Positions 1 through 64,000 of a stretch of 64,000 nucleotides of DNA are shown here, one piece after another (within the stretch, counting starts at the first letter, position 1; each line of letters opens with the position of its first letter). Location: positions 930,001-994,000 of the forward strand of contig SFZH01000008.1 in assembly GCA_021234535.1 (NCBI GenBank). The letters run 5' to 3'. The DNA is from Stichopus chloronotus. Its lineage: Eukaryota > Echinodermata > Holothuroidea > Aspidochirotida > Stichopodidae. Under the pieces are notes generated by a model that was not told the origin of the DNA, made no database searches, and saw nothing but the letters and a program-made list of their open reading frames with translations. A program made the position numbers and the translations under genes.

Positions 1-169
1 ACAAATAAGTCGTGCGTAAGGCCGTTAGCTTGACACTAGCACATTTAAGAAGAATCAAGTCTTATATTATTCTGATATACCAACTTGAATTTTGTATATA
101 TTTACCTTACATTGATCATTGTAGTCTTGCATGGAGTTGAAGTACCAAAGGGACCACAGACAGAATAGA

Positions 170-600
170 AAAAAAAAAACGTTTTAAAGTGTGCTGCCAG
201 AATTACACTCAATGCATTGTATAAGGACAGATCGATCGATATTTTCTGTAGACTTTGATGGCACACATTTGATCCAACAGCTGTGCATGACTATACAAAT
301 CGTTAAATGATCTTAGTTCATCTTATAGGCCTACAAAAGATTTGTTCAAATACACTCGAAATGTTCATAGTCATACCTTAAGGGCTACATCAACATTAAA
401 CCTGTTTTTACCAAGGGGAAATACCGGTTTTCACGACAGAAAGTTTTCATTTATTTGAGTTAACGAATGGAATGAATTGCCAACTAATCTTAAGAATGTA
501 CCATCGTACACTAGTTTGAACATCTAGTCAAAGACTTTATATGACCTCATCTTATTTTGCTCTTATTTTTTTAACGTATGTTCGTTCTAAGTTTTTAAAT
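170..600 (+). mobile_element. Degenerate 3' end of a CR1/L2-like non-LTR retrotransposon
   Basis: Read on the plus strand with frameshifts and stops, this stretch resembles the C-terminal part of a non-LTR reverse transcriptase ORF. 'VLKCAARITLNALYKDRS' is readable near 182-235, and an 'NEWNELPTNLKNVPSYTSL' motif (typical WN-LP tail) near 463-520. No open frame remains. It lies upstream of a better preserved element in the same orientation and may be an older relative. Assignment is by motif only. Confidence 0.55.
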
Positions 601-868
601 ACATTTAATTCAGTATTTCATTTTTCATTAAAATGTTACCATGTTCTATATCACATTTTTCAAGTTTCATAGTCGGTAAATAAGTTTGTGATGAGTTTGA
701 ATAATTTGAAATGAGTTTGTATACTTATATATTTTAGTTCCCAGTTTTTAAAATGTTTCCACGTTCTATCTCACATTTTTGAAGTTCATTAATTTGTAAT
801 GAGTTTCACACATTTTCTTTCTTTTATGGTGTACTTTCTACTGTGTTATATTTGTAAAATTTTATAGA
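601..868. other. AT-rich spacer between retrotransposon remnants
   Basis: Short diverged repeats of the type 'TCACATTTTTCAAGTT' and 'AATGAGTTT' occur two to three times. They may be the 3' untranslated part of the upstream element. No gene is seen. Confidence 0.4.
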
Positions 869-2272
869 GGGCCTCGGGTAAGATTATATCCTGATGCCCT
901 GAAAGTTGCGAAAGTCATTCCTATTTTCAAAAAGGGAGATTGCAAGTATCCAGAGAACTATCGTCCAATTAGCTTGTTACCTTGTGTTAATAAACTTCTT
1001 GAAAAGACTATTGAAAAGCGACTTAGGTTATTCTGGGATCATAACAACACTCTCTTTGAGTACCAGTGTGGTTTCAGGAAAAATCATGATACCAGTCATG
1101 CACTACTAGAAACTGTCAATTGCATACGTTCATATTTAGACGACCGGGATAATGTTTTAGGTCTATACTTAGATCTAAGGAAAGCGTTCGATACCGTCGA
1201 CCATAGAATTCTTCTTGCTAAGTTATACAGTTATGGTGTTCGTGATAAAGCGTATGATGTCATGTCTAGTTACCTTTCTAACAGAAAACAACGTACTTAT
1301 GTTAATGGTGTCTTATCCAGCTATGTAGATATTAATATTGGTGTCCCGTAGGGTTCTGTTCTTGGACCTTTGCTTTTCCTCATTTATGTTAATGATATTC
1401 ACAATGTAGTCTGTAATGAGTCTTTGAGACTTTTTGCTGATGATAGTAATGTTTTTGTTCACGACGATGATTGTTCCAAACTTGTTTCTAAGGCGCAGAC
1501 TGTCTTAAGTCAACTCAAAACTTGGTTCGACTCCAACAAACTTACTCTTCACTTAGGCAAAACCAACTTTTCTATTTTTCATTCAAGGAACCGTGGTGCT
1601 CATTCTTGTCCAAACCATTTTGTTCTGAACGACACCAAAATTTGCAAGACAGCCTGTGCTAAATATTTAGGACTTCTGATTGACGACAAGCTTTCTTTCA
1701 AAGATCACATTGACGACCTTTGTAATAACCTCGTTAAATACAATGGCATTTTCTACCGTCTCAGAACTTCACTTCCCCCTGCCGTTGCTATTCAGCTTTA
1801 TTATTCTCTCGTCTACTCAAAGGTTTCTTATGGTATTGAAATTTTCGGGGTAGCTAGTGCTTCTGTTATGAAGCCATTACAAGTTCTTCAAAACAGAATT
1901 CTTAAAACCATTACCTTTTCACCTCGTCGTTATTCTACAGATAAACTTCACAGTAAGCTTGGGATTCTTAAGGTCTATGATATTCACATCCTTAAGATTT
2001 GTACCTTTATTTATAAATATATTAACAATAAATTACCGCATGTCTTTTGTAACATTGTTAACCCGAGAAAGTCCTCGCACATGCCCAACCATACAAGAAG
2101 TAACCCACTCTTTTCAGTTACCAGGCATAATACTAAACACGGGAAGCTTCTCTTGAATAATTATTGTTCCAAAACTTGGAGTGATCTTCCCGATGATATA
2201 AAGCTCTGCAAGTCGTATAAAACCTTTAAATGTAAAATGAAATTTCATCTCATTGGTAATTATGTGCTTTGA
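869..2272 (+). pseudogene. Reverse transcriptase pseudogene (single in-frame stop)
   Basis: This is the coding part of the element above: about 160 codons before the stop at 1349-1351 and 307 after it, all in one frame without indels. Loss of one codon in an otherwise continuous frame indicates a fairly young insertion. The family (CR1/L2/Jockey group) is inferred from the RT motifs and the short 3' repeat tail. Confidence 0.8.
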
Positions 2273-2503
2273 ACTGTATGCTTTTTCTGACTCGAGCCTT
2301 TTTTCTTTTCTTCTTTTCTCCTTGTTTTTGTTTTTTGTGTGTTTTCTGTTTCCTTTAAGGTGGCTAGCTGCGATAAACATATTCCTGTTTTTTTTTTCTA
2401 GCGTCCTGTTCATATTCCACTACATTGTACGACTGCATCTTATTATGCCTGTATGTATATATGTATGTACAGTATGAAAGAACTTGAAACGAAACGAAAC
2501 CGA
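869..2503 (+). mobile_element. 5'-truncated CR1/L2-like non-LTR retrotransposon with a nearly intact reverse transcriptase
   Basis: One frame is open from about 869 to the stop ending at 2272, except for a single in-frame TAG at 1349-1351. Reverse transcriptase motifs appear in order: KVIPIFKKGD, YRPISLLPCVNKLLEK, FRKNHDTSHALL, KAFDTVDHRILL, GSVLGPLLFLIYVND, LFADDSNVF (catalytic Asp pair) and KYLGLLIDDKLSFKDHI, then a C-terminal NRILKTI / TWSDLPDDIK region. The stop falls where the conserved Gln of PQGSVLGP should be (CAG to TAG). No endonuclease domain or ORF1 precedes it, so the copy is 5'-truncated. The 3' end probably lies at the GAAAC repeats near 2485-2503. Non-autonomous as it stands. 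Confidence 0.85.
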
Positions 2504-4620
2504 GCTATCCGACCTCTTGAAACAAGGTTGAAATCAAATAAAATAATCTTATCCTGGCCTTTTAGTGCACACGCAATCACTTTTAAATTTGAGCACTGAA
2601 GGTGATTTCCTCACTGATAGCTTTTCCCGATGGCTAGAAGTACGATTTCCATCGTTCTGAGTTTTCAGTTTAAAATCGCCTAACTAAAACGAGGAACACT
2701 GGGTTCTCACCCAGGCTCACTGTGTCAGATAAGCTTCTACCATAGTGATACGACATAATCAGCTTCACAATTATTTGTACAGTATTTTATAATGAGGCAC
2801 TATTGGCGTGCCATAAGTATCAATTTCTGGGATCAACCAGACAAAGGCCGCGGATGTCTTGCGAGGAGTCGAACTTGTTTCAGTGCAACAGTAGAGAGAA
2901 AAAGACGTAGAAAATTGCTTATTTACATGTAAGAGAGCTCTCAAAATGTCAGATTTTTATTTGAAGACCTTGATTGTCTGATTGAATGAAAATTGGTGTG
3001 CAACTTGCTTGCTTTTCTCCGATAAAACGTGAGACCTTCTGACCCTAGTGGTACGCTAGCTGTGGGTTTGCAATTATTGAGTTGATTTGGGCTAGGCGTG
3101 CATTGCCGTTACGTGCTACACTAAAGTACGTTACCACGTTAACAAATTAGCAGGCTGTGTAACTGTACTGTACATACTGTAGGCCTAGGCCTAAATATTA
3201 CTAGACTCGTAATGTATTAGTATACTGTCAGTGTCACTATACTAACTTACGCCTAACATTTGGCCTAGCTCTATTTTAAGGTTCACGTATTAATCAGGCA
3301 AGTTGCCTTGCACCGCTAAGTTAAGTCATGGCTTTGTGTCAAGTCACGCCATATGCTACTAGACATGGACTGAATGAAAGTAAAGTTGAAAGCATTCATG
3401 TAGTTTAATTTTGTTGGTAAAATTAAATAAGGCTTTGGGGCCTACAATTAGTGAAAAGTTAGGCCCATAGAAATCGGAATCCAGAGGCAGATAGGTGGAA
3501 GTAAGACTTCAATGGACAAAATGGCGTCAAACTGTGGGTATTTTGGAGGGTCACCTGCTGTGGGGACAACTTGGTATTGACTATTGGTAGGCCCTGGGTG
3601 TAGTTTCATACATTTGTGCTTAATAATAACACAGGCGTCCCCCATGTAGTACAACTAGCTTACGCTATGCCCGATATTATCAACAAGGTACGACACTCCT
3701 GCTAACAGTACAGGAAACTTGGCCTATTTTTACATCCTCACACTGACTTCAAACATTACTTAACCCTCTATGTCACATCATTCGATGTGTTAGCACACTT
3801 TTTGCACCTGCAACCTCTATGGTATTCATAAATCCACTCTTAGACGGAGTTATTAGTATGAATTTGCCATTTGCAATGCAAGCAGTTCGCAGCCATTTTG
3901 TTGGTTGTCTGGCAGTTTGCGTGACTGGCTACTATTTTCAGGTATGATTTCTACGATCGAGCGATTATTAAAGCATTCTAGTGAGTAGTTGGTCTAATTG
4001 GAAGCAAAAAAGTTTGTTGCGGCAGTCTATATTTGTAACGCTGTGCGAGTATTTTCCACACCATTCAGTCAGTTTGTGATGACGTCACATGATGGATGAC
4101 GTCATTCCACCAGATTGGATGTTGCAGCAATTCTACAGTCTAGTGTAGTTGTTATCGTCACTGAATACCCTCCCCCCATCCATGAAATGCAATGAGCGTA
4201 AGGTACAGAGCAAACGTTTGCTACGGAGGTGAAGACCAGCTCTTAGTCACTGCCAATTCATGTGTAAGAAGCGTTGTGATTGGTCAATAGTTAAGCAAAC
4301 CAGCCTGCTTGGACTCGTTGGAGTGCATTTTACCAAACACGGGATGATCAACTCTGCGGAATGATTGATAGTCTTAACGACCATTAGAAGTGATGACATA
4401 TTAGAGAGGAAGAGGAGTGCAATATGAGGAATTATTGCTCCAAGCAAGATATGTTGTATTTAGGGCATAGCTTAATCTAGCAGTGCTACGTGGGGGATGC
4501 CTGTGCTTAATAATAGCACGATCAATGCTAGTTCCAACAAACAACGTGCACAATGTACACTGTACAGTACTGTGGTGTCTTGTGACGCAAAAAATCCTTA
4601 TTTCCTATGGCTGCTGTAAA
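2504..4620. other. Intergenic, no gene recognised
   Basis: No convincing exon or long frame is visible. TAGGCCTAGGCCTAA-type stretches occur near 3180-3195. A sequence near 3880-3950 (GCAGCCATTTTG followed by CAG|GTATGA) looks superficially like a 5' UTR exon but has no supporting downstream partner. Confidence 0.5.
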
Positions 4621-4628
4621 ATTATAAG

Positions 4629-6322
4629 TAGTGTTGAGCCGATAACAGTGATATCGGCAATTGCCGATAACTGATAAGTCAAAGTCAATATCGGCCGATA
4701 CCGATACCGATAACAAAGAAAAACGTAGAGAATCTTTTGTAAACAGTATTACCGTTACAGCACCGTAGCGTGCAATGGGCTGCTGAAGTGATACAATCTG
4801 CCAATGAGAAAGTATAGACTATTCAAACCTCCTTCCCCGCCAGCAAACATAAACAATGATGGTATGGTCCGAAATTGCCCCGCATGTACCTTGTTAGTTC
4901 TTCCAATCTTCTTATCAACTTGTGGGCCATGATTGGCTGGGCTTTTACTAAACTGCAAACTTGTGCGCGATATGCTCGGTAAAATACTCTACACAGCTTT
5001 CTTGTACACAATGTAAAGCACGTGGCTTGGAATTTTCCGCAACCCACTCAACACCAGCTACATTGGTATATCGACGTACAGTAGTTTACGAAGTGGCCGC
5101 AGTAGTGTAAGCGAGTTATATTAACTAAACCACATGAACTTGTGAGAAAAATTTAATGCGGCATACAACGTGAGCAAAAAAAAGAATTGCACATGCTGAA
5201 GAACCAAGACGGTTTTAAATGTTTTCAAAATATCATTTTCGCATACCACTTGTACTTCCGGCTGTGTTTATCTTGTACACTAAGCTTGTTTCGAACTTTC
5301 GATCACGGAATGACTCGAGATCATACATATGGTTCCCTAAATAGTTACTTCAGCTGAAAATGACGGGCAAATAAATCCATTCAGATTTGTATCCCAGATG
5401 TCCCATCCACCTTCAGTCTTCCCCAAAAATTGAAGTAAATTACTATTCCTGTAAATGTATGTACTTAGTTTTTACTCATTATCAATTTTTAAAGTTATAC
5501 ATGTGAAAAAAAAACGTTGGCAAATGTTTCCAGAAGATTCTACGTAAACCTCCTTTACTACATTCAATGTCAAATAAAATGCATAAGCTTAGGCCTGCCT
5601 AAGGCCTGCATACGCAAACTATCTGCAGAATGATTGCTAGCGGACATATCGAAACTCACACAAATACAAAAATGAACGCATATCTCTGTATCCAAAACCC
5701 TTCACGAAACCAATGGTCTACTTCGTCAAACCTTTAGTCTAAACATTTTAAAGTGGCTGGGATCAATGAGCAAAAAAAAAAACAATCAATGTTCCTTGAA
5801 AAACTCTGAAGCCTGCAACTTACAAAATGTCGGTTGTTCCCGTAATACGGAAACTGAATTCCCAAGGTGGTTAGGCTATTCGATATACACCCACTACGTT
5901 AGGATATCATTACTTAAAAATTTTCGGAAGGCTGCACACGATCTTGCGTGATTCTTTTCACGAGACTTTTAGGGACATTTCAACTTCAAAAATGTATGTA
6001 ATACAGTTTATTCTACATGACATGTGCAACATTTCATAGAACTTTTTGATTTTGAAGCAATATCAATGTTTTTTTTTCTACGACGCCATGTTATGTCTGG
6101 CGGAAAATCCGACAATATTGTAATTAGCCTTGCGGGAAATTTACCCATTTTCCAGCCATGTCTGTAAAGTTTTCACACTCTTGTGCGTGGAGGAATGTCA
6201 AAGGTTTGTTATCAGTTGCCCTTATCGGAGATAGCGGTCATTTTTGCCGATACCGATATCTCACAGATAACACCATTATTGGCCGATACCGATACTACTG
6301 ACCGATAATCGGCTCAACACTA
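4629..6322. mobile_element. hAT-like DNA transposon, non-autonomous, with TIRs and 8-bp TSD
   Basis: The element begins TAGTGTTGAGCCGAT (4629) and ends with its exact reverse complement (to 6322). Both ends continue into GATATCGG/CCGATA-rich imperfect inverted repeats. The flanks carry identical 8-bp target duplications ATTATAAG at 4621-4628 and 6323-6330, the length typical of hAT elements. The 1.69-kb interior holds no recognisable transposase, so it is probably a non-autonomous derivative. Confidence 0.85.
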
Positions 6323-6330
6323 ATTATAAG

Positions 6331-9300
6331 CTTTTGTACATCTAGTTAAGCAGTATAACATTAGGGTGCACAAACTTCTTATACTCACCATAAGCTTACA
6401 TTCCTGCGGCTTGCGACCCTCCAGTCTTCACCATTTTCTTATTGTGAAATAATGCTTCCAGCTAAAGCATAGGATTTCAATGGTTTGGCCTGGGCCTGGC
6501 GCCTAATAATGTTAGGCTAAGTAAAGCCTAGCCTAGGCCAACTAGTAAGCATTACTAGGCTATGCTTAGTTAGGGGGTAAAAGAAGCAACTTGGAAAGCG
6601 CAGATGCAATTCAATGACACTAATCCCTTTTTCTCAAAAAGCATAGTACGTACAGTATGCCCTGATATATCTCAATGAAAATGTTGACTCTGCATCTGCG
6701 CATCCACTGTCCCAGGGGATGCTTGGAATGGACTAGGCCTAGGCTAAAAAGTTGGAAAAAATTTTAACTCTGCAGCCATACTTTATCCAGAATGATTGAA
6801 GTAGACTAAAAAAAAAAGCATTTTTTGAAAAGATTCTGCATATACCAATATGTCATTATCTCAGAGAAGAAAATTAATTCCACCCAGGGGATGCATGGAA
6901 TGGACATGAATGTTTCAGAATGATTAAAATATTTAAAGGAGATACGTGGACTTGACTTTAAAAAAAGTCAGTGTGACCTTTTGACCCGTATTTAAGCATC
7001 TGCTTATCCACCCATAAAATACTTGCATTGGACTTACAACCCTCGGCAATTGGAGATGTCAAGCTGTTCGTCATCAATCATGGATCCCATGTAGTCCACT
7101 GATCAATATGACATTTTGAAATTCCAAATACAGAGATACTGTAGCAATGGACTACAACACACTGAGATCATTTCAACTTAGCATCTGCGTATCCGGATAC
7201 TTGGATACAGTTCAACCATCCAGTGGCTCTGTATTCTGTAGTTACTATGGCTAGGACCTAACTATCAGCTAAGGGTTTGGCAGTGAATTATGCTAGCTGC
7301 AGCACGTTAGGCCTTGCCCAACTAACTCCTCAGTGTCTAGTATAACAACTTCATTAGTGTCCCTATGCGCTAGCTAGATAGCATTTTGTATGCAGTGGTA
7401 CTGACTTCAAGATTGGTGTACTAGATTGATGCTGTTTGGCAAACCCCTGGCAATTAATAGTCCCATAGTCATTCTTAATTCATCCAAACCCATCTTATTT
7501 CATAGATTTACCCCATTACTGGTTTTTACCATTACTTCCACAAGCCATCCTTAACCCAGGTACGGTAGTTTCTGCTCCTGAGAATCGAGTTATCCTTTGA
7601 ACAGAGCTATTCTGTCGGTGGAAAGTACTTGTCATGCGTATTGATTGAACTAATTATGGAGGAGGAGAGAACACTGGTATTTGATGTTTTTCCTCCGGTG
7701 GGTAGTACTGGTTATGCCTACTGATTGAGAGGACACTGGTACTGTATCTGATGCTCACGATAGAATTTAACATTTCACCCCAAGGATCTGCAGTACAGTA
7801 GGCCTTTATGTTATACAAAAAGGACCAACCAGGGTTGGTACAGAGCCTTATAAATCTTGAAAGTACTAGCAGCTGAATATGTGAGTCATTTTCAAGGCCT
7901 TTAAAGTGCTTAAGATTTTTTTTCTGCATCTGTCCTTGAAAAATGCTTGAATATTAACTCAGTGATTTGAAATATTATTTTACATTATGCTTAATTATTT
8001 TCTATAACAAATGTTTTGGACTGTGACCTGTTTTTTTCCCCAGCCAACCTCAAGTGTGCTTAAGAATTCCAAAGGTATTTTTGGAGTGTTGAAACATGGT
8101 TTTGATGTGATTGAAAAGCCATTTAGTTCTACTGTGAAATGATCTTGCAAATTGCTTGATGTTTTTCTCAGTAAAGTGTACAAGTCCTTATTTTGGAGCT
8201 AGTGTATTGCAGTTATCAGTGTTAATGTGGAAAGAGTGCTACTGTACCTCTTTTGTGTTGGTTCAAGTTTGAGCATGCTACTGTATGTGTTTGCTAGTCT
8301 AGATTTATTGGGGTGAGTGTGTTATTCTACAGCATTAGTAGAGTTGTGTATGATACTTTATGCATTATTTCCTTTCTGATCATTTCTTCTCATGGGCTTG
8401 ATATTGTTAAATATGTCAAACAGGTCAATCATATGGTCCCAAAGTTTGTAAACACTAATTATACATCTAAGGTACTGTACTTCAAGGTTCACTATTACAG
8501 GCCCTTGACTTTTCCAGTAACTGAATTATTTTGTTAATTTCTGGAAGGTCTCCTTTTGCATGTCTAAAGTTTAGAAATACCATGAAGTATGGAAAAGTGA
8601 AATTTTGGTTATTCTGCCAACCCTTCTTTGGCCTTAAAGTGGGGTGGGGAAAGTAAAATTCTGTACATATCCTTGCAGATGCGTTTATTAGAAATACTCT
8701 GTCAGCACCACCTTCCTGTGACAATGATCCGACAGGTCTGCTGGATACAAGTGTACATGATGTGTAACAACTTTCCATCGTGTTCATTAAGGAGGTATCC
8801 AAGGAATGTACATAGCAGATATCTTAGGAAACTGTGTATCAAAACTATTCATTCTGATCTGAGCGATAGTTTGGTGTCTTTCATTACATTACTAGGGTAC
8901 TGTACTTTGAAAACCTCTCAATGTGAGGGTACAGAATTTCTTTCTGTTCTGACCTATATTGTTTATCAGATTCTCATTTATCATATACTGTATCCTTAAA
9001 GTGCCCCACACTATAGCCCCTCATGCTGTATGTAACAGATGAGGGAGCTATGTCAAGAATTTGCTGCATGATAAGCTGAACATGAAGTCTTTCATTCCAA
9101 CATAGCGAAGAATGACCTTTGCTGCAAGCTTATTTTTCTCTCTGTGTCGATACGCCAAAATTGATGAATCTTCCATTGTGGTTTCGATGATAATTGTGAC
9201 ATTTGTAATCTTGCATATGTGTGTGTATGTCCATGAAGCCCTACATTGTAAACATGACACCCTACCTTTTAAACATGACACCCTACCTTACCTTGTAAAC
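6331..9300. other. Intergenic with diverged tandem repeats, no gene recognised
   Basis: Between about 6650 and 7220 there are diverged copies of a unit containing 'GCATCTGCGTATCC' and 'CCCAGGGGATGCATGGAATG', spaced about 180 bp apart, suggesting an old satellite-like repeat. A CAGGGTTGGTACAGAGCC motif near 7830, followed by CTTGAAA-rich sequence to about 7970, resembles an eroded copy of the TIR element at 27.1 kb. No exon is recognised. Confidence 0.4.
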
Positions 9301-9301
9301 A

Positions 9302-9945
9302 TCTCAAGAAGGGAAACTTAGATCTCAAGTTTAGTATGTAGGTACACCACATTGAGTAGAAGAACCCTATTGTTTTTGATGAAGGTCAAAGTTTATTTGG
9401 GTTCAGCAGGGTCAAATTGTGAAAACCTTTTAAACACAGTATCTCAAGAAGGGAAGCTTGGACATATCCCATATTTGGCATGTAGGTGTACCTGCATCGA
9501 GTAGAAGTGACCTGTTATCTTTGGTGGAGGTCAAATGTCATTTGGGGTCACTTGTGGTCAAATTGTGAAAACATTGTAAACAATATCTCAACAGGGGAAG
9601 CTTGGACAGATCTCATATTTAGTATGTAGGTGTACCACATTGAGCAGAAGATTCCTGTTGTTTTTGGTGGAGATCAAAGGTCATTTGGGGTTCAACAGGG
9701 GTCACATTGTGAAAAATCCTGTAAACAAAATATCCCTCGGAGGTAAGTTTGGACAGATCTCACATTTGGTATGTACTGTAGGTGTACCACATCGAGTAGA
9801 AAAACCCTGTTGTTTTTGGTGGAGTTCAAAGGTTATTTGGGGTCAACAGGAGTCAAACTGTGAAAACCTTGAAAACAGGGTATCTCAAGGAGGGAAGGGT
9901 GAACAGATCTCATAGGTTATGTGTGGCACATTAAGTAGAACATGT
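9302..9945 (+). repeat. Tandem repeat, 140-150-bp unit, five diverged copies
   Basis: Units start with TCTCAAGAAGGGAAGCTTGG or a variant at about 9302, 9442, 9586, 9733 and 9883. Each contains GTATGTAGGTGTACCACAT, TGTTTTTGGTGGAGGTCAAA and TCAACAGGGGTCAAATTGTG. Spacing rises from 140 to 150 bp. More diverged copies occur in the intron at about 12.81-13.26 kb. The array ends about 300 bp upstream of the start exon of the main gene. Confidence 0.85.
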
Positions 9946-10189
9946 AGGTGGTGCATATGCAGTTGTACATGTTGAGACATGATACATACCAGTCATTATA
10001 TATCAGATTCGTAGAAATCCTCATAATGAAATTATTGAGCCCATAATGCATTTGCGCATTCTGGTTATTGCTACAGTGTGCCAAAGATCTTTGTCTACAG
10101 TAAGTGTAATGCATACTGGTTGTTAAGGTTATTATCATCAAGGAATACCAAGCCAAAAGGAAATAATCTTTCATAAATGTAAATGCTTT

Positions 10190-10256
10190 TATGTTTTATA
10201 CAAATTTTTCTTTGGTAGTTCTTGTTCGCCTTCCACAACCTCTTCCAGTCCAGTCC
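10190..10256 (+). promoter_or_regulatory. Probable 5' UTR / promoter-proximal region
   Basis: The 67 bases before the proposed start codon are pyrimidine-rich and contain no ATG after the TTTATACAAA motif at about 10,195. That motif could be TATA-like. The true transcription start cannot be fixed from sequence, and a further non-coding exon upstream is possible. Confidence 0.3.
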
Positions 10257-10269
10257 ATGATGATATGGG
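10257..10269 (+). CDS. Constant exon 1: start codon and first residues of the NPL domain
   Basis: ATGATGATATGGG is followed by a perfect donor GTGAGT (10,270). It encodes M-M-I-W plus one base. Joined to exon 2 at 11,509 (GA) it reads M-M-I-W-G-M-T-L-Q-P-G, which matches the characteristic M-x-F-W-G-x-x-L-x-P-G start of NPL domains in FKBP39/46-type proteins. The exon is only 13 coding bases, so it was found by searching upstream for a W-G codon pair split by a phase-1 donor. Which of the two adjacent ATGs is used cannot be told. A different upstream start exon remains possible. Confidence 0.72.
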
Positions 10270-11508
10270 GTGAGTATTTTGGAATTGCTTTATGCAGCTA
10301 AAGTATTTGCACATACTGAGATAAAAAGTTGGCAATTCTATTCCAGTCTCTGTAGCTTGCACAGTATTCATTGGCCAGTCACTTGACTTCCATTTGCCAA
10401 GAATTACATTTCTATGTTGAAGATTTTTGTCTTCATGCACTAAATGCATTGATGATGGATGTATTTGATGATTTAAAGCAGGATGTGCTGTTTGAAAGAA
10501 AACAAATAGTCTTTATTGTTAAGTCTCCCTCATTCTCTGTCATTCGATACCAATCTGGAAAATAACATCTACAGTATGTTTCTTTCACTAGAAAATTCAT
10601 TCATTAGATTGTTAATTAAAGCAGAAAGAAGGGTGATCCATTTTTTTGGGGGCTAATAAGTTAGCAGAACCAGGCCCTGTAGTAAATGTGCGGCCTGTCT
10701 TGTGGGAAGACACCACAAGGAAAACGCATTGGGTCAGGAAATTAGGCTTTATTTGGACAAATAGACCACAGTGCGGTAGTTTGTACAGCTTTTTACAACT
10801 ATAGGAAATACAGCCAGTCTTTTGGTGCACTTTTGACATTGCAGGAATAACATCACATCCTGCTTAAATAAAAACTTACTGTACAGAATCATGAACAGTT
10901 CCCAGGGACAAAACAATAGTCATTAAGTGGATTCATCGAAACATCTTTCACTTTACCACACATTCCAGTCACATTTCATGGGAAAATTTTCAATGCTGAT
11001 TGCATAATGTCACTGTAATAGCCTTTATAGTTTTCTTTAATCTTTACAGGTAGGACAGTCTTTGAAATTACACATATTTGCATTAAGCAGGAGCAGGTTG
11101 ACCACCCTGTGATGCGATATGTACAGCGTAACTTAGGCCATGTATCAGTGTACACATAAACTGTACAATGCACCTCACCTCCTTTCACCCTAATGTTTAT
11201 GCATACATCTGTCCTTACTGTATGCAGTATCATAATGCTGGTGTGTTGCTACAGTATAGTCATAATAGAGGAACTTTCGTACAGCTAGGCTGTACAGAAG
11301 AATACTATAATACTGTAGAGGCCAATACAGTCATGATCTATATGGTAACAGCTCACTGTAAACTGAGCAAATGATGTTAACTCTCAAGCTAAATTTCTTA
11401 TCATCCAGTGATTTTAAGTTTTTGTGTGTCCCCCTCTGTGCATTATCACTCACTGACTTAAGTCTGAGTTTGAACATCACCTTCCGATTCTTCTCTATGC
11501 TCTTCTAG
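10270..11508 (+). other. Intron 1 of the main gene
   Basis: GTGAGT donor and a pyrimidine-rich acceptor TCTATGCTCTTCTAG. No additional exon or mobile element is recognised inside. Confidence 0.6.
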
Positions 11509-11607
11509 GAATGACGTTACAGCCTGGGTATGAATACACGGAGTTGGTAGATGAAGAAGTCCGTCTCTCCATGGCTTCTTTAGAATGTAGGCCCAGAAAG
11601 TCTCAGA
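11509..11607 (+). CDS. Constant exon 2: NPL domain, first strands
   Basis: 99 bases, phase 1 at both ends, acceptor CTTCTAG and donor GTGAGT. It encodes residues 5-37, GMTLQPGYEYTELVDEEVRL followed by SMASLECRPRKSQ. The W-G-x-x-L-x-P-G-x-x-Y and the S-M-A-S-L-E segment match the first two strands of the NPL fold seen in insect FKBP39/46 and the Fpr3/4 family. That family acts as histone chaperones through a pentameric beta-barrel. The match is by pattern recognition, not by search. Confidence 0.88.
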
Positions 11608-12140
11608 GTGAGTATCATTCTATCTCTGCCAGGAGACAAACCCTTTTTCTGTCTGAATAAATCTTCTGGCATTTGATGACTTCCTTTGAATTTTTGCATT
11701 AGTGCTTTTCTTTTTCTGTGACTTTTGTAGATTTTAATGAGTTGGCTTTTCTTTTGTTGTGAGGATTGTAGATTCTCATGAGTTACTTTACGAGAGAGAG
11801 ATTAAAAGGGACCTCTGACTTCAGACTGCGACAATTTTTGACTGAAAGACAAAAACATTTGAATGCAGTAACTATTGCAGTGATTGCATTCCTGGATGGT
11901 TTAAAATGAAATTTTAAAGATGTTTAAATCCAAATATTTGTACACTTGTGAATTCTGGCGTAATTTTAAAGATGTTTAAATCCAAATATTTGTACACTTG
12001 TGAATTCTGGCGTTAGATTAACAAGGATGAAATACTTGTTTGCTTTGGCTGACATTGTTAAACTCTCATGCCTTGTAGAATACATTTTAACTGCAGTATA
12101 GTTGTCAGTGTGCTCATTCAATATTTTCCTTTGCATTCAG
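11608..12140 (+). other. Intron 2, with a recent 52-bp tandem duplication
   Basis: A 52-bp segment beginning ATTTTAAAGATG at 11,911 is repeated at 11,963 with one difference at its end. Nothing else is noted. Confidence 0.75.
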
Positions 12141-12296
12141 ATGGATCATCAATTGTGCTGTCATCTCATGTAGTGCTGAGAACGTCCAGAGGTGAATTCC
12201 TTCTTTGCACGTTAGAGAAGGGTCCGACACCTCAACAGAACCTTGACCTGGTGCTACAGCCGAGGGAAAAAGTTACCTTCAGTGTAGAGGGAACAG
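12141..12296 (+). CDS. Constant exon 3: NPL domain core
   Basis: 156 bases, phase 1 at both ends; acceptor TTTGCATTCAG, donor GTATAG. It encodes residues 38-89 plus one base. Key segments are SSHVVLRTSRGEFLLCTLEK (residues 45-64) and NLDLVLQPREKVTFSVEGTG (71-90). The F-L-L-C-T-L-x-K-G, L-D-L and K-V-T-F pattern is diagnostic of the NPL domain of FKBP39/46-like proteins. No FK506-binding isomerase domain follows; zinc-finger or BEN exons take that position. Confidence 0.9.
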
Positions 12297-12465
12297 GTAT
12301 AGTGGATCTTCTCATTCTCATTGCCTAGCAAGTTGGCTTTCAGCCAGTTTGATGCATTTATTTCCTCTTTTGAAGAATAACCCCACAGAAGAGTGTTCAC
12401 ACTTTGGACTGCCTGTCCTCGTTGAATTGCTGGTATCTAAATTGCATTCTACTTTTATTTCAAAG

Positions 12466-12606
12466 GTATTGTACATTTAATGGGATACACGTCAGAGAGT
12501 CCAGATGAGCAACAGCCAGAGGATGAACACATTGAGAGTTTACCTCCAGAGCTTGAAGCACCACCATCTCTCCCTGAAGAAGATGCCCCCCTGCCAGAGG
12601 AACATG
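12466..12606 (+). CDS. Constant exon 4: end of NPL domain and acidic tract
   Basis: 141 bases, phase 1 at both ends; acceptor TTTCAAAG, donor GTATTA. It begins GIVHLMGYTSES (residues 90-101), the last NPL strand (V-H-L-x-G-Y). It then becomes strongly acidic and proline-rich (PDEQQPEDEHIESLPPELEA, residues 102-121, and on to residue 136). Acidic tracts just after the barrel are usual in nucleoplasmin-family histone chaperones and help bind basic histones. The same role is inferred here. Confidence 0.88.
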
Positions 12607-14747
12607 GTATTATTGATTAAGAGAAAGTTTGATAGATGCAGCTGTAACCCCCAAGTTCACATTTGATAGGTCGATTATGACGGGTGTGGCTATAAATTGA
12701 AGAATAGGTGCATGCTTTGTTTCAATGAAAAATAATAACCATTACAATCATGGTGGTGTTTTTGTGTGTGCGTATAAGTGTCTTTGATGCCTTGCTTGTT
12801 TAACAAAGTGTCTCAGTGCAAGCTTTGACTGATCTCAAGTTGTGTTCTATATTTAGTTAAAGATCCCTAGTGTGCTTGGTGGCAAACTCATCTGAAGTCA
12901 GCAGAGGTCAACCCGTGGAAACCTTGTAAACACAAAATTGCCAAGAGTGCAAGCTAAAATCAATGATCTCATGTGGAATTTTGATGATGAAGCACATTAA
13001 GCGCAAGAATACCGTTATGTCTTGTGAATGTCTACGGTCATTTGACGTGTACAGATTGTAAACTGTGACAAATTTGTAACTGCAGTATTGTAAGATTTCA
13101 CGGTTGGACTAATCTCATATTACATATAGTATGAACTATGTTAAACCCCAAAAGAGGACAAGATTTATGCTAGTTTTGGAGGTCAAAATTTATTTAAGGT
13201 TAACAGCAGTCAAAATGTGAAAACTCTCGTAAATACAGTATATCTTAAAAAGGCAAATTTGAACTTATATACTGTATATGTTGATCAACTGCAATGAGTA
13301 TTACAAGCTATTTGCTTTTTGGTTGGTGATTTGATGTCCACATCAACAGTGGTGAAACACAATACCCATAATGTTTTCCACATTTTTCAAAAGAAAGGAG
13401 GTTGGCCCCCTTAAAGCCTTTGTGCCATGTAGGGTGGAGTTTGAAGGGGACTTTCAAACTGACCTCTAGAATTTTTCAATAACTTAGATGCTGAATGATG
13501 CAAAATTGTACCACTTGGAGACAATTCACTGTATTTTATACATATATATATATAGCCAATTGTCAACTTTTTTGTAGCTGAGAGGAGCTTTTGCAGGGGG
13601 GGGGGGGTGGAATTCTCTTTATGGGGACACTTTCTGTTTCAGGGTAGGGGTGGTATTTATCACTCAGGCTGCACCCCCTTAAAGAGCGCTTCCATGGAGA
13701 ACACAGAGCGTCTCAAGAAAGGAACCCTGAACATACAGTATGCCCTATTTCATGTTGTACTTGAAGGTTCTGAGAAAGATTTGTTGAAAGTCATGGATCT
13801 TGTTAGAAGTCTTATTTCATAGATTGGCTCTTTATATGATGCATTTAATTGTGACTTGGTCATCTCCTTTTGAAAACAAGCATAAAGATTGATTTTTGCT
13901 TTAATTTTACATTTCTTTGGGAAGGGGAGCTTGGACAGACCTCATATATGTTAGTGTACTGCTTACCATATAGCCAATAAATTGATGAATTACTGTTAGC
14001 AGCTACTGTAGGTTGTATTGTCAAAGTTACAGTGCATTCAATTGTGGTAACATCAGTGGCTCATTAAGCAAAAGACATCTGGCTGCATGTACAGTACAAT
14101 CACATAGTGAGTAGGATAGCTTAGGTAACTGAAATTAAGTAAACGATTGGTTGTATGCTGTTATCTGCTTAGAAGAGAGACGCTTTTCCCCAACCTGGGC
14201 AAGGCATTTGTTGGGATGTTGGATGAGAGCTGCAAGCTTCGGTTGTTGATAAGGGTAGGCTTCCACATGAAATTCAAGTGCTCAGTTAATCTGTATTAGG
14301 AAAATTCAGGGAGAGCAAGTCAAGATGCCAAGTACAGTTTTCATTTGCTCACTGTGAAGGACAAAGTATGGAAAATGAATAAATATTGAGACTGCAGCAA
14401 TGCTGGGTTGCTTGTATTTGATTCTGCATCCCTACCCTTGCTGAATCAATGAGCACAATATATCAGTGGCACAAATGAAGCCATCTGTATAAAATGCCAC
14501 CTGGTCTCAAATCAACTGCTCAGACTTTAATCACTTGATCCTATTGTGCATTCATTACCTTTCTTGCTGTGAAACCTCATCACACTACATATCTGTCAAT
14601 ATTTCTTAATGGAAATCTTTTAGGAGTTTGAATCAGTTTCCCTCAGAGGACACATTAAGTAAACTGTTCTCTTGCTCCCACTTACTCCTACCCATTCCTA
14701 AATATATTCTTTATCATTTCTTTGCTGGTCTCTCTTTTGTGTCTCAG
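12607..14747 (+). other. Intron 4 with diverged tandem-repeat copies
   Basis: Between about 12,810 and 13,260, and again near 13,920, diverged versions of the 140-150-bp repeat at 9.3 kb are recognisable (GATCTCA, GGTCAAC, GTGAAAACTCTCGTAAAT). A short TA run (13,538-13,553) and a G run (13,597-13,607) follow. No exon is recognised. Confidence 0.5.
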
Positions 14748-14927
14748 AGGAGGAGAGCATAGTTGTTAAGAATGAGCAGGAGTCAGTGGTGATTCCAATC
14801 CTGGAAGAGGCTCTCGAGGACATGGACCAAATGGCCAAAAACGAAGCAATGGAAGCATCGGAAGTCCCGGTATCCACGCCAGCAGTCAACGTACAAACAC
14901 CAATACATGCACAATCTCAAATGCAAG
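14748..14927 (+). CDS. Constant exon 5: acidic linker with a SUMO-type motif
   Basis: 180 bases, phase 1 at both ends; acceptor TTGTGTCTCAG, donor GTAAAT. It encodes residues 137-196 plus one base. It starts EEESIVVKNEQESVVIPILE, giving an acidic stretch and V-K-N-E, which fits the SUMO-acceptor consensus (hydrophobic-K-x-E, Lys 144). It continues with a Met/Ala-rich amphipathic segment (EALEDMDQMAKNEAMEA) and a Thr/Pro/Gln-rich end. No named domain is recognised. The clean splice sites, phase and acidic composition make it a confident part of the constant region. Confidence 0.82.
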
Positions 14928-15978
14928 GTAAATCATTCGTTGAATTCTTTATTATCAGTTAAATCATTTTCCCCAGAAATCAGAGGGAGAATGGCACAGG
15001 ATACCAAAAAATCTCAACTTTAAGTCATAGCAAGAGCTATGCATATAAGTTGGAAAAGTGGAAGAGGGGGCGAAAAAAAAGATGAAATCTCCCAAAATTG
15101 TAACAAGAATTAATGAAGGGAGGTATAAAAAGAACAAAATGAGAACAAGCTAAATAAATTCATAACTGGACCAAGTGGACACACCTATAAGAGCAAGGAA
15201 ATGGTGTCAAGAAGATGAAGCAATTACAAGAATGAATGAAATTATCACAAGAAGGAAAATGAAATTTTATCAAGAGCAGTATGGAAATTGTAGCAAAAAC
15301 AAGGTGAATAAAATTATTACAGGAACAATAAAAGTAACTGTAACAAAAACAGTATGATAGAAATGATAAGTGCAAGATGGAAATTATTACAATGGCAACG
15401 TGAAGGAAATCATTACAAAGAAGTAGAATGAATGTATTACAAAGCAAGATAATGGAAGTTATAACAAGAACAAAACTACAGAAATCATAACAAGAACAAG
15501 ATGATGGAAATCACAACAAGAACAAGATGGTGGAAATGATAACAACAAGATGGTGGAAAGCATATAAGAACAAGATGGTCGAAATCGTAAGGAGAACAAG
15601 ATGGTGGAAATGATTACAGGAACAAGAAGTGTCATAACTGGAGCAAGATATTTCTTGCATTTACAGAAGAATTATTCATTCAAGTACAAGCTTAACGTTT
15701 TTGTACAAGGTGCGATATTGAAACAATAAACAGCGAAAGAAATTGAAAGTTATCCTAATGATACCAAAGTATTGTCTAAATGTAAGGTATGGCCTAAAAC
15801 TTTCAAAAACAAGATTGGTGATATAAGCAAGGAAGTAGGTGAATGAAACAAGTGAACAAAATAGGTGAATGAAATTGTTGGTGGAATGTAATGATATAAA
15901 ATATGTTGTGAGTAAATTAACACAAGTACTATTAGTGAAGTACTTATGCAGTTCCTTCTTTTTTTGTTGTCTCACTAG
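14928..15978 (+). other. Intron 5 with a degenerate minisatellite
   Basis: Between about 15,170 and 15,660 a degenerate unit of about 28-32 bp (AACAAGATGGTGGAAAT and variants such as ACAAGAACAAGATG) recurs many times, best preserved at 15,470-15,630. No exon is recognised. Confidence 0.6.
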
Positions 15979-16083
15979 GAAATGTTCTCCCTCCAGAGAC
16001 AGAGGAGGAGTACCCCTACCCAGATATGAGTGATGAAGGCTGGATGCAAACGCCTGAACCAACTCGCCAACAGCAACAACCAG
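15979..16083 (+). CDS. Constant exon 6: Pro/Glu/Gln-rich linker
   Basis: 105 bases, phase 1 at both ends; acceptor TTGTCTCACTAG, donor GTACCT. It encodes residues 197-231 plus one base, beginning GNVLPPETEEEYPYPDMSDE and ending WMQTPEPTRQQQQP. Low-complexity acidic and glutamine-rich sequence suggests a disordered spacer between the NPL barrel and the DNA-binding end. Assignment rests on splice-site quality, matching phase and composition. Confidence 0.78.
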
Positions 16084-17033
16084 GTACCTTTCCTGCATGC
16101 CTTAGTACAAAATACAAGTCTAAGGATAATGTTTTAAGGAATTCAATCAATATTTGTTTCCTATTTGCTGAAAAGGTGACCTTCTCATCTTTTCTTTTGA
16201 AAGTTGGATTGTATCTCAAATGAAACTAATTCAAAAAGAAAGTATTTAATGCAACATCTTTTTTAAAGAGTATTCTTGACAGATTCACATAGCAAAGACA
16301 TGCATGTTGCTCTGTATCAAGGCTACATGCCTTAGTAGTGGTGTTGTGTCTGTGAGAGTGAAGTCAAAATTACCAATGTCTTGGTTTTAGATCTGCTGGT
16401 ACCTTACAAAGTCAGCTAAGATATTCAGAATATTCTATGGTAACTTAATGATCAGGTTGATTGACTTAATGAATGTAACTGCAGTTGTTCAATCAAACAT
16501 GCACAGCTCCTTAAAATCTGTTTCATGAAGACTGAGAATTTCATCAAGACCACATGTTATGAAAGTCAGGTGGCATTTCATAGAAAGTTAACCTCCCTTT
16601 ACCACATCACCTTGATCGACGTGCATCTTTTGTTCTGATGCCTCTGCTACGGGCTGTTGCTGAATGAATTGAGATTGTGGAAGTAACATGTCAGAGCAAT
16701 CATTACTGTTAATTCTCCTTTTGTCTATGCTTAAAAACAATTTGTTGGTGCCTTTCCAGTTTGTGAAAAAATAGATATCAGATGATTTAGTCTCAGTAGA
16801 TACTCACCAATGCAATAAAGAGTGTTTGGATGTGTCTTTCTTGAAACCACATGCACGTTTAATTGTATTTTACAGAATTGAAAGTTATTCATTTTGGTTA
16901 TTCATTTTCCATTTTGTCATTCCATTTGAATTTCTCTCCCTCTCCTATGAAGATGGTGCCCCCTCTAAAACTGATACCAACACATGTAATTGACCACTCT
17001 ATCAGTTACCATGTTTTTTTAACTTCCTTTTAG
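16084..17033 (+). other. Intron 6, with a possible microexon
   Basis: Ordinary intron sequence apart from the 33-base candidate exon listed separately at 16,953-16,985. Confidence 0.5.
16953..16985 (+). CDS. Candidate 33-base alternative microexon
   Basis: A pyrimidine-rich tract (TTTCTCTCCCTCTCC) precedes TATGAAG and then 33 bases reading D-G-A-P-S-K-T-D-T-N-T plus one base, followed by GTAATT. It is phase 1 at both ends like all constant exons and has linker-like composition. Against it: the acceptor is AAG rather than CAG/TAG, the donor context is weak, and it lies only 48 bases before exon 7. If used it adds 11 residues. Confidence 0.35.
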
Positions 17034-17174
17034 ATCCTGGACCAAGGATAGACCCTTCATTCAATCAGGGTAGAGTAGCACAAGGAGCTAATATGCCATC
17101 AACAAGTTATTCACAGTCCAGAGGACAAGCAGCTGGTGAGAGCAGTCACATTGCATCCTCATCAGCCTCAACTG
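17034..17174 (+). CDS. Constant exon 7: Ser/Ala/Gln-rich linker, splice hub to the cassettes
   Basis: 141 bases, phase 1 at both ends; acceptor CTTCCTTTTAG, donor ACTG|GTAGGT. It encodes residues 232-278, DPGPRIDPSFNQGRVAQGAN at first and ending SSHIASSSAST, plus one base G. This single G is completed by GT at the start of each zinc-finger cassette exon. It is the last recognisable constant exon, so its donor is the probable common donor for all alternative 3' ends. Confidence 0.8.
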
Positions 17175-20100
17175 GTAGGTTCTCTTTTCATTCTAACCGT
17201 CTACAAAATAGAGTTGATACAAATGGTTTTGTAATTTTTCCCACTGTTTCATTTTAATCTTACCCCTATTACGTGTTGCAAAAGGTCATACCGCTTTGGT
17301 CACCTTGACATTTCCTGATGCGAAATGAATCGTAGTTATGTGCAATAATTGATTTCAGGTGCCACACAATGGTACTGTTAATTAAATGCACTGTATGCAT
17401 TGTTCATGACAGCCCTAGGACAAATAAAAATAAAATACCTTTGCAGGAAGGAAACAGGAGTTTATTATAAAACCATTTGTGACAACAATCAATGCACTTC
17501 TCATGTAAATGCAAGAGCTTGGCCAGTTTAGTTTTTATCTCTTGAGAGAAATTGTTGCTTTTTAAAAGTCAACATTAAGTGGAATAAAAAGGGATGAATC
17601 AATGGTTGGTATTTCTGAAAGTAGATTGAGCTTCATATCAAACTTCAGGTTGATCATTAATTTAAGAATAACATCTATGTTCACCTTCATTCACTGGAGA
17701 CAGTAGCTTAAATAACAACGCACATTTAATTTAAACTCATATATAAAACAATCTTTGCTATGACTTGGAGGAGATTTGCTCTATCTCAAAAAATTCATGT
17801 GAATGTTGAAATTACAGATCAGTCAATGTTCTGTGTTACTTTGGTAAAATCTAATTGGATCACAAAACAAAAGATGAATTGATTTTTAGTGGACTCAGAG
17901 GAAGTATTCCGGTGTTGTCATCAAACTGCATTACGCATTAGTGTGGCTGTGGATTACTCTGTCATTTTCATGTGAGGTGCATTGAACAATTATCCCCTCC
18001 ATACTGGCTTGCTCTGTTCTCTCATGACAATACATCCATTTTTGAGGCTAGGTCAAAAATGGCTCTGAAAGTGCCTCTTTTGGTGGATTGTGTTGTTCAA
18101 GGCTAAGTTTCTTGTGAGCCCTTCTAAGCTGGAAGACTTCTTCAGATTCCCAGAAGGCTAGGATAAGTCCTCAAACCACCCTACTGCCCCCACCTTCCCC
18201 CTATACCCACCTGCCCCACAACCTTCAGAATAGAAGTATGGAAAGACCATAACAAATTACAAATTTCTTTTGCTCCAAATGTGTTTTCAGGTAACAGTTA
18301 AAATTGAACCCCTTTTATTTATGACATAATCTCATGCCCTCTGCCTGATTGGATTGCTTTGTACTTGGAAGGGGGGGGGCTTTACATATTTCCATCAAGT
18401 GCTAGTAGCTGTCAAAGCTTTGTCCCCGTGGAGACATTTTGCCCAAGTTGAGAGCAAGTCACTTTTGGAGTGTTCCCTTTTCTTTCTGTATTTTTGTACT
18501 TCTCCTTTTCCTTTGTGTGCTTTGTTTTTGCTTATTTTCAATTTAAGTGTTGTTGCGATATCTCTGCATCTCAGTACATGTCTGTGTGTATCTATTCACT
18601 GGTGATAGTGTTCCACATGAGAAACACCAAAGTGAAATTTGAATCAGGTTCTAGTATGTCCTGGGGTCCTTCCAGCTTTGCAATTGTTAAACAGTTACAA
18701 ATGTTTTGCTGAGCTGTTGACACCTGAGCTGTTGGCATTGTCTAGTTTCTCAATGTAGGACATACTGTAAGCCAATGGACATGTGTCATTCCATACACTT
18801 GTCTTCAGAGTCACTTTGTACCATCCAATTATTTCCCCTCTCACCATTGCCTATGTGCATGTATCTATTTTAGATTCAATCTAAGGTATAAGATAACCAT
18901 TTGTAGTCTCACAAATATTTCATCACCGGACACTGTCAATTGGTCTTACAAGTGGAACATCCCAGGAGTCTTTTCAAGTTTGTATCATCACAACTCCATG
19001 GGCATCTGTGTGATATTTTTTCTAGCCTGAGTTTTTTTCAAGTGTATCATCTTCCACAAGATATTATGAGATATCCAGCACATGAAATAGATTGTTTTCT
19101 TAGAGAAGTAACGAAGATGCTCCCCAACTCGCAGTGCAGACCTGAGTTACATTGCAATCACTCTTGTTTAAACTTGAGCAGGATTTGTCCTGCAATTGTT
19201 AAGAGAAACAATCAGTAAACCCGCTCTCCTTTATTTATCATATCATTTAGAGGGTGCCATGTGTCACAAGTGTTGGTGTTGTAACCAATTTCAACTAGTT
19301 GTAAAATTGACAACTGAGAGGCTGAATCTGGTAATACTTCCTAAACTTGAATGAATCAAAACTCAAGTCAGTACAGTTGATTAACCTAACAGTCTTGGTG
19401 TCAGTGCCATGTACACTCGTATGCAGACAGTGTGATCAACTTCATATTCTAGGTTGCCATGGATACACTTCCATTGTGCTGCAAACTCATTGCCAGACTT
19501 TATTGTTTCAGGTTTGTTTGTTTTTAATGCAATCTGCATTTTGTTAAAATTTCAGCTTCTTTGGTTATCTGAAGGACAAAAATAAAGATCTTTGTTAGTC
19601 TGTTTAAAAAGTTAGGTTTGTGGGTTGCGGGAACTACTGCTTTGTTTCTTTACATTGGTTAACCAAGCAGATTTGACTTGGCTATAGTTAGTTAACTATT
19701 GTTACATGTATGTGCAGGGGATTGGTAAACCCAAGTAATTCATGTTGTCGTCCGACTTTATTAACTGGTCTCTTGTGCATCATCATCTTTGTTAATTAAA
19801 ACAATCAATTAAACCATACACCTAGGTCTACAACATTTTGAATCAGTGGTTTTGAAGACAGTGCTTTACCTTACTTCATGAGTGTTTGCCTTGTATCAAA
19901 ATCGCAGAAGATGTCAAAGTTATCGCAACAACACTATCAGCATTCCATATCAATGTATTATACATGTAGCTGCTTTCAAATAAGTGAAAACTTTTATATT
20001 TTTTGTTCGTTGCATATTATTGTTGAAATAAATTGTTCACAAAACCTGTATCATACGCGTCACGCCTCTGGACTATTTTGGTATGGTACTATGGTTGCTT

Positions 20101-23100
20101 GTTCAAGAAATTATCCTCATAGTGGCTTCGTAAATCAGTGGTCCTCTGGTTGTTCAGGATAACTTTCACCAGGGACTCTGTCCTTGCCAAACAATTACAA
20201 CACTGTGTCGCTGAACTTGGGTGTTCATGACGGGTCAAAATTACTTTTACTTCATTTGTCACTTCTTCGTTGACCACTCTCATCATAATTTAACATGCTT
20301 CTCGTTCATAAACGTTCACGTAACAGTCAGGTGAAATACTATTATTTAGTTACGTGCAGACAGATGTGTTGTTTCTGGTGCCGTAAGCCAAGAATTTATC
20401 AGCCGTACTCATACACGTCCTATATTTTGTGATCTGCTGTGCAAGTATCAGTCTTACCATGCAGGTCTCAGCTCTCAGCTCTTAAAGTTACCAGCTGAAA
20501 ACATTTTTGAAATAGTTGGTATTAGTACTTGCCCTTTGTTTGAATTTCAACCCCTCTTTGCTCTTTTGTAATTGTTCACGTGACTCAAAGGGATCCCCCT
20601 TTAACATTAAGCATGAAGGATCCAGATTTATCAGTTGCTAAAATTTCAGTTCGGTATTTCAGGTTTCATCTTAATTTGTAATCACCAGTCAAGAAAATTA
20701 AATTAAACTTGTCAGTGGATGATAAATCTGTAGGGATAAATTTGTTCTTCTCCCATTTTACTTACCTGTGCATTTACAGTACAGTAAAGCTGACATTTTC
20801 CACACCTTAAATAACCAAAGAGAAATTGAACTAAGTGCAATTTCCAACCAGTTACGTGGGAAGTTAAGTGCATTAGGTTTACCTCTTTGCTTTGGTTCAC
20901 TAGTACTGTAATTCTCCCTACTGCATGAAGTTCTTTATACATAACTACCATCCACGTTCTATCTAATGTTTGTACTCTACAAGCAGAATTTTTAACTCAT
21001 TTCCATGCACACACACATGTACAATGTTCTTGTACATAATAGTGTATTCATTTGTCTGTCAATATTTGTGGATCTAGCATGCAAACATGCTGCTCTTTGT
21101 TGAAGTTTCAATAACACACAAAGACATATGGGACTTAAAGACTTGTAAGGCTTAACAAGTATGCTCATTTTACTCTGTAATGCTGTGTCTAATTTTTCTA
21201 AACTGTCAACAAGGTCTTTGTTATGTAAATGCAGATGTGTTGCATGGTGTGTCTGCAGTATTGATCCTAATCATTAAACTTGCCAAATAACAAAGAAGAA
21301 ATTGAAAAGAGTGGATCAGTATGATTGTGTGGTAGTGTACTAGCAGGAAGAAAGGGATTTGTGTTCACCTTTTTCATATTGTAAAGCAGTAAGTAGGTGG
21401 GGCCTGTGAATTAACCTTTCATGAAAATTACCCCTCGCTATTTAAGTTAATCTTTTTAATACTTTACCACCATGTAGTACTGTAAATATTATTTAAGGAG
21501 AATGTAGACATGTGAATAAGACTGTGGAACCTGGACATAGAATTGATACACACTGTACTTATAAGCAATCATAGGTTATGCAGAGTTTTAAGATTAGTGA
21601 TGTCATAGTGATGTCATTGTTCATCTAGTTGAAGGTTGTAATTTTGTTTGCAGGTTGTCAATCTGTCATATTGCTGGATTGTATGTTTCATTGATACTGA
21701 ATCAGGTGTTCTCATTGTAATAAAATGTGTTTGAACAAAAACTGATTCACGTTTTATGGTTTTAACATGAAAAACATAATTTGATTTCAATAAGTTGGCC
21801 ATGCTCTCCCTCCTTGGCAATGGAGGAACTGGTAGAGCAGCATTTTTGCCCATCGTGAAAACAAGCTTTGTTTACCCAGTGGTGCCTGTGAAAAATAAAT
21901 TTATGTCAAGTGCAGATAACAAACATTTGATCTGATAAATGAGGGTAAATTACTCCAAACGTTTCTCCATAGTGTGTTTCGACTTTTTCTCATTGTGTTT
22001 TACAATGTCTGTCTTTATACAGTACTTTAGAGCCATGGAGTTGTGGTGCTGGAATTGTAATTTGAGAGTAAGCTTTAAAATGATGAGGGTATCATAAAGA
22101 TATAAAGAAGGGTACAGACTGACCTCGTTTTTCCACTCCAAACTGAAACCAACTTTTTAAAAGAATCAAAGTTCAGTCACGTGGTGGTGTTGCTCCCGTG
22201 AACATCTTAAAACCCTCGAGCAGTCTCATCATAGTGAAGCAAAATATGGTAAAAGATTTGTATGAAAAACTTGATGTGCTTTGCTTCCACACCAGATAAT
22301 ACTTTATTCATAAACTTGAATGTACAGGAGATGCTAGTGGACTGTTTTCAGTTGGTTTCTTTTATGTGCAAAGTTCAGTTGAGCAAGGAAAACAAAAAGG
22401 GCTAAAGTTAGAATCACTTGAAAATGGTCGACCTTCAGTTCAGGTCAAACCTGTTTTGCTTTCAGCAGCAAAACACATTTGAGTAACTGCTGTCTTCATT
22501 CTGTTTATATATGCTGTCTTGTGGCTTGTTTCAGGGATCATCAGATACCGGAAATTAAAGTACACATTGCAGTCAAAAGTGCAGTTTAAATGTAGACTGT
22601 GAGCACTTTTGCTGTTCTGCAAACAGTAATTTTGGCTTGAAATCAGTAATTACTTCCAGTAATGTAACACGATTGCATCATGATGTGACTAGGTCCCCTT
22701 GTGGTTTTCTTGAAAGCGTCTTTCTTGGATGGCATTTCTCGCAAGTAGCCAAAAGTTTCCTCCCAAATGCACAATATCCTGTGGTTTATTTGGGGCGCCA
22801 CAATCGTTTGATTCGCTGTCAACATTGCTCTTCTATTTCTACAAAAAACAAAGAACCCCCCAAATATGTACAAAAACAAAAGGAAACAAAGGTTTTTCCT
22901 CATTTTTTCGCAGACATGGCTTCCTAAATTTGTAGCATTATTTCTGCGCAAATGTAGTGACATCCAGTACTGGGAAACCATTACATCAAGCATGATTTGA
23001 TTATCCACGGATCTATGCTCTTTTCACCTCCTCTGGAGTTCATTCCCTGATATAAAGTACTTTCCAAGTTGTTTTATCTAAATCATTGTCATCCATGATC

Positions 23101-25059
23101 AATCTTGAATACTGCGCAGTTGTACACAACATGTAGCTGTGATTCTATCAACGCAAGTACTCCCTGTCCCTTTCAGTACATAATGCTAATTGTTATGCCT
23201 GCACTGCAGTATTTGTTCGGATGCCTTCTTCATTAACAACTTTAATCTGTTGAGTAGCTATTACGTAATCGTACTGTACTCTTTAGGATTGATGGTACTT
23301 AGTTTGTGGAGTTAGTAAACAGCACTGGTAATCACTGTGCTAGGAAAGTTGTTTCAGTTTGCAAGTTGGTTAGACTTAATCACTGTATCTGTAAAAACTC
23401 TTCCATTTCATATCTGTTTTTCCTGGACCTGCTTTTCCCCTCCTGTCCTCTTCACTGTCATTCCAGGATTTTTCTTGAGATTCTCCCCCCTCTTGACTTA
23501 GTTGATATTGTAGTATTCATGTGATGTACCATCAGTATATGGTATGTCTCAGTCAATTGGAAAACATTCCAACTGTCTGAATGTTGCAGGTCATCTTTAA
23601 TAACCAAACCTCATTTAGCATTCATTGTACAATATGGTCAGGAAATGTCCATTATGCAGCAAAGTGAAATATCTTTGTTTACCTCTTTGCATGATACTGT
23701 ATGGATGTATATCAGCTAGACAGAAACATAAGCCAGAAATCAAAGCCAGCAAGCAACAAGCTAGAAAGCGTTCATAGAGTAAGCTAGAAAGCAACATATG
23801 CAAGCTGTACAGAATACAATTTTGTGAAAGTGATAAATCTACAGTGTCCCTTTGTTTGTAAACTTTTCATCATAATGTCATTACTGTGATCTAGTGCTCA
23901 TATTTTGATTACATGTAACCAAAAACTGAAAGGAAAAAGGCTAGTTTTGTACTTAAAAAAGTGTCCCATGGTATTTGTTTTAACTTGATGGAAGTATTCC
24001 TTCTTATGCTGATTCCACTTACCTATATTCCATTAATACATGATATTACTATAATATTTTACAGTACTTAATACTTTGGTTTTTGTGATTCTATTTCAAA
24101 ATTAAAAACACTCCAAGTCACAGTTGTAGCAGTAAGCAATTTCAGAAGAAAGCCAGTTGTTGTGCACCTTATGTGTGTCAACTGGTACTGTGGGGAGGGG
24201 GAGTAGATGGTAGAAAGTGATCAAATGTAATATTCATAGAAGTATTTTGTAAGTACTGTACAGGTACTGTCTATATTGCATCATCTCGACACTAATTACT
24301 TAAGTCTGTGCTCCACAAAGTACTAGTCAAAATATGTCAGTCAGGAGGTGTCTCCTACATCATGTTTCAAATGCACATTTAAAATGTATCCATATGGAAT
24401 CCACGGAGGGATTTTATCTACCTTTCTTGGTAAAGAACAAACCGGGGTGGGGAAAAATAAAGTGATCCCTTTAAAGCCATCATGGTGGAATTTTTGACAG
24501 TGTTAACAAAGTTTCATAATGCATACTGTAGATAGAACCTGTGTAAATTCACTTCTTGAAATGTTTGACAAAAGTTACAAAGTTTTGCACAGTGTGATGT
24601 TAGCTCTCAGGAAAAAACCACATCTGTGTTCCTTTTTCTATTTGCATTTACAGTATTTTGTACTGTGCATATCCACGTGACTCACAGGAGGATGCCGCAT
24701 TTTCACAAACTGTACCGGTTGCATTGTGTCTAACTGAACTTCTTTTTCCAAATTGTCTACACTCCGAAAGGATTCTACTCGTTGAAATCTGTTGGAGGCT
24801 TGCAGCACATTTTGACTGGTGTAAACTGTATTTCAAGCAATTGCACTATTTTTAATTATATCTTATTTCATGTAAACCTGAATATCCTCAGGGCAATGGA
24901 TTAGTGGAATATACCATATATGCTAATTCATGCAGACTAAGTCAATTTGCGGTAATCATTCTTGGAAGATAGATTACCTAAAGTGCTGTTAAATTATAGA
25001 ACAGAATATATTCTGACTTCTCAGCTGTCAGTGACCCCCCTCTGTCCTTCCTTTTATAG
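17175..25059 (+). other. 7.9-kb intron before the cassette array
   Basis: No zinc-finger, BEN or other recognisable coding segment is seen. The only sizeable open frames (about 22.6-23.0 kb, both strands) resemble nothing known to me. A G run occurs at 18,362-18,371. Short unrecognised exons cannot be excluded. Confidence 0.5.
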
Positions 25060-25598
25060 GTCCATCTCATTCTAGAACACAATGGTATGGGGAAGCAGAA
25101 GGTGGGACCCATCGCGGTGTTGGGACCCATCATGGTGGTTATGTCTCTGCCCATAGGTATGATCAAACCGGCTATGGAGATAGGGAAAGGGCCTCACAGG
25201 TTCAGGAGAGGGCTGCTTCAGTGCGGAAGGAGCACCGCCTCGAGAGAAAAGCACCTTACGGAGGTGGGAACGTACGTGGCAAGAAAAACCAAACAGAGTT
25301 AACGAAGCGTCTGCCATCTGATCCCGGTGTTGTGATGATGTTCAAGTGCCAGTTTTGTGGTCGGCTGTTTGGGAGGAAGGCCAACTGTGTGAAACATGAG
25401 AGGACTCATACAGGGGAGAAACCGTTCACCTGCCAGTACTGCCACAAGACTTTTGCATCAGACAGTGGCAAATCCCTCCATGAGCGCCTGCACACGGGCG
25501 AAAAACCGTTTGTGTGCCAGGTCTGCGGGAAAGCGTTCGCAGACAGGAGTAACCACCGGAAGCACGAAAACATGCACAGGAATACACCAAAGTTGTAA
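25060..25598 (+). CDS. Cassette 1: alternative 3' exon with three C2H2 zinc fingers
   Basis: Acceptor CTTTTATAG then GT, phase 1, giving Gly-Pro-Ser-His from exon 7. The linker is long (about 93 residues), rich in Gly, His and Tyr at first (EGGTHRGVGTHHGGY) and then basic (RKEHRLERKAPYGGG). Three C-X2-C-X12-H-X3-H fingers follow at 25,341-25,409, 25,425-25,493 and 25,509-25,577, joined by canonical TGEKP linkers, then RNTPKL and TAA. It is the most divergent cassette and the closest to the constant exons, so it may be nearest the ancestral 3' end. Fingers bind DNA in the nucleus; the target is unknown. Confidence 0.88.
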
Positions 25599-27096
25599 CT
25601 CCTAAAACCCGAGCCAGTTATATAAATGTTGGGACAGTTCCACGCATATTTAATTCTTGCTCAGTAACTGCAATCAATGATTCATAAACTTCAACACTCA
25701 GCTTCAATCTTCTGTACAGACATTTGGGTGGAGACTATGTCCTATCGTGTATGCATCCTCTCGAGACTTACTGAAATTAATGATTTTAAGTTTAAACATT
25801 AAGTTTTTGATAATCAGAGCAGCATATTCCCAGCACATGTATATACAGTGTATTCAAGTACAAAGGTCCAGACATATTGTTTTGCCTGCCAAAAATGAGA
25901 GGAAATTCTCAGAGGAAAGTGCTTGCTGCTAGAACTACCTGTAGAAGTAGCTGATGCTTATTACATTATCACATTCGTTTTACTTCGCTCTTTATGGTAG
26001 TAGGGAACTACATGGATTTGTAGCACTATTGCAGCTGATACTGTTCTTTGCCATCTCATGACACCCAATTACGTGGCAATTCTGTCACTCTCTTTTCATG
26101 TCACCTAGCTACATGTAATCTGTGGAGAACATTGGAAATTTGAAAGATACAGTTCCTTGGAAAAACTCTGATGGAATGCCTGCCTTTTGCAGCTGGCTTA
26201 CGACATACCTAGAAAGACACTGCTCACAATTTCTTTCAGAATCACCACTTTTTCTCCATCAGTAGTAATCAGTAACTGTGTTATTGGTATAATCTTTCCT
26301 GATCAGTTTTATTCAACCGTAATGTTACTGCATAGAGAAGTCATGTTGTATGGGAAGCCCTTTACCCACTGTTTGTCTCTCCTGAGATTGTGAGAAGAGT
26401 CATCAACAGGTTATTTCTTGAGGCCACACAGAAAACTGTACAGTAACCTGAATATAAAATGCATTCAACCTTGCTACGCGATCTACCACCTAAAACATAG
26501 GGTAGGGTGTTTCTGCTTTACAGCCTGTGCAGTACATTGAACAGAAGGTCATGTACTGTACATAAGAGAGAGGACTAATGTACATATCAAAAAGTAATTA
26601 GGAAACCCATTACTGTAAATATCCTATATAGGCCAACTTATCCATGGAGTGGTATCAACTCATGAATGTTTCTCGATACACACGGAGCAGTCGTTCCTAT
26701 TCTTGAACAGCATGCAAGATTCCTTTAACCATTTCTGGTCTCTGTCAATTGTTCATTACTCACCAGTGAAGGGGCTGCTGGGATTGAGATTCTTTTGTGA
26801 TGCAAAACAAAGAGACACTCTCCCTCAAGTATAGAGCTCTCTGCTTGGGAACAGAACATTATGTAAACAGCAACATATAAGCCGAGTGAGGTGATAGGTG
26901 GTAAGGTACTGTACTTGCTATAGTATGGTGGTAGAATTGCTATTCCGTGTATATCTTGCATTTAATAAATTAACTGTAGGTACTAGTAAAGTGTCTCCAG
27001 CACTGTTCTTGTAGTTAATGTGTAGCTTAAATTGTTCTAGTAATGTCTATTATCATTGATTCAACAAATAGCAGGATCATTTTAAGTTGTTTATAT
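25599..27096 (+). other. 3' flank of cassette 1, no gene
   Basis: Presumed 3' UTR then intergenic/intronic sequence. No clear polyadenylation signal close to the stop is identified and no coding segment is recognised. Confidence 0.45.
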
Positions 27097-28382
27097 CAGG
27101 GTTCGTAGCGGTCCTTGAAAACCTTGAAAAGTCCTTGAATTGTTCTTAAATATATCACTGTAGTCATGATTTCCTGAAGTTGTCCTTGAAATGCAGTTTT
27201 GGGATCTGCAATTTGTGTTTGTTTTATTTCTTGAAAGATTTCATATTAAATTAATCGGCCTAATTTTGCGGTGATAGATCAGGTTTACTAAAATGACATG
27301 TTAGCTTACAGCAGGGGTATTATCGCTGTGGGCAAATCCAGCCTCTTCAGCACAGCCTATAATATCATTAGTCTGCTGTTTGGTGTGCAAAGCATATTGG
27401 CACATGTTAGCCTTAGGCTCTTTACTACATGTTATGATAAACGCACAGTAATTTGTTTACTGCAGTATGATATCATGTAATAGCCCTAATCATATGTAGC
27501 ATTGGCATCATTTTAACGATGCAGGAAATCTGTAGAAATCTGAATTAATTGGGGAATAAAATGCACACTTGAGCTGTCATACTCATCACAACATCAATAA
27601 AATCCATGTCAACTTAGTCGAAAAGAGAACTGTCATTGCGTCTCAGCGGGTGGAATAATAATTATCTTTCTTGGCCAGTAGCGGCTGTGTTAAGTGGTTT
27701 TGTTTCGGGATATAACATCTGCTACGTATAAGTGCTGTCTGCTGTAACCTTTGCATGAACGGTCAGCCGTTTGAACAGAGTCCAGTTCTGCTTAACATTT
27801 AAGCGGTTTTTCTGCACATACTTACTCTTTTTTTCAATTTTCTTTTTTAACGATAGCTATTCAAACGTCGTAATCTGCCGCCTTTAAACTGCATAAAGTC
27901 AGAAGGACTTTTAAAATATTTCAAAGGGAATTGTAATGAAACGGAACGTTACGACATTAAGACTCAGTCACAAATTGAACTTCGCACAAATGGTGCTGCT
28001 GGATATGCCATTGTATAAGCAAGTAACAAAGGCAGACTGGTAAACTAAAATGTTTAGGTGTTTGTTCTACGATATTCAAAGTTATGGTCCATGCCCCTGT
28101 CTTCACGTTAAATTTTTCTTTCAAGTTTATGTTGACTCTTTTGTGTGCACAGTTTCAGTAGAGATTCCCACTTTCTCAATTTAATTTGATTGTTTGAACA
28201 GTATAACAGATCAATATACAGACACTTGATTAAGTATGATTTTACAAGCACATGCACTTGATGATCTGAATGAAATTTTCAGGTGGAAGTCCAGTTTAGT
28301 AGTGCCTAAAAGTTTGACTGAGGTCTTGAAATGTCCATTAAAAGTCCTTGTATTTTGAATCCATAAACTGCTACGAACCCTG
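27097..28382. mobile_element. DNA transposon-like element with CAGGGTTCGTAGC inverted termini
   Basis: The left end CAGGGTTCGTAGC at 27,097 is matched by its reverse complement GCTACGAACCCTG ending at 28,382. Both ends run into imperfectly inverted CCTTGAAAA / AAGTCCTTG sequence. Flanks share only TAT (27,094-27,096 and 28,383-28,385), so the superfamily is uncertain. No transposase is seen; probably non-autonomous. Confidence 0.7.
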
Positions 28383-28385
28383 TAT

Positions 28386-29247
28386 CCTAAACATCCATCC
28401 TAACATTCAAATTTGTCAGAAGATTCCAGCACTTGTATGACAGTACTATCTGTTAACCAGACTGCTGTTTAAACATAAAGTACATGTAACTTATCTTAAT
28501 ATTCATAAATTTCAGTGGAAGGCATTGTAGCCTTCCCTTTTGACTGTACAGTATGTCCAATAGATATCCTCTCTGTACCATTTAAAGTTACTTCTTACTT
28601 TCATGTTCATTAATATCTATTAAAGACTGTACATGCTGTAAGTGAAAATGAACAAAGCTCACATGAAAGTTTTATCCTTTAGTTTTGCTATCGTTCTCCT
28701 AATGTTGTGTTTGTTTTTATCTGCTATAACGAGATAATTGTTCTTGAATTCCCATGAAGAGAGAGGGCGGAGTTGATAACGATACAGTATGTTCTTAATG
28801 GTCTTTGCAAAGGTTCTTAACTGACAGTAAACCAGCAAATCATATGATAAATATGCAACAACCCTGTGAAAGCAACCTGTGAGTCACATGATGAATATGC
28901 AGTGAACCTGTGAATCATGAATATGCAGTACACCTGTGAATTGTGAATTATGTGATCATAGGTATGCAGTAAACTTGTGAATTAGAGATGATGAATATGG
29001 AGTAAGCTGTGAATTATGTGGTAAATATATGTTCTTCTCCCCTAAGTCAAACTTAAACTCGGTCCAACCCCCAGCCCTGAGTCATCAAATATTGTGAAAA
29101 AGCAAGTCGCCACAACTTGTAGGAACAAAAGATGCCATGTCTCATTTCAACAAAGAAGGGTTTCAGATAAAAAAAAAAAACAGAAACTCAGCATTAAGTA
29201 CAAGCCAGAGGTTTTGTCACATACTCATTTCATCCTTGGTTTTGTAG
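28386..29247 (+). other. Spacer with a degenerate minisatellite
   Basis: From about 28,860 to 29,024 a degenerate unit of about 33 bp (ATGATGAATATGCAGT, CCTGTGAAT) recurs four to five times. The rest is the presumed intron upstream of cassette 2. Confidence 0.6.
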
Positions 29248-29723
29248 GTGTTGTTAAGAGAACCTTAGCCACGGGAACAGTGAGTAGACACACGTCATTT
29301 GCCATGAGCAGTTTGAATGTCACTGATGGACAGACCCTATCCACACCTACATCAAGGAAACATCTGCCGTCAAAGTCGAGAGCCACTTCATTGGTTATGA
29401 GGAACAGCAGAAATGTCAGGATTAAGCAAACCCCCAAATCTAATGGAACCTCTTACCAGTGCCAGTACTGCAACAGGTACTTCCGTCTGAAGCACAACCT
29501 TTGCATCCATGAACGGCGGCACACCGGAGAGAAGCCGTACAAATGTCTTTTCTGCCCAAAAGCCTTTGCGTCGAGTGGGGAGCAGAAGCTACATGAACGT
29601 TTTCACACTGGAGAAAAACCATACAAGTGCAATATTTGCGGGAAAGCGTTCGCAGACAGTAGCAACTGCAGGAAACATCAAAATGTACATAAAAGAGGAC
29701 CTATGAGAAGCTTTGACCAGTAG
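29248..29723 (+). CDS. Cassette 2: alternative 3' exon with three C2H2 zinc fingers
   Basis: Acceptor GGTTTTGTAG then GT, phase 1, giving G-V-V-K-R-T. The Ser/Thr-rich basic linker includes SLVMRNSRNVRIKQTPKSN. Fingers lie at 29,454-29,522, 29,538-29,606 and 29,622-29,690 with TGEKP linkers; the tail is KRGPMRSFDQ then TAG. Finger 1 is the only finger in the array with Leu at helix position 4. Finger 3 (CGKAFADSSNCRKH) is almost the same as in cassette 4 and in the pseudo-cassette at 35 kb. The frame stays open upstream of the acceptor, but that part has no similarity to the other cassettes. An AATAAA at 30,171 could serve as poly(A) signal. Confidence 0.88.
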
Positions 29724-30396
29724 TTTTACATGTTGTTGGAGAAGTTTGACATATTTTCCATCAAATATCTCATTTTCAAGTGGATTGTGCAGTATAATAT
29801 TTCAAGTAACACACATCTGTAGAATGTTCATGGAACCAGTGCTAACATGTTGTAAATTTACTTAAGTGTCTAAGTCTTATTATCTGTGTAAAGTGCAAAT
29901 TCATAATCAATTTGTCACATAGTATTTTTTTTTTTATTTAAGTACACTAGTTCCTGTGTCTATTGGCAAGACCGAGGTTGTCTTTATTGAGATGATTATG
30001 AATGTTCAAGTATTTATTCCTCAGAAGAAAAAAGAAAAAGAAAAAAAATGTCACGTCCTGTTGAAAATATTTCTTATCATCTCCTGACTATTTCAATTTT
30101 AATTCCAATGATGAATTAAGCCAATTTTTCTTGCCTCAGGATCAACTTGTTCTGCACTACAGTACATGATAATAAAGAGAGTGTATGTCACCTTGTCATT
30201 GGCTTTCTTCCTTCAGTCTTAGTAAAGTAACAGACACTATCACAAGAAAGATTCACTGCTTAGCTACTATTAGTAGCCACTGCCAACATTAACTTTCTGG
30301 AAGAAAAATTCATGTGTAAACTAACGTTACAATACAGTAATGTAAACGCTGATTGCCTTAAAATGTTGTAGTGTGCTTTTGTTACTTGCTTCATAG
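29724..30396 (+). other. 3' flank of cassette 2 and duplicated upstream block of cassette 3
   Basis: From about 30,140 to the acceptor the sequence matches the upstream flanks of cassettes 4 (35,840-36,065) and 5 (37,020-37,261), including AAAATGTTGTAGTGTGCTTT. This shows that the duplication unit included intron sequence. Confidence 0.75.
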
Positions 30397-30881
30397 GTAT
30401 GTTGTACCCAAGTCAAGGAATGTTTCAATCACCAGTACATGCTCGTGGCTCTCGGAAGGGAAGCCATCGGGACTTAGCTAGTCTGCTGCCAAGAAGCGCT
30501 GTCAAATCTAATAACAGAACTGGTAATGAGAAGGCGACACGTCGCAAGAGAATACAAACTCATCCGCCTGACACAACCTCACCTTCGTCTAGTAACTCTG
30601 CTGCCGGGAGGACTAAAACCTACTTCTTGTGTCAGTTCTGCGACCGTCCCTTTAGCCTCCGGAGTAACTGCAAAGTCCACGAGCGCAGACACACTGGAGA
30701 GCGGCCCTTCAAATGTCAGTTTTGTCCGAAGTTGTTTGTCAGCGGAAGTGAGCAGAAGGCACATGAAAATCTTCACACGGGAGCAAAGCCTTACAAGTGT
30801 AGATACTGTGACATGTGCTTTGCCAGCTCTTCACATAGATGCCAGCATGAAACAAAACATAAAAGTGAACATTTGACTTGA
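30397..30881 (+). CDS. Cassette 3: alternative 3' exon with three C2H2 zinc fingers
   Basis: Acceptor TTGCTTCATAG then GTATGT, phase 1, giving G-M-L-Y-P-S-Q-G. The linker carries basic NLS-like KATRRKRIQ and a Ser/Thr/Pro stretch TTSPSSSNSAAGRTK. Fingers lie at 30,624-30,692, 30,708-30,776 and 30,792-30,860, with linkers TGERP and the non-canonical TGAKP; stop TGA. AATAAA (30,882-30,887) directly follows the stop but is probably too close to be the only signal. DNA-contact residues of finger 3 are S, S, H, Q. It belongs to a family with cassettes 4, 5 and 6. Confidence 0.92.
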
Positions 30882-31989
30882 AATAAATGTATCATGAACC
30901 GGATTGACCTTTGGTTTTAGATGGGAGGTGGGACAGTATATCATAGAATCTTCAGTTTTGGAGCTCTATTTTTTTTTGCAACATACAGTGAGAAAAGAAA
31001 TCACTGTACCCAGAAGGTAATAAGATAACATGACATTCCTATAAAACTTTGATCTAATGGGCTAGGTACTGTAAAGTTGCTAGATTCTAATTCTGTGAAG
31101 TGTTTTTCATTGAAGTCTACTTCAGAAGTAGTGTAACTTTGCTAGAGTCAGTTGCTCCATCTGGTTTCCTAAATTACCAGTTTTCACATTCACATCAAGT
31201 TTATATTCACTCTCCTATGCCGTACAGCCTATTTACAGACTTTGGGCATTATTAGACTGTTGATGTGACTAGGGGATAGCATTTATACCATTTGTTAGTT
31301 ATACTGTTCGTTCAGTGTTTGATGTCAAAGAAGTCACCAGGGTTTGGGGCCCTTTGAGTGGTATTTTTTTCTGAACGTTATGTCACATCTTGCCAGTAAT
31401 CGGCATATTTTTGGTAGGAGTAAAGGTGTGTGATGTTTCCTCCGATAAATCATCCTGTTTTAGGCGCAGCAGCAGTAGACCATAGTGTAACTGTATTAGT
31501 CTTGAATGATGTCACATGACTGGTTAGATTTAGCAGAGAGGTCACATGACTGGTAGTATGTACAGTGGCAGAGTGGTCACATGACTGGTAGATGTAGCAG
31601 AGAGGCCATATGACTGGTACTGGAGAACGTAGAAGAGTTCATTTTCTTGTTTTTATCTTCTAAGATTATCAGTGACTTTATTTTCAAGTAGTTTATCTGT
31701 GATACATGAATCTCCACATGACATAACAATACAGCTCATCTTTGCAAATTTATAAGCAACATAAATTCAAATTTCGTACTACAAGTTGAAAGGAAGTGTA
31801 ACTGAAAGTAAAGGCTTGGTGAAAGCACACTCCATGCCTACAGAGAAACACAACAAAACAACAAAAACATCGTACATAAAAAACAGAACACAGAGAGAAT
31901 GAAAGCATCAATACAGCAAAAACCAGAACATTTAGAACCACCACCTCCATCCACCCACCAAAGGAGAATAAAAGATAAAAGTGATTGCT
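30882..31989 (+). other. 3' flank of cassette 3 with a short minisatellite
   Basis: A unit of about 33-36 bp containing GTCACATGACTGGTAGAT recurs four times at about 31,508-31,618. Otherwise no gene is seen. Confidence 0.65.
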
Positions 31990-33210
31990 TAACAATCATT
32001 AATAAAATATCTTCAGTCGATAGGCATTGAGGTAAGCCTTGGCATATTTGGCAAACTGCTTGGAATATTGTTCCATAACCTGAGAGCAGGTGGTCTTGGA
32101 GGATGATGAAGAGATGGTATGAAGAGACTGTCATGGTCATATGCAAGCAGTGTTCTTCACAGATTTTCAAAAGAGGGGAGTAGCCTCCATGAAGAGAGTA
32201 CCAGGAGAGGGGTCCCACCTTCATCCCAAAAAGTTTTGGTAATTGAGGTGCAAAATGGTGGCCATAAATGTAGAGGAAATTTTTGGCTTAATTTGAAATA
32301 TCATTAACCTATCGTCAAGTTTTGTTCTGCCAAGTCAAACTTTTGTGAATGGGGAGGGGTGGGTACTAGGCTCATTTTGAGGGGAGGTCACAATCTCAGG
32401 AAAGCAGTTATTTTAGCTAGGGGTAGAGCATCCTCTAAACCAACCCCTACTCTAGTTGTATTTAGTCCGTTGGTTACCAACTATGTAGTTTTAGATACAC
32501 TGCAAGAGAGATCTTATTCAAAGTGAACCAACGAGAGTACAGAGCAAGTTCGTCGCAGTTTCTCCTGGTTTCTTTGGATTGTTGGTAAAAAATATATGTA
32601 AAGTAAATAAAAAAATATATTGGTATCATCTGCAAATAAAAACAATCCAAAATTTACTTGGGTTCAAACTTCATTCATGTAACTTGGTGAACAAGAAAAG
32701 GTTGGAGGATTGAACCTTAGGGTATGTACTCCACAATATCTGACAAGCATGTCTAAGTCAGCATTCTAAAGGTGGTGAACTGTTTTCTGTTGGTTAAGTA
32801 ACTATTGATAAAGTTGTAGACCATGCCTCAGAATCCGTACAGAATGCAATTTAATAGAATGTCATGATCAATGGTAACAAATATTTTTGATAGATCAAGA
32901 CCTTGCCAAAGAAATTAAATTATCTTATGCCCTACTTAGTTTTATCAATTACATCAATAAGAGGAAGCTCAGTAAAACAACCATTCTGGTGGGAATTATA
33001 TTGGTTGCCTGAGAGTACACCATGTCTACCCAAGAAACACTGAATTTTGGTTGACATATTTTTAGAAGGTCTTTGAAAAACAAAGGATTGAAATGGGTCG
33101 GTTATTGACAAATTGTTGCTTACTACCACTTTTAAAAAATAAGGATGACATCAAGCAATTTTAATGTTTTCAGGAAACTGGGTAATCCTCTTTGAGTGAT
33201 AAGATTCTTT
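31990..33210 (-). mobile_element. Degenerate antisense CR1/L2-like reverse transcriptase relic
   Basis: Read on the minus strand with frameshifts, RT motifs occur in the right order: NNRPISIL (about 33,081-33,110), RHGVLSGNQY and ELPLIDVIDKTK (about 32,940-33,030), TIDHDILL (32,851-32,880), YNFINSYLTNRKQFT (about 32,780-32,825), LFADDTNIFF (32,611-32,640), and the terminal LRLWNNIPSSLPNMPRLT (about 32,023-32,083). No frame is open. It is much older than the copy at 0.9-2.5 kb and lies antisense to the host gene. Confidence 0.75.
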
Positions 33211-33459
33211 GGCCACAGGATAACAAATAAACAACAATCTCTGAATCTTGTCAACTTCTGGTTCTGGTAGCATGCTTGCTGCTAAATGTTTCATTGTATC
33301 AGTGACAGTGCACATGGCTACTGCACCATTCTCTTGTAGTGTTGTTTCACACCTATGGCCTGCTATGGCATTGCACACACTATCTTTGTAAGGCACCATG
33401 TAAAAGTTACATTTCAGTATATATCACCATGTGAGGTATCAGATACTGCACTGCAGGTA

Positions 33460-34750
33460 TACATTTAAACAAGATACAATATGGTATCCATGAATAGGGC
33501 TCAATTGGAAGTAATGTTTTCATTGAGTACTGAAACTTGGAATCGGCTATTTTTTTCTAATACCAGTTGGGTACCCCGGTTACCCAACCAAAAATTCAGC
33601 TGTATTGTTAACACTGGTATTTAAACAGAATCGTACATCACATTTGTGTGAAGGAATGTTACTAGTACACTACATACACTTGCCTACACCTTCTCATGAG
33701 TAAGACCACCCATTTTCCTTAAGTGCTATTAGCTATATGCGGTTAATGGTAAGGTGAAATTTGGCAATCTGACACTGTGTGTTCAAACAGAAGTTCTGTC
33801 ATTTTTCTCTGTATGAAGGAATCTGGACGTTATTTTGGAAGTGGGTAATAAAATACCATTTGGGTATACCGGTTACCCGTCAAAACAGTAATGTGAAACA
33901 ATTACAGCATGAATTACAACTGACCAGAGAAACAAAACAGAAAAGAAAGGTTGCCCTGTTTGAACTTTGTATTCACTACCAGTGATGGAAGAAGGAAAAA
34001 GTTGAAATTTGCTTGAAACTTAAACAAACCAGTGACAATAGGAACCTTCAAATCAACTGTTGGAACACAATGCATGGTGTTAATGAAGTTTATTGCTAAG
34101 GGTTAAACCTTAACCAGTTCAGAGTATTGTAGCATGTTCTTTTCTTTATTTGTGACTTCTGCTTCATGTTTTTTCAGAAACTGTAAACTTTTCAAAGTAG
34201 TTGAGAGGTTTTAAGCTGTAACTTGTGATACTGATTGAATCAACTGCTGTACATTTTGTTCCATTTAAGTAAATGTGGCAACTTCAAAATCAGAATGTAG
34301 GCACTCCTCTCTTTCTCTTCTTCTTGCAAATGAAGGAGGCCTGATACAGTATTGAAGTGTAAATTTGTCTTATAGTACAAACTCTGGCACAAAAAGGTAA
34401 ACACATGCAGTTCAGTATGGTACTGTTTTTCTTCCTCTGTGTGCCAAAAATTTTCCCAACTGCCACCTTTTCCCACTTAATAAGAATAACCTGCAAGCCC
34501 CAAACTAATCTCTGTCTAAACTGCTTCAATGTTTTAATTTGTTTCATTAGTGGGCCAAGTTTGTGACATTATCAATGTCTCCTGATGTTACTGACAAACC
34601 ATCAAGAGAGAAGAGTGAGTATTTGGCAAATATTGAAGTTTTCTGGGGGCTAAAGTTCATGTCGTGCAATATGAGGTTGCAGTAACAGTAACAGAAAGTG
34701 TGCAACAATTGAAGGATGAGGCTAGTAGCCAGGAACAGTGAGTAGACACA
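33460..34750 (+). repeat. Direct segmental duplicate of 39.66-40.13 kb
   Basis: The stretch GAACACAATGCATGGTGTTA to GTAGGCACTCCTCTCT (about 34,055-34,315) is almost the same at 39,838-40,083. Weaker similarity continues on both sides to GCTAGTAGCCAG (34,728 and 40,119). The copy here has an extra insertion of roughly 380 bp (about 33,510-33,888) absent at 39,714. It is the intronic part of the cassette duplication block. Confidence 0.75.
33510..33888. mobile_element. Small MITE-like insertion with GGGTAxCCCGGTTACCC ends
   Basis: GTTGGGTACCCCGGTTACCC (about 33,567) and TTTGGGTATACCGGTTACCC (about 33,855) lie near the two sides of a segment missing from the paralogous block at 39,714. This marks it as an insertion after the duplication. 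AGTAAT flanks both sides and could be the target duplication. The exact ends are uncertain. Confidence 0.5.
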
Positions 34751-35400
34751 CGTCTGGGGGTCTCACCATCCATACCTACACCAGAGAGATGTCTGTCGTC
34801 AAAGTCGAGTGCTACCTGAGTGGTCAAGAACAGCAATGATGTCAGTATTAAAGACAAAAACTCATCACCCCAGACAGTTTCAACTCTCCCAACCACCTAC
34901 CTCTAGTCCCTCCCTCAGCCTGTCTTAAATTCCTCCACATGTGTAATCAAAACAATGGATCCCTATGTACGCTGTGTAATAGAAGCTGCTCTGCATCTTT
35001 CAAATTTCCTGTCAGTCTAAGAGTACTGTAACTTAGAACCAGTTGAGAATTTGCTTTCCGGGAGGTAAAAATATAACTTAGGGTGATGCAATACAGCCTT
35101 TAAGCATAATTCAGTGGAAACGCCTTTCAATGCCAGTGCTGCAGTGTGTACTTCCATGTTTACACAAACTTGGCATCCATGAATAGAGGCACACTGGACT
35201 GAAGGCCCACAAATGTCTTTTCTGCGCAAAACCCTTAGCAAGCAGAGAGCAGAAGCGAGTAAGATACATTAATGTTTTATCTTTAGAGAAAAGCCATACA
35301 AGTGCAATACTTGGGGGAAAGTGATCACCGACAGTAGCAGCTGCAGGAAACATCAAAATGTACATGGTGTTGTACCTTTGAGAAGCTGTGACAAGAAGTA
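34720..35400 (+). pseudogene. Pseudo-cassette: broken zinc-finger exon related to cassette 2
   Basis: 34,720-34,860 matches the linker part of cassette 2 (GTGAGTAGACACACGTC; CGTCAAAGTCGAG) with deletions and stops. After an unrelated stretch of about 240 bp, 35,115-35,400 matches its finger region: CAGTGCTGCAGTGTGTACTT, ATCCATGAATAGAGGCACAC (arginine codon lost), AAATGTCTTTTCTGCGCAAA and GAAAAGCCATACAAGTGCAA. There are frameshifts and premature stops, and the second Cys of finger 3 is lost (TGC to TGG). The tail ends like cassette 4 (V-P-L-R-S-C-D-K-K, TAG) and shares its 3' flank. Confidence 0.85.
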
Positions 35401-36065
35401 GTTTTAGTACATTGCTGGGGATGTTAGACATGTTTTACATCAAGTATGTCTTATTGAAGTGGATTGTGTAGTATTTCAAATGTCCCACATCTGTGTCTGA
35501 ACCAATGCCACATCAATGTAGCAACACATTGTTGCAGAATCACTTTTTTGGGGCCATGGCTTTGAGTCTTTCTGTTTCTGAGCTGTTAGACACCCTGAAA
35601 GTTGTCATACCATTGTCTACTTGTGACTTCCTATTTATAACATCACGTTCTGTGTCCTTATGTCAGTGTCCTAAGTGGCAAGACTCTTGCCTTTAGAAGA
35701 CTTGAACTGTCTTCAAGTATTTGATAAGAAAAAACAAAATAGTGACATTTCTAGTTTTACATTTTCAGTTTTTAGCACTCCTGACTCTTTCACTTTCAAT
35801 TCAAAGAAATCTTATGCTATTTCTCTTGCTTTAGGATAAACTATTAATCAACTTAGCTGCAGTACATGATACATGTAGTAAGACATAGTTACAGCATATG
35901 TCACTGTTTCATTGTTAACATCACAAGAAAACTTAACTGTTTGGCTACTCCCAACATTGAACTTGCCAGAGAAAATGTCATGTGTAAACTCCTGTTGCAA
36001 AATACAGTAATATGTAACTGATTGCCTTAAAATGTTGTAGTGTGCTTTTGTTACTTGCTTCATAG

Positions 36066-36562
36066 GTATGTTGTACAGTCAAGGAATGTATCAATCACCA
36101 GTACATGCTCGTGGCTCTCGGAAGGGAAGCCATCGGGACTTAGCTAGTCTGCTGCCAAGAAGCACTGTCAAATCTAATAACAGAACTGGTAATGAGAAGG
36201 CGACACGTCGCAAGAGAATACAAACTCACCCGCCTGACACAACCTCACCTTCGTCTAGTAACTCTGCTGCCGGGAGGACTAAAACGTACTTCTTGTGTCA
36301 GTTCTGCGACCGTCCCTTTAGTGTGAGGAGTAACTGCAAAGTCCACGAGCGCAGACATACGGGAGAGCGACCCTTTAAATGCCAGTTTTGTCCAAAGTTG
36401 TTCGTCACTGAAAGCGAGCAAAAAGCCCACGAAAATGTCCACACTGGAGAAAAACCATACAAGTGCAATGTTTGCGGGAAAGCGTTCGCTGACAGCAGCA
36501 ACCGCAGGAAACATCAGAATGTACATAAAAGAGGACCTTTGAGAAGCTTTGACCAGAAGTAG
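36066..36562 (+). CDS. Cassette 4: chimeric alternative 3' exon with three C2H2 zinc fingers
   Basis: Acceptor TTGCTTCATAG then GTATGT, phase 1. Linker and finger 1 (36,290-36,358) are nearly those of cassette 3. Finger 2 (36,374-36,442, TESEQKAHENVH) is that of cassette 5. Finger 3 (36,458-36,526, CGKAFADSSNRRKH), the tail RGPLRSFDQK and the 3' flank match cassette 2 and the pseudo-cassette. Both linkers are canonical (TGERP, TGEKP). The mosaic points to unequal exchange or gene conversion near the second linker (about 36,435-36,460). The frame is intact, so a hybrid specificity has been kept. Confidence 0.92.
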
Positions 36563-37261
36563 TTTTAGTACATTGCTGGGGATGTTAGACATGTTCTAGA
36601 TCAAAAATGTCATATTGAAGTGGATTGTGCAGTATTTCAATTGGTGCACACCTGAACCAGTGCTACAGCTGTTAAGCAATTCATTGTTTAATTACTTTAA
36701 CCAAAGTCTTTGTTGTCTTTAGTTTGGAGAGCTGTTAGACATTCTCAAAGTCGTAGCACCAGTTACATCAACTTTTGACTCGCTGTTGAGAACATGTACA
36801 GTACAGTACTCACATTCTGTATATCTTTATGTCAGTGTTTTAAGTGGCAAGATCGACTCTTGCCTTTAATTTAGAACAATTTGTGTCTTCATATATTCCT
36901 TCAAAAAAAAAAGAGGAAAAAGTGACATTCCTACTTTTACCTTTTCAGTCGCAAGGTATTTAGGACTCATGACTGTTTCAGTTCGAATTCAAGTAATCAT
37001 AGCCTATTTGTGTTGTCTCAGGATAAAAAGTCAGCTTGTCTGCAGTACATGATGTTAAGACATTTACAGGTCACTGTTTCATTGTTAAGAGGTAAAATTT
37101 ATACAAAGGAATATTGTAAAAAAAATTTGCTGCAAAGCTACTCCCAACATGGAACTTGCTGGGAGCAAAGTCTTGTGGAAGCTAATGGTACCATGCAGCA
37201 GCACAGTATGTAACTGATTGCCTTACAATGTTGTAGTGTGCTTTTGTTACTTGCTTTATAG
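36563..37261 (+). other. 3' flank of cassette 4 and duplicated upstream block of cassette 5
   Basis: It first matches the pseudo-cassette flank (TTTTAGTACATTGCTGGGGA, at 35,402 and 36,563). From about 37,020 to the acceptor it matches the upstream blocks of cassettes 3 and 4. Confidence 0.7.
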
Positions 37262-37746
37262 GTATGTTGTACCCAAGTCAAGGAATGTTTCAATCACCAG
37301 TTCGTGCTCGTGGCTCTCAGAAGGGAAGTTGTCGGGACTTAGCTAGTCTGCTGCTGAGAAGCTCTGTCAAATCTAAGCACAGAGCTGGTAATGACAAGGT
37401 GACTCGTGGCAAGAGAATACAAACTCACCCGCCTGATACAACCTCACCTTCTTCTAGTAATTCTGCTGCCGGGAGGACTAAAACATACTTCTTATGTCAG
37501 TTCTGTGACCGTCCCTTTAGCCTCCGGAGTAACTGCAAAGTCCACGAGCGCAGACACACTGGAGAGCGGCCCTTCAAATGTCAGTATTGTCCAAAGTTGT
37601 TTGTCACGGAAAGCGAGCAGAAGGCACACGAAAATGTCCACACTGGAGAGAAGCCTTATAAGTGTAGATACTGTGATCAGTGCTTTGGCAGCTCTTCACA
37701 TAGATCCCATCATGAAACAAAACACAGAAGTAAACCTTTGATGTAA
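37262..37746 (+). CDS. Cassette 5: alternative 3' exon with three C2H2 zinc fingers
   Basis: Acceptor TTGCTTTATAG then GTATGT, phase 1, G-M-L-Y-P-S-Q-G start. The basic linker has VTRGKRIQTH and the same TTSPSSSNSAAGRTK stretch as cassettes 3 and 4. Fingers lie at 37,489-37,557, 37,573-37,641 and 37,657-37,725; linkers TGERP and TGEKP; tail RSKPLM then TAA. Finger 3 (CDQCFGSSSHRSHH) differs from cassette 3 at helix position 6 (H instead of Q). AATAAA at 37,890-37,895 is a plausible poly(A) signal. Confidence 0.92.
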
Positions 37747-40216
37747 AAGTTATCATGAACCCCTCGTGACCCCTATCCCTACTCTCTAGATGGGGGGGCA
37801 GTAAATGATAGAGGCTGCCTTCATTCTTGGAGTGTTTATCAGTGGGTAGCAATATACAGTGAGAAAAGATATCATTGTGCCAAGAAAATAATAAAAGAAA
37901 ATTCTGCACTTTGATTTTTAGAGGCTAGGTAAAGGTGCTAGATCTTACTGTAATTCTGTGAACTGGTACTTTCCATTGAAGTTTAAATACTACAGAAGTA
38001 TATAACTTTGCAAGGTACGTGTGTTTCTGGTTACCAGTTTTACTTTCGTATCAAGTTTGTGTATACTTTCCTTGGATGTACAGTTCATTCACCAATTAGG
38101 TGATTTATGCAGATACGGCTGGTGGATAGTATTGATGTTGAGTGTTAACATCCTCTGTGTAGTATTTGATGTGAAAGGGGTCATTAGCGCTGAATAAGTG
38201 TTTATTCCTGAAAGTTACATTATGACTTGCCAGTGTTTTGTACATTCAGATATGATTAAATCTCTCTCATATCTCCATAATTTTTCCCCACCATAATTAT
38301 CCTGTTTAAAGGTGAATGTAGATCTTGATATAACTGTATCAGTAGTATTGAATATAGAGCTCTAACTGGAAGCATTTAGCAGAAAAAGGTCTATTTTGTT
38401 TTTTTTTATCTCTTCGAAGATATTAGTGTCTTTGTGAATTTGATTGTGAATCTGTGATGTTTGGGAGTATATTGCCAATGGAATCATCTCAGAAAATGAA
38501 TCATTCTGAGTGAGGAGGTGCTGATGATAGTTAGATCAGTATGTCCTACACCCCTGCTTGTCATATCACTGTATGGCCTACACCCCTGCTTGTCATATCA
38601 GTGTGTGGCCTATGGCCCTGGTGATGTTTGTTCTATCAGTGTGTGACTTACATCGCTGGTGATGTTTGTTCTATCAGTGTGTGGACTACAGCCCTGGTGA
38701 TGTTTGTTCTGTGTCATGTCTGTTTTATACAGTACCATAATTCTGCTCTAGAAATTTTGGTAATTACTTTAAGAGCTTGGCAAAGCATTTGTTTCTCCTA
38801 CTGTCATACTCTAGATTAAAATATAATCATTTTCGGAAAAATGTTAAAATCACAGAAAGTCACAGTACAACACAAAAAACAGAACAATTGTGAAAGTGAA
38901 AAAAAAAATGAAGATCATGTCATTTTAAGTGTGGTCCAAGACCAAAACCCCTCCATAATGGTAAGTCATTGTGATCCTTGTGTTCCAGTGGGATTATGTT
39001 ACTGGACACTAGCTATGCAAAATGGAAATTTCTTTTTGCAAAACAGAAATCAATTCAATTTTAGAAAACAGAAGAGAATGTGGAAATCAGCTTTTATCGC
39101 ATGGTCAAATCTTGTCTGTCACTTTGACATACAGTATACCTACAACTGTTGCAAGATACTTCTGCAGTACAGGTTGCAGTTTCAGCGTGTTGTTTTAGTG
39201 TCGTCATGTAAAGTTTTATGATTTAATGCCATTCTGCCACTGGCACTTAATGCAATAACATTCTGCCGTAGTTTTTGAGGGTTTCACCTCAGCAGACAGG
39301 CTCGAAACCGATGGTGGAAAGGGTACAAATGTATGTGGAAAATTGTCATGGGGTGTTTCAACATTGTCATGTAGGTAAACACTGAAATTGAGTTTACAAA
39401 GAGGTTGAATCTATTTGCACAAGAAACAAGCCCTAAACGAAACCCTTATCATGGTCGCTGATTGGCTGAAATCTCGTTTGTGCCAATAGTAACCTTAGTT
39501 TGCTCCAATATGTTTGAGCAAATAGACACTATGTTAGAAATGTTTGATTTACTTTAGCCTTTAGGAAATTCAATCTGTCATTGAGCCATGAAACACTGAT
39601 CAGTGATGCATCCAAAAAAGTGTCAAAAGTCCATTCAGCCCTGTTCCTGTAAATTTACAAGTTTGGCAATGGCAATTATACAAAATATAATGTGGTATCA
39701 ATGAATAGGTCTCAATGTGAAAACATTGAAACACAAATTACAACTGGACAGAAAAACAAAAAAGAAAAGAAAGGTTGCTCTGTTTGAATTTTGTATTCCT
39801 CTGTATTCCTTTTGTAGACCTTTGAGTCAACTTTTAGAACACAATGCATGGTGTTAATGAAGTTTGTTACTAACGATTAAAACTACACCAGTTTAGAATA
39901 TATTTACATTTTTCTTTTCTACTTTTGGGACTTCTGCTTCATGTTTTTCAGAAACTGTAAACTTTTCAAAGTTGTTGAGAGTTTTTAAGCCATAACTTGT
40001 GATATTGATTGAATCAACTGCTGTACATTTTGTTCTATTTAAGTAAATGTGGAGACATCAACATTAGAATAGGCACTCCTCTCTGGCACTGAAAGTCTGC
40101 AACAGTAGGAGGTGGTGGGGCTAGTAGCCAGTGGTGATGGTTACTAACTACCTACTGTAACTGTACAGCCTTTACAAAGCTGGATACAACTTAGTACTTT
40201 TATGCTTGCTTCATAG
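37747..40216 (+). other. Spacer with minisatellite and duplicated block
   Basis: A degenerate 32-38-bp unit (GTGTGGCCTACACCCCTG, GGTGATGTTTGTTCTATCAG) recurs five times at about 38,536-38,720. The segment 39,660-40,130 is the paralogue of 33.46-34.75 kb without the MITE-like insertion. A 126-codon open frame at 38,841-39,221 resembles nothing known. Confidence 0.6.
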
Positions 40217-40701
40217 GTGTGTCCTATCCTCGTCAAGGGCTATTATCTTCTGCAGAACTGGTACGTAATTCCCGGGGAAGCTGCCGAAAGTTTAGCCCTG
40301 TACCGTCTGTGGACCCTGTCAAATCTAAGAATAAAATCAGTGATAGAAAGTTAAGTCACAGCAGGAAAATGCAAATTGGTGCACCTGAAACAAAAACATC
40401 TCAGACAAAGAACCCTGCGACCAGAAGAACTAAGACCTTCTTTTTGTGTCAGTTCTGCGACCGTCCCTTCAGCTCCAGGGGCAACTGTAAGGTCCATGAG
40501 CGCAGGCACACCGGAGAGCGGCCATTCAAGTGCCGGTACTGTCCAAAGCTGTTTACAAGCGGCAGTGAAAGGAAACCCCATGAGAACCTTCACACCGGTG
40601 CCAAGCCTTTCAAGTGTAGGTATTGTGAAAAGTGTTTCGCCAGTGGATCACACAGGTGTCAGCATGAGGCCAGATACCACAAAGGGGAACTTTCAGGGTA
40701 G
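40217..40701 (+). CDS. Cassette 6: alternative 3' exon with three C2H2 zinc fingers
   Basis: Acceptor ATGCTTGCTTCATAG then GT, phase 1, G-V-S-Y-P-R-Q-G. The linker is basic (KNKISDRKLSHSRKMQ) but diverged from cassettes 3-5. Fingers lie at 40,441-40,509, 40,525-40,593 and 40,609-40,680; linkers TGERP and TGAKP. Finger 3 has X4 rather than X3 between the histidines (H-E-A-R-Y-H), which still fits C2H2. Finger 1 (FSSRGNCKVH) and finger 2 (TSGSERKPH, a Pro at helix position 6) are distinctive. Stop TAG. Confidence 0.9.
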
Positions 40702-43312
40702 GGATTACATGGGGGGTGGGAAAGAAGAGATGGAGGATTGTGGTATTGTATCCTCGGTGCTGAATTTCTGTTTAATCATTTGTCAAAGAACTTAAATATT
40801 TTTATACCTTGGAAGGAAATATATGCAGTATTTATTAAAATGTAAACCAGAGATGAAATTTGCTGCTTGATAGGAGGAAGGTGCCTGGACCAGTTCACCT
40901 CCCAGGAATTGTGGCGATTGGTTGTATTTTACCAAATATGGTAGGGGTGATAGCAGCCACCAACGTTACAGTGTGTGGCGTGTGATGTCCATGTGTTAAA
41001 AACCTTGTTCATGCTGCAGCTCAAAAAAAAACAGTGAAAGTCATTTCGTGTCATGAAGTCCACCGATGGTTTGTAGTATCATTCTCAATCACTGAATACT
41101 GCCTTAACTCGTGTTTGGAAACATTTGATTTGAAAGAGAAAAGGACTCAGTTCTATGCTTACATTGATTAGTTCATGCTACACTGAAGATACAGTTTAGA
41201 CAGTTATGTCTGAAACAACTCAATGAGTTTAAAGGGTTTAAGTTTTCTGTAATGGTAATATTGTCCTGCATTTTTAAAACTGCATTGTCCTAAAGACACC
41301 AGAGGGCAGGGTTGTAAGAGGAGGGCTTGAGAAAGAGGATATGTATGTGATGTCAATATATCACCGAACAGTGATCTCTGGATAGGGTAAAGTTGGTAGG
41401 TATCTTGATTGAATTTACAGATAACTCCTCATCACTGGTTCATGTGATGTCTGAGAGTGATGTATGTTTTACATTCTTTCTTGTAACTATCATTAGTTCA
41501 TCTAATGATGTACAGGTAGTGCTCATTGTCTAGCTCTTTATGATAAGGACAGTAATGTATGAATGACAATGGACAAGTGTATAGTAGAGTATGGGAATGA
41601 TAATATTCAACATGTACCGCAACAATGTGCAGTGTATGACAATCAACAAAGTATACCCCAATATGCAAATGACAATCAACCACAGTATACTTCGATATGT
41701 GATTGGCAAGTGAAAACAGTATACTTCAGTATGTGAATGGCGATCAGAAACAGCTAACTGCAATATGTGAATGACAATCGAAAACAGTATACTGCAGTAC
41801 GTAAATGACAATGGTACACACATTACTGCAGTATGTCAAGGACAATTGAAAACAATGTTCTACAATATAGACTGGACTATCCACTGCTTACTACAAAATA
41901 GAATGACAATCGATTACGTTATACTACCAAGTAAGGGAATTATAATCTACAACAGTACACTACAATATAGCAAATGGCAATCGAAAGTAGGACACCACAA
42001 TGTGGGAATGACAATCGACCACAATTTACTGCAATTATGACTACCTTTGCTGCTCATCAGTCCACAGAAAGTCACATTATAATGACAATGTGCTATGACA
42101 TCTCTGCTCAACAAAATGTCTTCTACGTCATGTAGTTCCGTCACAGTTGCATGGTAAATTATTGTACGTAGTAATGGTACTTGTGCTTTGATAGTAGTAA
42201 GTTTTAACCTCTTCTGTTGTAGAGCCACTTTTACCAAGCATTATTATTCTTTATAATCATTAAGTTGTTTGCTTCCTTGTAAACATTGGTTGAGATTTGA
42301 ATGGTCCACCCACCGCTGGCACACAGACTTCTATTTTCTTCATATTTATCTTTTTACGTTGCTACTGTACTACTGTGAAAGTTATTACATTCATTAATTT
42401 CAGTAGCAATCTTTTCTGTTGCAAGTTTTGTAGAAAATAAACCAAAAGAAAAAAAAAGAGGAAATTCTAGTTGTCAGTGCTCTGGTGTTGTTTGGCTGGA
42501 TTATTTTCAGTGTTCAGGTATCCCAACTTTTGGTTTGAATTTTCACTGATGGATGAAATCAATTGGAAAAGTGTACCCTTCTGTAAATGCTTTTCACTGT
42601 TGTTGACTGTAAAGGCTATAACATCAACAAACAGACCATTACAGAAGCTGCCCCCTAATTTCCTGTTTACGCAGCATTGCTTTACCTCAACATGATAAAA
42701 TATTTTGCAGTGTGTTTATTTCTTCTGTTTACTGCCTGGTAGTGTTCAGGTACCCCAATTTGCTGTGTAATTAGCTTTCATTGCTTTACAGGGTTGTTGT
42801 GACAGTTACCCATTACTGTAAACACTAAGGGAGATTGGGTCGGGAGATGGTTTGTTAATTACTGTACATCAACCCAAATGAAGAAATAAATATCTGTGAA
42901 CATAATAAGTTTGCACTCGTCCTGGCTAAATCTGAAGAGAAACTCATCCGATTGAATCCGTTGCTATCCGGCCACATACATAAGTGTAAAAGGCTTAATT
43001 AGTTTGGCACATTCTTTCCTCTTCAATAGTCTTGGATTACAACATATTTTAGGCTTTTGAACTTAAAATTACCCCAGTTTTGGTCCACTGCAATCCCCTA
43101 ATATGCTCCCACCCCCACACCGCTCCCTCCCCCACCATGCTCCCTCTCCCACCATGCTCCCTCCCCCACACTATTCCATCACTTCTAATCTTGAATTCCA
43201 GTCCAAATCCTGTTTTGTGCTTTTCTAGTTTATTATTTTGTTTCAGTATTATAGTTCTCGATTGAAGCCGTACGTGCTCAACCCACATGGTGCTTTTATC
43301 CTTGCTTCATAG
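40702..43312 (+). other. Spacer with a long degenerate minisatellite
   Basis: From about 41,545 to 42,040 a 33-40-bp degenerate unit (GAATGACAATCGACCACA, AGTATACTGCAGTATGTG) repeats roughly a dozen times. A short C-rich tandem (CCACCATGCTCCCTC) lies at about 43,090-43,180. No exon is recognised. Confidence 0.7.
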
Positions 43313-43806
43313 GTGTGTCTTACCCCAGCCACCGATATCTACCGTCCACAGAACAACCCGTGGGAAGCAACCAATACCTCTCTGGCCTGTTATCATTAAG
43401 AGCAACCTCTGTCAGATCAACATCTGTCAGATCTAAGAAAAAATTGGGTAGCGACAAGGTGCATCTTCGTAAGAAGATGCAAATTAGTTCAACAGATGAA
43501 ATCGGTCCAACCGCTAATAACCCCAGTGGAAGGTCTAAGACATTCTTTTTGTGTCGTTATTGTGACCGTCCCTTCAACCTCCGAAGTAACTGTAAAGTCC
43601 ATGAGCGCAGGCACACCGGAGAGAGGCCCTTTAAGTGCAGCATCTGTCCAAAGTTTTTCGTTAGTGGAAGTGAAAGGAAAGCCCACGAGAACCTCCACAC
43701 GGGGAACAGACCGTACAAGTGCAGATACTGTGATAAAAGTTTTGCTAGCACTGGTACCAGATGTCACCACGAGAAAAAACATATCCGTGATTACAGCAAA
43801 GCCTAG
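43313..43806 (+). CDS. Cassette 7: alternative 3' exon with three C2H2 zinc fingers
   Basis: Acceptor TATCCTTGCTTCATAG then GT, phase 1, G-V-S-Y-P-S-H-R-Y-L. The linker has a short internal duplication (TSVRSTSVRSKKK) and basic HLRKKMQ. Fingers lie at 43,546-43,614, 43,630-43,698 and 43,714-43,782 with linkers TGERP and TGNRP; tail IRDYSKA then TAG. It forms a close pair with cassette 8. Finger 3 helix residues are S, G, T, H. AATAAA at 44,133-44,138 is a possible poly(A) signal. Confidence 0.92.
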
Positions 43807-46212
43807 ATAGTAATCATGCCTTGATATTTGTTTGGAATTTTTTCAAAGAGACGTAGTGACGGATTTGACGTGCACCATGCGCAGTTTTGAAAAAGAAAAT
43901 GGTAAACCCAAAATCAATAAGAAAGAAAAAAGACTTAACAGTACGGACAACCTAAATATGGTGAATAAAATGAAAATATTTGAAAAGAAGAGAGTAAAGG
44001 CACGAAAGACTAACAGCAAAAAAAGAGAGCTAACACTTCTATTTAATGTGGATTTCGTTAAGGTAAATACAAAACATGTATTGGATTTCTGCTCAAAAAT
44101 CAGAGAGGGCAATAGTGGTGGTAGATATTCCAAATAAAGTGTTAAGATGTAAAAGGAAATGTTGAAAGATTAACAGTTTTTATTAAGTCAAAGTCACAGT
44201 CAAAGCAATGGTGTCTCCAGATGAATATTACTTCATCAGATCTTTATCATTAGCAGCTTGCCTCCTTATATTATGAGCTTCAGGAACTGTATTCCTATTG
44301 GTGTAGGTCAAAGGTCACACTTTCACTCTTCAGATATTATTGCAATTTTTGAGACCCTAGTGGGGTATGTGCTTATTAGTTAGTGGTTAAATACCAGAAA
44401 TTTTCTTCAGAATGAGGCTTTTACATCAATTGTAGGTCCTTTCAACCACAGTATAGAAGTACTGTAGGTCACAAATGGAATAAAGGATGTACACAGCTAG
44501 TAGTTGTGACAGTTTTGATTTGTCATTTGGACCTTTTCTTTAAGGTCCAGCAGAACTCAACAGCATAACTAATGATAGAATTCAACAGCTGGACTAAAGA
44601 TAGAATTCAAGTGCTGGACTAATGATAAATGAGAGTATGTACAATTGTCATCATACTGTTCGTAATCATTCCAGAACTTCTATCAAACTTGTTGCAAGTC
44701 TTCAAGTGATCGTTAATGGTGGTGACTTCTGTATAGTGTGTTCATGTACATTGTGCATTTGACATGTATGTAAATAAGACATGGAACATTTTTGGCCTTA
44801 TTTAAGCCACATTAAGGGAAGGGTATGCTTAAGTGCTTAGTGTAGGCTACTGTGTATAAATGATGAAAGGCAAAAGCTATTACTCTTCCCAAAGTTTAAA
44901 GTTAACTTACTATTCTGAGTTACAGAGAAGAAACACTGCATTTTCAGATCTGCACATGTTGCCATTCATTTTTGTGTAATTTTTGCACATCTTAACTGTT
45001 TCTTATAGGCTGAATAGCAGTCCTAAAACAAGAAAAAGAAAAGTCTTCACATTAAAGTGGGGAAGTCATCTGTAAAAATAACCATTTTAATACTACTGGT
45101 AGAAAGGAAAACACAGAAATGTTTGTTCTGCACGCTCTGCAACAACAGTACTGTTCTACCAACCTTTGTGGCTAGGTGACCATTCTAGGTTGATATGTTA
45201 CCGCTAGATTATGAAAGTTCTTTCACATTTCCCATAGCAAACCAGTCAACTACATGATGAGTACATTCGTCGTGAACTAACCTTCACGCACTCTGTAAGA
45301 CGAGTATGCTCAAAATTTATCACCATCACACATAACTCCCAGCCTATCAACAAAACACCCATGTCAGATTGTCTAGCCCTGTTTAATACCTGCTCGTTAA
45401 TTCCCCAGGAGAGTTACATGTCTTTGTCTCTACGCAGACCGTGTGGGTGAACGATCTTTCAAGTTTCAATATTGCAATGGCCACCTGTATTTCAAAAAAG
45501 CAGAACTCTTGATAAATAAAGAAGCTTTGCAGAATCTATGTGGTTTGAATGTTGAGTCATATAGTGACTCAGAAAATGAGAAATAGGAAGGGTTTTTGCA
45601 TGGGGCAAGTGATTTAGAAAGAACCCAGTTGAACCCCTACAAATAAGATAAAACCACTGTTTTTTGCTTGTATTTACCTAAGAAAAAGGAAGAAGAAAGA
45701 GAAGATATGACATAATTTTGTGTTAAATATTTACAAAATTTGTGAAAAAGAAATTTTTGGGAAAATAAATGCCGAAGTGGGATGAAGGTTTCAAATTTAA
45801 ATTCCAGATCAGTTAAATTGATTAAAGCAGTGTTATTTATACATCTAGATTATAGTGCTTAAGAAATGCACACAATAATAGTTGATGTTCAGTTTCATAT
45901 ACATTGTGTCAAGGTATTTGCTCTCCTTTTGTATTTTTGTAAATATCTCACATGCCTGCATCTGTGGGGGAAGTCATTTCAGAAACTAGAATTTTGTAGA
46001 ATGTTTACAGCAAGTTGCTTAGTTACTACTGAGATCTGTCTGTAGGGTTCTCATCGTAACGTCTGGCATGTTCTTTTCCTTTCCAAATCGACTCAGCTTG
46101 CAAGATTTTCCTCTCCGCTTTGAAACCTTTGCCTCTTCCTTGCAACCCTCCAGATAGTTGATGGAAGTTTGCTGATCATGATAGACACGGTGCTTTTATC
46201 CTTGCTTCATAG
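43807..46212 (+). other. Spacer with a relic finger
   Basis: A 24-25-bp unit (GGACTAAAGATAGAATTCAA) is repeated about three times at 44,535-44,625. A degraded finger-2 segment at 45,430-45,545 is listed separately. A lysine-rich open frame just after cassette 7 is not considered a gene. Confidence 0.55.
45430..45545 (+). pseudogene. Relic of a zinc-finger cassette (linker and finger 2)
   Basis: The plus-strand reading V-G-E-R-S-F-K-F-Q-Y-C-N-G-H-L-Y-F corresponds to the TGERPFKCQYCPKLF region of the cassettes, with the first Cys changed to Phe and no zinc-binding histidines left. The similarity covers only about 20 codons, so it is a relic call. Confidence 0.5.
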
Positions 46213-46688
46213 GTTTGTCCTACCCCAGCCAGGGATATCTACCACCCACAGAACAACCTGGGGGAAGCCGCTGGTATCTCTCTGGTTCTTCAACATTAGG
46301 GACCTCTGTCAGATCTAAGAAAAAAATGGGTGGCGACAAGATGAATGTTCATAAGAAGATGCAAATTAATTCATCAGATGAAATCGGTTCAGCTGCTGAT
46401 AACCCCAGTGGAAGGTCTAAGACATTCTTTTTGTGTCGTTATTGTGACCGTCCCTTCAACCTCCGAAGTAACTGTAAAGTCCACGAGCGCAGGCACACCG
46501 GAGAGCGACCCTTTAAGTGCTGCATCTGTCCAAAGTTTTTCGTTAGTGGAAGTGAAAGGAAAGCCCACGAGAACCTCCACACGGGGAACAGACCTTACAA
46601 GTGCAGATACTGTGAAAAAAGTTTTGCTAGCACGGGGAACAGGTGCCACCATGAAAAGAAACACATGCGTGAACAGCACAAGCCCTAG
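46213..46688 (+). CDS. Cassette 8: alternative 3' exon with three C2H2 zinc fingers
   Basis: Acceptor TATCCTTGCTTCATAG then GT, phase 1, G-L-S-Y-P-S-Q-G-Y-L. Basic linker SKKKMGGDKMNVHKKMQ. Fingers lie at 46,428-46,496, 46,512-46,580 and 46,596-46,664; linkers TGERP and TGNRP; tail MREQHKP then TAG. Fingers 1 and 2 match cassette 7 except for one residue outside the helix (CSICPK to CCICPK). Finger 3 differs at helix position 3 (T to N). A recent duplicate of cassette 7 with a change at a predicted base-contact residue. Confidence 0.92.
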
Positions 46689-49044
46689 TTAGTTGTACAT
46701 CAGAATTGGTGTTTGTTAATAGGTTAACTATCTACCCAAAGTGTACATGATCAATAGAAAAAAGCAATTTCATGATTCCTCAGAGGTTCTGGGCTATCAA
46801 CTCTATTGTGTAAAATAATGTATAGATAGAATTCTTCCCAAATACTTTAAAAGGAGGAGTATCCAACTAGTAAAGTGTTGTACAATTTATCAAATACAAA
46901 TGTGGGGACTTGGCATAAGGTTAAGCACACAGCCATAAAGAATAATACTTCTTTTTTCAGAATGCTACCTCTTTTAGATTGAAGCTGTTTCTTTGCAACA
47001 TTTCGTTCATCTTAAATAACAGTGTTTACCCTACATTTGATCCAGATTCAATTGTAGCCAGCAATTTGTCAAAAATATATTAATTTACCTAGAGGACAGC
47101 CATCGGAGACCAACTATTCACAGACAGTCTCCAAAGAAAAAGATGTACAATACTTCTCATGTCAATTTTGGGACCACCACCCATGACAGACCACCACTCA
47201 AGGTGCCATGTCATAATCCTGGCACCAGCTGCCTCTCCAGCAGTGCTGCATTTAACCAGATTATATCACACAACCCGTCCTCACAAAGTTGATTGAGCAC
47301 AGTGCCTGCCAGTGAAGTCATTACAAACACACAACCAAGCCACTGGAGCCTGGCCGTGTTGCTTCTAAAAAGTGCCGCTAAAAAGATTCAGTCTCGTGAA
47401 AATAGTGTCTCGCCAGCAAGAGTCTTTGCCCTACCTTTTCAAGTGAAAAATTCAAGTATTAAGCGAACTACGAAATGGTGTTTTTGTAAAGATAAGCTGG
47501 AAGTCACTTACAGCATCAACTGAGTTTTCTACATAGGCTTCGACCTACTAAGTCAGCAGAAATGTATTTAGTTTTGGCACTATGACTCTCCATATGACAC
47601 GATAGCATGTTCGGAACTTGAAGAAAGAGTGAATATGTAGAAAACTGGGAAACTATGCATTGTTACATGATCACTTTCTGAGTCAGATTTCAGTGTGTTC
47701 TCAAAGTTTTCTACATTAGTTTGTCAGATAGGATATTTTAAACTCAATTTTTGTAGCAGAATACCCATCATTTTTTTTAAAACAGTGATCCTTGCAAATG
47801 TTAAAAGTTATCGAGCACTGACCAGTCAGAAATTGCTGAGGGTTAGCAAAAGCGAAGACCAACAACATGCAATGCAGTGGGTGATGTAAGCCCTTAGCCA
47901 TGCTAAAGGCTTACATTACCAGATTCCAACAATATGGATACAGTTAATATATATGGAGTCCTGGGCATAATGATGCTAGTGTGAGTTTTGGGCACAGTAA
48001 CTTCCAAATTTCTCAGAACTAGCCTATGACATGATAAACAGTAAGAACATCACAGGAAGGCAGAGAACAATCTCATTCTTAAAACTTTTTATAAAAGATG
48101 CTAATATCTTCTACAATGTGGTACAACTTGTACTTGTGTAGGTCGGAAACTTTTTAGGAAACAAATCTATGACTCGCAATTGCATGTATGATAACCCTCG
48201 CTCCTCTTTTACTTACCCTAGGTTTATCTCTCAGATTTTGGTTTGCTTTCCTGCATTTCAGTAAATACATGAGTTCAAGATGACCTTCTCCCCTCTCCCC
48301 ACCTGTCTTGTGCATTTGATCTTTTACTTTTCACTATGAAATGTAGTTTTGAACAGTATTCACACATTATGTTGACTACTGTATGTGCATCAAATTTGAC
48401 AGTTCCATTTCTTCTTGTCTTTGTCTAATATTTTAATTGGAACTTCACAATTTCCTGTTACTACTGTAGAGCCCTTCTTCAACATTCTTCTCTGCAAACT
48501 TCTACTAACTTCAATTATTCCTGGAAATTTTCATTGTTCTTGGGACTACCTGTTCCACCTTTGCTATTCCTTTTGATGTTGTGAACTTGTTCAATGATCC
48601 ACAACTCCCGAAAAATGATCAGAATTTTCCGCCATATTTACCGACACGCCCTCCATTTTAATTTCTGAGATTCTGTATCCCAGTGAACCAAGCAACTGTT
48701 CAAGGCCATCAACGTTATGATGAAAAAGGGGATGATTGCCAATAGTTCATGCTTGGTTCCTATCATTTGTTTTTAGTTGTTACCAGTGACTGTATTCAAA
48801 GGTCTTAATGCTCAAAACATGCCACCGTGTGTGAAAGAATCTTCTTATGGGTTCCCCACTTCGTTTTCGATACTTGAAGATTTTCCCAGTGAGGCAAGCA
48901 ACTGTTGGAGGCTCTCAACTTTATAGTGAAAACAGGGGTACTGTAGTTACCAATGGTTCCTGATTGGTTCTGATCATTTACAGTTCTTCAGAATTGTTGC
49001 TCAGAACAAGTGACTGGACTGTTCATTTCTTTGAATTTTATCAG
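46689..49044 (+). other. Spacer with a faint cassette relic
   Basis: Near 47,140-47,190, TACTTCTCATGTCAATTTTG matches the finger-1 start of the cassettes (TACTTCTTGTGTCAGTTCTG) but reads F-S-C-Q-F-W-D-H-H-P-stop. Otherwise no gene is recognised; the 76-codon frame at 47,293-47,523 has no familiar features. Confidence 0.45.
47140..47190 (+). pseudogene. Faint relic of a zinc-finger 1 segment
   Basis: About 30 bases line up with the conserved finger-1 start. The second Cys is Trp and a stop follows five codons later. The match is short and could be chance, but its place between functional cassettes favours decay of a former copy. Confidence 0.35.
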
Positions 49045-49574
49045 CTCTTGGTCCATTAACGGAGAGAGTGGAAAATATTGAGAGGAAGATGATTAAGTTG
49101 ACGGATGTGTTGACGAAACTCCACTCGAAGCCAGCTAAGACTCTCAAGGCGAGCACCCCGGTGTACGTTAACAATAAGGATGGATCTGTTCAGATCGGTC
49201 ATGAGAATAGGACAATTAATTTAAGAAAAACGGAGGTGGAGTCTGCATTCCATCTCAGCCTGACTGGTAAAGACTTTGTACTAAAAATGATGTCCTTGGT
49301 GTTTTCCTCTGAGGAACTGGCAGCATCTAATTTTTCCGGAGGGAGAACTGTTTGTGGTGCTGTCACTAAACATAAGAATTCCTTAAAGAATAATTGGAAG
49401 TTTAAGGCGATACTGTCGAGCGCTGAGAGCAACTTCCCTGGTTGTACAGATGGACACTTCTTTAAGATTTTGAAAGATGCTGTAAATAACAAGTGTAGAA
49501 AGCTGGACAGCAAGATTGAAACAGGTACAGCAACAGGCAGGGAAGTAATTAAGGAAGGGGGAGGGGTACTGTGA
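49045..49574 (+). CDS. BEN-domain cassette exon (alternative 3' or internal exon)
   Basis: Acceptor TTGAATTTTATCAG then CT, phase 1, giving A-L-G-P-L-T-E from exon 7. A short helix follows (ERVENIERKMIKLTDVLTKL, possible coiled coil), then DGSVQIGHENRTINLRKTEV and the BEN domain proper: LTGKDFVLKMMSLVFSSEEL, AASNFSGG, NSLKNNWKFKAILSSAESNF and FFKILKDAVNNKCRKLD. The order (V-x-I-G start, helix with V-F-x-x-E-E-L, S-N-x-x-G, I-x-x-K-C-R end) fits BEN, a DNA-binding and chromatin-repressor domain. The frame runs to TGA at 49,572-49,574. A phase-1 donor (ACAG|GTACAG at 49,525) could instead join it to later exons; the residues after it (TATGREVIKEGGGVL) look non-domain. Confidence 0.85.
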
Positions 49575-52500
49575 TAAGCCTCATCTGCCATTGTTTGACA
49601 TGAAAGAAGTAATTCCTGTAAGGTGCATTTATTTCCATATTAATGTTGGAGGTTAAAAATGATCATCCTGTATCTTTTCATAAGAGTGAAGGGGAGGGGT
49701 TAGAGAGGAATATCCTTTCATGTGCTTTTATTTACAGATTGTGGGAGGGGTGAAAAGGAAATGTACCACTTTGCTTTCATTTTGGCAGATTTCTTTTTCT
49801 TTGTGATTGAATAATGTATATGTAAAGAGGTTCATTGAGTAGGTTCATAAAATTCATATTTCGTCACACCTGTTGAGTATTACTCATATGTTGATGATAA
49901 ATGCTCAAACTATGTATATGACCCACAAGTGATGCAATCATGATAGGGTAGTTTACAATCAAACTAATTTATTACAAATTTGCAACTAGACACTTTTTAC
50001 CACAAGAAAATGCGCCATAGATAACCCCTATTCATTAATAAAAGCTACAATTTCTCACGTTTTCAGTAAGGGTAGGGACAAATATATGAGTAATGAAGCT
50101 GGTTAGAAATATCGACATGAAAGTATTTCCTTCAAACTCATTACAAAATTAATGATATAAACTCAATGAACCCCTTTAAAGTGATTTACATGGCATATAT
50201 TGGTATGACTGTAGTATGTCATCTATATTTTCTATATTTTAATCTTCCACTGTTTTGTGGTGTGTCGAGTTTGTTTTTGTGGGTGTGCAGGGTGGGGGAT
50301 GTGCTGCTGTTCATAGGGTAACCAAGTCCCAACACTTTAAAAGTTTCCACAGATTGAAGAGAGGTGATGAGGTACAAATACCGAACCTGGTCCCAGGATT
50401 AAAGTATAACTTTAGCAAAGTGGTTCCTCAACCTGCAGGTAATCATCCCCTGGGGTAATTACACCCTGTGGTAGTTAACCCAGGGCGTAATGTTAGTGTT
50501 TCATGGGGTAACCAGTAATCGTTGGTCCTGTCCAGGATCCTTTGTTGTAGAATATTGTCAATTGTGATACTAAAATTTCCACCGATGTGATAATGGTGGT
50601 TGATTCTTAGGCGAGCACCTTTGCCTTAGCCATGGATATGTTTCTTGTTTTGTCGTTGTCCACGCAAATTCACTTTGCTGTGAATGTGAACTATGGAGAA
50701 ACTATTTTTAAGCGGGGAATGCCCTGGGTGGCTGTTTGAAAAGGGGGGGTGGGGACTAACTGGAAACAAAAAGCTTAAAAACCACTGCTTTAACATTTGT
50801 TCATTTACTGGTAGGACCACTGAGCTTAATGAATCTGAAATTTTGTGGGCAAACAAATTGATGTAACTAGTTGATGGTACATAAAAGTTTGGCTTGTCAT
50901 TTTAAGGATACTGATCCCTCCCTGATTGTTTAACTAAACCAAAACTATATGAGAAACTTCTGTAATTAGTAATTATGCAAGCTTTGTGTTTGCCTGGCTA
51001 CTGTACTGTTAAATCCAAACTTAAACTGTGTCACAGTTTGCTAAATCTGTCAGAAAATTGTTTTGTAATTTGTAATTTTCAATTCCTGTTCTTCACGTTT
51101 TTTTTTCAAACTATGCAATATCCTCCTACTACTCAATGATCGTACCTTTTGCCGTCAATTACCAAGTCTTAAACTGGTGGATAGGTCTCAGCTTAAGGTT
51201 AGATTAAGTGGTAGCTTTAGACCAACCTACCCACAATGTATTCTAAGGTGAGAGTGTACCTTCCCTTTGTGGAACCTTAATTTGTTCAAATACATTCTTT
51301 TCAAACATGCTATAATGGTTGTTTCTGGCCAAGAACCAGCCAGTCACATCCACTGCAGACATAAATGTTATTTTCTGTCCCGCATTCCTGTGTTGATCTC
51401 CGCCTTACTCATAGTAATACCATGGCTGCAGTGAAAAATTTTCCATGAACCTCAACCAATCCTGTGTTCCTTGTAGGCAGTGTAACGCACCACATTCCCC
51501 TTGGGCTATTCACAGACAGGTAGATAGGCAATGATCTTGTTCTTATTTTACACATTGGCATAACTGCAGTATTTCCAAGGTGGTAGTTACACAGGTTAGA
51601 GAGACCCTTTAAAGTTTTTATTCTGTTGACATTTTGGGTGGAGAAGAACCACTAAATTCATCACACTGGAGATGACTAGCAATTGTACAACGACTTGAGA
51701 AAAGATTTTTGTCAACCTTTTAGTGAGGGGGGGAGGGTTGAGCAAAGTGATATGGTTTGCCCTTTTTTGTGCTGTTGAGTGTGATATACCATTTTTATAC
51801 TTTCACTTCACTTGTCTACCATTGATTATAATTTCAAACCAGTTTAACCTCTAGACCATACCCTCATCTGCATACTTCCAGTTGAACTCTTTGTTTTTCA
51901 AAAGACAGTGTGTACATTATCCTTTGCGTTGGCTATGTGACGAATTCACACATGTATCAACAGTGAATGAAAGACTTTCATAACATAGCCCATAGGCCAA
52001 CCCAACTTGCACTGCATTTGCAATTATTGTTGCTGTTTCAACTGCCGTTCATGTAACAGATAGACATTGTGAAGTTAGTGGCAGATTGCAAGTCCCATTT
52101 AAACTAACATTTTCATGACCCAAGCCAAAGAGCACCTCAAGAAGTTTTTGGAAAGGAAGAATTTTGATACACCACATGACCCCGAGTAAATGTGCTCATT
52201 TGAAAAATGTAATGCCCTTTGGGCATTTAAAGTACAGTATTACTTGGATAGTGCCATGTAAAGCCACCTCATCGAATGGAAGATCGTAAACTTTCTTTTT
52301 TTAATTTTACGGAAGATAAGTAATTGCTAGAAGTATGTTTTCTTAGTGAACCATAAACAGAGAGACTGGCGTACTAATGGGCAACAGAAATCCTCATGAT
52401 GAGGAAAGTAAGTTCATTTGATGACAGTCACACTAGAAATGGCTGTGAAAGTTCAAGAAGTGACCAAAAATAAAAGAAAAACTGGAATGAAAAGCAGCAC

Positions 52501-53557
52501 AAGTAATGTAAAAGCAAAGTGATGGGAAGATGACTTGCAGATGTACTGTGCGTACCTGATTGCTGATGATATTCTGTTCAAGTGTACAAGGTACCATAAA
52601 ATTTATGGTTCAGGCATTTGGAAGTGAGGGCCAAATTCAAAGATTGTAACTGCACTTATCTGCTGGAAATACATTAATGGTACTAGTCTGTGTAAGACTA
52701 CAGTGTACTTTAAATATGATATTGCGGGAAATGTAGGTATGCTGCAGTGCTTTCTCTCTGGTTTCACACTTTATATCCAGACAATATATTGTCTCCAGTG
52801 CTTGTAGTACAAAGAAACAAAGGTTGGATGGTTACATTACATACAGTAACTATCATGCACATGGCTTGAGACTAACATATATTACATAGACTAGACCTTG
52901 TCAACAGCTTGAGTCTCACCTCTTTACCTGAATCTGGTGTTGTGCAAGACTGGTGGTTACTAGACTGCAATACTGCCCTTAATATACGCAGTGGCTGTAC
53001 TAATCATGGATATGACGAGGTCATATCACTGTGACTGAAACATACATTATTGTTGCATGGTTGTAGATGTCACATGTGTCGTCCGATATATCATTGTGAC
53101 AGAATCTAATGTTGTAAGAAACACTTCATAGAAACAGGTTTACTTGCCTGTTGCAATTGAGTATTAAAGCACACCATCATGCTGTATGAAACTACTTATA
53201 CTGGTCACATGACTGGCCAAACCTTGTGATATGTATGAGACTTGGCTGCATTAGAAACATCTCATGAATCGTGAATCTAATCGTCTTTGGCATTCCGTTA
53301 AAGTGGTCACATGACTTTGGCTAATACCCTCTGATACTCCTGGAGATGTTGACTTCTTCATACTGTAGGTGTGCATATACTGTATCTGATGTACAGTTTG
53401 TGCACAGTATGTACAGTACCTCACTCTTTCCATGAATGCCTTGCCCAAGGTTTGCAGGATGTTCTAGATTTGAAGCATAACTTACTCTCAAAGTACAACT
53501 TTACCAAAGCTTTGAGGGTCACTTGATTGCATGAGTGCTTTTGTCCTTGCTTCATAG
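49575..53557 (+). other. 4-kb spacer after the BEN exon
   Basis: No zinc-finger or BEN segment is recognised. A small open frame at 50,255-50,458 has no splice phase compatible with the BEN exon donor. The last kilobase (52,970-53,130) holds a block (CAATACTGCCCT, GTCATATCACTGTGACTGAA) that recurs at about 56,865-57,020, so it belongs to the repeated unit of the last four cassettes. Confidence 0.5.
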
Positions 53558-54036
53558 GTTCACCCTATCACATTGAAAGGACAGTACCACCCACAGTAAT
53601 GACAGAAGGCTATGAGGGGAGTAACATCAACACTGCTAAGTTGCTGACAAGGGCATCACTCAAAAGTAGGGTCCGAACCGCAGGAGCCAAGTCAAATCGT
53701 CGCAAGAGGCTAGAAGTTTTTGCACCTGATGCAAAGCAAGCAGTGTCCAACGGTCCCGCCTTGAAAGCTAAACCTATGTTTTTGTGCCGATTTTGCAACC
53801 ATCCCTTCACCTGCAGGAGCAACTGTGAAATCCACGAGCGCAGGCACACGGGTGAAAGGCCCTACAAGTGCCAGTTCTGCCCAAAGCAGTTTGTCTCACT
53901 TGGCGAAAGAAAGACCCACGAAAATTTCCACACCGGTGCCAAACCATACAGCTGCAGATTCTGCGACAAGTGCTTTGCCAGCACTGGAAGTCGAGGCCAA
54001 CATGAACTGAAACACAGACGCGAATATTCTTCCTAA
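53558..54036 (+). CDS. Cassette 9: alternative 3' exon with three C2H2 zinc fingers
   Basis: Acceptor GTCCTTGCTTCATAG then GT, phase 1, G-S-P-Y-H-I-E-R. It starts the second family (cassettes 9-12), whose linkers share EGYEGSNINTAK and a basic SNRRKRLEV motif. Fingers lie at 53,779-53,847, 53,863-53,931 and 53,947-54,015; linkers TGERP and TGAKP; tail RREYSS then TAA. Finger 1 helix residues are C, S, N, I; finger 3 S, G, S, Q. An in-frame ATG at 53,599 could in principle start a short protein lacking the NPL half, but no promoter is evident. Confidence 0.92.
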
Positions 54037-55479
54037 AAGTCAACAGATTGTGCAACAGATAGTTGGACTGTTTCCACGAAAAGAGTTTGATACCAACTTC
54101 TGCAGCTGAAGAGCAGATACATATACTGTATACTGCATGATGCAAAATGAATTCACTTCACATGTTGAAAACGATCATATGGTAGACATTGAGAGCAGAG
54201 TAATGTAGGTTTGGAGTTGGTTGATGTCAGATGGTTGGTCAGAATCTGGTGTTCAGTTTAAGGTGGATAACTCTGGACATTGAGAGGCTACGTCTCTATG
54301 CATGAATCCAGTCATGGGAAAGACTTAACAGACACCGTCCTTGAATGTAGCCCTCCTATAAAACTTTCAACAGTTAGGCAATCACTCTCCCTGAATCTAA
54401 CCCTAATAATCAGACTTTCAACAGACAATATCACTGCCCTTAAAACTAGTGTGTTGCAAGACTGTATCAACAGATATCAACAGACAATATCACTGTCCCT
54501 GAATCTAGTGTGCTGGAGGACTGCATCAACAGACAATATGACCGTCTCTGAATCTAGTGTGTTGCAAGACTGTTTCAACAGACAATATCACTGTTTCTGA
54601 ATCTAGTGTGTTGCAAGACTGTTTCAACAGACAATATCACTGTCCCTGAATCTAGTGTGTTGCAAGACTGTTTCAACAGACAATATCACTGTCTCTGAAT
54701 CTAGTGTGTTTCAAGACTGTTTCAACAGACAATATCACTGTTTCTGAATCTAGTGTGTTACAAGACTGTTTCAACAGACAATATCACTGTCCCTTAATCT
54801 AGTAATGTGCAAAATTCTGAATATTTGCCAGACCACAACACTCTTCGTTGTGCAACTCAGGAAATGATGAAAAAAAAAATCACCATGACTGAATCATTGT
54901 CATTTTACCGTAAAAGATACATTTCACATGTGAGATGTTCTGTCACTGTGACAAAATATAGCAATGTCAGAAACATTCAAACTGATCACAATGGTGTGCA
55001 TGAGTGGCAGGGATTGGATAAAAGAAAAGAGTGTAGCCATTACCAACAAAATGTCGCTAAACATGTTTATTATTCATGAGACATTTTGGAGAGGTACCGT
55101 AGCCATGACTACCTGTGCCATTAGTTATTTTGAGCTATATTTATGTATATGTCTTATGGAGTAGTTGACTACATATCTCTGGGATTCTGTTAAGCAAGAA
55201 TGTCACATGAATGGGGCTAGTTTTGTAGGACACTAGCGACACGTGTCGCATCACCATACAACTGCTGATACCGTCTAGTTTCTTGATGATGTTACCTACC
55301 ATATAGGTGGGCATTCACTGCGAATGATGGACAGTTTGTGCACAGTATGCAACTCACTCTTTACTACATTACCTTGCCATGATTTGCAGGATGTTCTAGA
55401 CTTCTCATTTTGTACAGAGGGATGACAACATTACCAAAGCTGTGAGGGTCACTTGATTGCTTTTGTCCTTGCTTCATAG
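54037..55479 (+). other. Flank between cassettes 9 and 10
   Basis: It holds the 49-bp minisatellite (listed separately). From about 55,305 to the acceptor the sequence parallels the upstream flank of cassette 9 (GTTTGTGCACAGTATG; GAGGGTCACTTGATTGC). Confidence 0.7.
54405..54803 (+). repeat. 49-bp minisatellite
   Basis: Units contain CAACAGACAATATCACTG, CTGAATCTAGTGTGTTGCA and AGACTGTTT. Regular 49-bp spacing is clear at 54,576, 54,625, 54,674, 54,723 and 54,772, with less regular copies before. Single diverged copies occur near 56,218-56,255 and 60,158-60,245, at the same relative place downstream of cassettes 10 and 11. Confidence 0.9.
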
Positions 55480-55946
55480 GTTCATCCTATCACAATGAAG
55501 GAACAGTACAACCTGCAGTAATGACAGGAGGCTATGAGGGGAGTAACATCAACACTGCTAAATTGGGGTCAAGGGAATCACTCAAAAGTAGGGTTCGAAC
55601 TGCACGAGCCAAGTCAAATCGTCGCAAGAGGCTAGAAGTTTTTGCACCTGATGCAAAGCAAGCAGTGTCCAACGGTCCCCTTTTGAAAGCTAAAACTATG
55701 TTTTTGTGCCGATTTTGCAACCACCCCTTCAGCTGCAGAAGCCACTGTGAAACCCATGAGCGCAGACACACGGGTGAAAGGCCCTACAAATGCCAGTTCT
55801 GCCCAAAGCAGTTTGTCTCACGCGGCGAAAGAAGGACCCACGAAAATTACCACACCGGTGCCAAACCATACAGCTGCAGATTCTGCAACAGGTCTTTTGC
55901 TAGCACCGGGGGCCGAGTCAAACATGAACACTACAGGCACAAATAG
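55480..55946 (+). CDS. Cassette 10: alternative 3' exon with three C2H2 zinc fingers
   Basis: Acceptor GTCCTTGCTTCATAG then GT, phase 1, G-S-S-Y-H-N-E-G. The linker is nearly that of cassette 9 (SNRRKRLEVFAPDAKQAVSN). Fingers lie at 55,701-55,769, 55,785-55,853 and 55,869-55,940; linkers TGERP and TGAKP; the tail is a single Lys, then TAG. Finger 1 (FSCRSHCETH) and finger 3 (FASTGGRVKH, with X4 between the histidines) differ from cassette 9 at predicted contact residues. The very short tail sets it apart. Confidence 0.92.
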
Positions 55947-58900
55947 TCATCTTAAAAAGTCAAATCTGGAATGTGCAACAGGTACAGAAGTGATATTTGT
56001 TGCCTGAAGAGAATTTTCAAGCTCTTATATTTCTATAGGTGAAGAACAACCACATGTACACTACATAAATGATTGTGGAAAAAGATCACATGGTTCTAAA
56101 TATATTGAAAGCAGAGTGTACCTACTGTAGGTTTGCAGTTTGTTGATGTGAGATGTTCAGACGTAGGGAGGGGTGTTCATGTTGATTGGAATACACATGA
56201 ATATATGCAAACACTGTATCAACAGGCAATATCACTGTCCCTGAATCTAGGGCCTTATGAAAAGATCATATCACTATGATAGACTTTTACAAAACTATCA
56301 AGATATGTCACATGTGAGATATCATGAGACCTTTCAAATACCACAAAATCTCACTCAATCTCCATCTGGTCAAGAAAATGAGGAAAATAATCCAAATAAT
56401 CACTTCAGAATATGTTTGCCGATAGTTTGACTCTAGTCATTATGTGAAAAGACGACACAAGTCTAGTAGAGTCATCCAGCATAGTGACTCGAGTTGAGTC
56501 ACTTCCATGCACTTTCTGAAACTTCTGACTCGAGTCAAGTCTTTTGACCCAAGTGACGGGAGTCATCAAAAATCGTGATCCTAGTCTGACTCGAGTCAGT
56601 GACTGGAGTCATCACAGCACTGGATGCAATTACACACAGTAAGACGATGATGACAAAGTAGAGCTTCTAACAACTATATCTGCTCATGAAGAACATATAC
56701 TAGTTTGTAAGATGGAAAGATCTTGTAAATTAATACAGTTTGGACTGAAGTAGGGTACGTAGCAAAGGTTGTTGTTTATATGCTGTCATATAGGGAAAGT
56801 GCCTGAAAATACTGCAGTGTTGTACAAGACTTCACATTTAGGGTCTCTCTATAGAGATCACAATACTGCCCTCAATACAAACAGGGGGGGTACAACTCAT
56901 GTGAAAAGGTCATATCACAGTCACTGCATCATACATTACTGTTGCACAGAAGGGGATGTCACAAAAGATGTCACATTTTAGATGTCATGTCACTGTGACA
57001 AAATCTATTATTGTAAGAAACACTGTTTGTAAACAGTGAAACTGAGTCCTGTACTGTAGGTGTCACATGTCATTCTACATATATGGAAGTCCATGATCGC
57101 AGGTCACATCACCGACTGAATCTTGAACGTCCATGAGGTACTGCATAGATAGGTCACAAGATTAGCTGTATGTGGTGGTTTTTTTTTTTTATATCTGATC
57201 ACAACGTCTCTCTTTCTCTTCGTAATGTCGAATATTGAAATGCATAATGACGAATGTCATCCTGTGACACAGGGAGGAATATCACTAAACTATCACTTCT
57301 CTTTAAATTTTTTTTTTGTGATGTGTTGAATGGGCGTAGATATCAATTAATCCTTGTAGTGTAGGTTCCAGGAACTGATCAAAACTACAAATGTGCATTT
57401 TTTGTAAGACAAACCATCCTAAGCTACACTCCTCGCTATAAGCATAACCTTTCATTGGTAAAACTTCAAAACGTTTATAATTGCATTCACCATTATGCGG
57501 AAAGAGGGACAACATGACGGCGTCTGAATGTACTCTTGACATGACGATGTACATGACAACATGTGAACTGGTCATGTCGATTGGCTTTATTTCATCGTAT
57601 CATGTGAGACTCACAAATGTAACGTGACTGAACATTAATTTTGGTATCTTACATCAGAGTCAGCCTCCTTGTCGTGACCACAGTTACCATGTGGTATGAG
57701 ATTCCTAAAAATTTGTTAGATGAGTGCATGGGCATCTTGTGCACCATAAGTGTAGGGTTTTGTGCTGCCTTTTGTGGCAAACTATTACTCTTCTTTTGAG
57801 CTTTTCTTTCATTTTGTTCTCTTTCTCTCTGATCACTGTATGTTATCTAGTTTATTTTCACCCATCGTTATTGTTCTGACATCAGACCGTACATTTTTGC
57901 ATTATTCAACCAAATCCTTAAACTTTACCATCAGACAAAAGTTGTGACATCTCACAATGTTGCTTCAGTGTTAAGAGAAAGTGGTGAAAAAATCTCTGGA
58001 ATATGATTTTGAGAACTTACTGCAATTACAGTAAGACTGCACTTACATATTATGCTGCGAAGTATTGCTTTTGTAAAATAGTCATCGGTTTACTGAAGAG
58101 CCAAGGTTGTAAAGTGATGGCTTGGAGTCTATATTTTACCCTTTACACAATTCAGCACAAGCACAGTAGATCTACTGACATGAAAAACACACATTGCAGT
58201 ATTGACAGAATCATTAAAAACATAGCAAATAGCCACAATATCCCTCAAAATTTATCCAACGTTGACCATTTTACAGGCCTTTCTGTTTTACAAAATTTTG
58301 CATTATGAATAAACATACGCAAAATATGCAAATTTTGTGACTTCCATGGAAGGTAACGATACGATAAACCTTATACTATCTTTGTCTTTTTTTAACTGTT
58401 GTGTCAAGGAAAATTGAGAATTTTGTCTGCTTCGATGGTTTTACTTGGAATCATGTATTGTCTTCTGTCAAATATAGGTATCACCCTGTAGTAATAAAGT
58501 AGGTGTAAGAGACATGTACTGTAGAACTACGGTGGTAGAAATATTAACACTGCACCACTCAGCATCATTGGTTTTGCATTTACATCCATTTTCATCAATT
58601 TCTCAATCACTGTGTGTAACCTTTTGTGTTTTATGTATTCTTTTTATTGTTTTAATACCAGACTGTACAGTATATGCATACATTATCAAATCCTTCTTCT
58701 GTGTAAGCAAACATTGTTATGTTTCACCAGGTTTGCTTCAAATGTTAAAGAAGAAAGTTGGAAAATCTCTGGTTATGTTTTTGAGAACTTATTACAGTTA
58801 AGACTGCTTCATCAAATGTAACAAAAGTGTTCATGTCGTAATTTATTCAGTGATTGTGATCTTCTGTGGAGCCAGGGTTCTCAGTCAGATTCCGGTGCCA

Positions 58901-59258
58901 GTACATTGTAAGTAAGGTACAGTACATACTTTAAAAAGTTTAATAATTTCTTCTGCAGAACACAACAAAAAGCAGTGTACTGGTTTGGAAACATTGATCT
59001 CACAGTGTGACACAGAAGGGAGCTCGATTGAATGGAGTTGGAATCATCACAGTTTTGTCATTAATCCATGTTTCCATCTTTCAACTTTAGTACGTGTGCT
59101 CTGATATCGAAAAACAAAACTATACAGCATCGTCACCAATTTCTCTCAGGCTCATTTCATCCCTTTCAGGGTAGTCTGTACTTTTAGGTAAACAAAATAC
59201 AACTTGAATATTTCAAATCTGTGAGGGTCACTTGAGTGCTTTTGTCCTTGCTTCATAG
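55947..59258 (+). other. Spacer between cassettes 10 and 11 with repeated blocks
   Basis: A GACTCGAGTCA-rich interspersed repeat end lies at about 56,410-56,625. A block of about 350 bp with GATCACTGTATGTTATC and GAGAACTTACTGCAATTACA (about 57,800-58,150) recurs, diverged, at 58,600-58,920 and 61,130-61,460. No gene is recognised. Confidence 0.6.
56410..56625. repeat. GACTCGAGTCA-rich interspersed repeat fragment
   Basis: Multiple direct and inverted GACTCGAGTCA / TGACTCGAGTC variants end at GTCATCACAGCACTGG. Such palindrome-rich ends are typical of DNA-transposon termini. No matching opposite end is identified. Confidence 0.5.
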
Positions 59259-59737
59259 GTTCACCCTATCACATTGAAAGGACAGCACAACCCACAGTAA
59301 TGGCAGAAGGCTCTGAGGGAAGTTACATCAACACTGCTAGGTTGCGGTCAAGGGAATCGGTCAAAACTAGGGTTAGAACCGCAGTAGTTAAATTGAATCA
59401 TCGCAAGACACTTCAGTCTGTCCCATCCAGTGTGAGACCCTTTATGGACAATGGTCCAGCTGGGAAAGCTAAAACTATGTATTTGTGCCGATTTTGCGAC
59501 CGTCCCTTCAGTTTTAGAAGCAACTGCAAAGTCCATGAGCGCAGACACACGGGTGAAAGGCCCTTCAAGTGCCAGTTCTGCCCAAAGAAGTTTGTCTCTT
59601 CGGGAGAAAGAGCAACCCACGAAAATGTTCACACTGGTGCCATATCATACAAATGTAGGTGCTGTGAAAAGGTTTTTACCTGTGCAGGAAGCAGAAGTAG
59701 ACATGAATCAAAACACAGGCATGGACAGTATTCTTAA
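59259..59737 (+). CDS. Cassette 11: alternative 3' exon with three C2H2 zinc fingers
   Basis: Acceptor GTCCTTGCTTCATAG then GT, phase 1, G-S-P-Y-H-I-E-R. Linker EGSEGSYINTARLRSRESVK, then basic KLNHRKTLQS. Fingers lie at 59,480-59,548, 59,564-59,632 and 59,648-59,716. The second linker is TGAIS, which lacks the Lys-Pro of the consensus and may loosen finger 3 docking. Finger 3 (CRCCEKVFTCAGSRSRH) has contact residues C, G, S, R. Stop TAA. AATAAA at 59,883-59,888, about 145 bases after the stop, is the best-placed poly(A) signal in the array. Confidence 0.92.
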
Positions 59738-62700
59738 GGAGTCTGGATATTGCAGCACATACATGCACTATATCCACAAACAGAGTTGATAGGTAAGTTA
59801 GAGTGAACCGAATGGAACTTCAAAGCAAAGTTTTCTGCACATGAAGAACTAAAATTGTACAGAAAGAATGTAAAATGAATTCAATAAACATGCTTAGTCA
59901 TCAGATATTGGACTGAGAGCAGGGGAGAACTTTTTACTTTGTTATTATGTCATGAATGTAAGATTGTCAGAATTTAGTGTTCAGTTTAAAATATTTAAAA
60001 TAAGAAAACTCTCGTCATTAGCAGGCAACAACTCTTGGGCTGAATCTGCTGGTGAGCTAAACAGTACCAACATATATTCCACTAACTCTGAATCTGTTGT
60101 TGTACAGGGCTATCAAGAGACAACATTGTTTGGTTCCTCAGTCAAAGTTCGAACACGGCTGTATCAACAGGCAATATTGCTGTACCCGAATGGTGCGTGT
60201 TGTAAAACTGTGTCAACAGGCAACATATCACTGTCCCTAAATCTGCAATCTTGGACAAAATACCTTGGGACACCCCGCTCCCTTGTTCAATGTTGGCTAC
60301 GGGATTTCTGTTCAATTTGTACATTCACATCAATAGCGCAACATTGGAAAGGGGTGCGGGTTTTCATGTTATCTTCTCACCTAAAATTCAGTATTATATT
60401 TGCAACATACGGCAAAGTGTCCCAACCATTTTTGTCCAAGGATTTAGTCCAGTTGTAAAAGACTGCTTCAGCAGGCAAATATACTGTACATGGCACCATC
60501 ACTGAATCTAGCATTTCACGGGAATGTCAAGAGGCAATGGCTCTGTCCCAGGATGCAGTATTATATGAAAGTTTTGTATTGAACAGATGCTATCACTTTT
60601 CCGGAATCCAGGTTGGAACAAGACCGCCATGCAATATCACTATCCCTGAAAGTAGTGTACAAGACAATTACCAGACCTCAACACTACCTCAAAATATGCA
60701 CAGTGGTTGTACAACTGAGGATGGTGTACCTTTTGTGACAAACATTCCTCTTCTGTTAAAGGGAAATAGGGCATTTAGAATATACCAATATGGCATGTAA
60801 AGAAAATAGCTTTAATCATTGTTAAACCATGCAGTGTTACCGATAAATATCTGCAAAAGCTTCATCTCCTCAAAAAGTTATGCATGTGATGAGTAACGGA
60901 AGATGCATCATTTGAATTTTGAAAAGTTTGGGTGAACAAATTAGTGTTGAGCCACAAATAACTGAATTTCTGTCTGTGAGGAGCTTATTTCTTGAAGAGA
61001 AGGCTACTGTCCTTCCTCATTTTGAATAATCTATCCTTCTGCATCCACAAACATTGGTTTTAAAAATATGGATGTTTTCTGTAAAACAAACGCCCTATTT
61101 CCCTTTAAGCTTTTCTTTTGTTTTCTTTCTCTGTGATCACTGTAAGTTATCGTTTTAGGTTTATTAAGCCTTCTCAGCAGTGACGTACAGTACTAACAGT
61201 ATAGACTGTGCAAGTGTACAACCAAAATATGATTCAAGTTTTGACTGCATTAAATAATTGTTGCAGCAAACAAATTTGCTTCAGCATTAAGAAGTGGTAA
61301 AAAAGGTGATAGAAACCAATTTAATATGTTTTTGAGAACTTATTACTAATAAGACTGCTCCAAGATCAGTGCATATGATGAGTCAGTATAACCAGGGTTC
61401 TCATAAGCGATGGCTCTGTGCCTGCATTTTACCATTCACAACAATCTAGTCTTGACTTTGAAAATATCCACTAAGGCCACCATAGCAAGTGGTACATGGG
61501 TGATGTAGTGCTCCACAAGTTGATGTATATATTATTTGGCCCGTTTGATATATCTGTGTTTCCTTCTTAAGTTCGTACTGAGAGCAGTGGTTTTGTACCC
61601 TTGGTTGTCTGAACACACCACTAATCAGGAGACTTTAATGCTGACGAAAACTGTCTATCTTTGAAATTTTGTGGAAGTATTAAGATTATCAGGACCCCCT
61701 GATCCTCATCACTATAGCCTATCTCTTTTCATATACAGTACTTGTTTTAATCCACTCCCAAAGCCAACAGAACAGTAAACAAGAGGTCAACAGAAATAGT
61801 TCATACCATTGTTATTATGCCAATGCAAAGAGGATGTTCCTCCTGCAGATAGTACAAACTTTATGGCAACAGTGTCTATAACTTGATGATACCCATTTTA
61901 AGTTCAACAGAACAAAACTGAAAGTGATTTACAGGGTTCTAAACATCTTGTGACACAGTAGTGTTAGGAATAACTGGAGTCAGGTACATGATGCACACTG
62001 ACTCTATATGACTGCTAACAATCCATGTTCGATGCCTTCTTTCAAATTCAATTGGTCAGGTGTAACACCATGTCAGAAAATTGGCGTTGGGGGGGGGGGG
62101 GGGATAAGGGTATAACATCTAAAGGACACCCTTGAAGATCAAAAGTATGAAATACAAGGTGGAAAACATGCCACCAGCTGACAGAAGTGTGTATAACATT
62201 TTGACTGTGGAAATGTCATTTTGGAATGCTGATGCTGCTGTTTCTCTTTGGCTAAAATGCTTAGCGAGTAAGCCAACGTCAAGTGTTAAATGACCTGGAG
62301 CTTGGGGCCACATCTCTTGATTTCTGTGTTGACTTGATCTAAACTTTTAGCCCTTTTTTACAACAGAAATATCATTTTGTGAGAGTTGCAGCCAGGCAAA
62401 ATGGAGTAGTGGTTGCTTAAAGAGAAAAAAAGTAGTGGCTAACGTGTGGACCCTGGAAAGAAAAGAAGGCCCATGAGTTGAGTTTTTTTTGTTTGTTGAG
62501 TCTCTCCCACACTCTTATCAGGTGATTTGAAGAAAGTCATTGTGAAATGGCCCCTGGAGGCCACTGCAGCAGCAACCTCACGAAATTTGAATAACAAACC
62601 AGTAGCAGCATGGTGGCAGTAAAGCACTGGGGCAAATTCTTTGTCTGATTTAAACTAAATACTCTGTCTTACAAAATGTATTGTGCACCCCTCCACTCCT

Positions 62701-63254
62701 ACTATCCACTACAAAAATGAAAGCTGAGCAATGTGGCATGGCCATGGCTGTAATTTTGAAAAACAATACTACAGAGTCATGGCCAATTGGTTAAATCTTG
62801 AAGGCTGGATGCATCCAGTATCAGTTCATTTTATCCACTTGTAACGAGTTTTTGAAAGCTCGCTGATCATGCAAGGTTGACATGAATACTGCACTTTCAA
62901 GTTGATATGGTGCTCTCATCAGCATATTAAAGCTGCTATGCATACAGTACAGTAGTTCAGTGAGGGAAGGTCAGGAAGGACATTGTCCTCATAAAAAGAC
63001 TACAAAAGAGCCAACAACCCGAAATCCTGAACACACAGCCAAATCAGCGCAGACTGTTCAATTTATCCACAGCTATCTGTGAGACGTCAAGTAAGCTGGC
63101 ACTCTCCAATGTACAGTGCATATATACAGTACCTAACCCCCCTACCTCCACATGCCCTCCTGCATTGCCTTGCTTTTGGCTGATAAGATGGTGTGGTCTT
63201 TAAAAATACCAAATCTGTGAGGGTCACTTGATTGCTTTTGTCCTTGCTTCATAG
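59738..63254 (+). other. Spacer between cassettes 11 and 12
   Basis: It contains single minisatellite-like units (60,158-60,245), the third copy of the 350-bp block (61,130-61,460) and a run of 15 G at 62,089-62,103. The last 40 bases repeat the conserved flank CTGTGAGGGTCACTTGATTG. No gene is recognised. Confidence 0.6.
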
Positions 63255-63742
63255 GTTCATCCTATCACAATGAAAGGACAGTACAACCCACAGTAATGAC
63301 AGAAGGCTATGTGGGGAGTAACATCAACACTGCTAAGTTGCTGACAAGGGCATCACTCAAAAATAGAACCCCAAGAACTAGAACCGGAAGAGCCAAGTCT
63401 AACCGTCGCAAGTCTCTGCAGTCTGTTCCATCTACTGCAAGGGTATCTGTGGACAATGGTCCAGCTGGGAAAGCTAAAATTATGTATTTGTGCCGATTCT
63501 GCAACCGTCCCTTCAGCACCAGAAGCAGCTGCGAAATCCACGAGCGCAGACACACGGGTGAAAGGCCCTTCAAGTGCCATTTCTGCCCAAAGACGTTTGT
63601 CTGTTCGGGAGAAAGGAAGAACCATGAAAATTCTCACACTGGTGCCATATCATACAAATGTAGGTACTGTGAAAAGGTTTTCGCTGGCACGGGAGGCAGA
63701 AGTAACCATGAATCAAAACACAGGCATGAACATTATTCTTAA
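63255..63742 (+). CDS. Cassette 12: alternative 3' exon with three C2H2 zinc fingers
   Basis: Acceptor GTCCTTGCTTCATAG then GT, phase 1, G-S-S-Y-H-N-E-R. Linker with NRTPRTRTGRAKSNRRKSLQ. Fingers lie at 63,485-63,553, 63,569-63,637 and 63,653-63,721; linkers TGERP and TGAIS as in cassette 11; tail RHEHYS then TAA. Contact residues are T,S,S,I / C,G,E,N / G,G,G,N, the most diverged set of the second family. Its 3' flank parallels that of cassette 11, and the final bases of the window repeat the GGCAAACTATT motif seen at 57.78 kb, so another unit may follow outside. Confidence 0.92.
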
Positions 63743-64000
63743 GGAGTCTGGATATAATGTAGCAGATATATGCACTATATTCACAAACAGAGAAGTCCAT
63801 CTGCAAGAGAATGATTAAGAACAGAAAGGAACTTCAAAGCAAATTTTTCTGCAGATGAAGGACAACACACATGTATACAGATTTTACTTACAGTAGCATT
63901 AAACTAGAAGTCTAGAACCATCCATCATCTCAATATACACAACAGTGGCTCTACTACTCAGGATGCGCTGCGTTCTTTTTGGCAAACTATTCCTCTTTTG
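63743..64000 (+). other. 3' flank of cassette 12, running off the window
   Basis: It matches the 3' flank of cassette 11 for about 150 bases (GAGTCTGGATAT, CACAAACAGAG). No gene is seen before the edge. Confidence 0.6.

Follow-up and report, generated by a model that had tools for sequence, protein, structure and literature searches.

A window of 64,000 nucleotides of the sea cucumber Stichopus chloronotus (the whole stretch of DNA that was analysed; contig SFZH01000008.1, positions 930,001 to 994,000, forward strand) harbors seven constant exons, encoding a nucleoplasmin-like (NPL) domain followed by an acidic linker, and 13 downstream candidate cassettes (Table 1). The constant part (10,257-17,174, plus strand) consists of GT-AG exons with canonical splice sites throughout; all of its junctions are in phase 1, and the lengths of exons 2-7 are all multiples of 3. 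The cassettes, twelve zinc-finger open reading frames (ORFs) and one BEN-like ORF, lie on the same strand, and each of them has a phase-1 acceptor candidate and a stop codon.

Table 1. Positions, within the window, of the constant exons and of the cassettes
Feature	Position	Strand	Evidence
Constant exon 1, coding part (MMIWG)	10257..10269	+	start identical in P0001
Constant exon 2, NPL	11509..11607	+	GT-AG, phase 1
Constant exon 3, NPL core	12141..12296	+	splice sites, Pfam profile
Constant exon 4, NPL end and acidic linker	12466..12606	+	splice sites, phase
Constant exon 5, linker	14748..14927	+	splice sites, phase
Constant exon 6, linker	15979..16083	+	splice sites, phase
Constant exon 7, linker; donor is the proposed common donor of the cassettes	17034..17174	+	
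ZF1, 3 C2H2 fingers, own stop	25060..25598	+	Pfam, phase-1 acceptor
ZF2, 3 fingers; less confidence in exon start	29248..29723	+	Pfam, phase-1 acceptor
ZF3, 3 fingers	30397..30881	+	phase-1 acceptor
ZF4, 3 fingers, mosaic: 5' ZF3-like, 3' ZF2-like	36066..36562	+	Pfam, phase-1 acceptor
ZF5, 3 fingers	37262..37746	+	phase-1 acceptor
ZF6, 3 fingers	40217..40701	+	phase-1 acceptor
ZF7, 3 fingers; 97.6% identical counterpart joined to constant half in P0001	43313..43806	+	
ZF8, 3 fingers	46213..46688	+	phase-1 acceptor
BEN-like cassette with its own stop; a donor after 49524 might serve as an alternative	49045..49574	+	
ZF9, 3 fingers	53558..54036	+	phase-1 acceptor
ZF10, 3 fingers	55480..55946	+	phase-1 acceptor
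ZF11, 3 fingers	59259..59737	+	phase-1 acceptor
ZF12, 3 fingers; last cassette in window, array runs on	63255..63742	+	Pfam, phase-1 acceptor

The constant half

The joined constant exons match the Pfam profile NPL (PF17800) with E 4.8e-19 at residues 3-98, covering profile positions 1-93 of 94; NPL is the only domain matched in this half by the Pfam scan, in which no BTB domain was found. The arrangement described in an earlier note on this DNA, namely seven phase-1 exons carrying an acidic linker behind an NPL domain, was recovered for every exon, and the profile search that it had proposed gave this strong match. Sequence matches in the PDB were FKBP43 (E 0.002) and FKBP39 (E 0.029). In the alignment to FKBP39, the aspartate of the NPL signature is retained and an arginine stands at the place of the conserved histidine (His-x-Ser in FKBP39, Arg-x-Ser in the sea cucumber domain), and because of this replacement FKBP39-like contacts need not be conserved; the histidine is present in the paralogue P0005. 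The linker (residues 99-278) contains 38 D/E vs 6 K/R in 180 residues, being acidic but, at 24% charged residues, not densely charged.

The cassette array

The array, which the earlier note had ended at position 63,742, extends beyond the window with ten further finger exons (ZF13-ZF22; 66,374-108,736 on the scale of the window, C23:996,374-1,038,736), bringing the whole to 22 C2H2 zinc-finger exons and one BEN-like exon on a single strand over approximately 84 kb. Each finger cassette carries three to five tandem fingers, and the sets of DNA-contact residues differ among all 22. The best-scoring acceptor is in phase 1 for 22 of 22 finger ORFs, including the ten outside the window, under a score that considers pyrimidines, AG spacing and a bonus for a following G and that ignores phase in the choice; phase 1 has a chance of about one third per cassette, and since the cassettes are related these represent approximately eight independent groups by tree. 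For ZF2 and ZF22 the exon start is placed with less confidence, since coding signal sets in upstream of the chosen acceptor. The common acceptor phase of the 13 downstream exons and the stops of the twelve zinc-finger exons (12 of 12), both put forward in the earlier note, are confirmed by the list of candidates, while its restriction of own stops to the finger exons does not hold: the BEN-like exon ends in a TGA at 49,572-49,574.

In a codon-usage scan of 184 kb, the 22 finger exons were the top 22 of the 26 reported segments, all on the plus strand, with 14 of the 22 belonging to the training set and the other eight being relatives of trained ones; on this ranking, the view that the finger exons are chance ORFs is rejected. 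The short constant exons were absent from the report of the same 184-kb scan although they were in its training set. AATAAA occurs within 500 bases past the stop of 10 of the 23 cassettes, vs 5.9 expected, and by 1,500 bases in 14 vs 13.3, an enrichment that is weak and is not relied on as proof of terminal exons.

Joined sequences in relatives

Support for the joining of the constant half to cassettes comes from database sequences of relatives. The transcript-sized P0001, on a contig of 1,488 bp, runs colinear with the constant half and ZF7: its constant half is 97.5% identical and passes into the ZF7 counterpart (97.6%) precisely where exon 7 ends. As its identity is 97.5%, P0001 probably stems from a close relative of S. 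chloronotus and not from the same genome. P0002 and P0003 have their first 293 residues in common and then continue into different cassette ends; that of P0003 groups with ZF19 in the tree (support 95/87), and this ZF19 counterpart is 68.6% identical, against 53% for the constant half of that relative. Joined counterparts were thus found for two of the 23 cassettes, ZF7 directly and ZF19 in a more distant relative, and for these two they contradict the opposite outcome considered in the earlier note, namely cassettes driven by promoters of their own and never spliced to exon 7.

An alignment search for NPL-finger proteins, in which 7,994 candidates were scored, returned 19 proteins, none of them a named NPL-finger protein from outside the sea cucumbers. 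Twelve come from Apostichopus japonicus or Holothuria leucospilota (finger domains are present in 11 and absent from the partial entry P0009), and three are the finger-bearing contigs P0001-P0003. Of the remaining four, P0019 (clam), P0020 (fungus) and P0022 combine NPL and FKBP domains, and P0021 has NPL. The proteins P0004-P0007 and P0010-P0018 of A. japonicus and H. leucospilota likewise combine NPL with C2H2 fingers and carry no functional name; their constant halves are approximately 32-45% identical overall to the one studied here, and they are thus regarded as paralogues. In A. japonicus, nine entries (P0010-P0018) are identical over at least their first 430 residues and display eight distinct finger ends, P0012 and P0018 having the same one; NCBI numbers the isoforms of this paralogue, an "uncharacterized protein," up to X20, on one constant half, as in the gene studied.

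The BEN-like exon

The assignment of exon 49,045-49,574 to the BEN family is weak by sequence: Pfam reported no BEN match up to E 10, and the module that the earlier note had seen there survives as a weak resemblance, through a relative named for BEN and a low-confidence fold match. The relative, P0008 (H. leucospilota), is the only one found in the databases; it is called BEN domain-containing in UniRef and is predicted without the NPL half. The predicted model of the exon has a pLDDT of 45, and the top three Foldseek rows are the BEN domain of BANP (E 0.21-0.36), a ranking to be taken as a hint from a low-confidence model. P0008 hinted at a linker exon ahead of the BEN-like one, and a tblastn search for it gave no convincing result, the best other match (E 0.06) lying inside ZF1.

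It is conceivable, and deserves serious weight as the less favored reading, that this exon, rather than being a cassette, belongs to another gene or was inserted into the array long ago. The absence of the NPL part from P0008 would fit, as would the 28 other related places scattered through the genome and the failure of the exon to reach the threshold in the coding scan despite being in the training set. The exon nevertheless sits inside the array, on the same strand and with a phase-1 acceptor, and a second NPL locus, at C7:32.06M, is followed on its strand by two BEN-like ORFs and a finger ORF with phase-1 best acceptors. A possible phase-1 donor after 49,524 would also permit its use as an internal exon.

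Sister loci and known systems

Downstream of four other NPL loci of the S. chloronotus genome there are also finger ORFs on the strand of the NPL exons. In two genome searches, 57 of 68 cassette-like finger ORFs had an NPL exon no more than 120 kb upstream on the same strand (35 of 46 when the studied locus is excluded), and the one opposite-strand finger ORF within 120 kb belongs to a neighboring array; 14 of the 25 NPL places had no cassette-like ORF among the matches listed.

Few layouts are known to draw as much diversity of transcription factors from a single gene as that of Drosophila lola, found also in mod(mdg4), which is generally treated as an insect speciality. In lola, as described in PMC1947980, a shared set of N-terminal exons, which encode an interaction domain, is spliced to approximately 20 alternative C-terminal exons, most of them encoding zinc fingers. 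The anatomy of the sea cucumber locus and the joined sequences of relatives display the same combination of common 5' exons and many alternative terminal exons with their own stops. Here, however, the constant domain is NPL and not BTB, and the phylum is that of the echinoderms and not that of the insects, and for these reasons a separate origin, as the earlier note had proposed, is supported; lola also employs trans-splicing. The sea cucumber gene has sister loci that carry arrays too.

In NPL-FKBP proteins such as FKBP39 and Fpr4, an acidic stretch likewise comes after the N-terminal NPL domain, and PMC4414354 describes NPL pentamers and, past the domain, an unstructured stretch of more than 100 residues that is highly charged and predominantly acidic. 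The C-terminus of NPL-FKBP proteins is an isomerase, whereas the ends of the sea cucumber gene are zinc-finger or BEN-like; no FKBP domain was found by Pfam in the constant half or in the five of 23 cassettes scanned (ZF1, ZF2, ZF4, ZF12 and the BEN-like exon). The plant HD2 proteins (HD-tuins) also combine an N-terminal NPL domain with C2H2 (PMC4414354), but with one C-terminal finger, as opposed to three to five tandem fingers on alternative terminal exons.

Proposed mechanism and alternatives

The reading that we favor, with a probability of roughly 0.8, is that of a single transcription unit whose constant exons are cis-spliced to alternative terminal cassettes to give an NPL-headed DNA reader. 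Splicing would link the single donor after exon 7 to a terminal zinc-finger exon, of which there are at least 22 to choose from, and probably also to the BEN-like exon; because all acceptors are in phase 1, the reading frame would be kept whichever exon is chosen, and the proteins would differ in their DNA-binding ends while sharing the NPL head. Judging from NPL domains that have been characterised, this head would be expected to form a ring-like oligomer (a pentamer, or a tetramer in one report) able to contact histones, and we infer from the domain that the constant half may be of the histone-chaperone type. The product would then be a multivalent reader of DNA sequence that recruits or organises chromatin, possibly with mixed ends within a ring, new ends arising through tandem duplication and recombination of cassettes. 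That every cassette is used in S. chloronotus, and that the products bind DNA, act on chromatin and mix in oligomers, is likewise what we infer.

Tandem clusters of finger genes are common, and the array could be such a cluster of independent genes behind an NPL gene, with joining as occasional read-through. The lack of strong enrichment of poly(A) signals past the cassettes would agree with this, as would the fact that database searches starting from the constant half or from the BEN-like exon could miss finger-cassette transcripts devoid of the NPL half. Uniform acceptor phase, the shared strand here and behind NPL exons elsewhere, the joined sequences of relatives and the isoforms modeled by NCBI for the A. 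japonicus paralogue nevertheless lead us to set it aside as very improbable. The same products could be generated partly by trans-splicing of separately started constant and variable pre-mRNAs, lola isoforms being produced by both cis- and trans-splicing according to PMC1947980; since all 23 cassettes share the strand of the constant exons, cis-splicing suffices, and a contribution of trans-splicing appears rather unlikely.

A different question is what the array serves. Finger families of the KRAB and ZAD types are thought to diversify toward recognition of mobile elements, and the sea cucumber proteins could be lineage-specific repressors of this kind rather than developmental combinatorial factors, a possibility that we consider less likely than not. 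It is favored by the existence of several sister arrays, by duplication and recombination of cassettes (ZF4 is a mosaic of ZF3 and ZF2) and by contact positions that vary slightly more than the rest of the same finger segment (0.43 vs 0.35, and 0.38 vs 0.28). This excess, however, is small and stems from raw values, ZF19 has been kept in a relative with a considerably diverged constant half, and recent cassette pairs are under purifying selection overall, dN/dS being 0.22-0.55 in ten pairs (computable in ten of the 11 tried). These dN/dS values also rule out, for the recent pairs, an array of pseudogenes.

Significance

The statement of the earlier note that it knew of no description of such a gene stands insofar as searches of an open-access library listed no account of one, but is tempered by the NCBI models of the A. 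japonicus paralogue. An echinoderm example with a different, probably oligomerising head and with sister loci would make the layout a repeatable evolutionary solution, and would permit what the head must do to be compared; it would also add to the three NPL arrangements listed in PMC4414354. More tentatively, sea cucumbers might have evolved a family of array genes whose NPL rings are built from monomers with different DNA-binding ends, the choice of cassettes in each cell setting the mixture of sites that a single ring can bridge. This would amount to a combinatorial code for bridging chromatin that parallels the insect BTB genes but arose independently of them. Sea cucumbers are models of regeneration, and isoform choice could be tracked in regrowing tissue. 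By simple arithmetic, 23 ends distributed over the five places of a ring allow 80,730 possible compositions.

The constant half and its cassettes

The window spans C23:930,001-994,000 in a genome of 719 Mb. Its seven constant exons are bordered throughout by GT-AG and joined at every junction in phase 1, the phase that the earlier note had described. Once joined, they encode 278 residues, consisting of a nucleoplasmin-like (NPL) domain followed by a linker of 180 residues that holds 38 acidic and 6 basic residues. The presence of the NPL domain, proposed in the same note, is borne out by a profile search, with a Pfam match of E 4.8e-19. Among solved structures, the closest in sequence are FKBP43 at E 0.002 and, at E 0.029, the 39-kDa FK506-binding nuclear protein; the nearest named protein relatives belong to two sea cucumbers, Apostichopus japonicus and Holothuria leucospilota.

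Downstream of the constant half, the window contains 12 zinc-finger exons (ZF1-ZF12) and one BEN-like exon, all proposed as alternative terminal exons, or cassettes. This count stands; the array does not end at 63,742, the limit given in the note, but continues through 10 more finger exons (ZF13-ZF22) to C23:1,038,736. In a finger-pattern search of 184 kb on both strands, all 22 ORFs with at least three fingers were found on the + strand, the leftover matches being four single fingers, two per strand, that look spurious. Every cassette ends in its own stop, and the best acceptor, chosen blind to phase by pyrimidine content, AG spacing and the following G, is phase 1 in each of the 22 finger ORFs. 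A codon-usage scan placed the same exons as the top 22 of 26 segments, the other four being an inverted-repeat ORF (two copies), ZF6 read in a second frame and ZF16 read on the reverse strand; neither the BEN-like exon nor any of the short constant exons appeared among the reported segments.

Ten of eleven cassette pairs, which overlap and are therefore not independent, display dN/dS values of 0.22-0.55, while dS is saturated in the eleventh. The sets of contact residues differ in all 22 finger cassettes, and contact positions are numerically somewhat more variable than the rest of the finger segment in two cassette groups (0.43 versus 0.35, and 0.38 versus 0.28). Identity windows along ZF4 reveal a mosaic, which is 88-100% identical to ZF3 from 36,020 to ~36,366 and 78-82% from there to ~36,466; over 36,456-36,555 it matches ZF2 at 92-96%. 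An acceptor tract, CTTGCTTCATAG, is located just 5' of the acceptors of ZF3-ZF15, identical in 12 of 13 and off by one base in ZF5. It is this uniform although pairs such as ZF6/ZF10 are only 42% alike in protein, and may reflect either a splicing element that the cassettes have in common or simply their shared ancestry.

Joining of the constant half to the cassettes

The proposal that the constant half is joined to the cassettes is supported by searches seeded with the constant half, one of which returned seven proteins. One of these, P0001, stems from a 1,488-base contig that is too short for the introns and is thus read as cDNA; its source label, lgn, is taken by us to denote the Logan assemblies of public reads. 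P0001 is 97.5% identical to the constant half over 278 residues and, exactly at the exon-7 boundary, passes into a cassette that shares 97.6% identity with ZF7. Two further NPL-finger proteins, P0002 and P0003, whose contigs measure 1,631 and up to 1,890 bases, carry the same 293 residues, which match this constant half at 53% identity, before they continue into different cassettes. That of P0003 clusters with ZF19 in the tree (support 95/87) at 68.6% identity, which dates the ZF19 cassette to before these species split; that of P0002 is nearest to ZF2 over the fingers (64%) but has no settled place in the tree.

An alignment search also yielded nine A. japonicus entries (isoforms X3, X5, X6, X7, X11, X13, X14, X16 and X20; clusters representing 28 member sequences), all located on one contig of 21,652,200 bases. 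These have at least 430 N-terminal residues in common, while their finger ends are of eight distinct kinds, one of which occurs in both P0012 and P0018. Since NCBI isoforms are model-based, this set provides support rather than proof.

The BEN-like exon

The BEN module proposed for the array is less clear, in that the exon is present but no BEN match was detected in Pfam up to E 10. The sole database relative found is P0008 of H. leucospilota (68%), which is predicted without an NPL domain and carries the UniRef name BEN domain-containing protein. For a low-confidence model of the exon (mean pLDDT 45), the top three Foldseek rows are BANP BEN structures (E 0.21-0.36) and the first 12 also include those of Bsg25A and insv, no row being significant.

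There are 28 BEN-like places elsewhere in the genome. At C7:32.06M, two BEN-like ORFs and a finger ORF lie downstream of NPL exons and on their strand. The best acceptor is phase 1 for the finger ORF, for the clean one of the BEN-like ORFs and for both frames that surround the other match, which has an internal stop (E 0.009). Given 28 places and 25 listed NPL exons in 719 Mb, approximately 0.05 NPL/BEN-like neighbours, correctly stranded and no more than 100 kb apart, would be expected; at the level of sequence, this locus lends some independent weight to the idea that NPL genes can have BEN-like ends.

A family of arrays

NPL-finger arrays are a family, not a single gene. The genome contains at least 25 NPL matches, and 68 cassette-like finger ORFs were taken from the rows listed in two genome searches, restricted to chromosomes with NPL matches and to frames no longer than 300 aa. 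Of these, 57 follow an NPL exon on the same strand at a distance of at most 120 kb (35 of 46 without this locus). Among the matches listed, this locus accounts for 22 ORFs, C22:9.67M for 6, C22:9.41M for 12, C22:9.21M for 7 and C22:5.15M for 4, three of these four C22 loci being known from positions alone. The single opposite-strand ORF near C22:9.21M is part of the adjoining C22:9.41M array, where no finger ORF occurs in the first 10 kb read downstream. In the DNA of C22:9.67M, five finger ORFs are on the NPL strand, each with its pyrimidine-richest acceptor (17-18 of 20) in phase 1.

In the downstream DNA read at C23:22.76M and C6:18.98M there is one finger ORF each, whose acceptor candidates are not confined to a single phase; C7:21.36M has none in 20 kb. 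None of the 68 ORFs lies downstream of 14 of the 25 listed NPL places, a count in which the 300-aa filter misses longer ends; C6:18.98M, for example, has an ORF with 11 fingers, and C23:23.99M is followed by a frame of 350 aa. The two pairs of NPL-plus-finger places at C23:22.758-22.786M and 23.093-23.121M repeat one another at a 335-kb offset, either because the segment was duplicated recently or because the assembly contains it twice.

Proposed mechanism and known systems

Transcription would start before exon 1 and run through the whole array, with the exon-7 donor selecting one terminal exon. Phase-1 acceptors keep every cassette choice in frame, and ordinary cis-splicing is enough, since all cassettes are on the strand of the constant half. 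In FKBP39, NPL heads are pentameric and the protein binds histones through its NPL domain (PMC4414354); a tetramer has been reported elsewhere (PMC5225439). The product could thus be a multivalent factor whose sequence-specific fingers are carried on a ring, the steps from a predicted ring of NPL heads to a chromatin outcome being proposed ones.

The working principle is that of lola, in which a common BTB part is joined to ~20 alternative ends via cis- and trans-splicing (PMC1947980); membership in that family is denied by the fact that no BTB domain was found in the sea cucumber gene. PMC4414354 describes NPL proteins in three arrangements (linked to an isomerase, combined with a zinc finger in plants, or standing alone), and an animal protein that couples an NPL head to tandem zinc fingers falls outside these. 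Judged by titles and opening lines of abstracts, no description of an NPL-finger array gene was found in searches of an open-access library, which leaves out most subscription journals and preprints. By eye, P0021 has an NPL domain, an acidic linker and one C-terminal C2H2 finger, and is alike in layout to plant HD2 proteins.

Other features in and near the window

The frames at the start of the window presumably belong to the reverse transcriptase of a non-LTR element, and the two copies of the 268-residue frame are in opposite orientation, ~7 kb apart.

Coordinates of the features (window positions unless a contig is named)
Feature	Position	Strand	Location	Basis
Seven constant exons	10,257-17,174	+	window	
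BEN-like exon	49,045-49,574	+	window	
Two adjoining open frames, one stop between	803-2269	+	window	FADD motif by eye
268-residue open frame, one copy	C23:917,289-918,092	-	upstream of window	codon-usage scan
268-residue open frame, other copy	C23:925,256-926,059	+	upstream of window	codon-usage scan
Short tandem duplication, ~52 bases	~11908-12013		intron between constant exons 2 and 3	by eye
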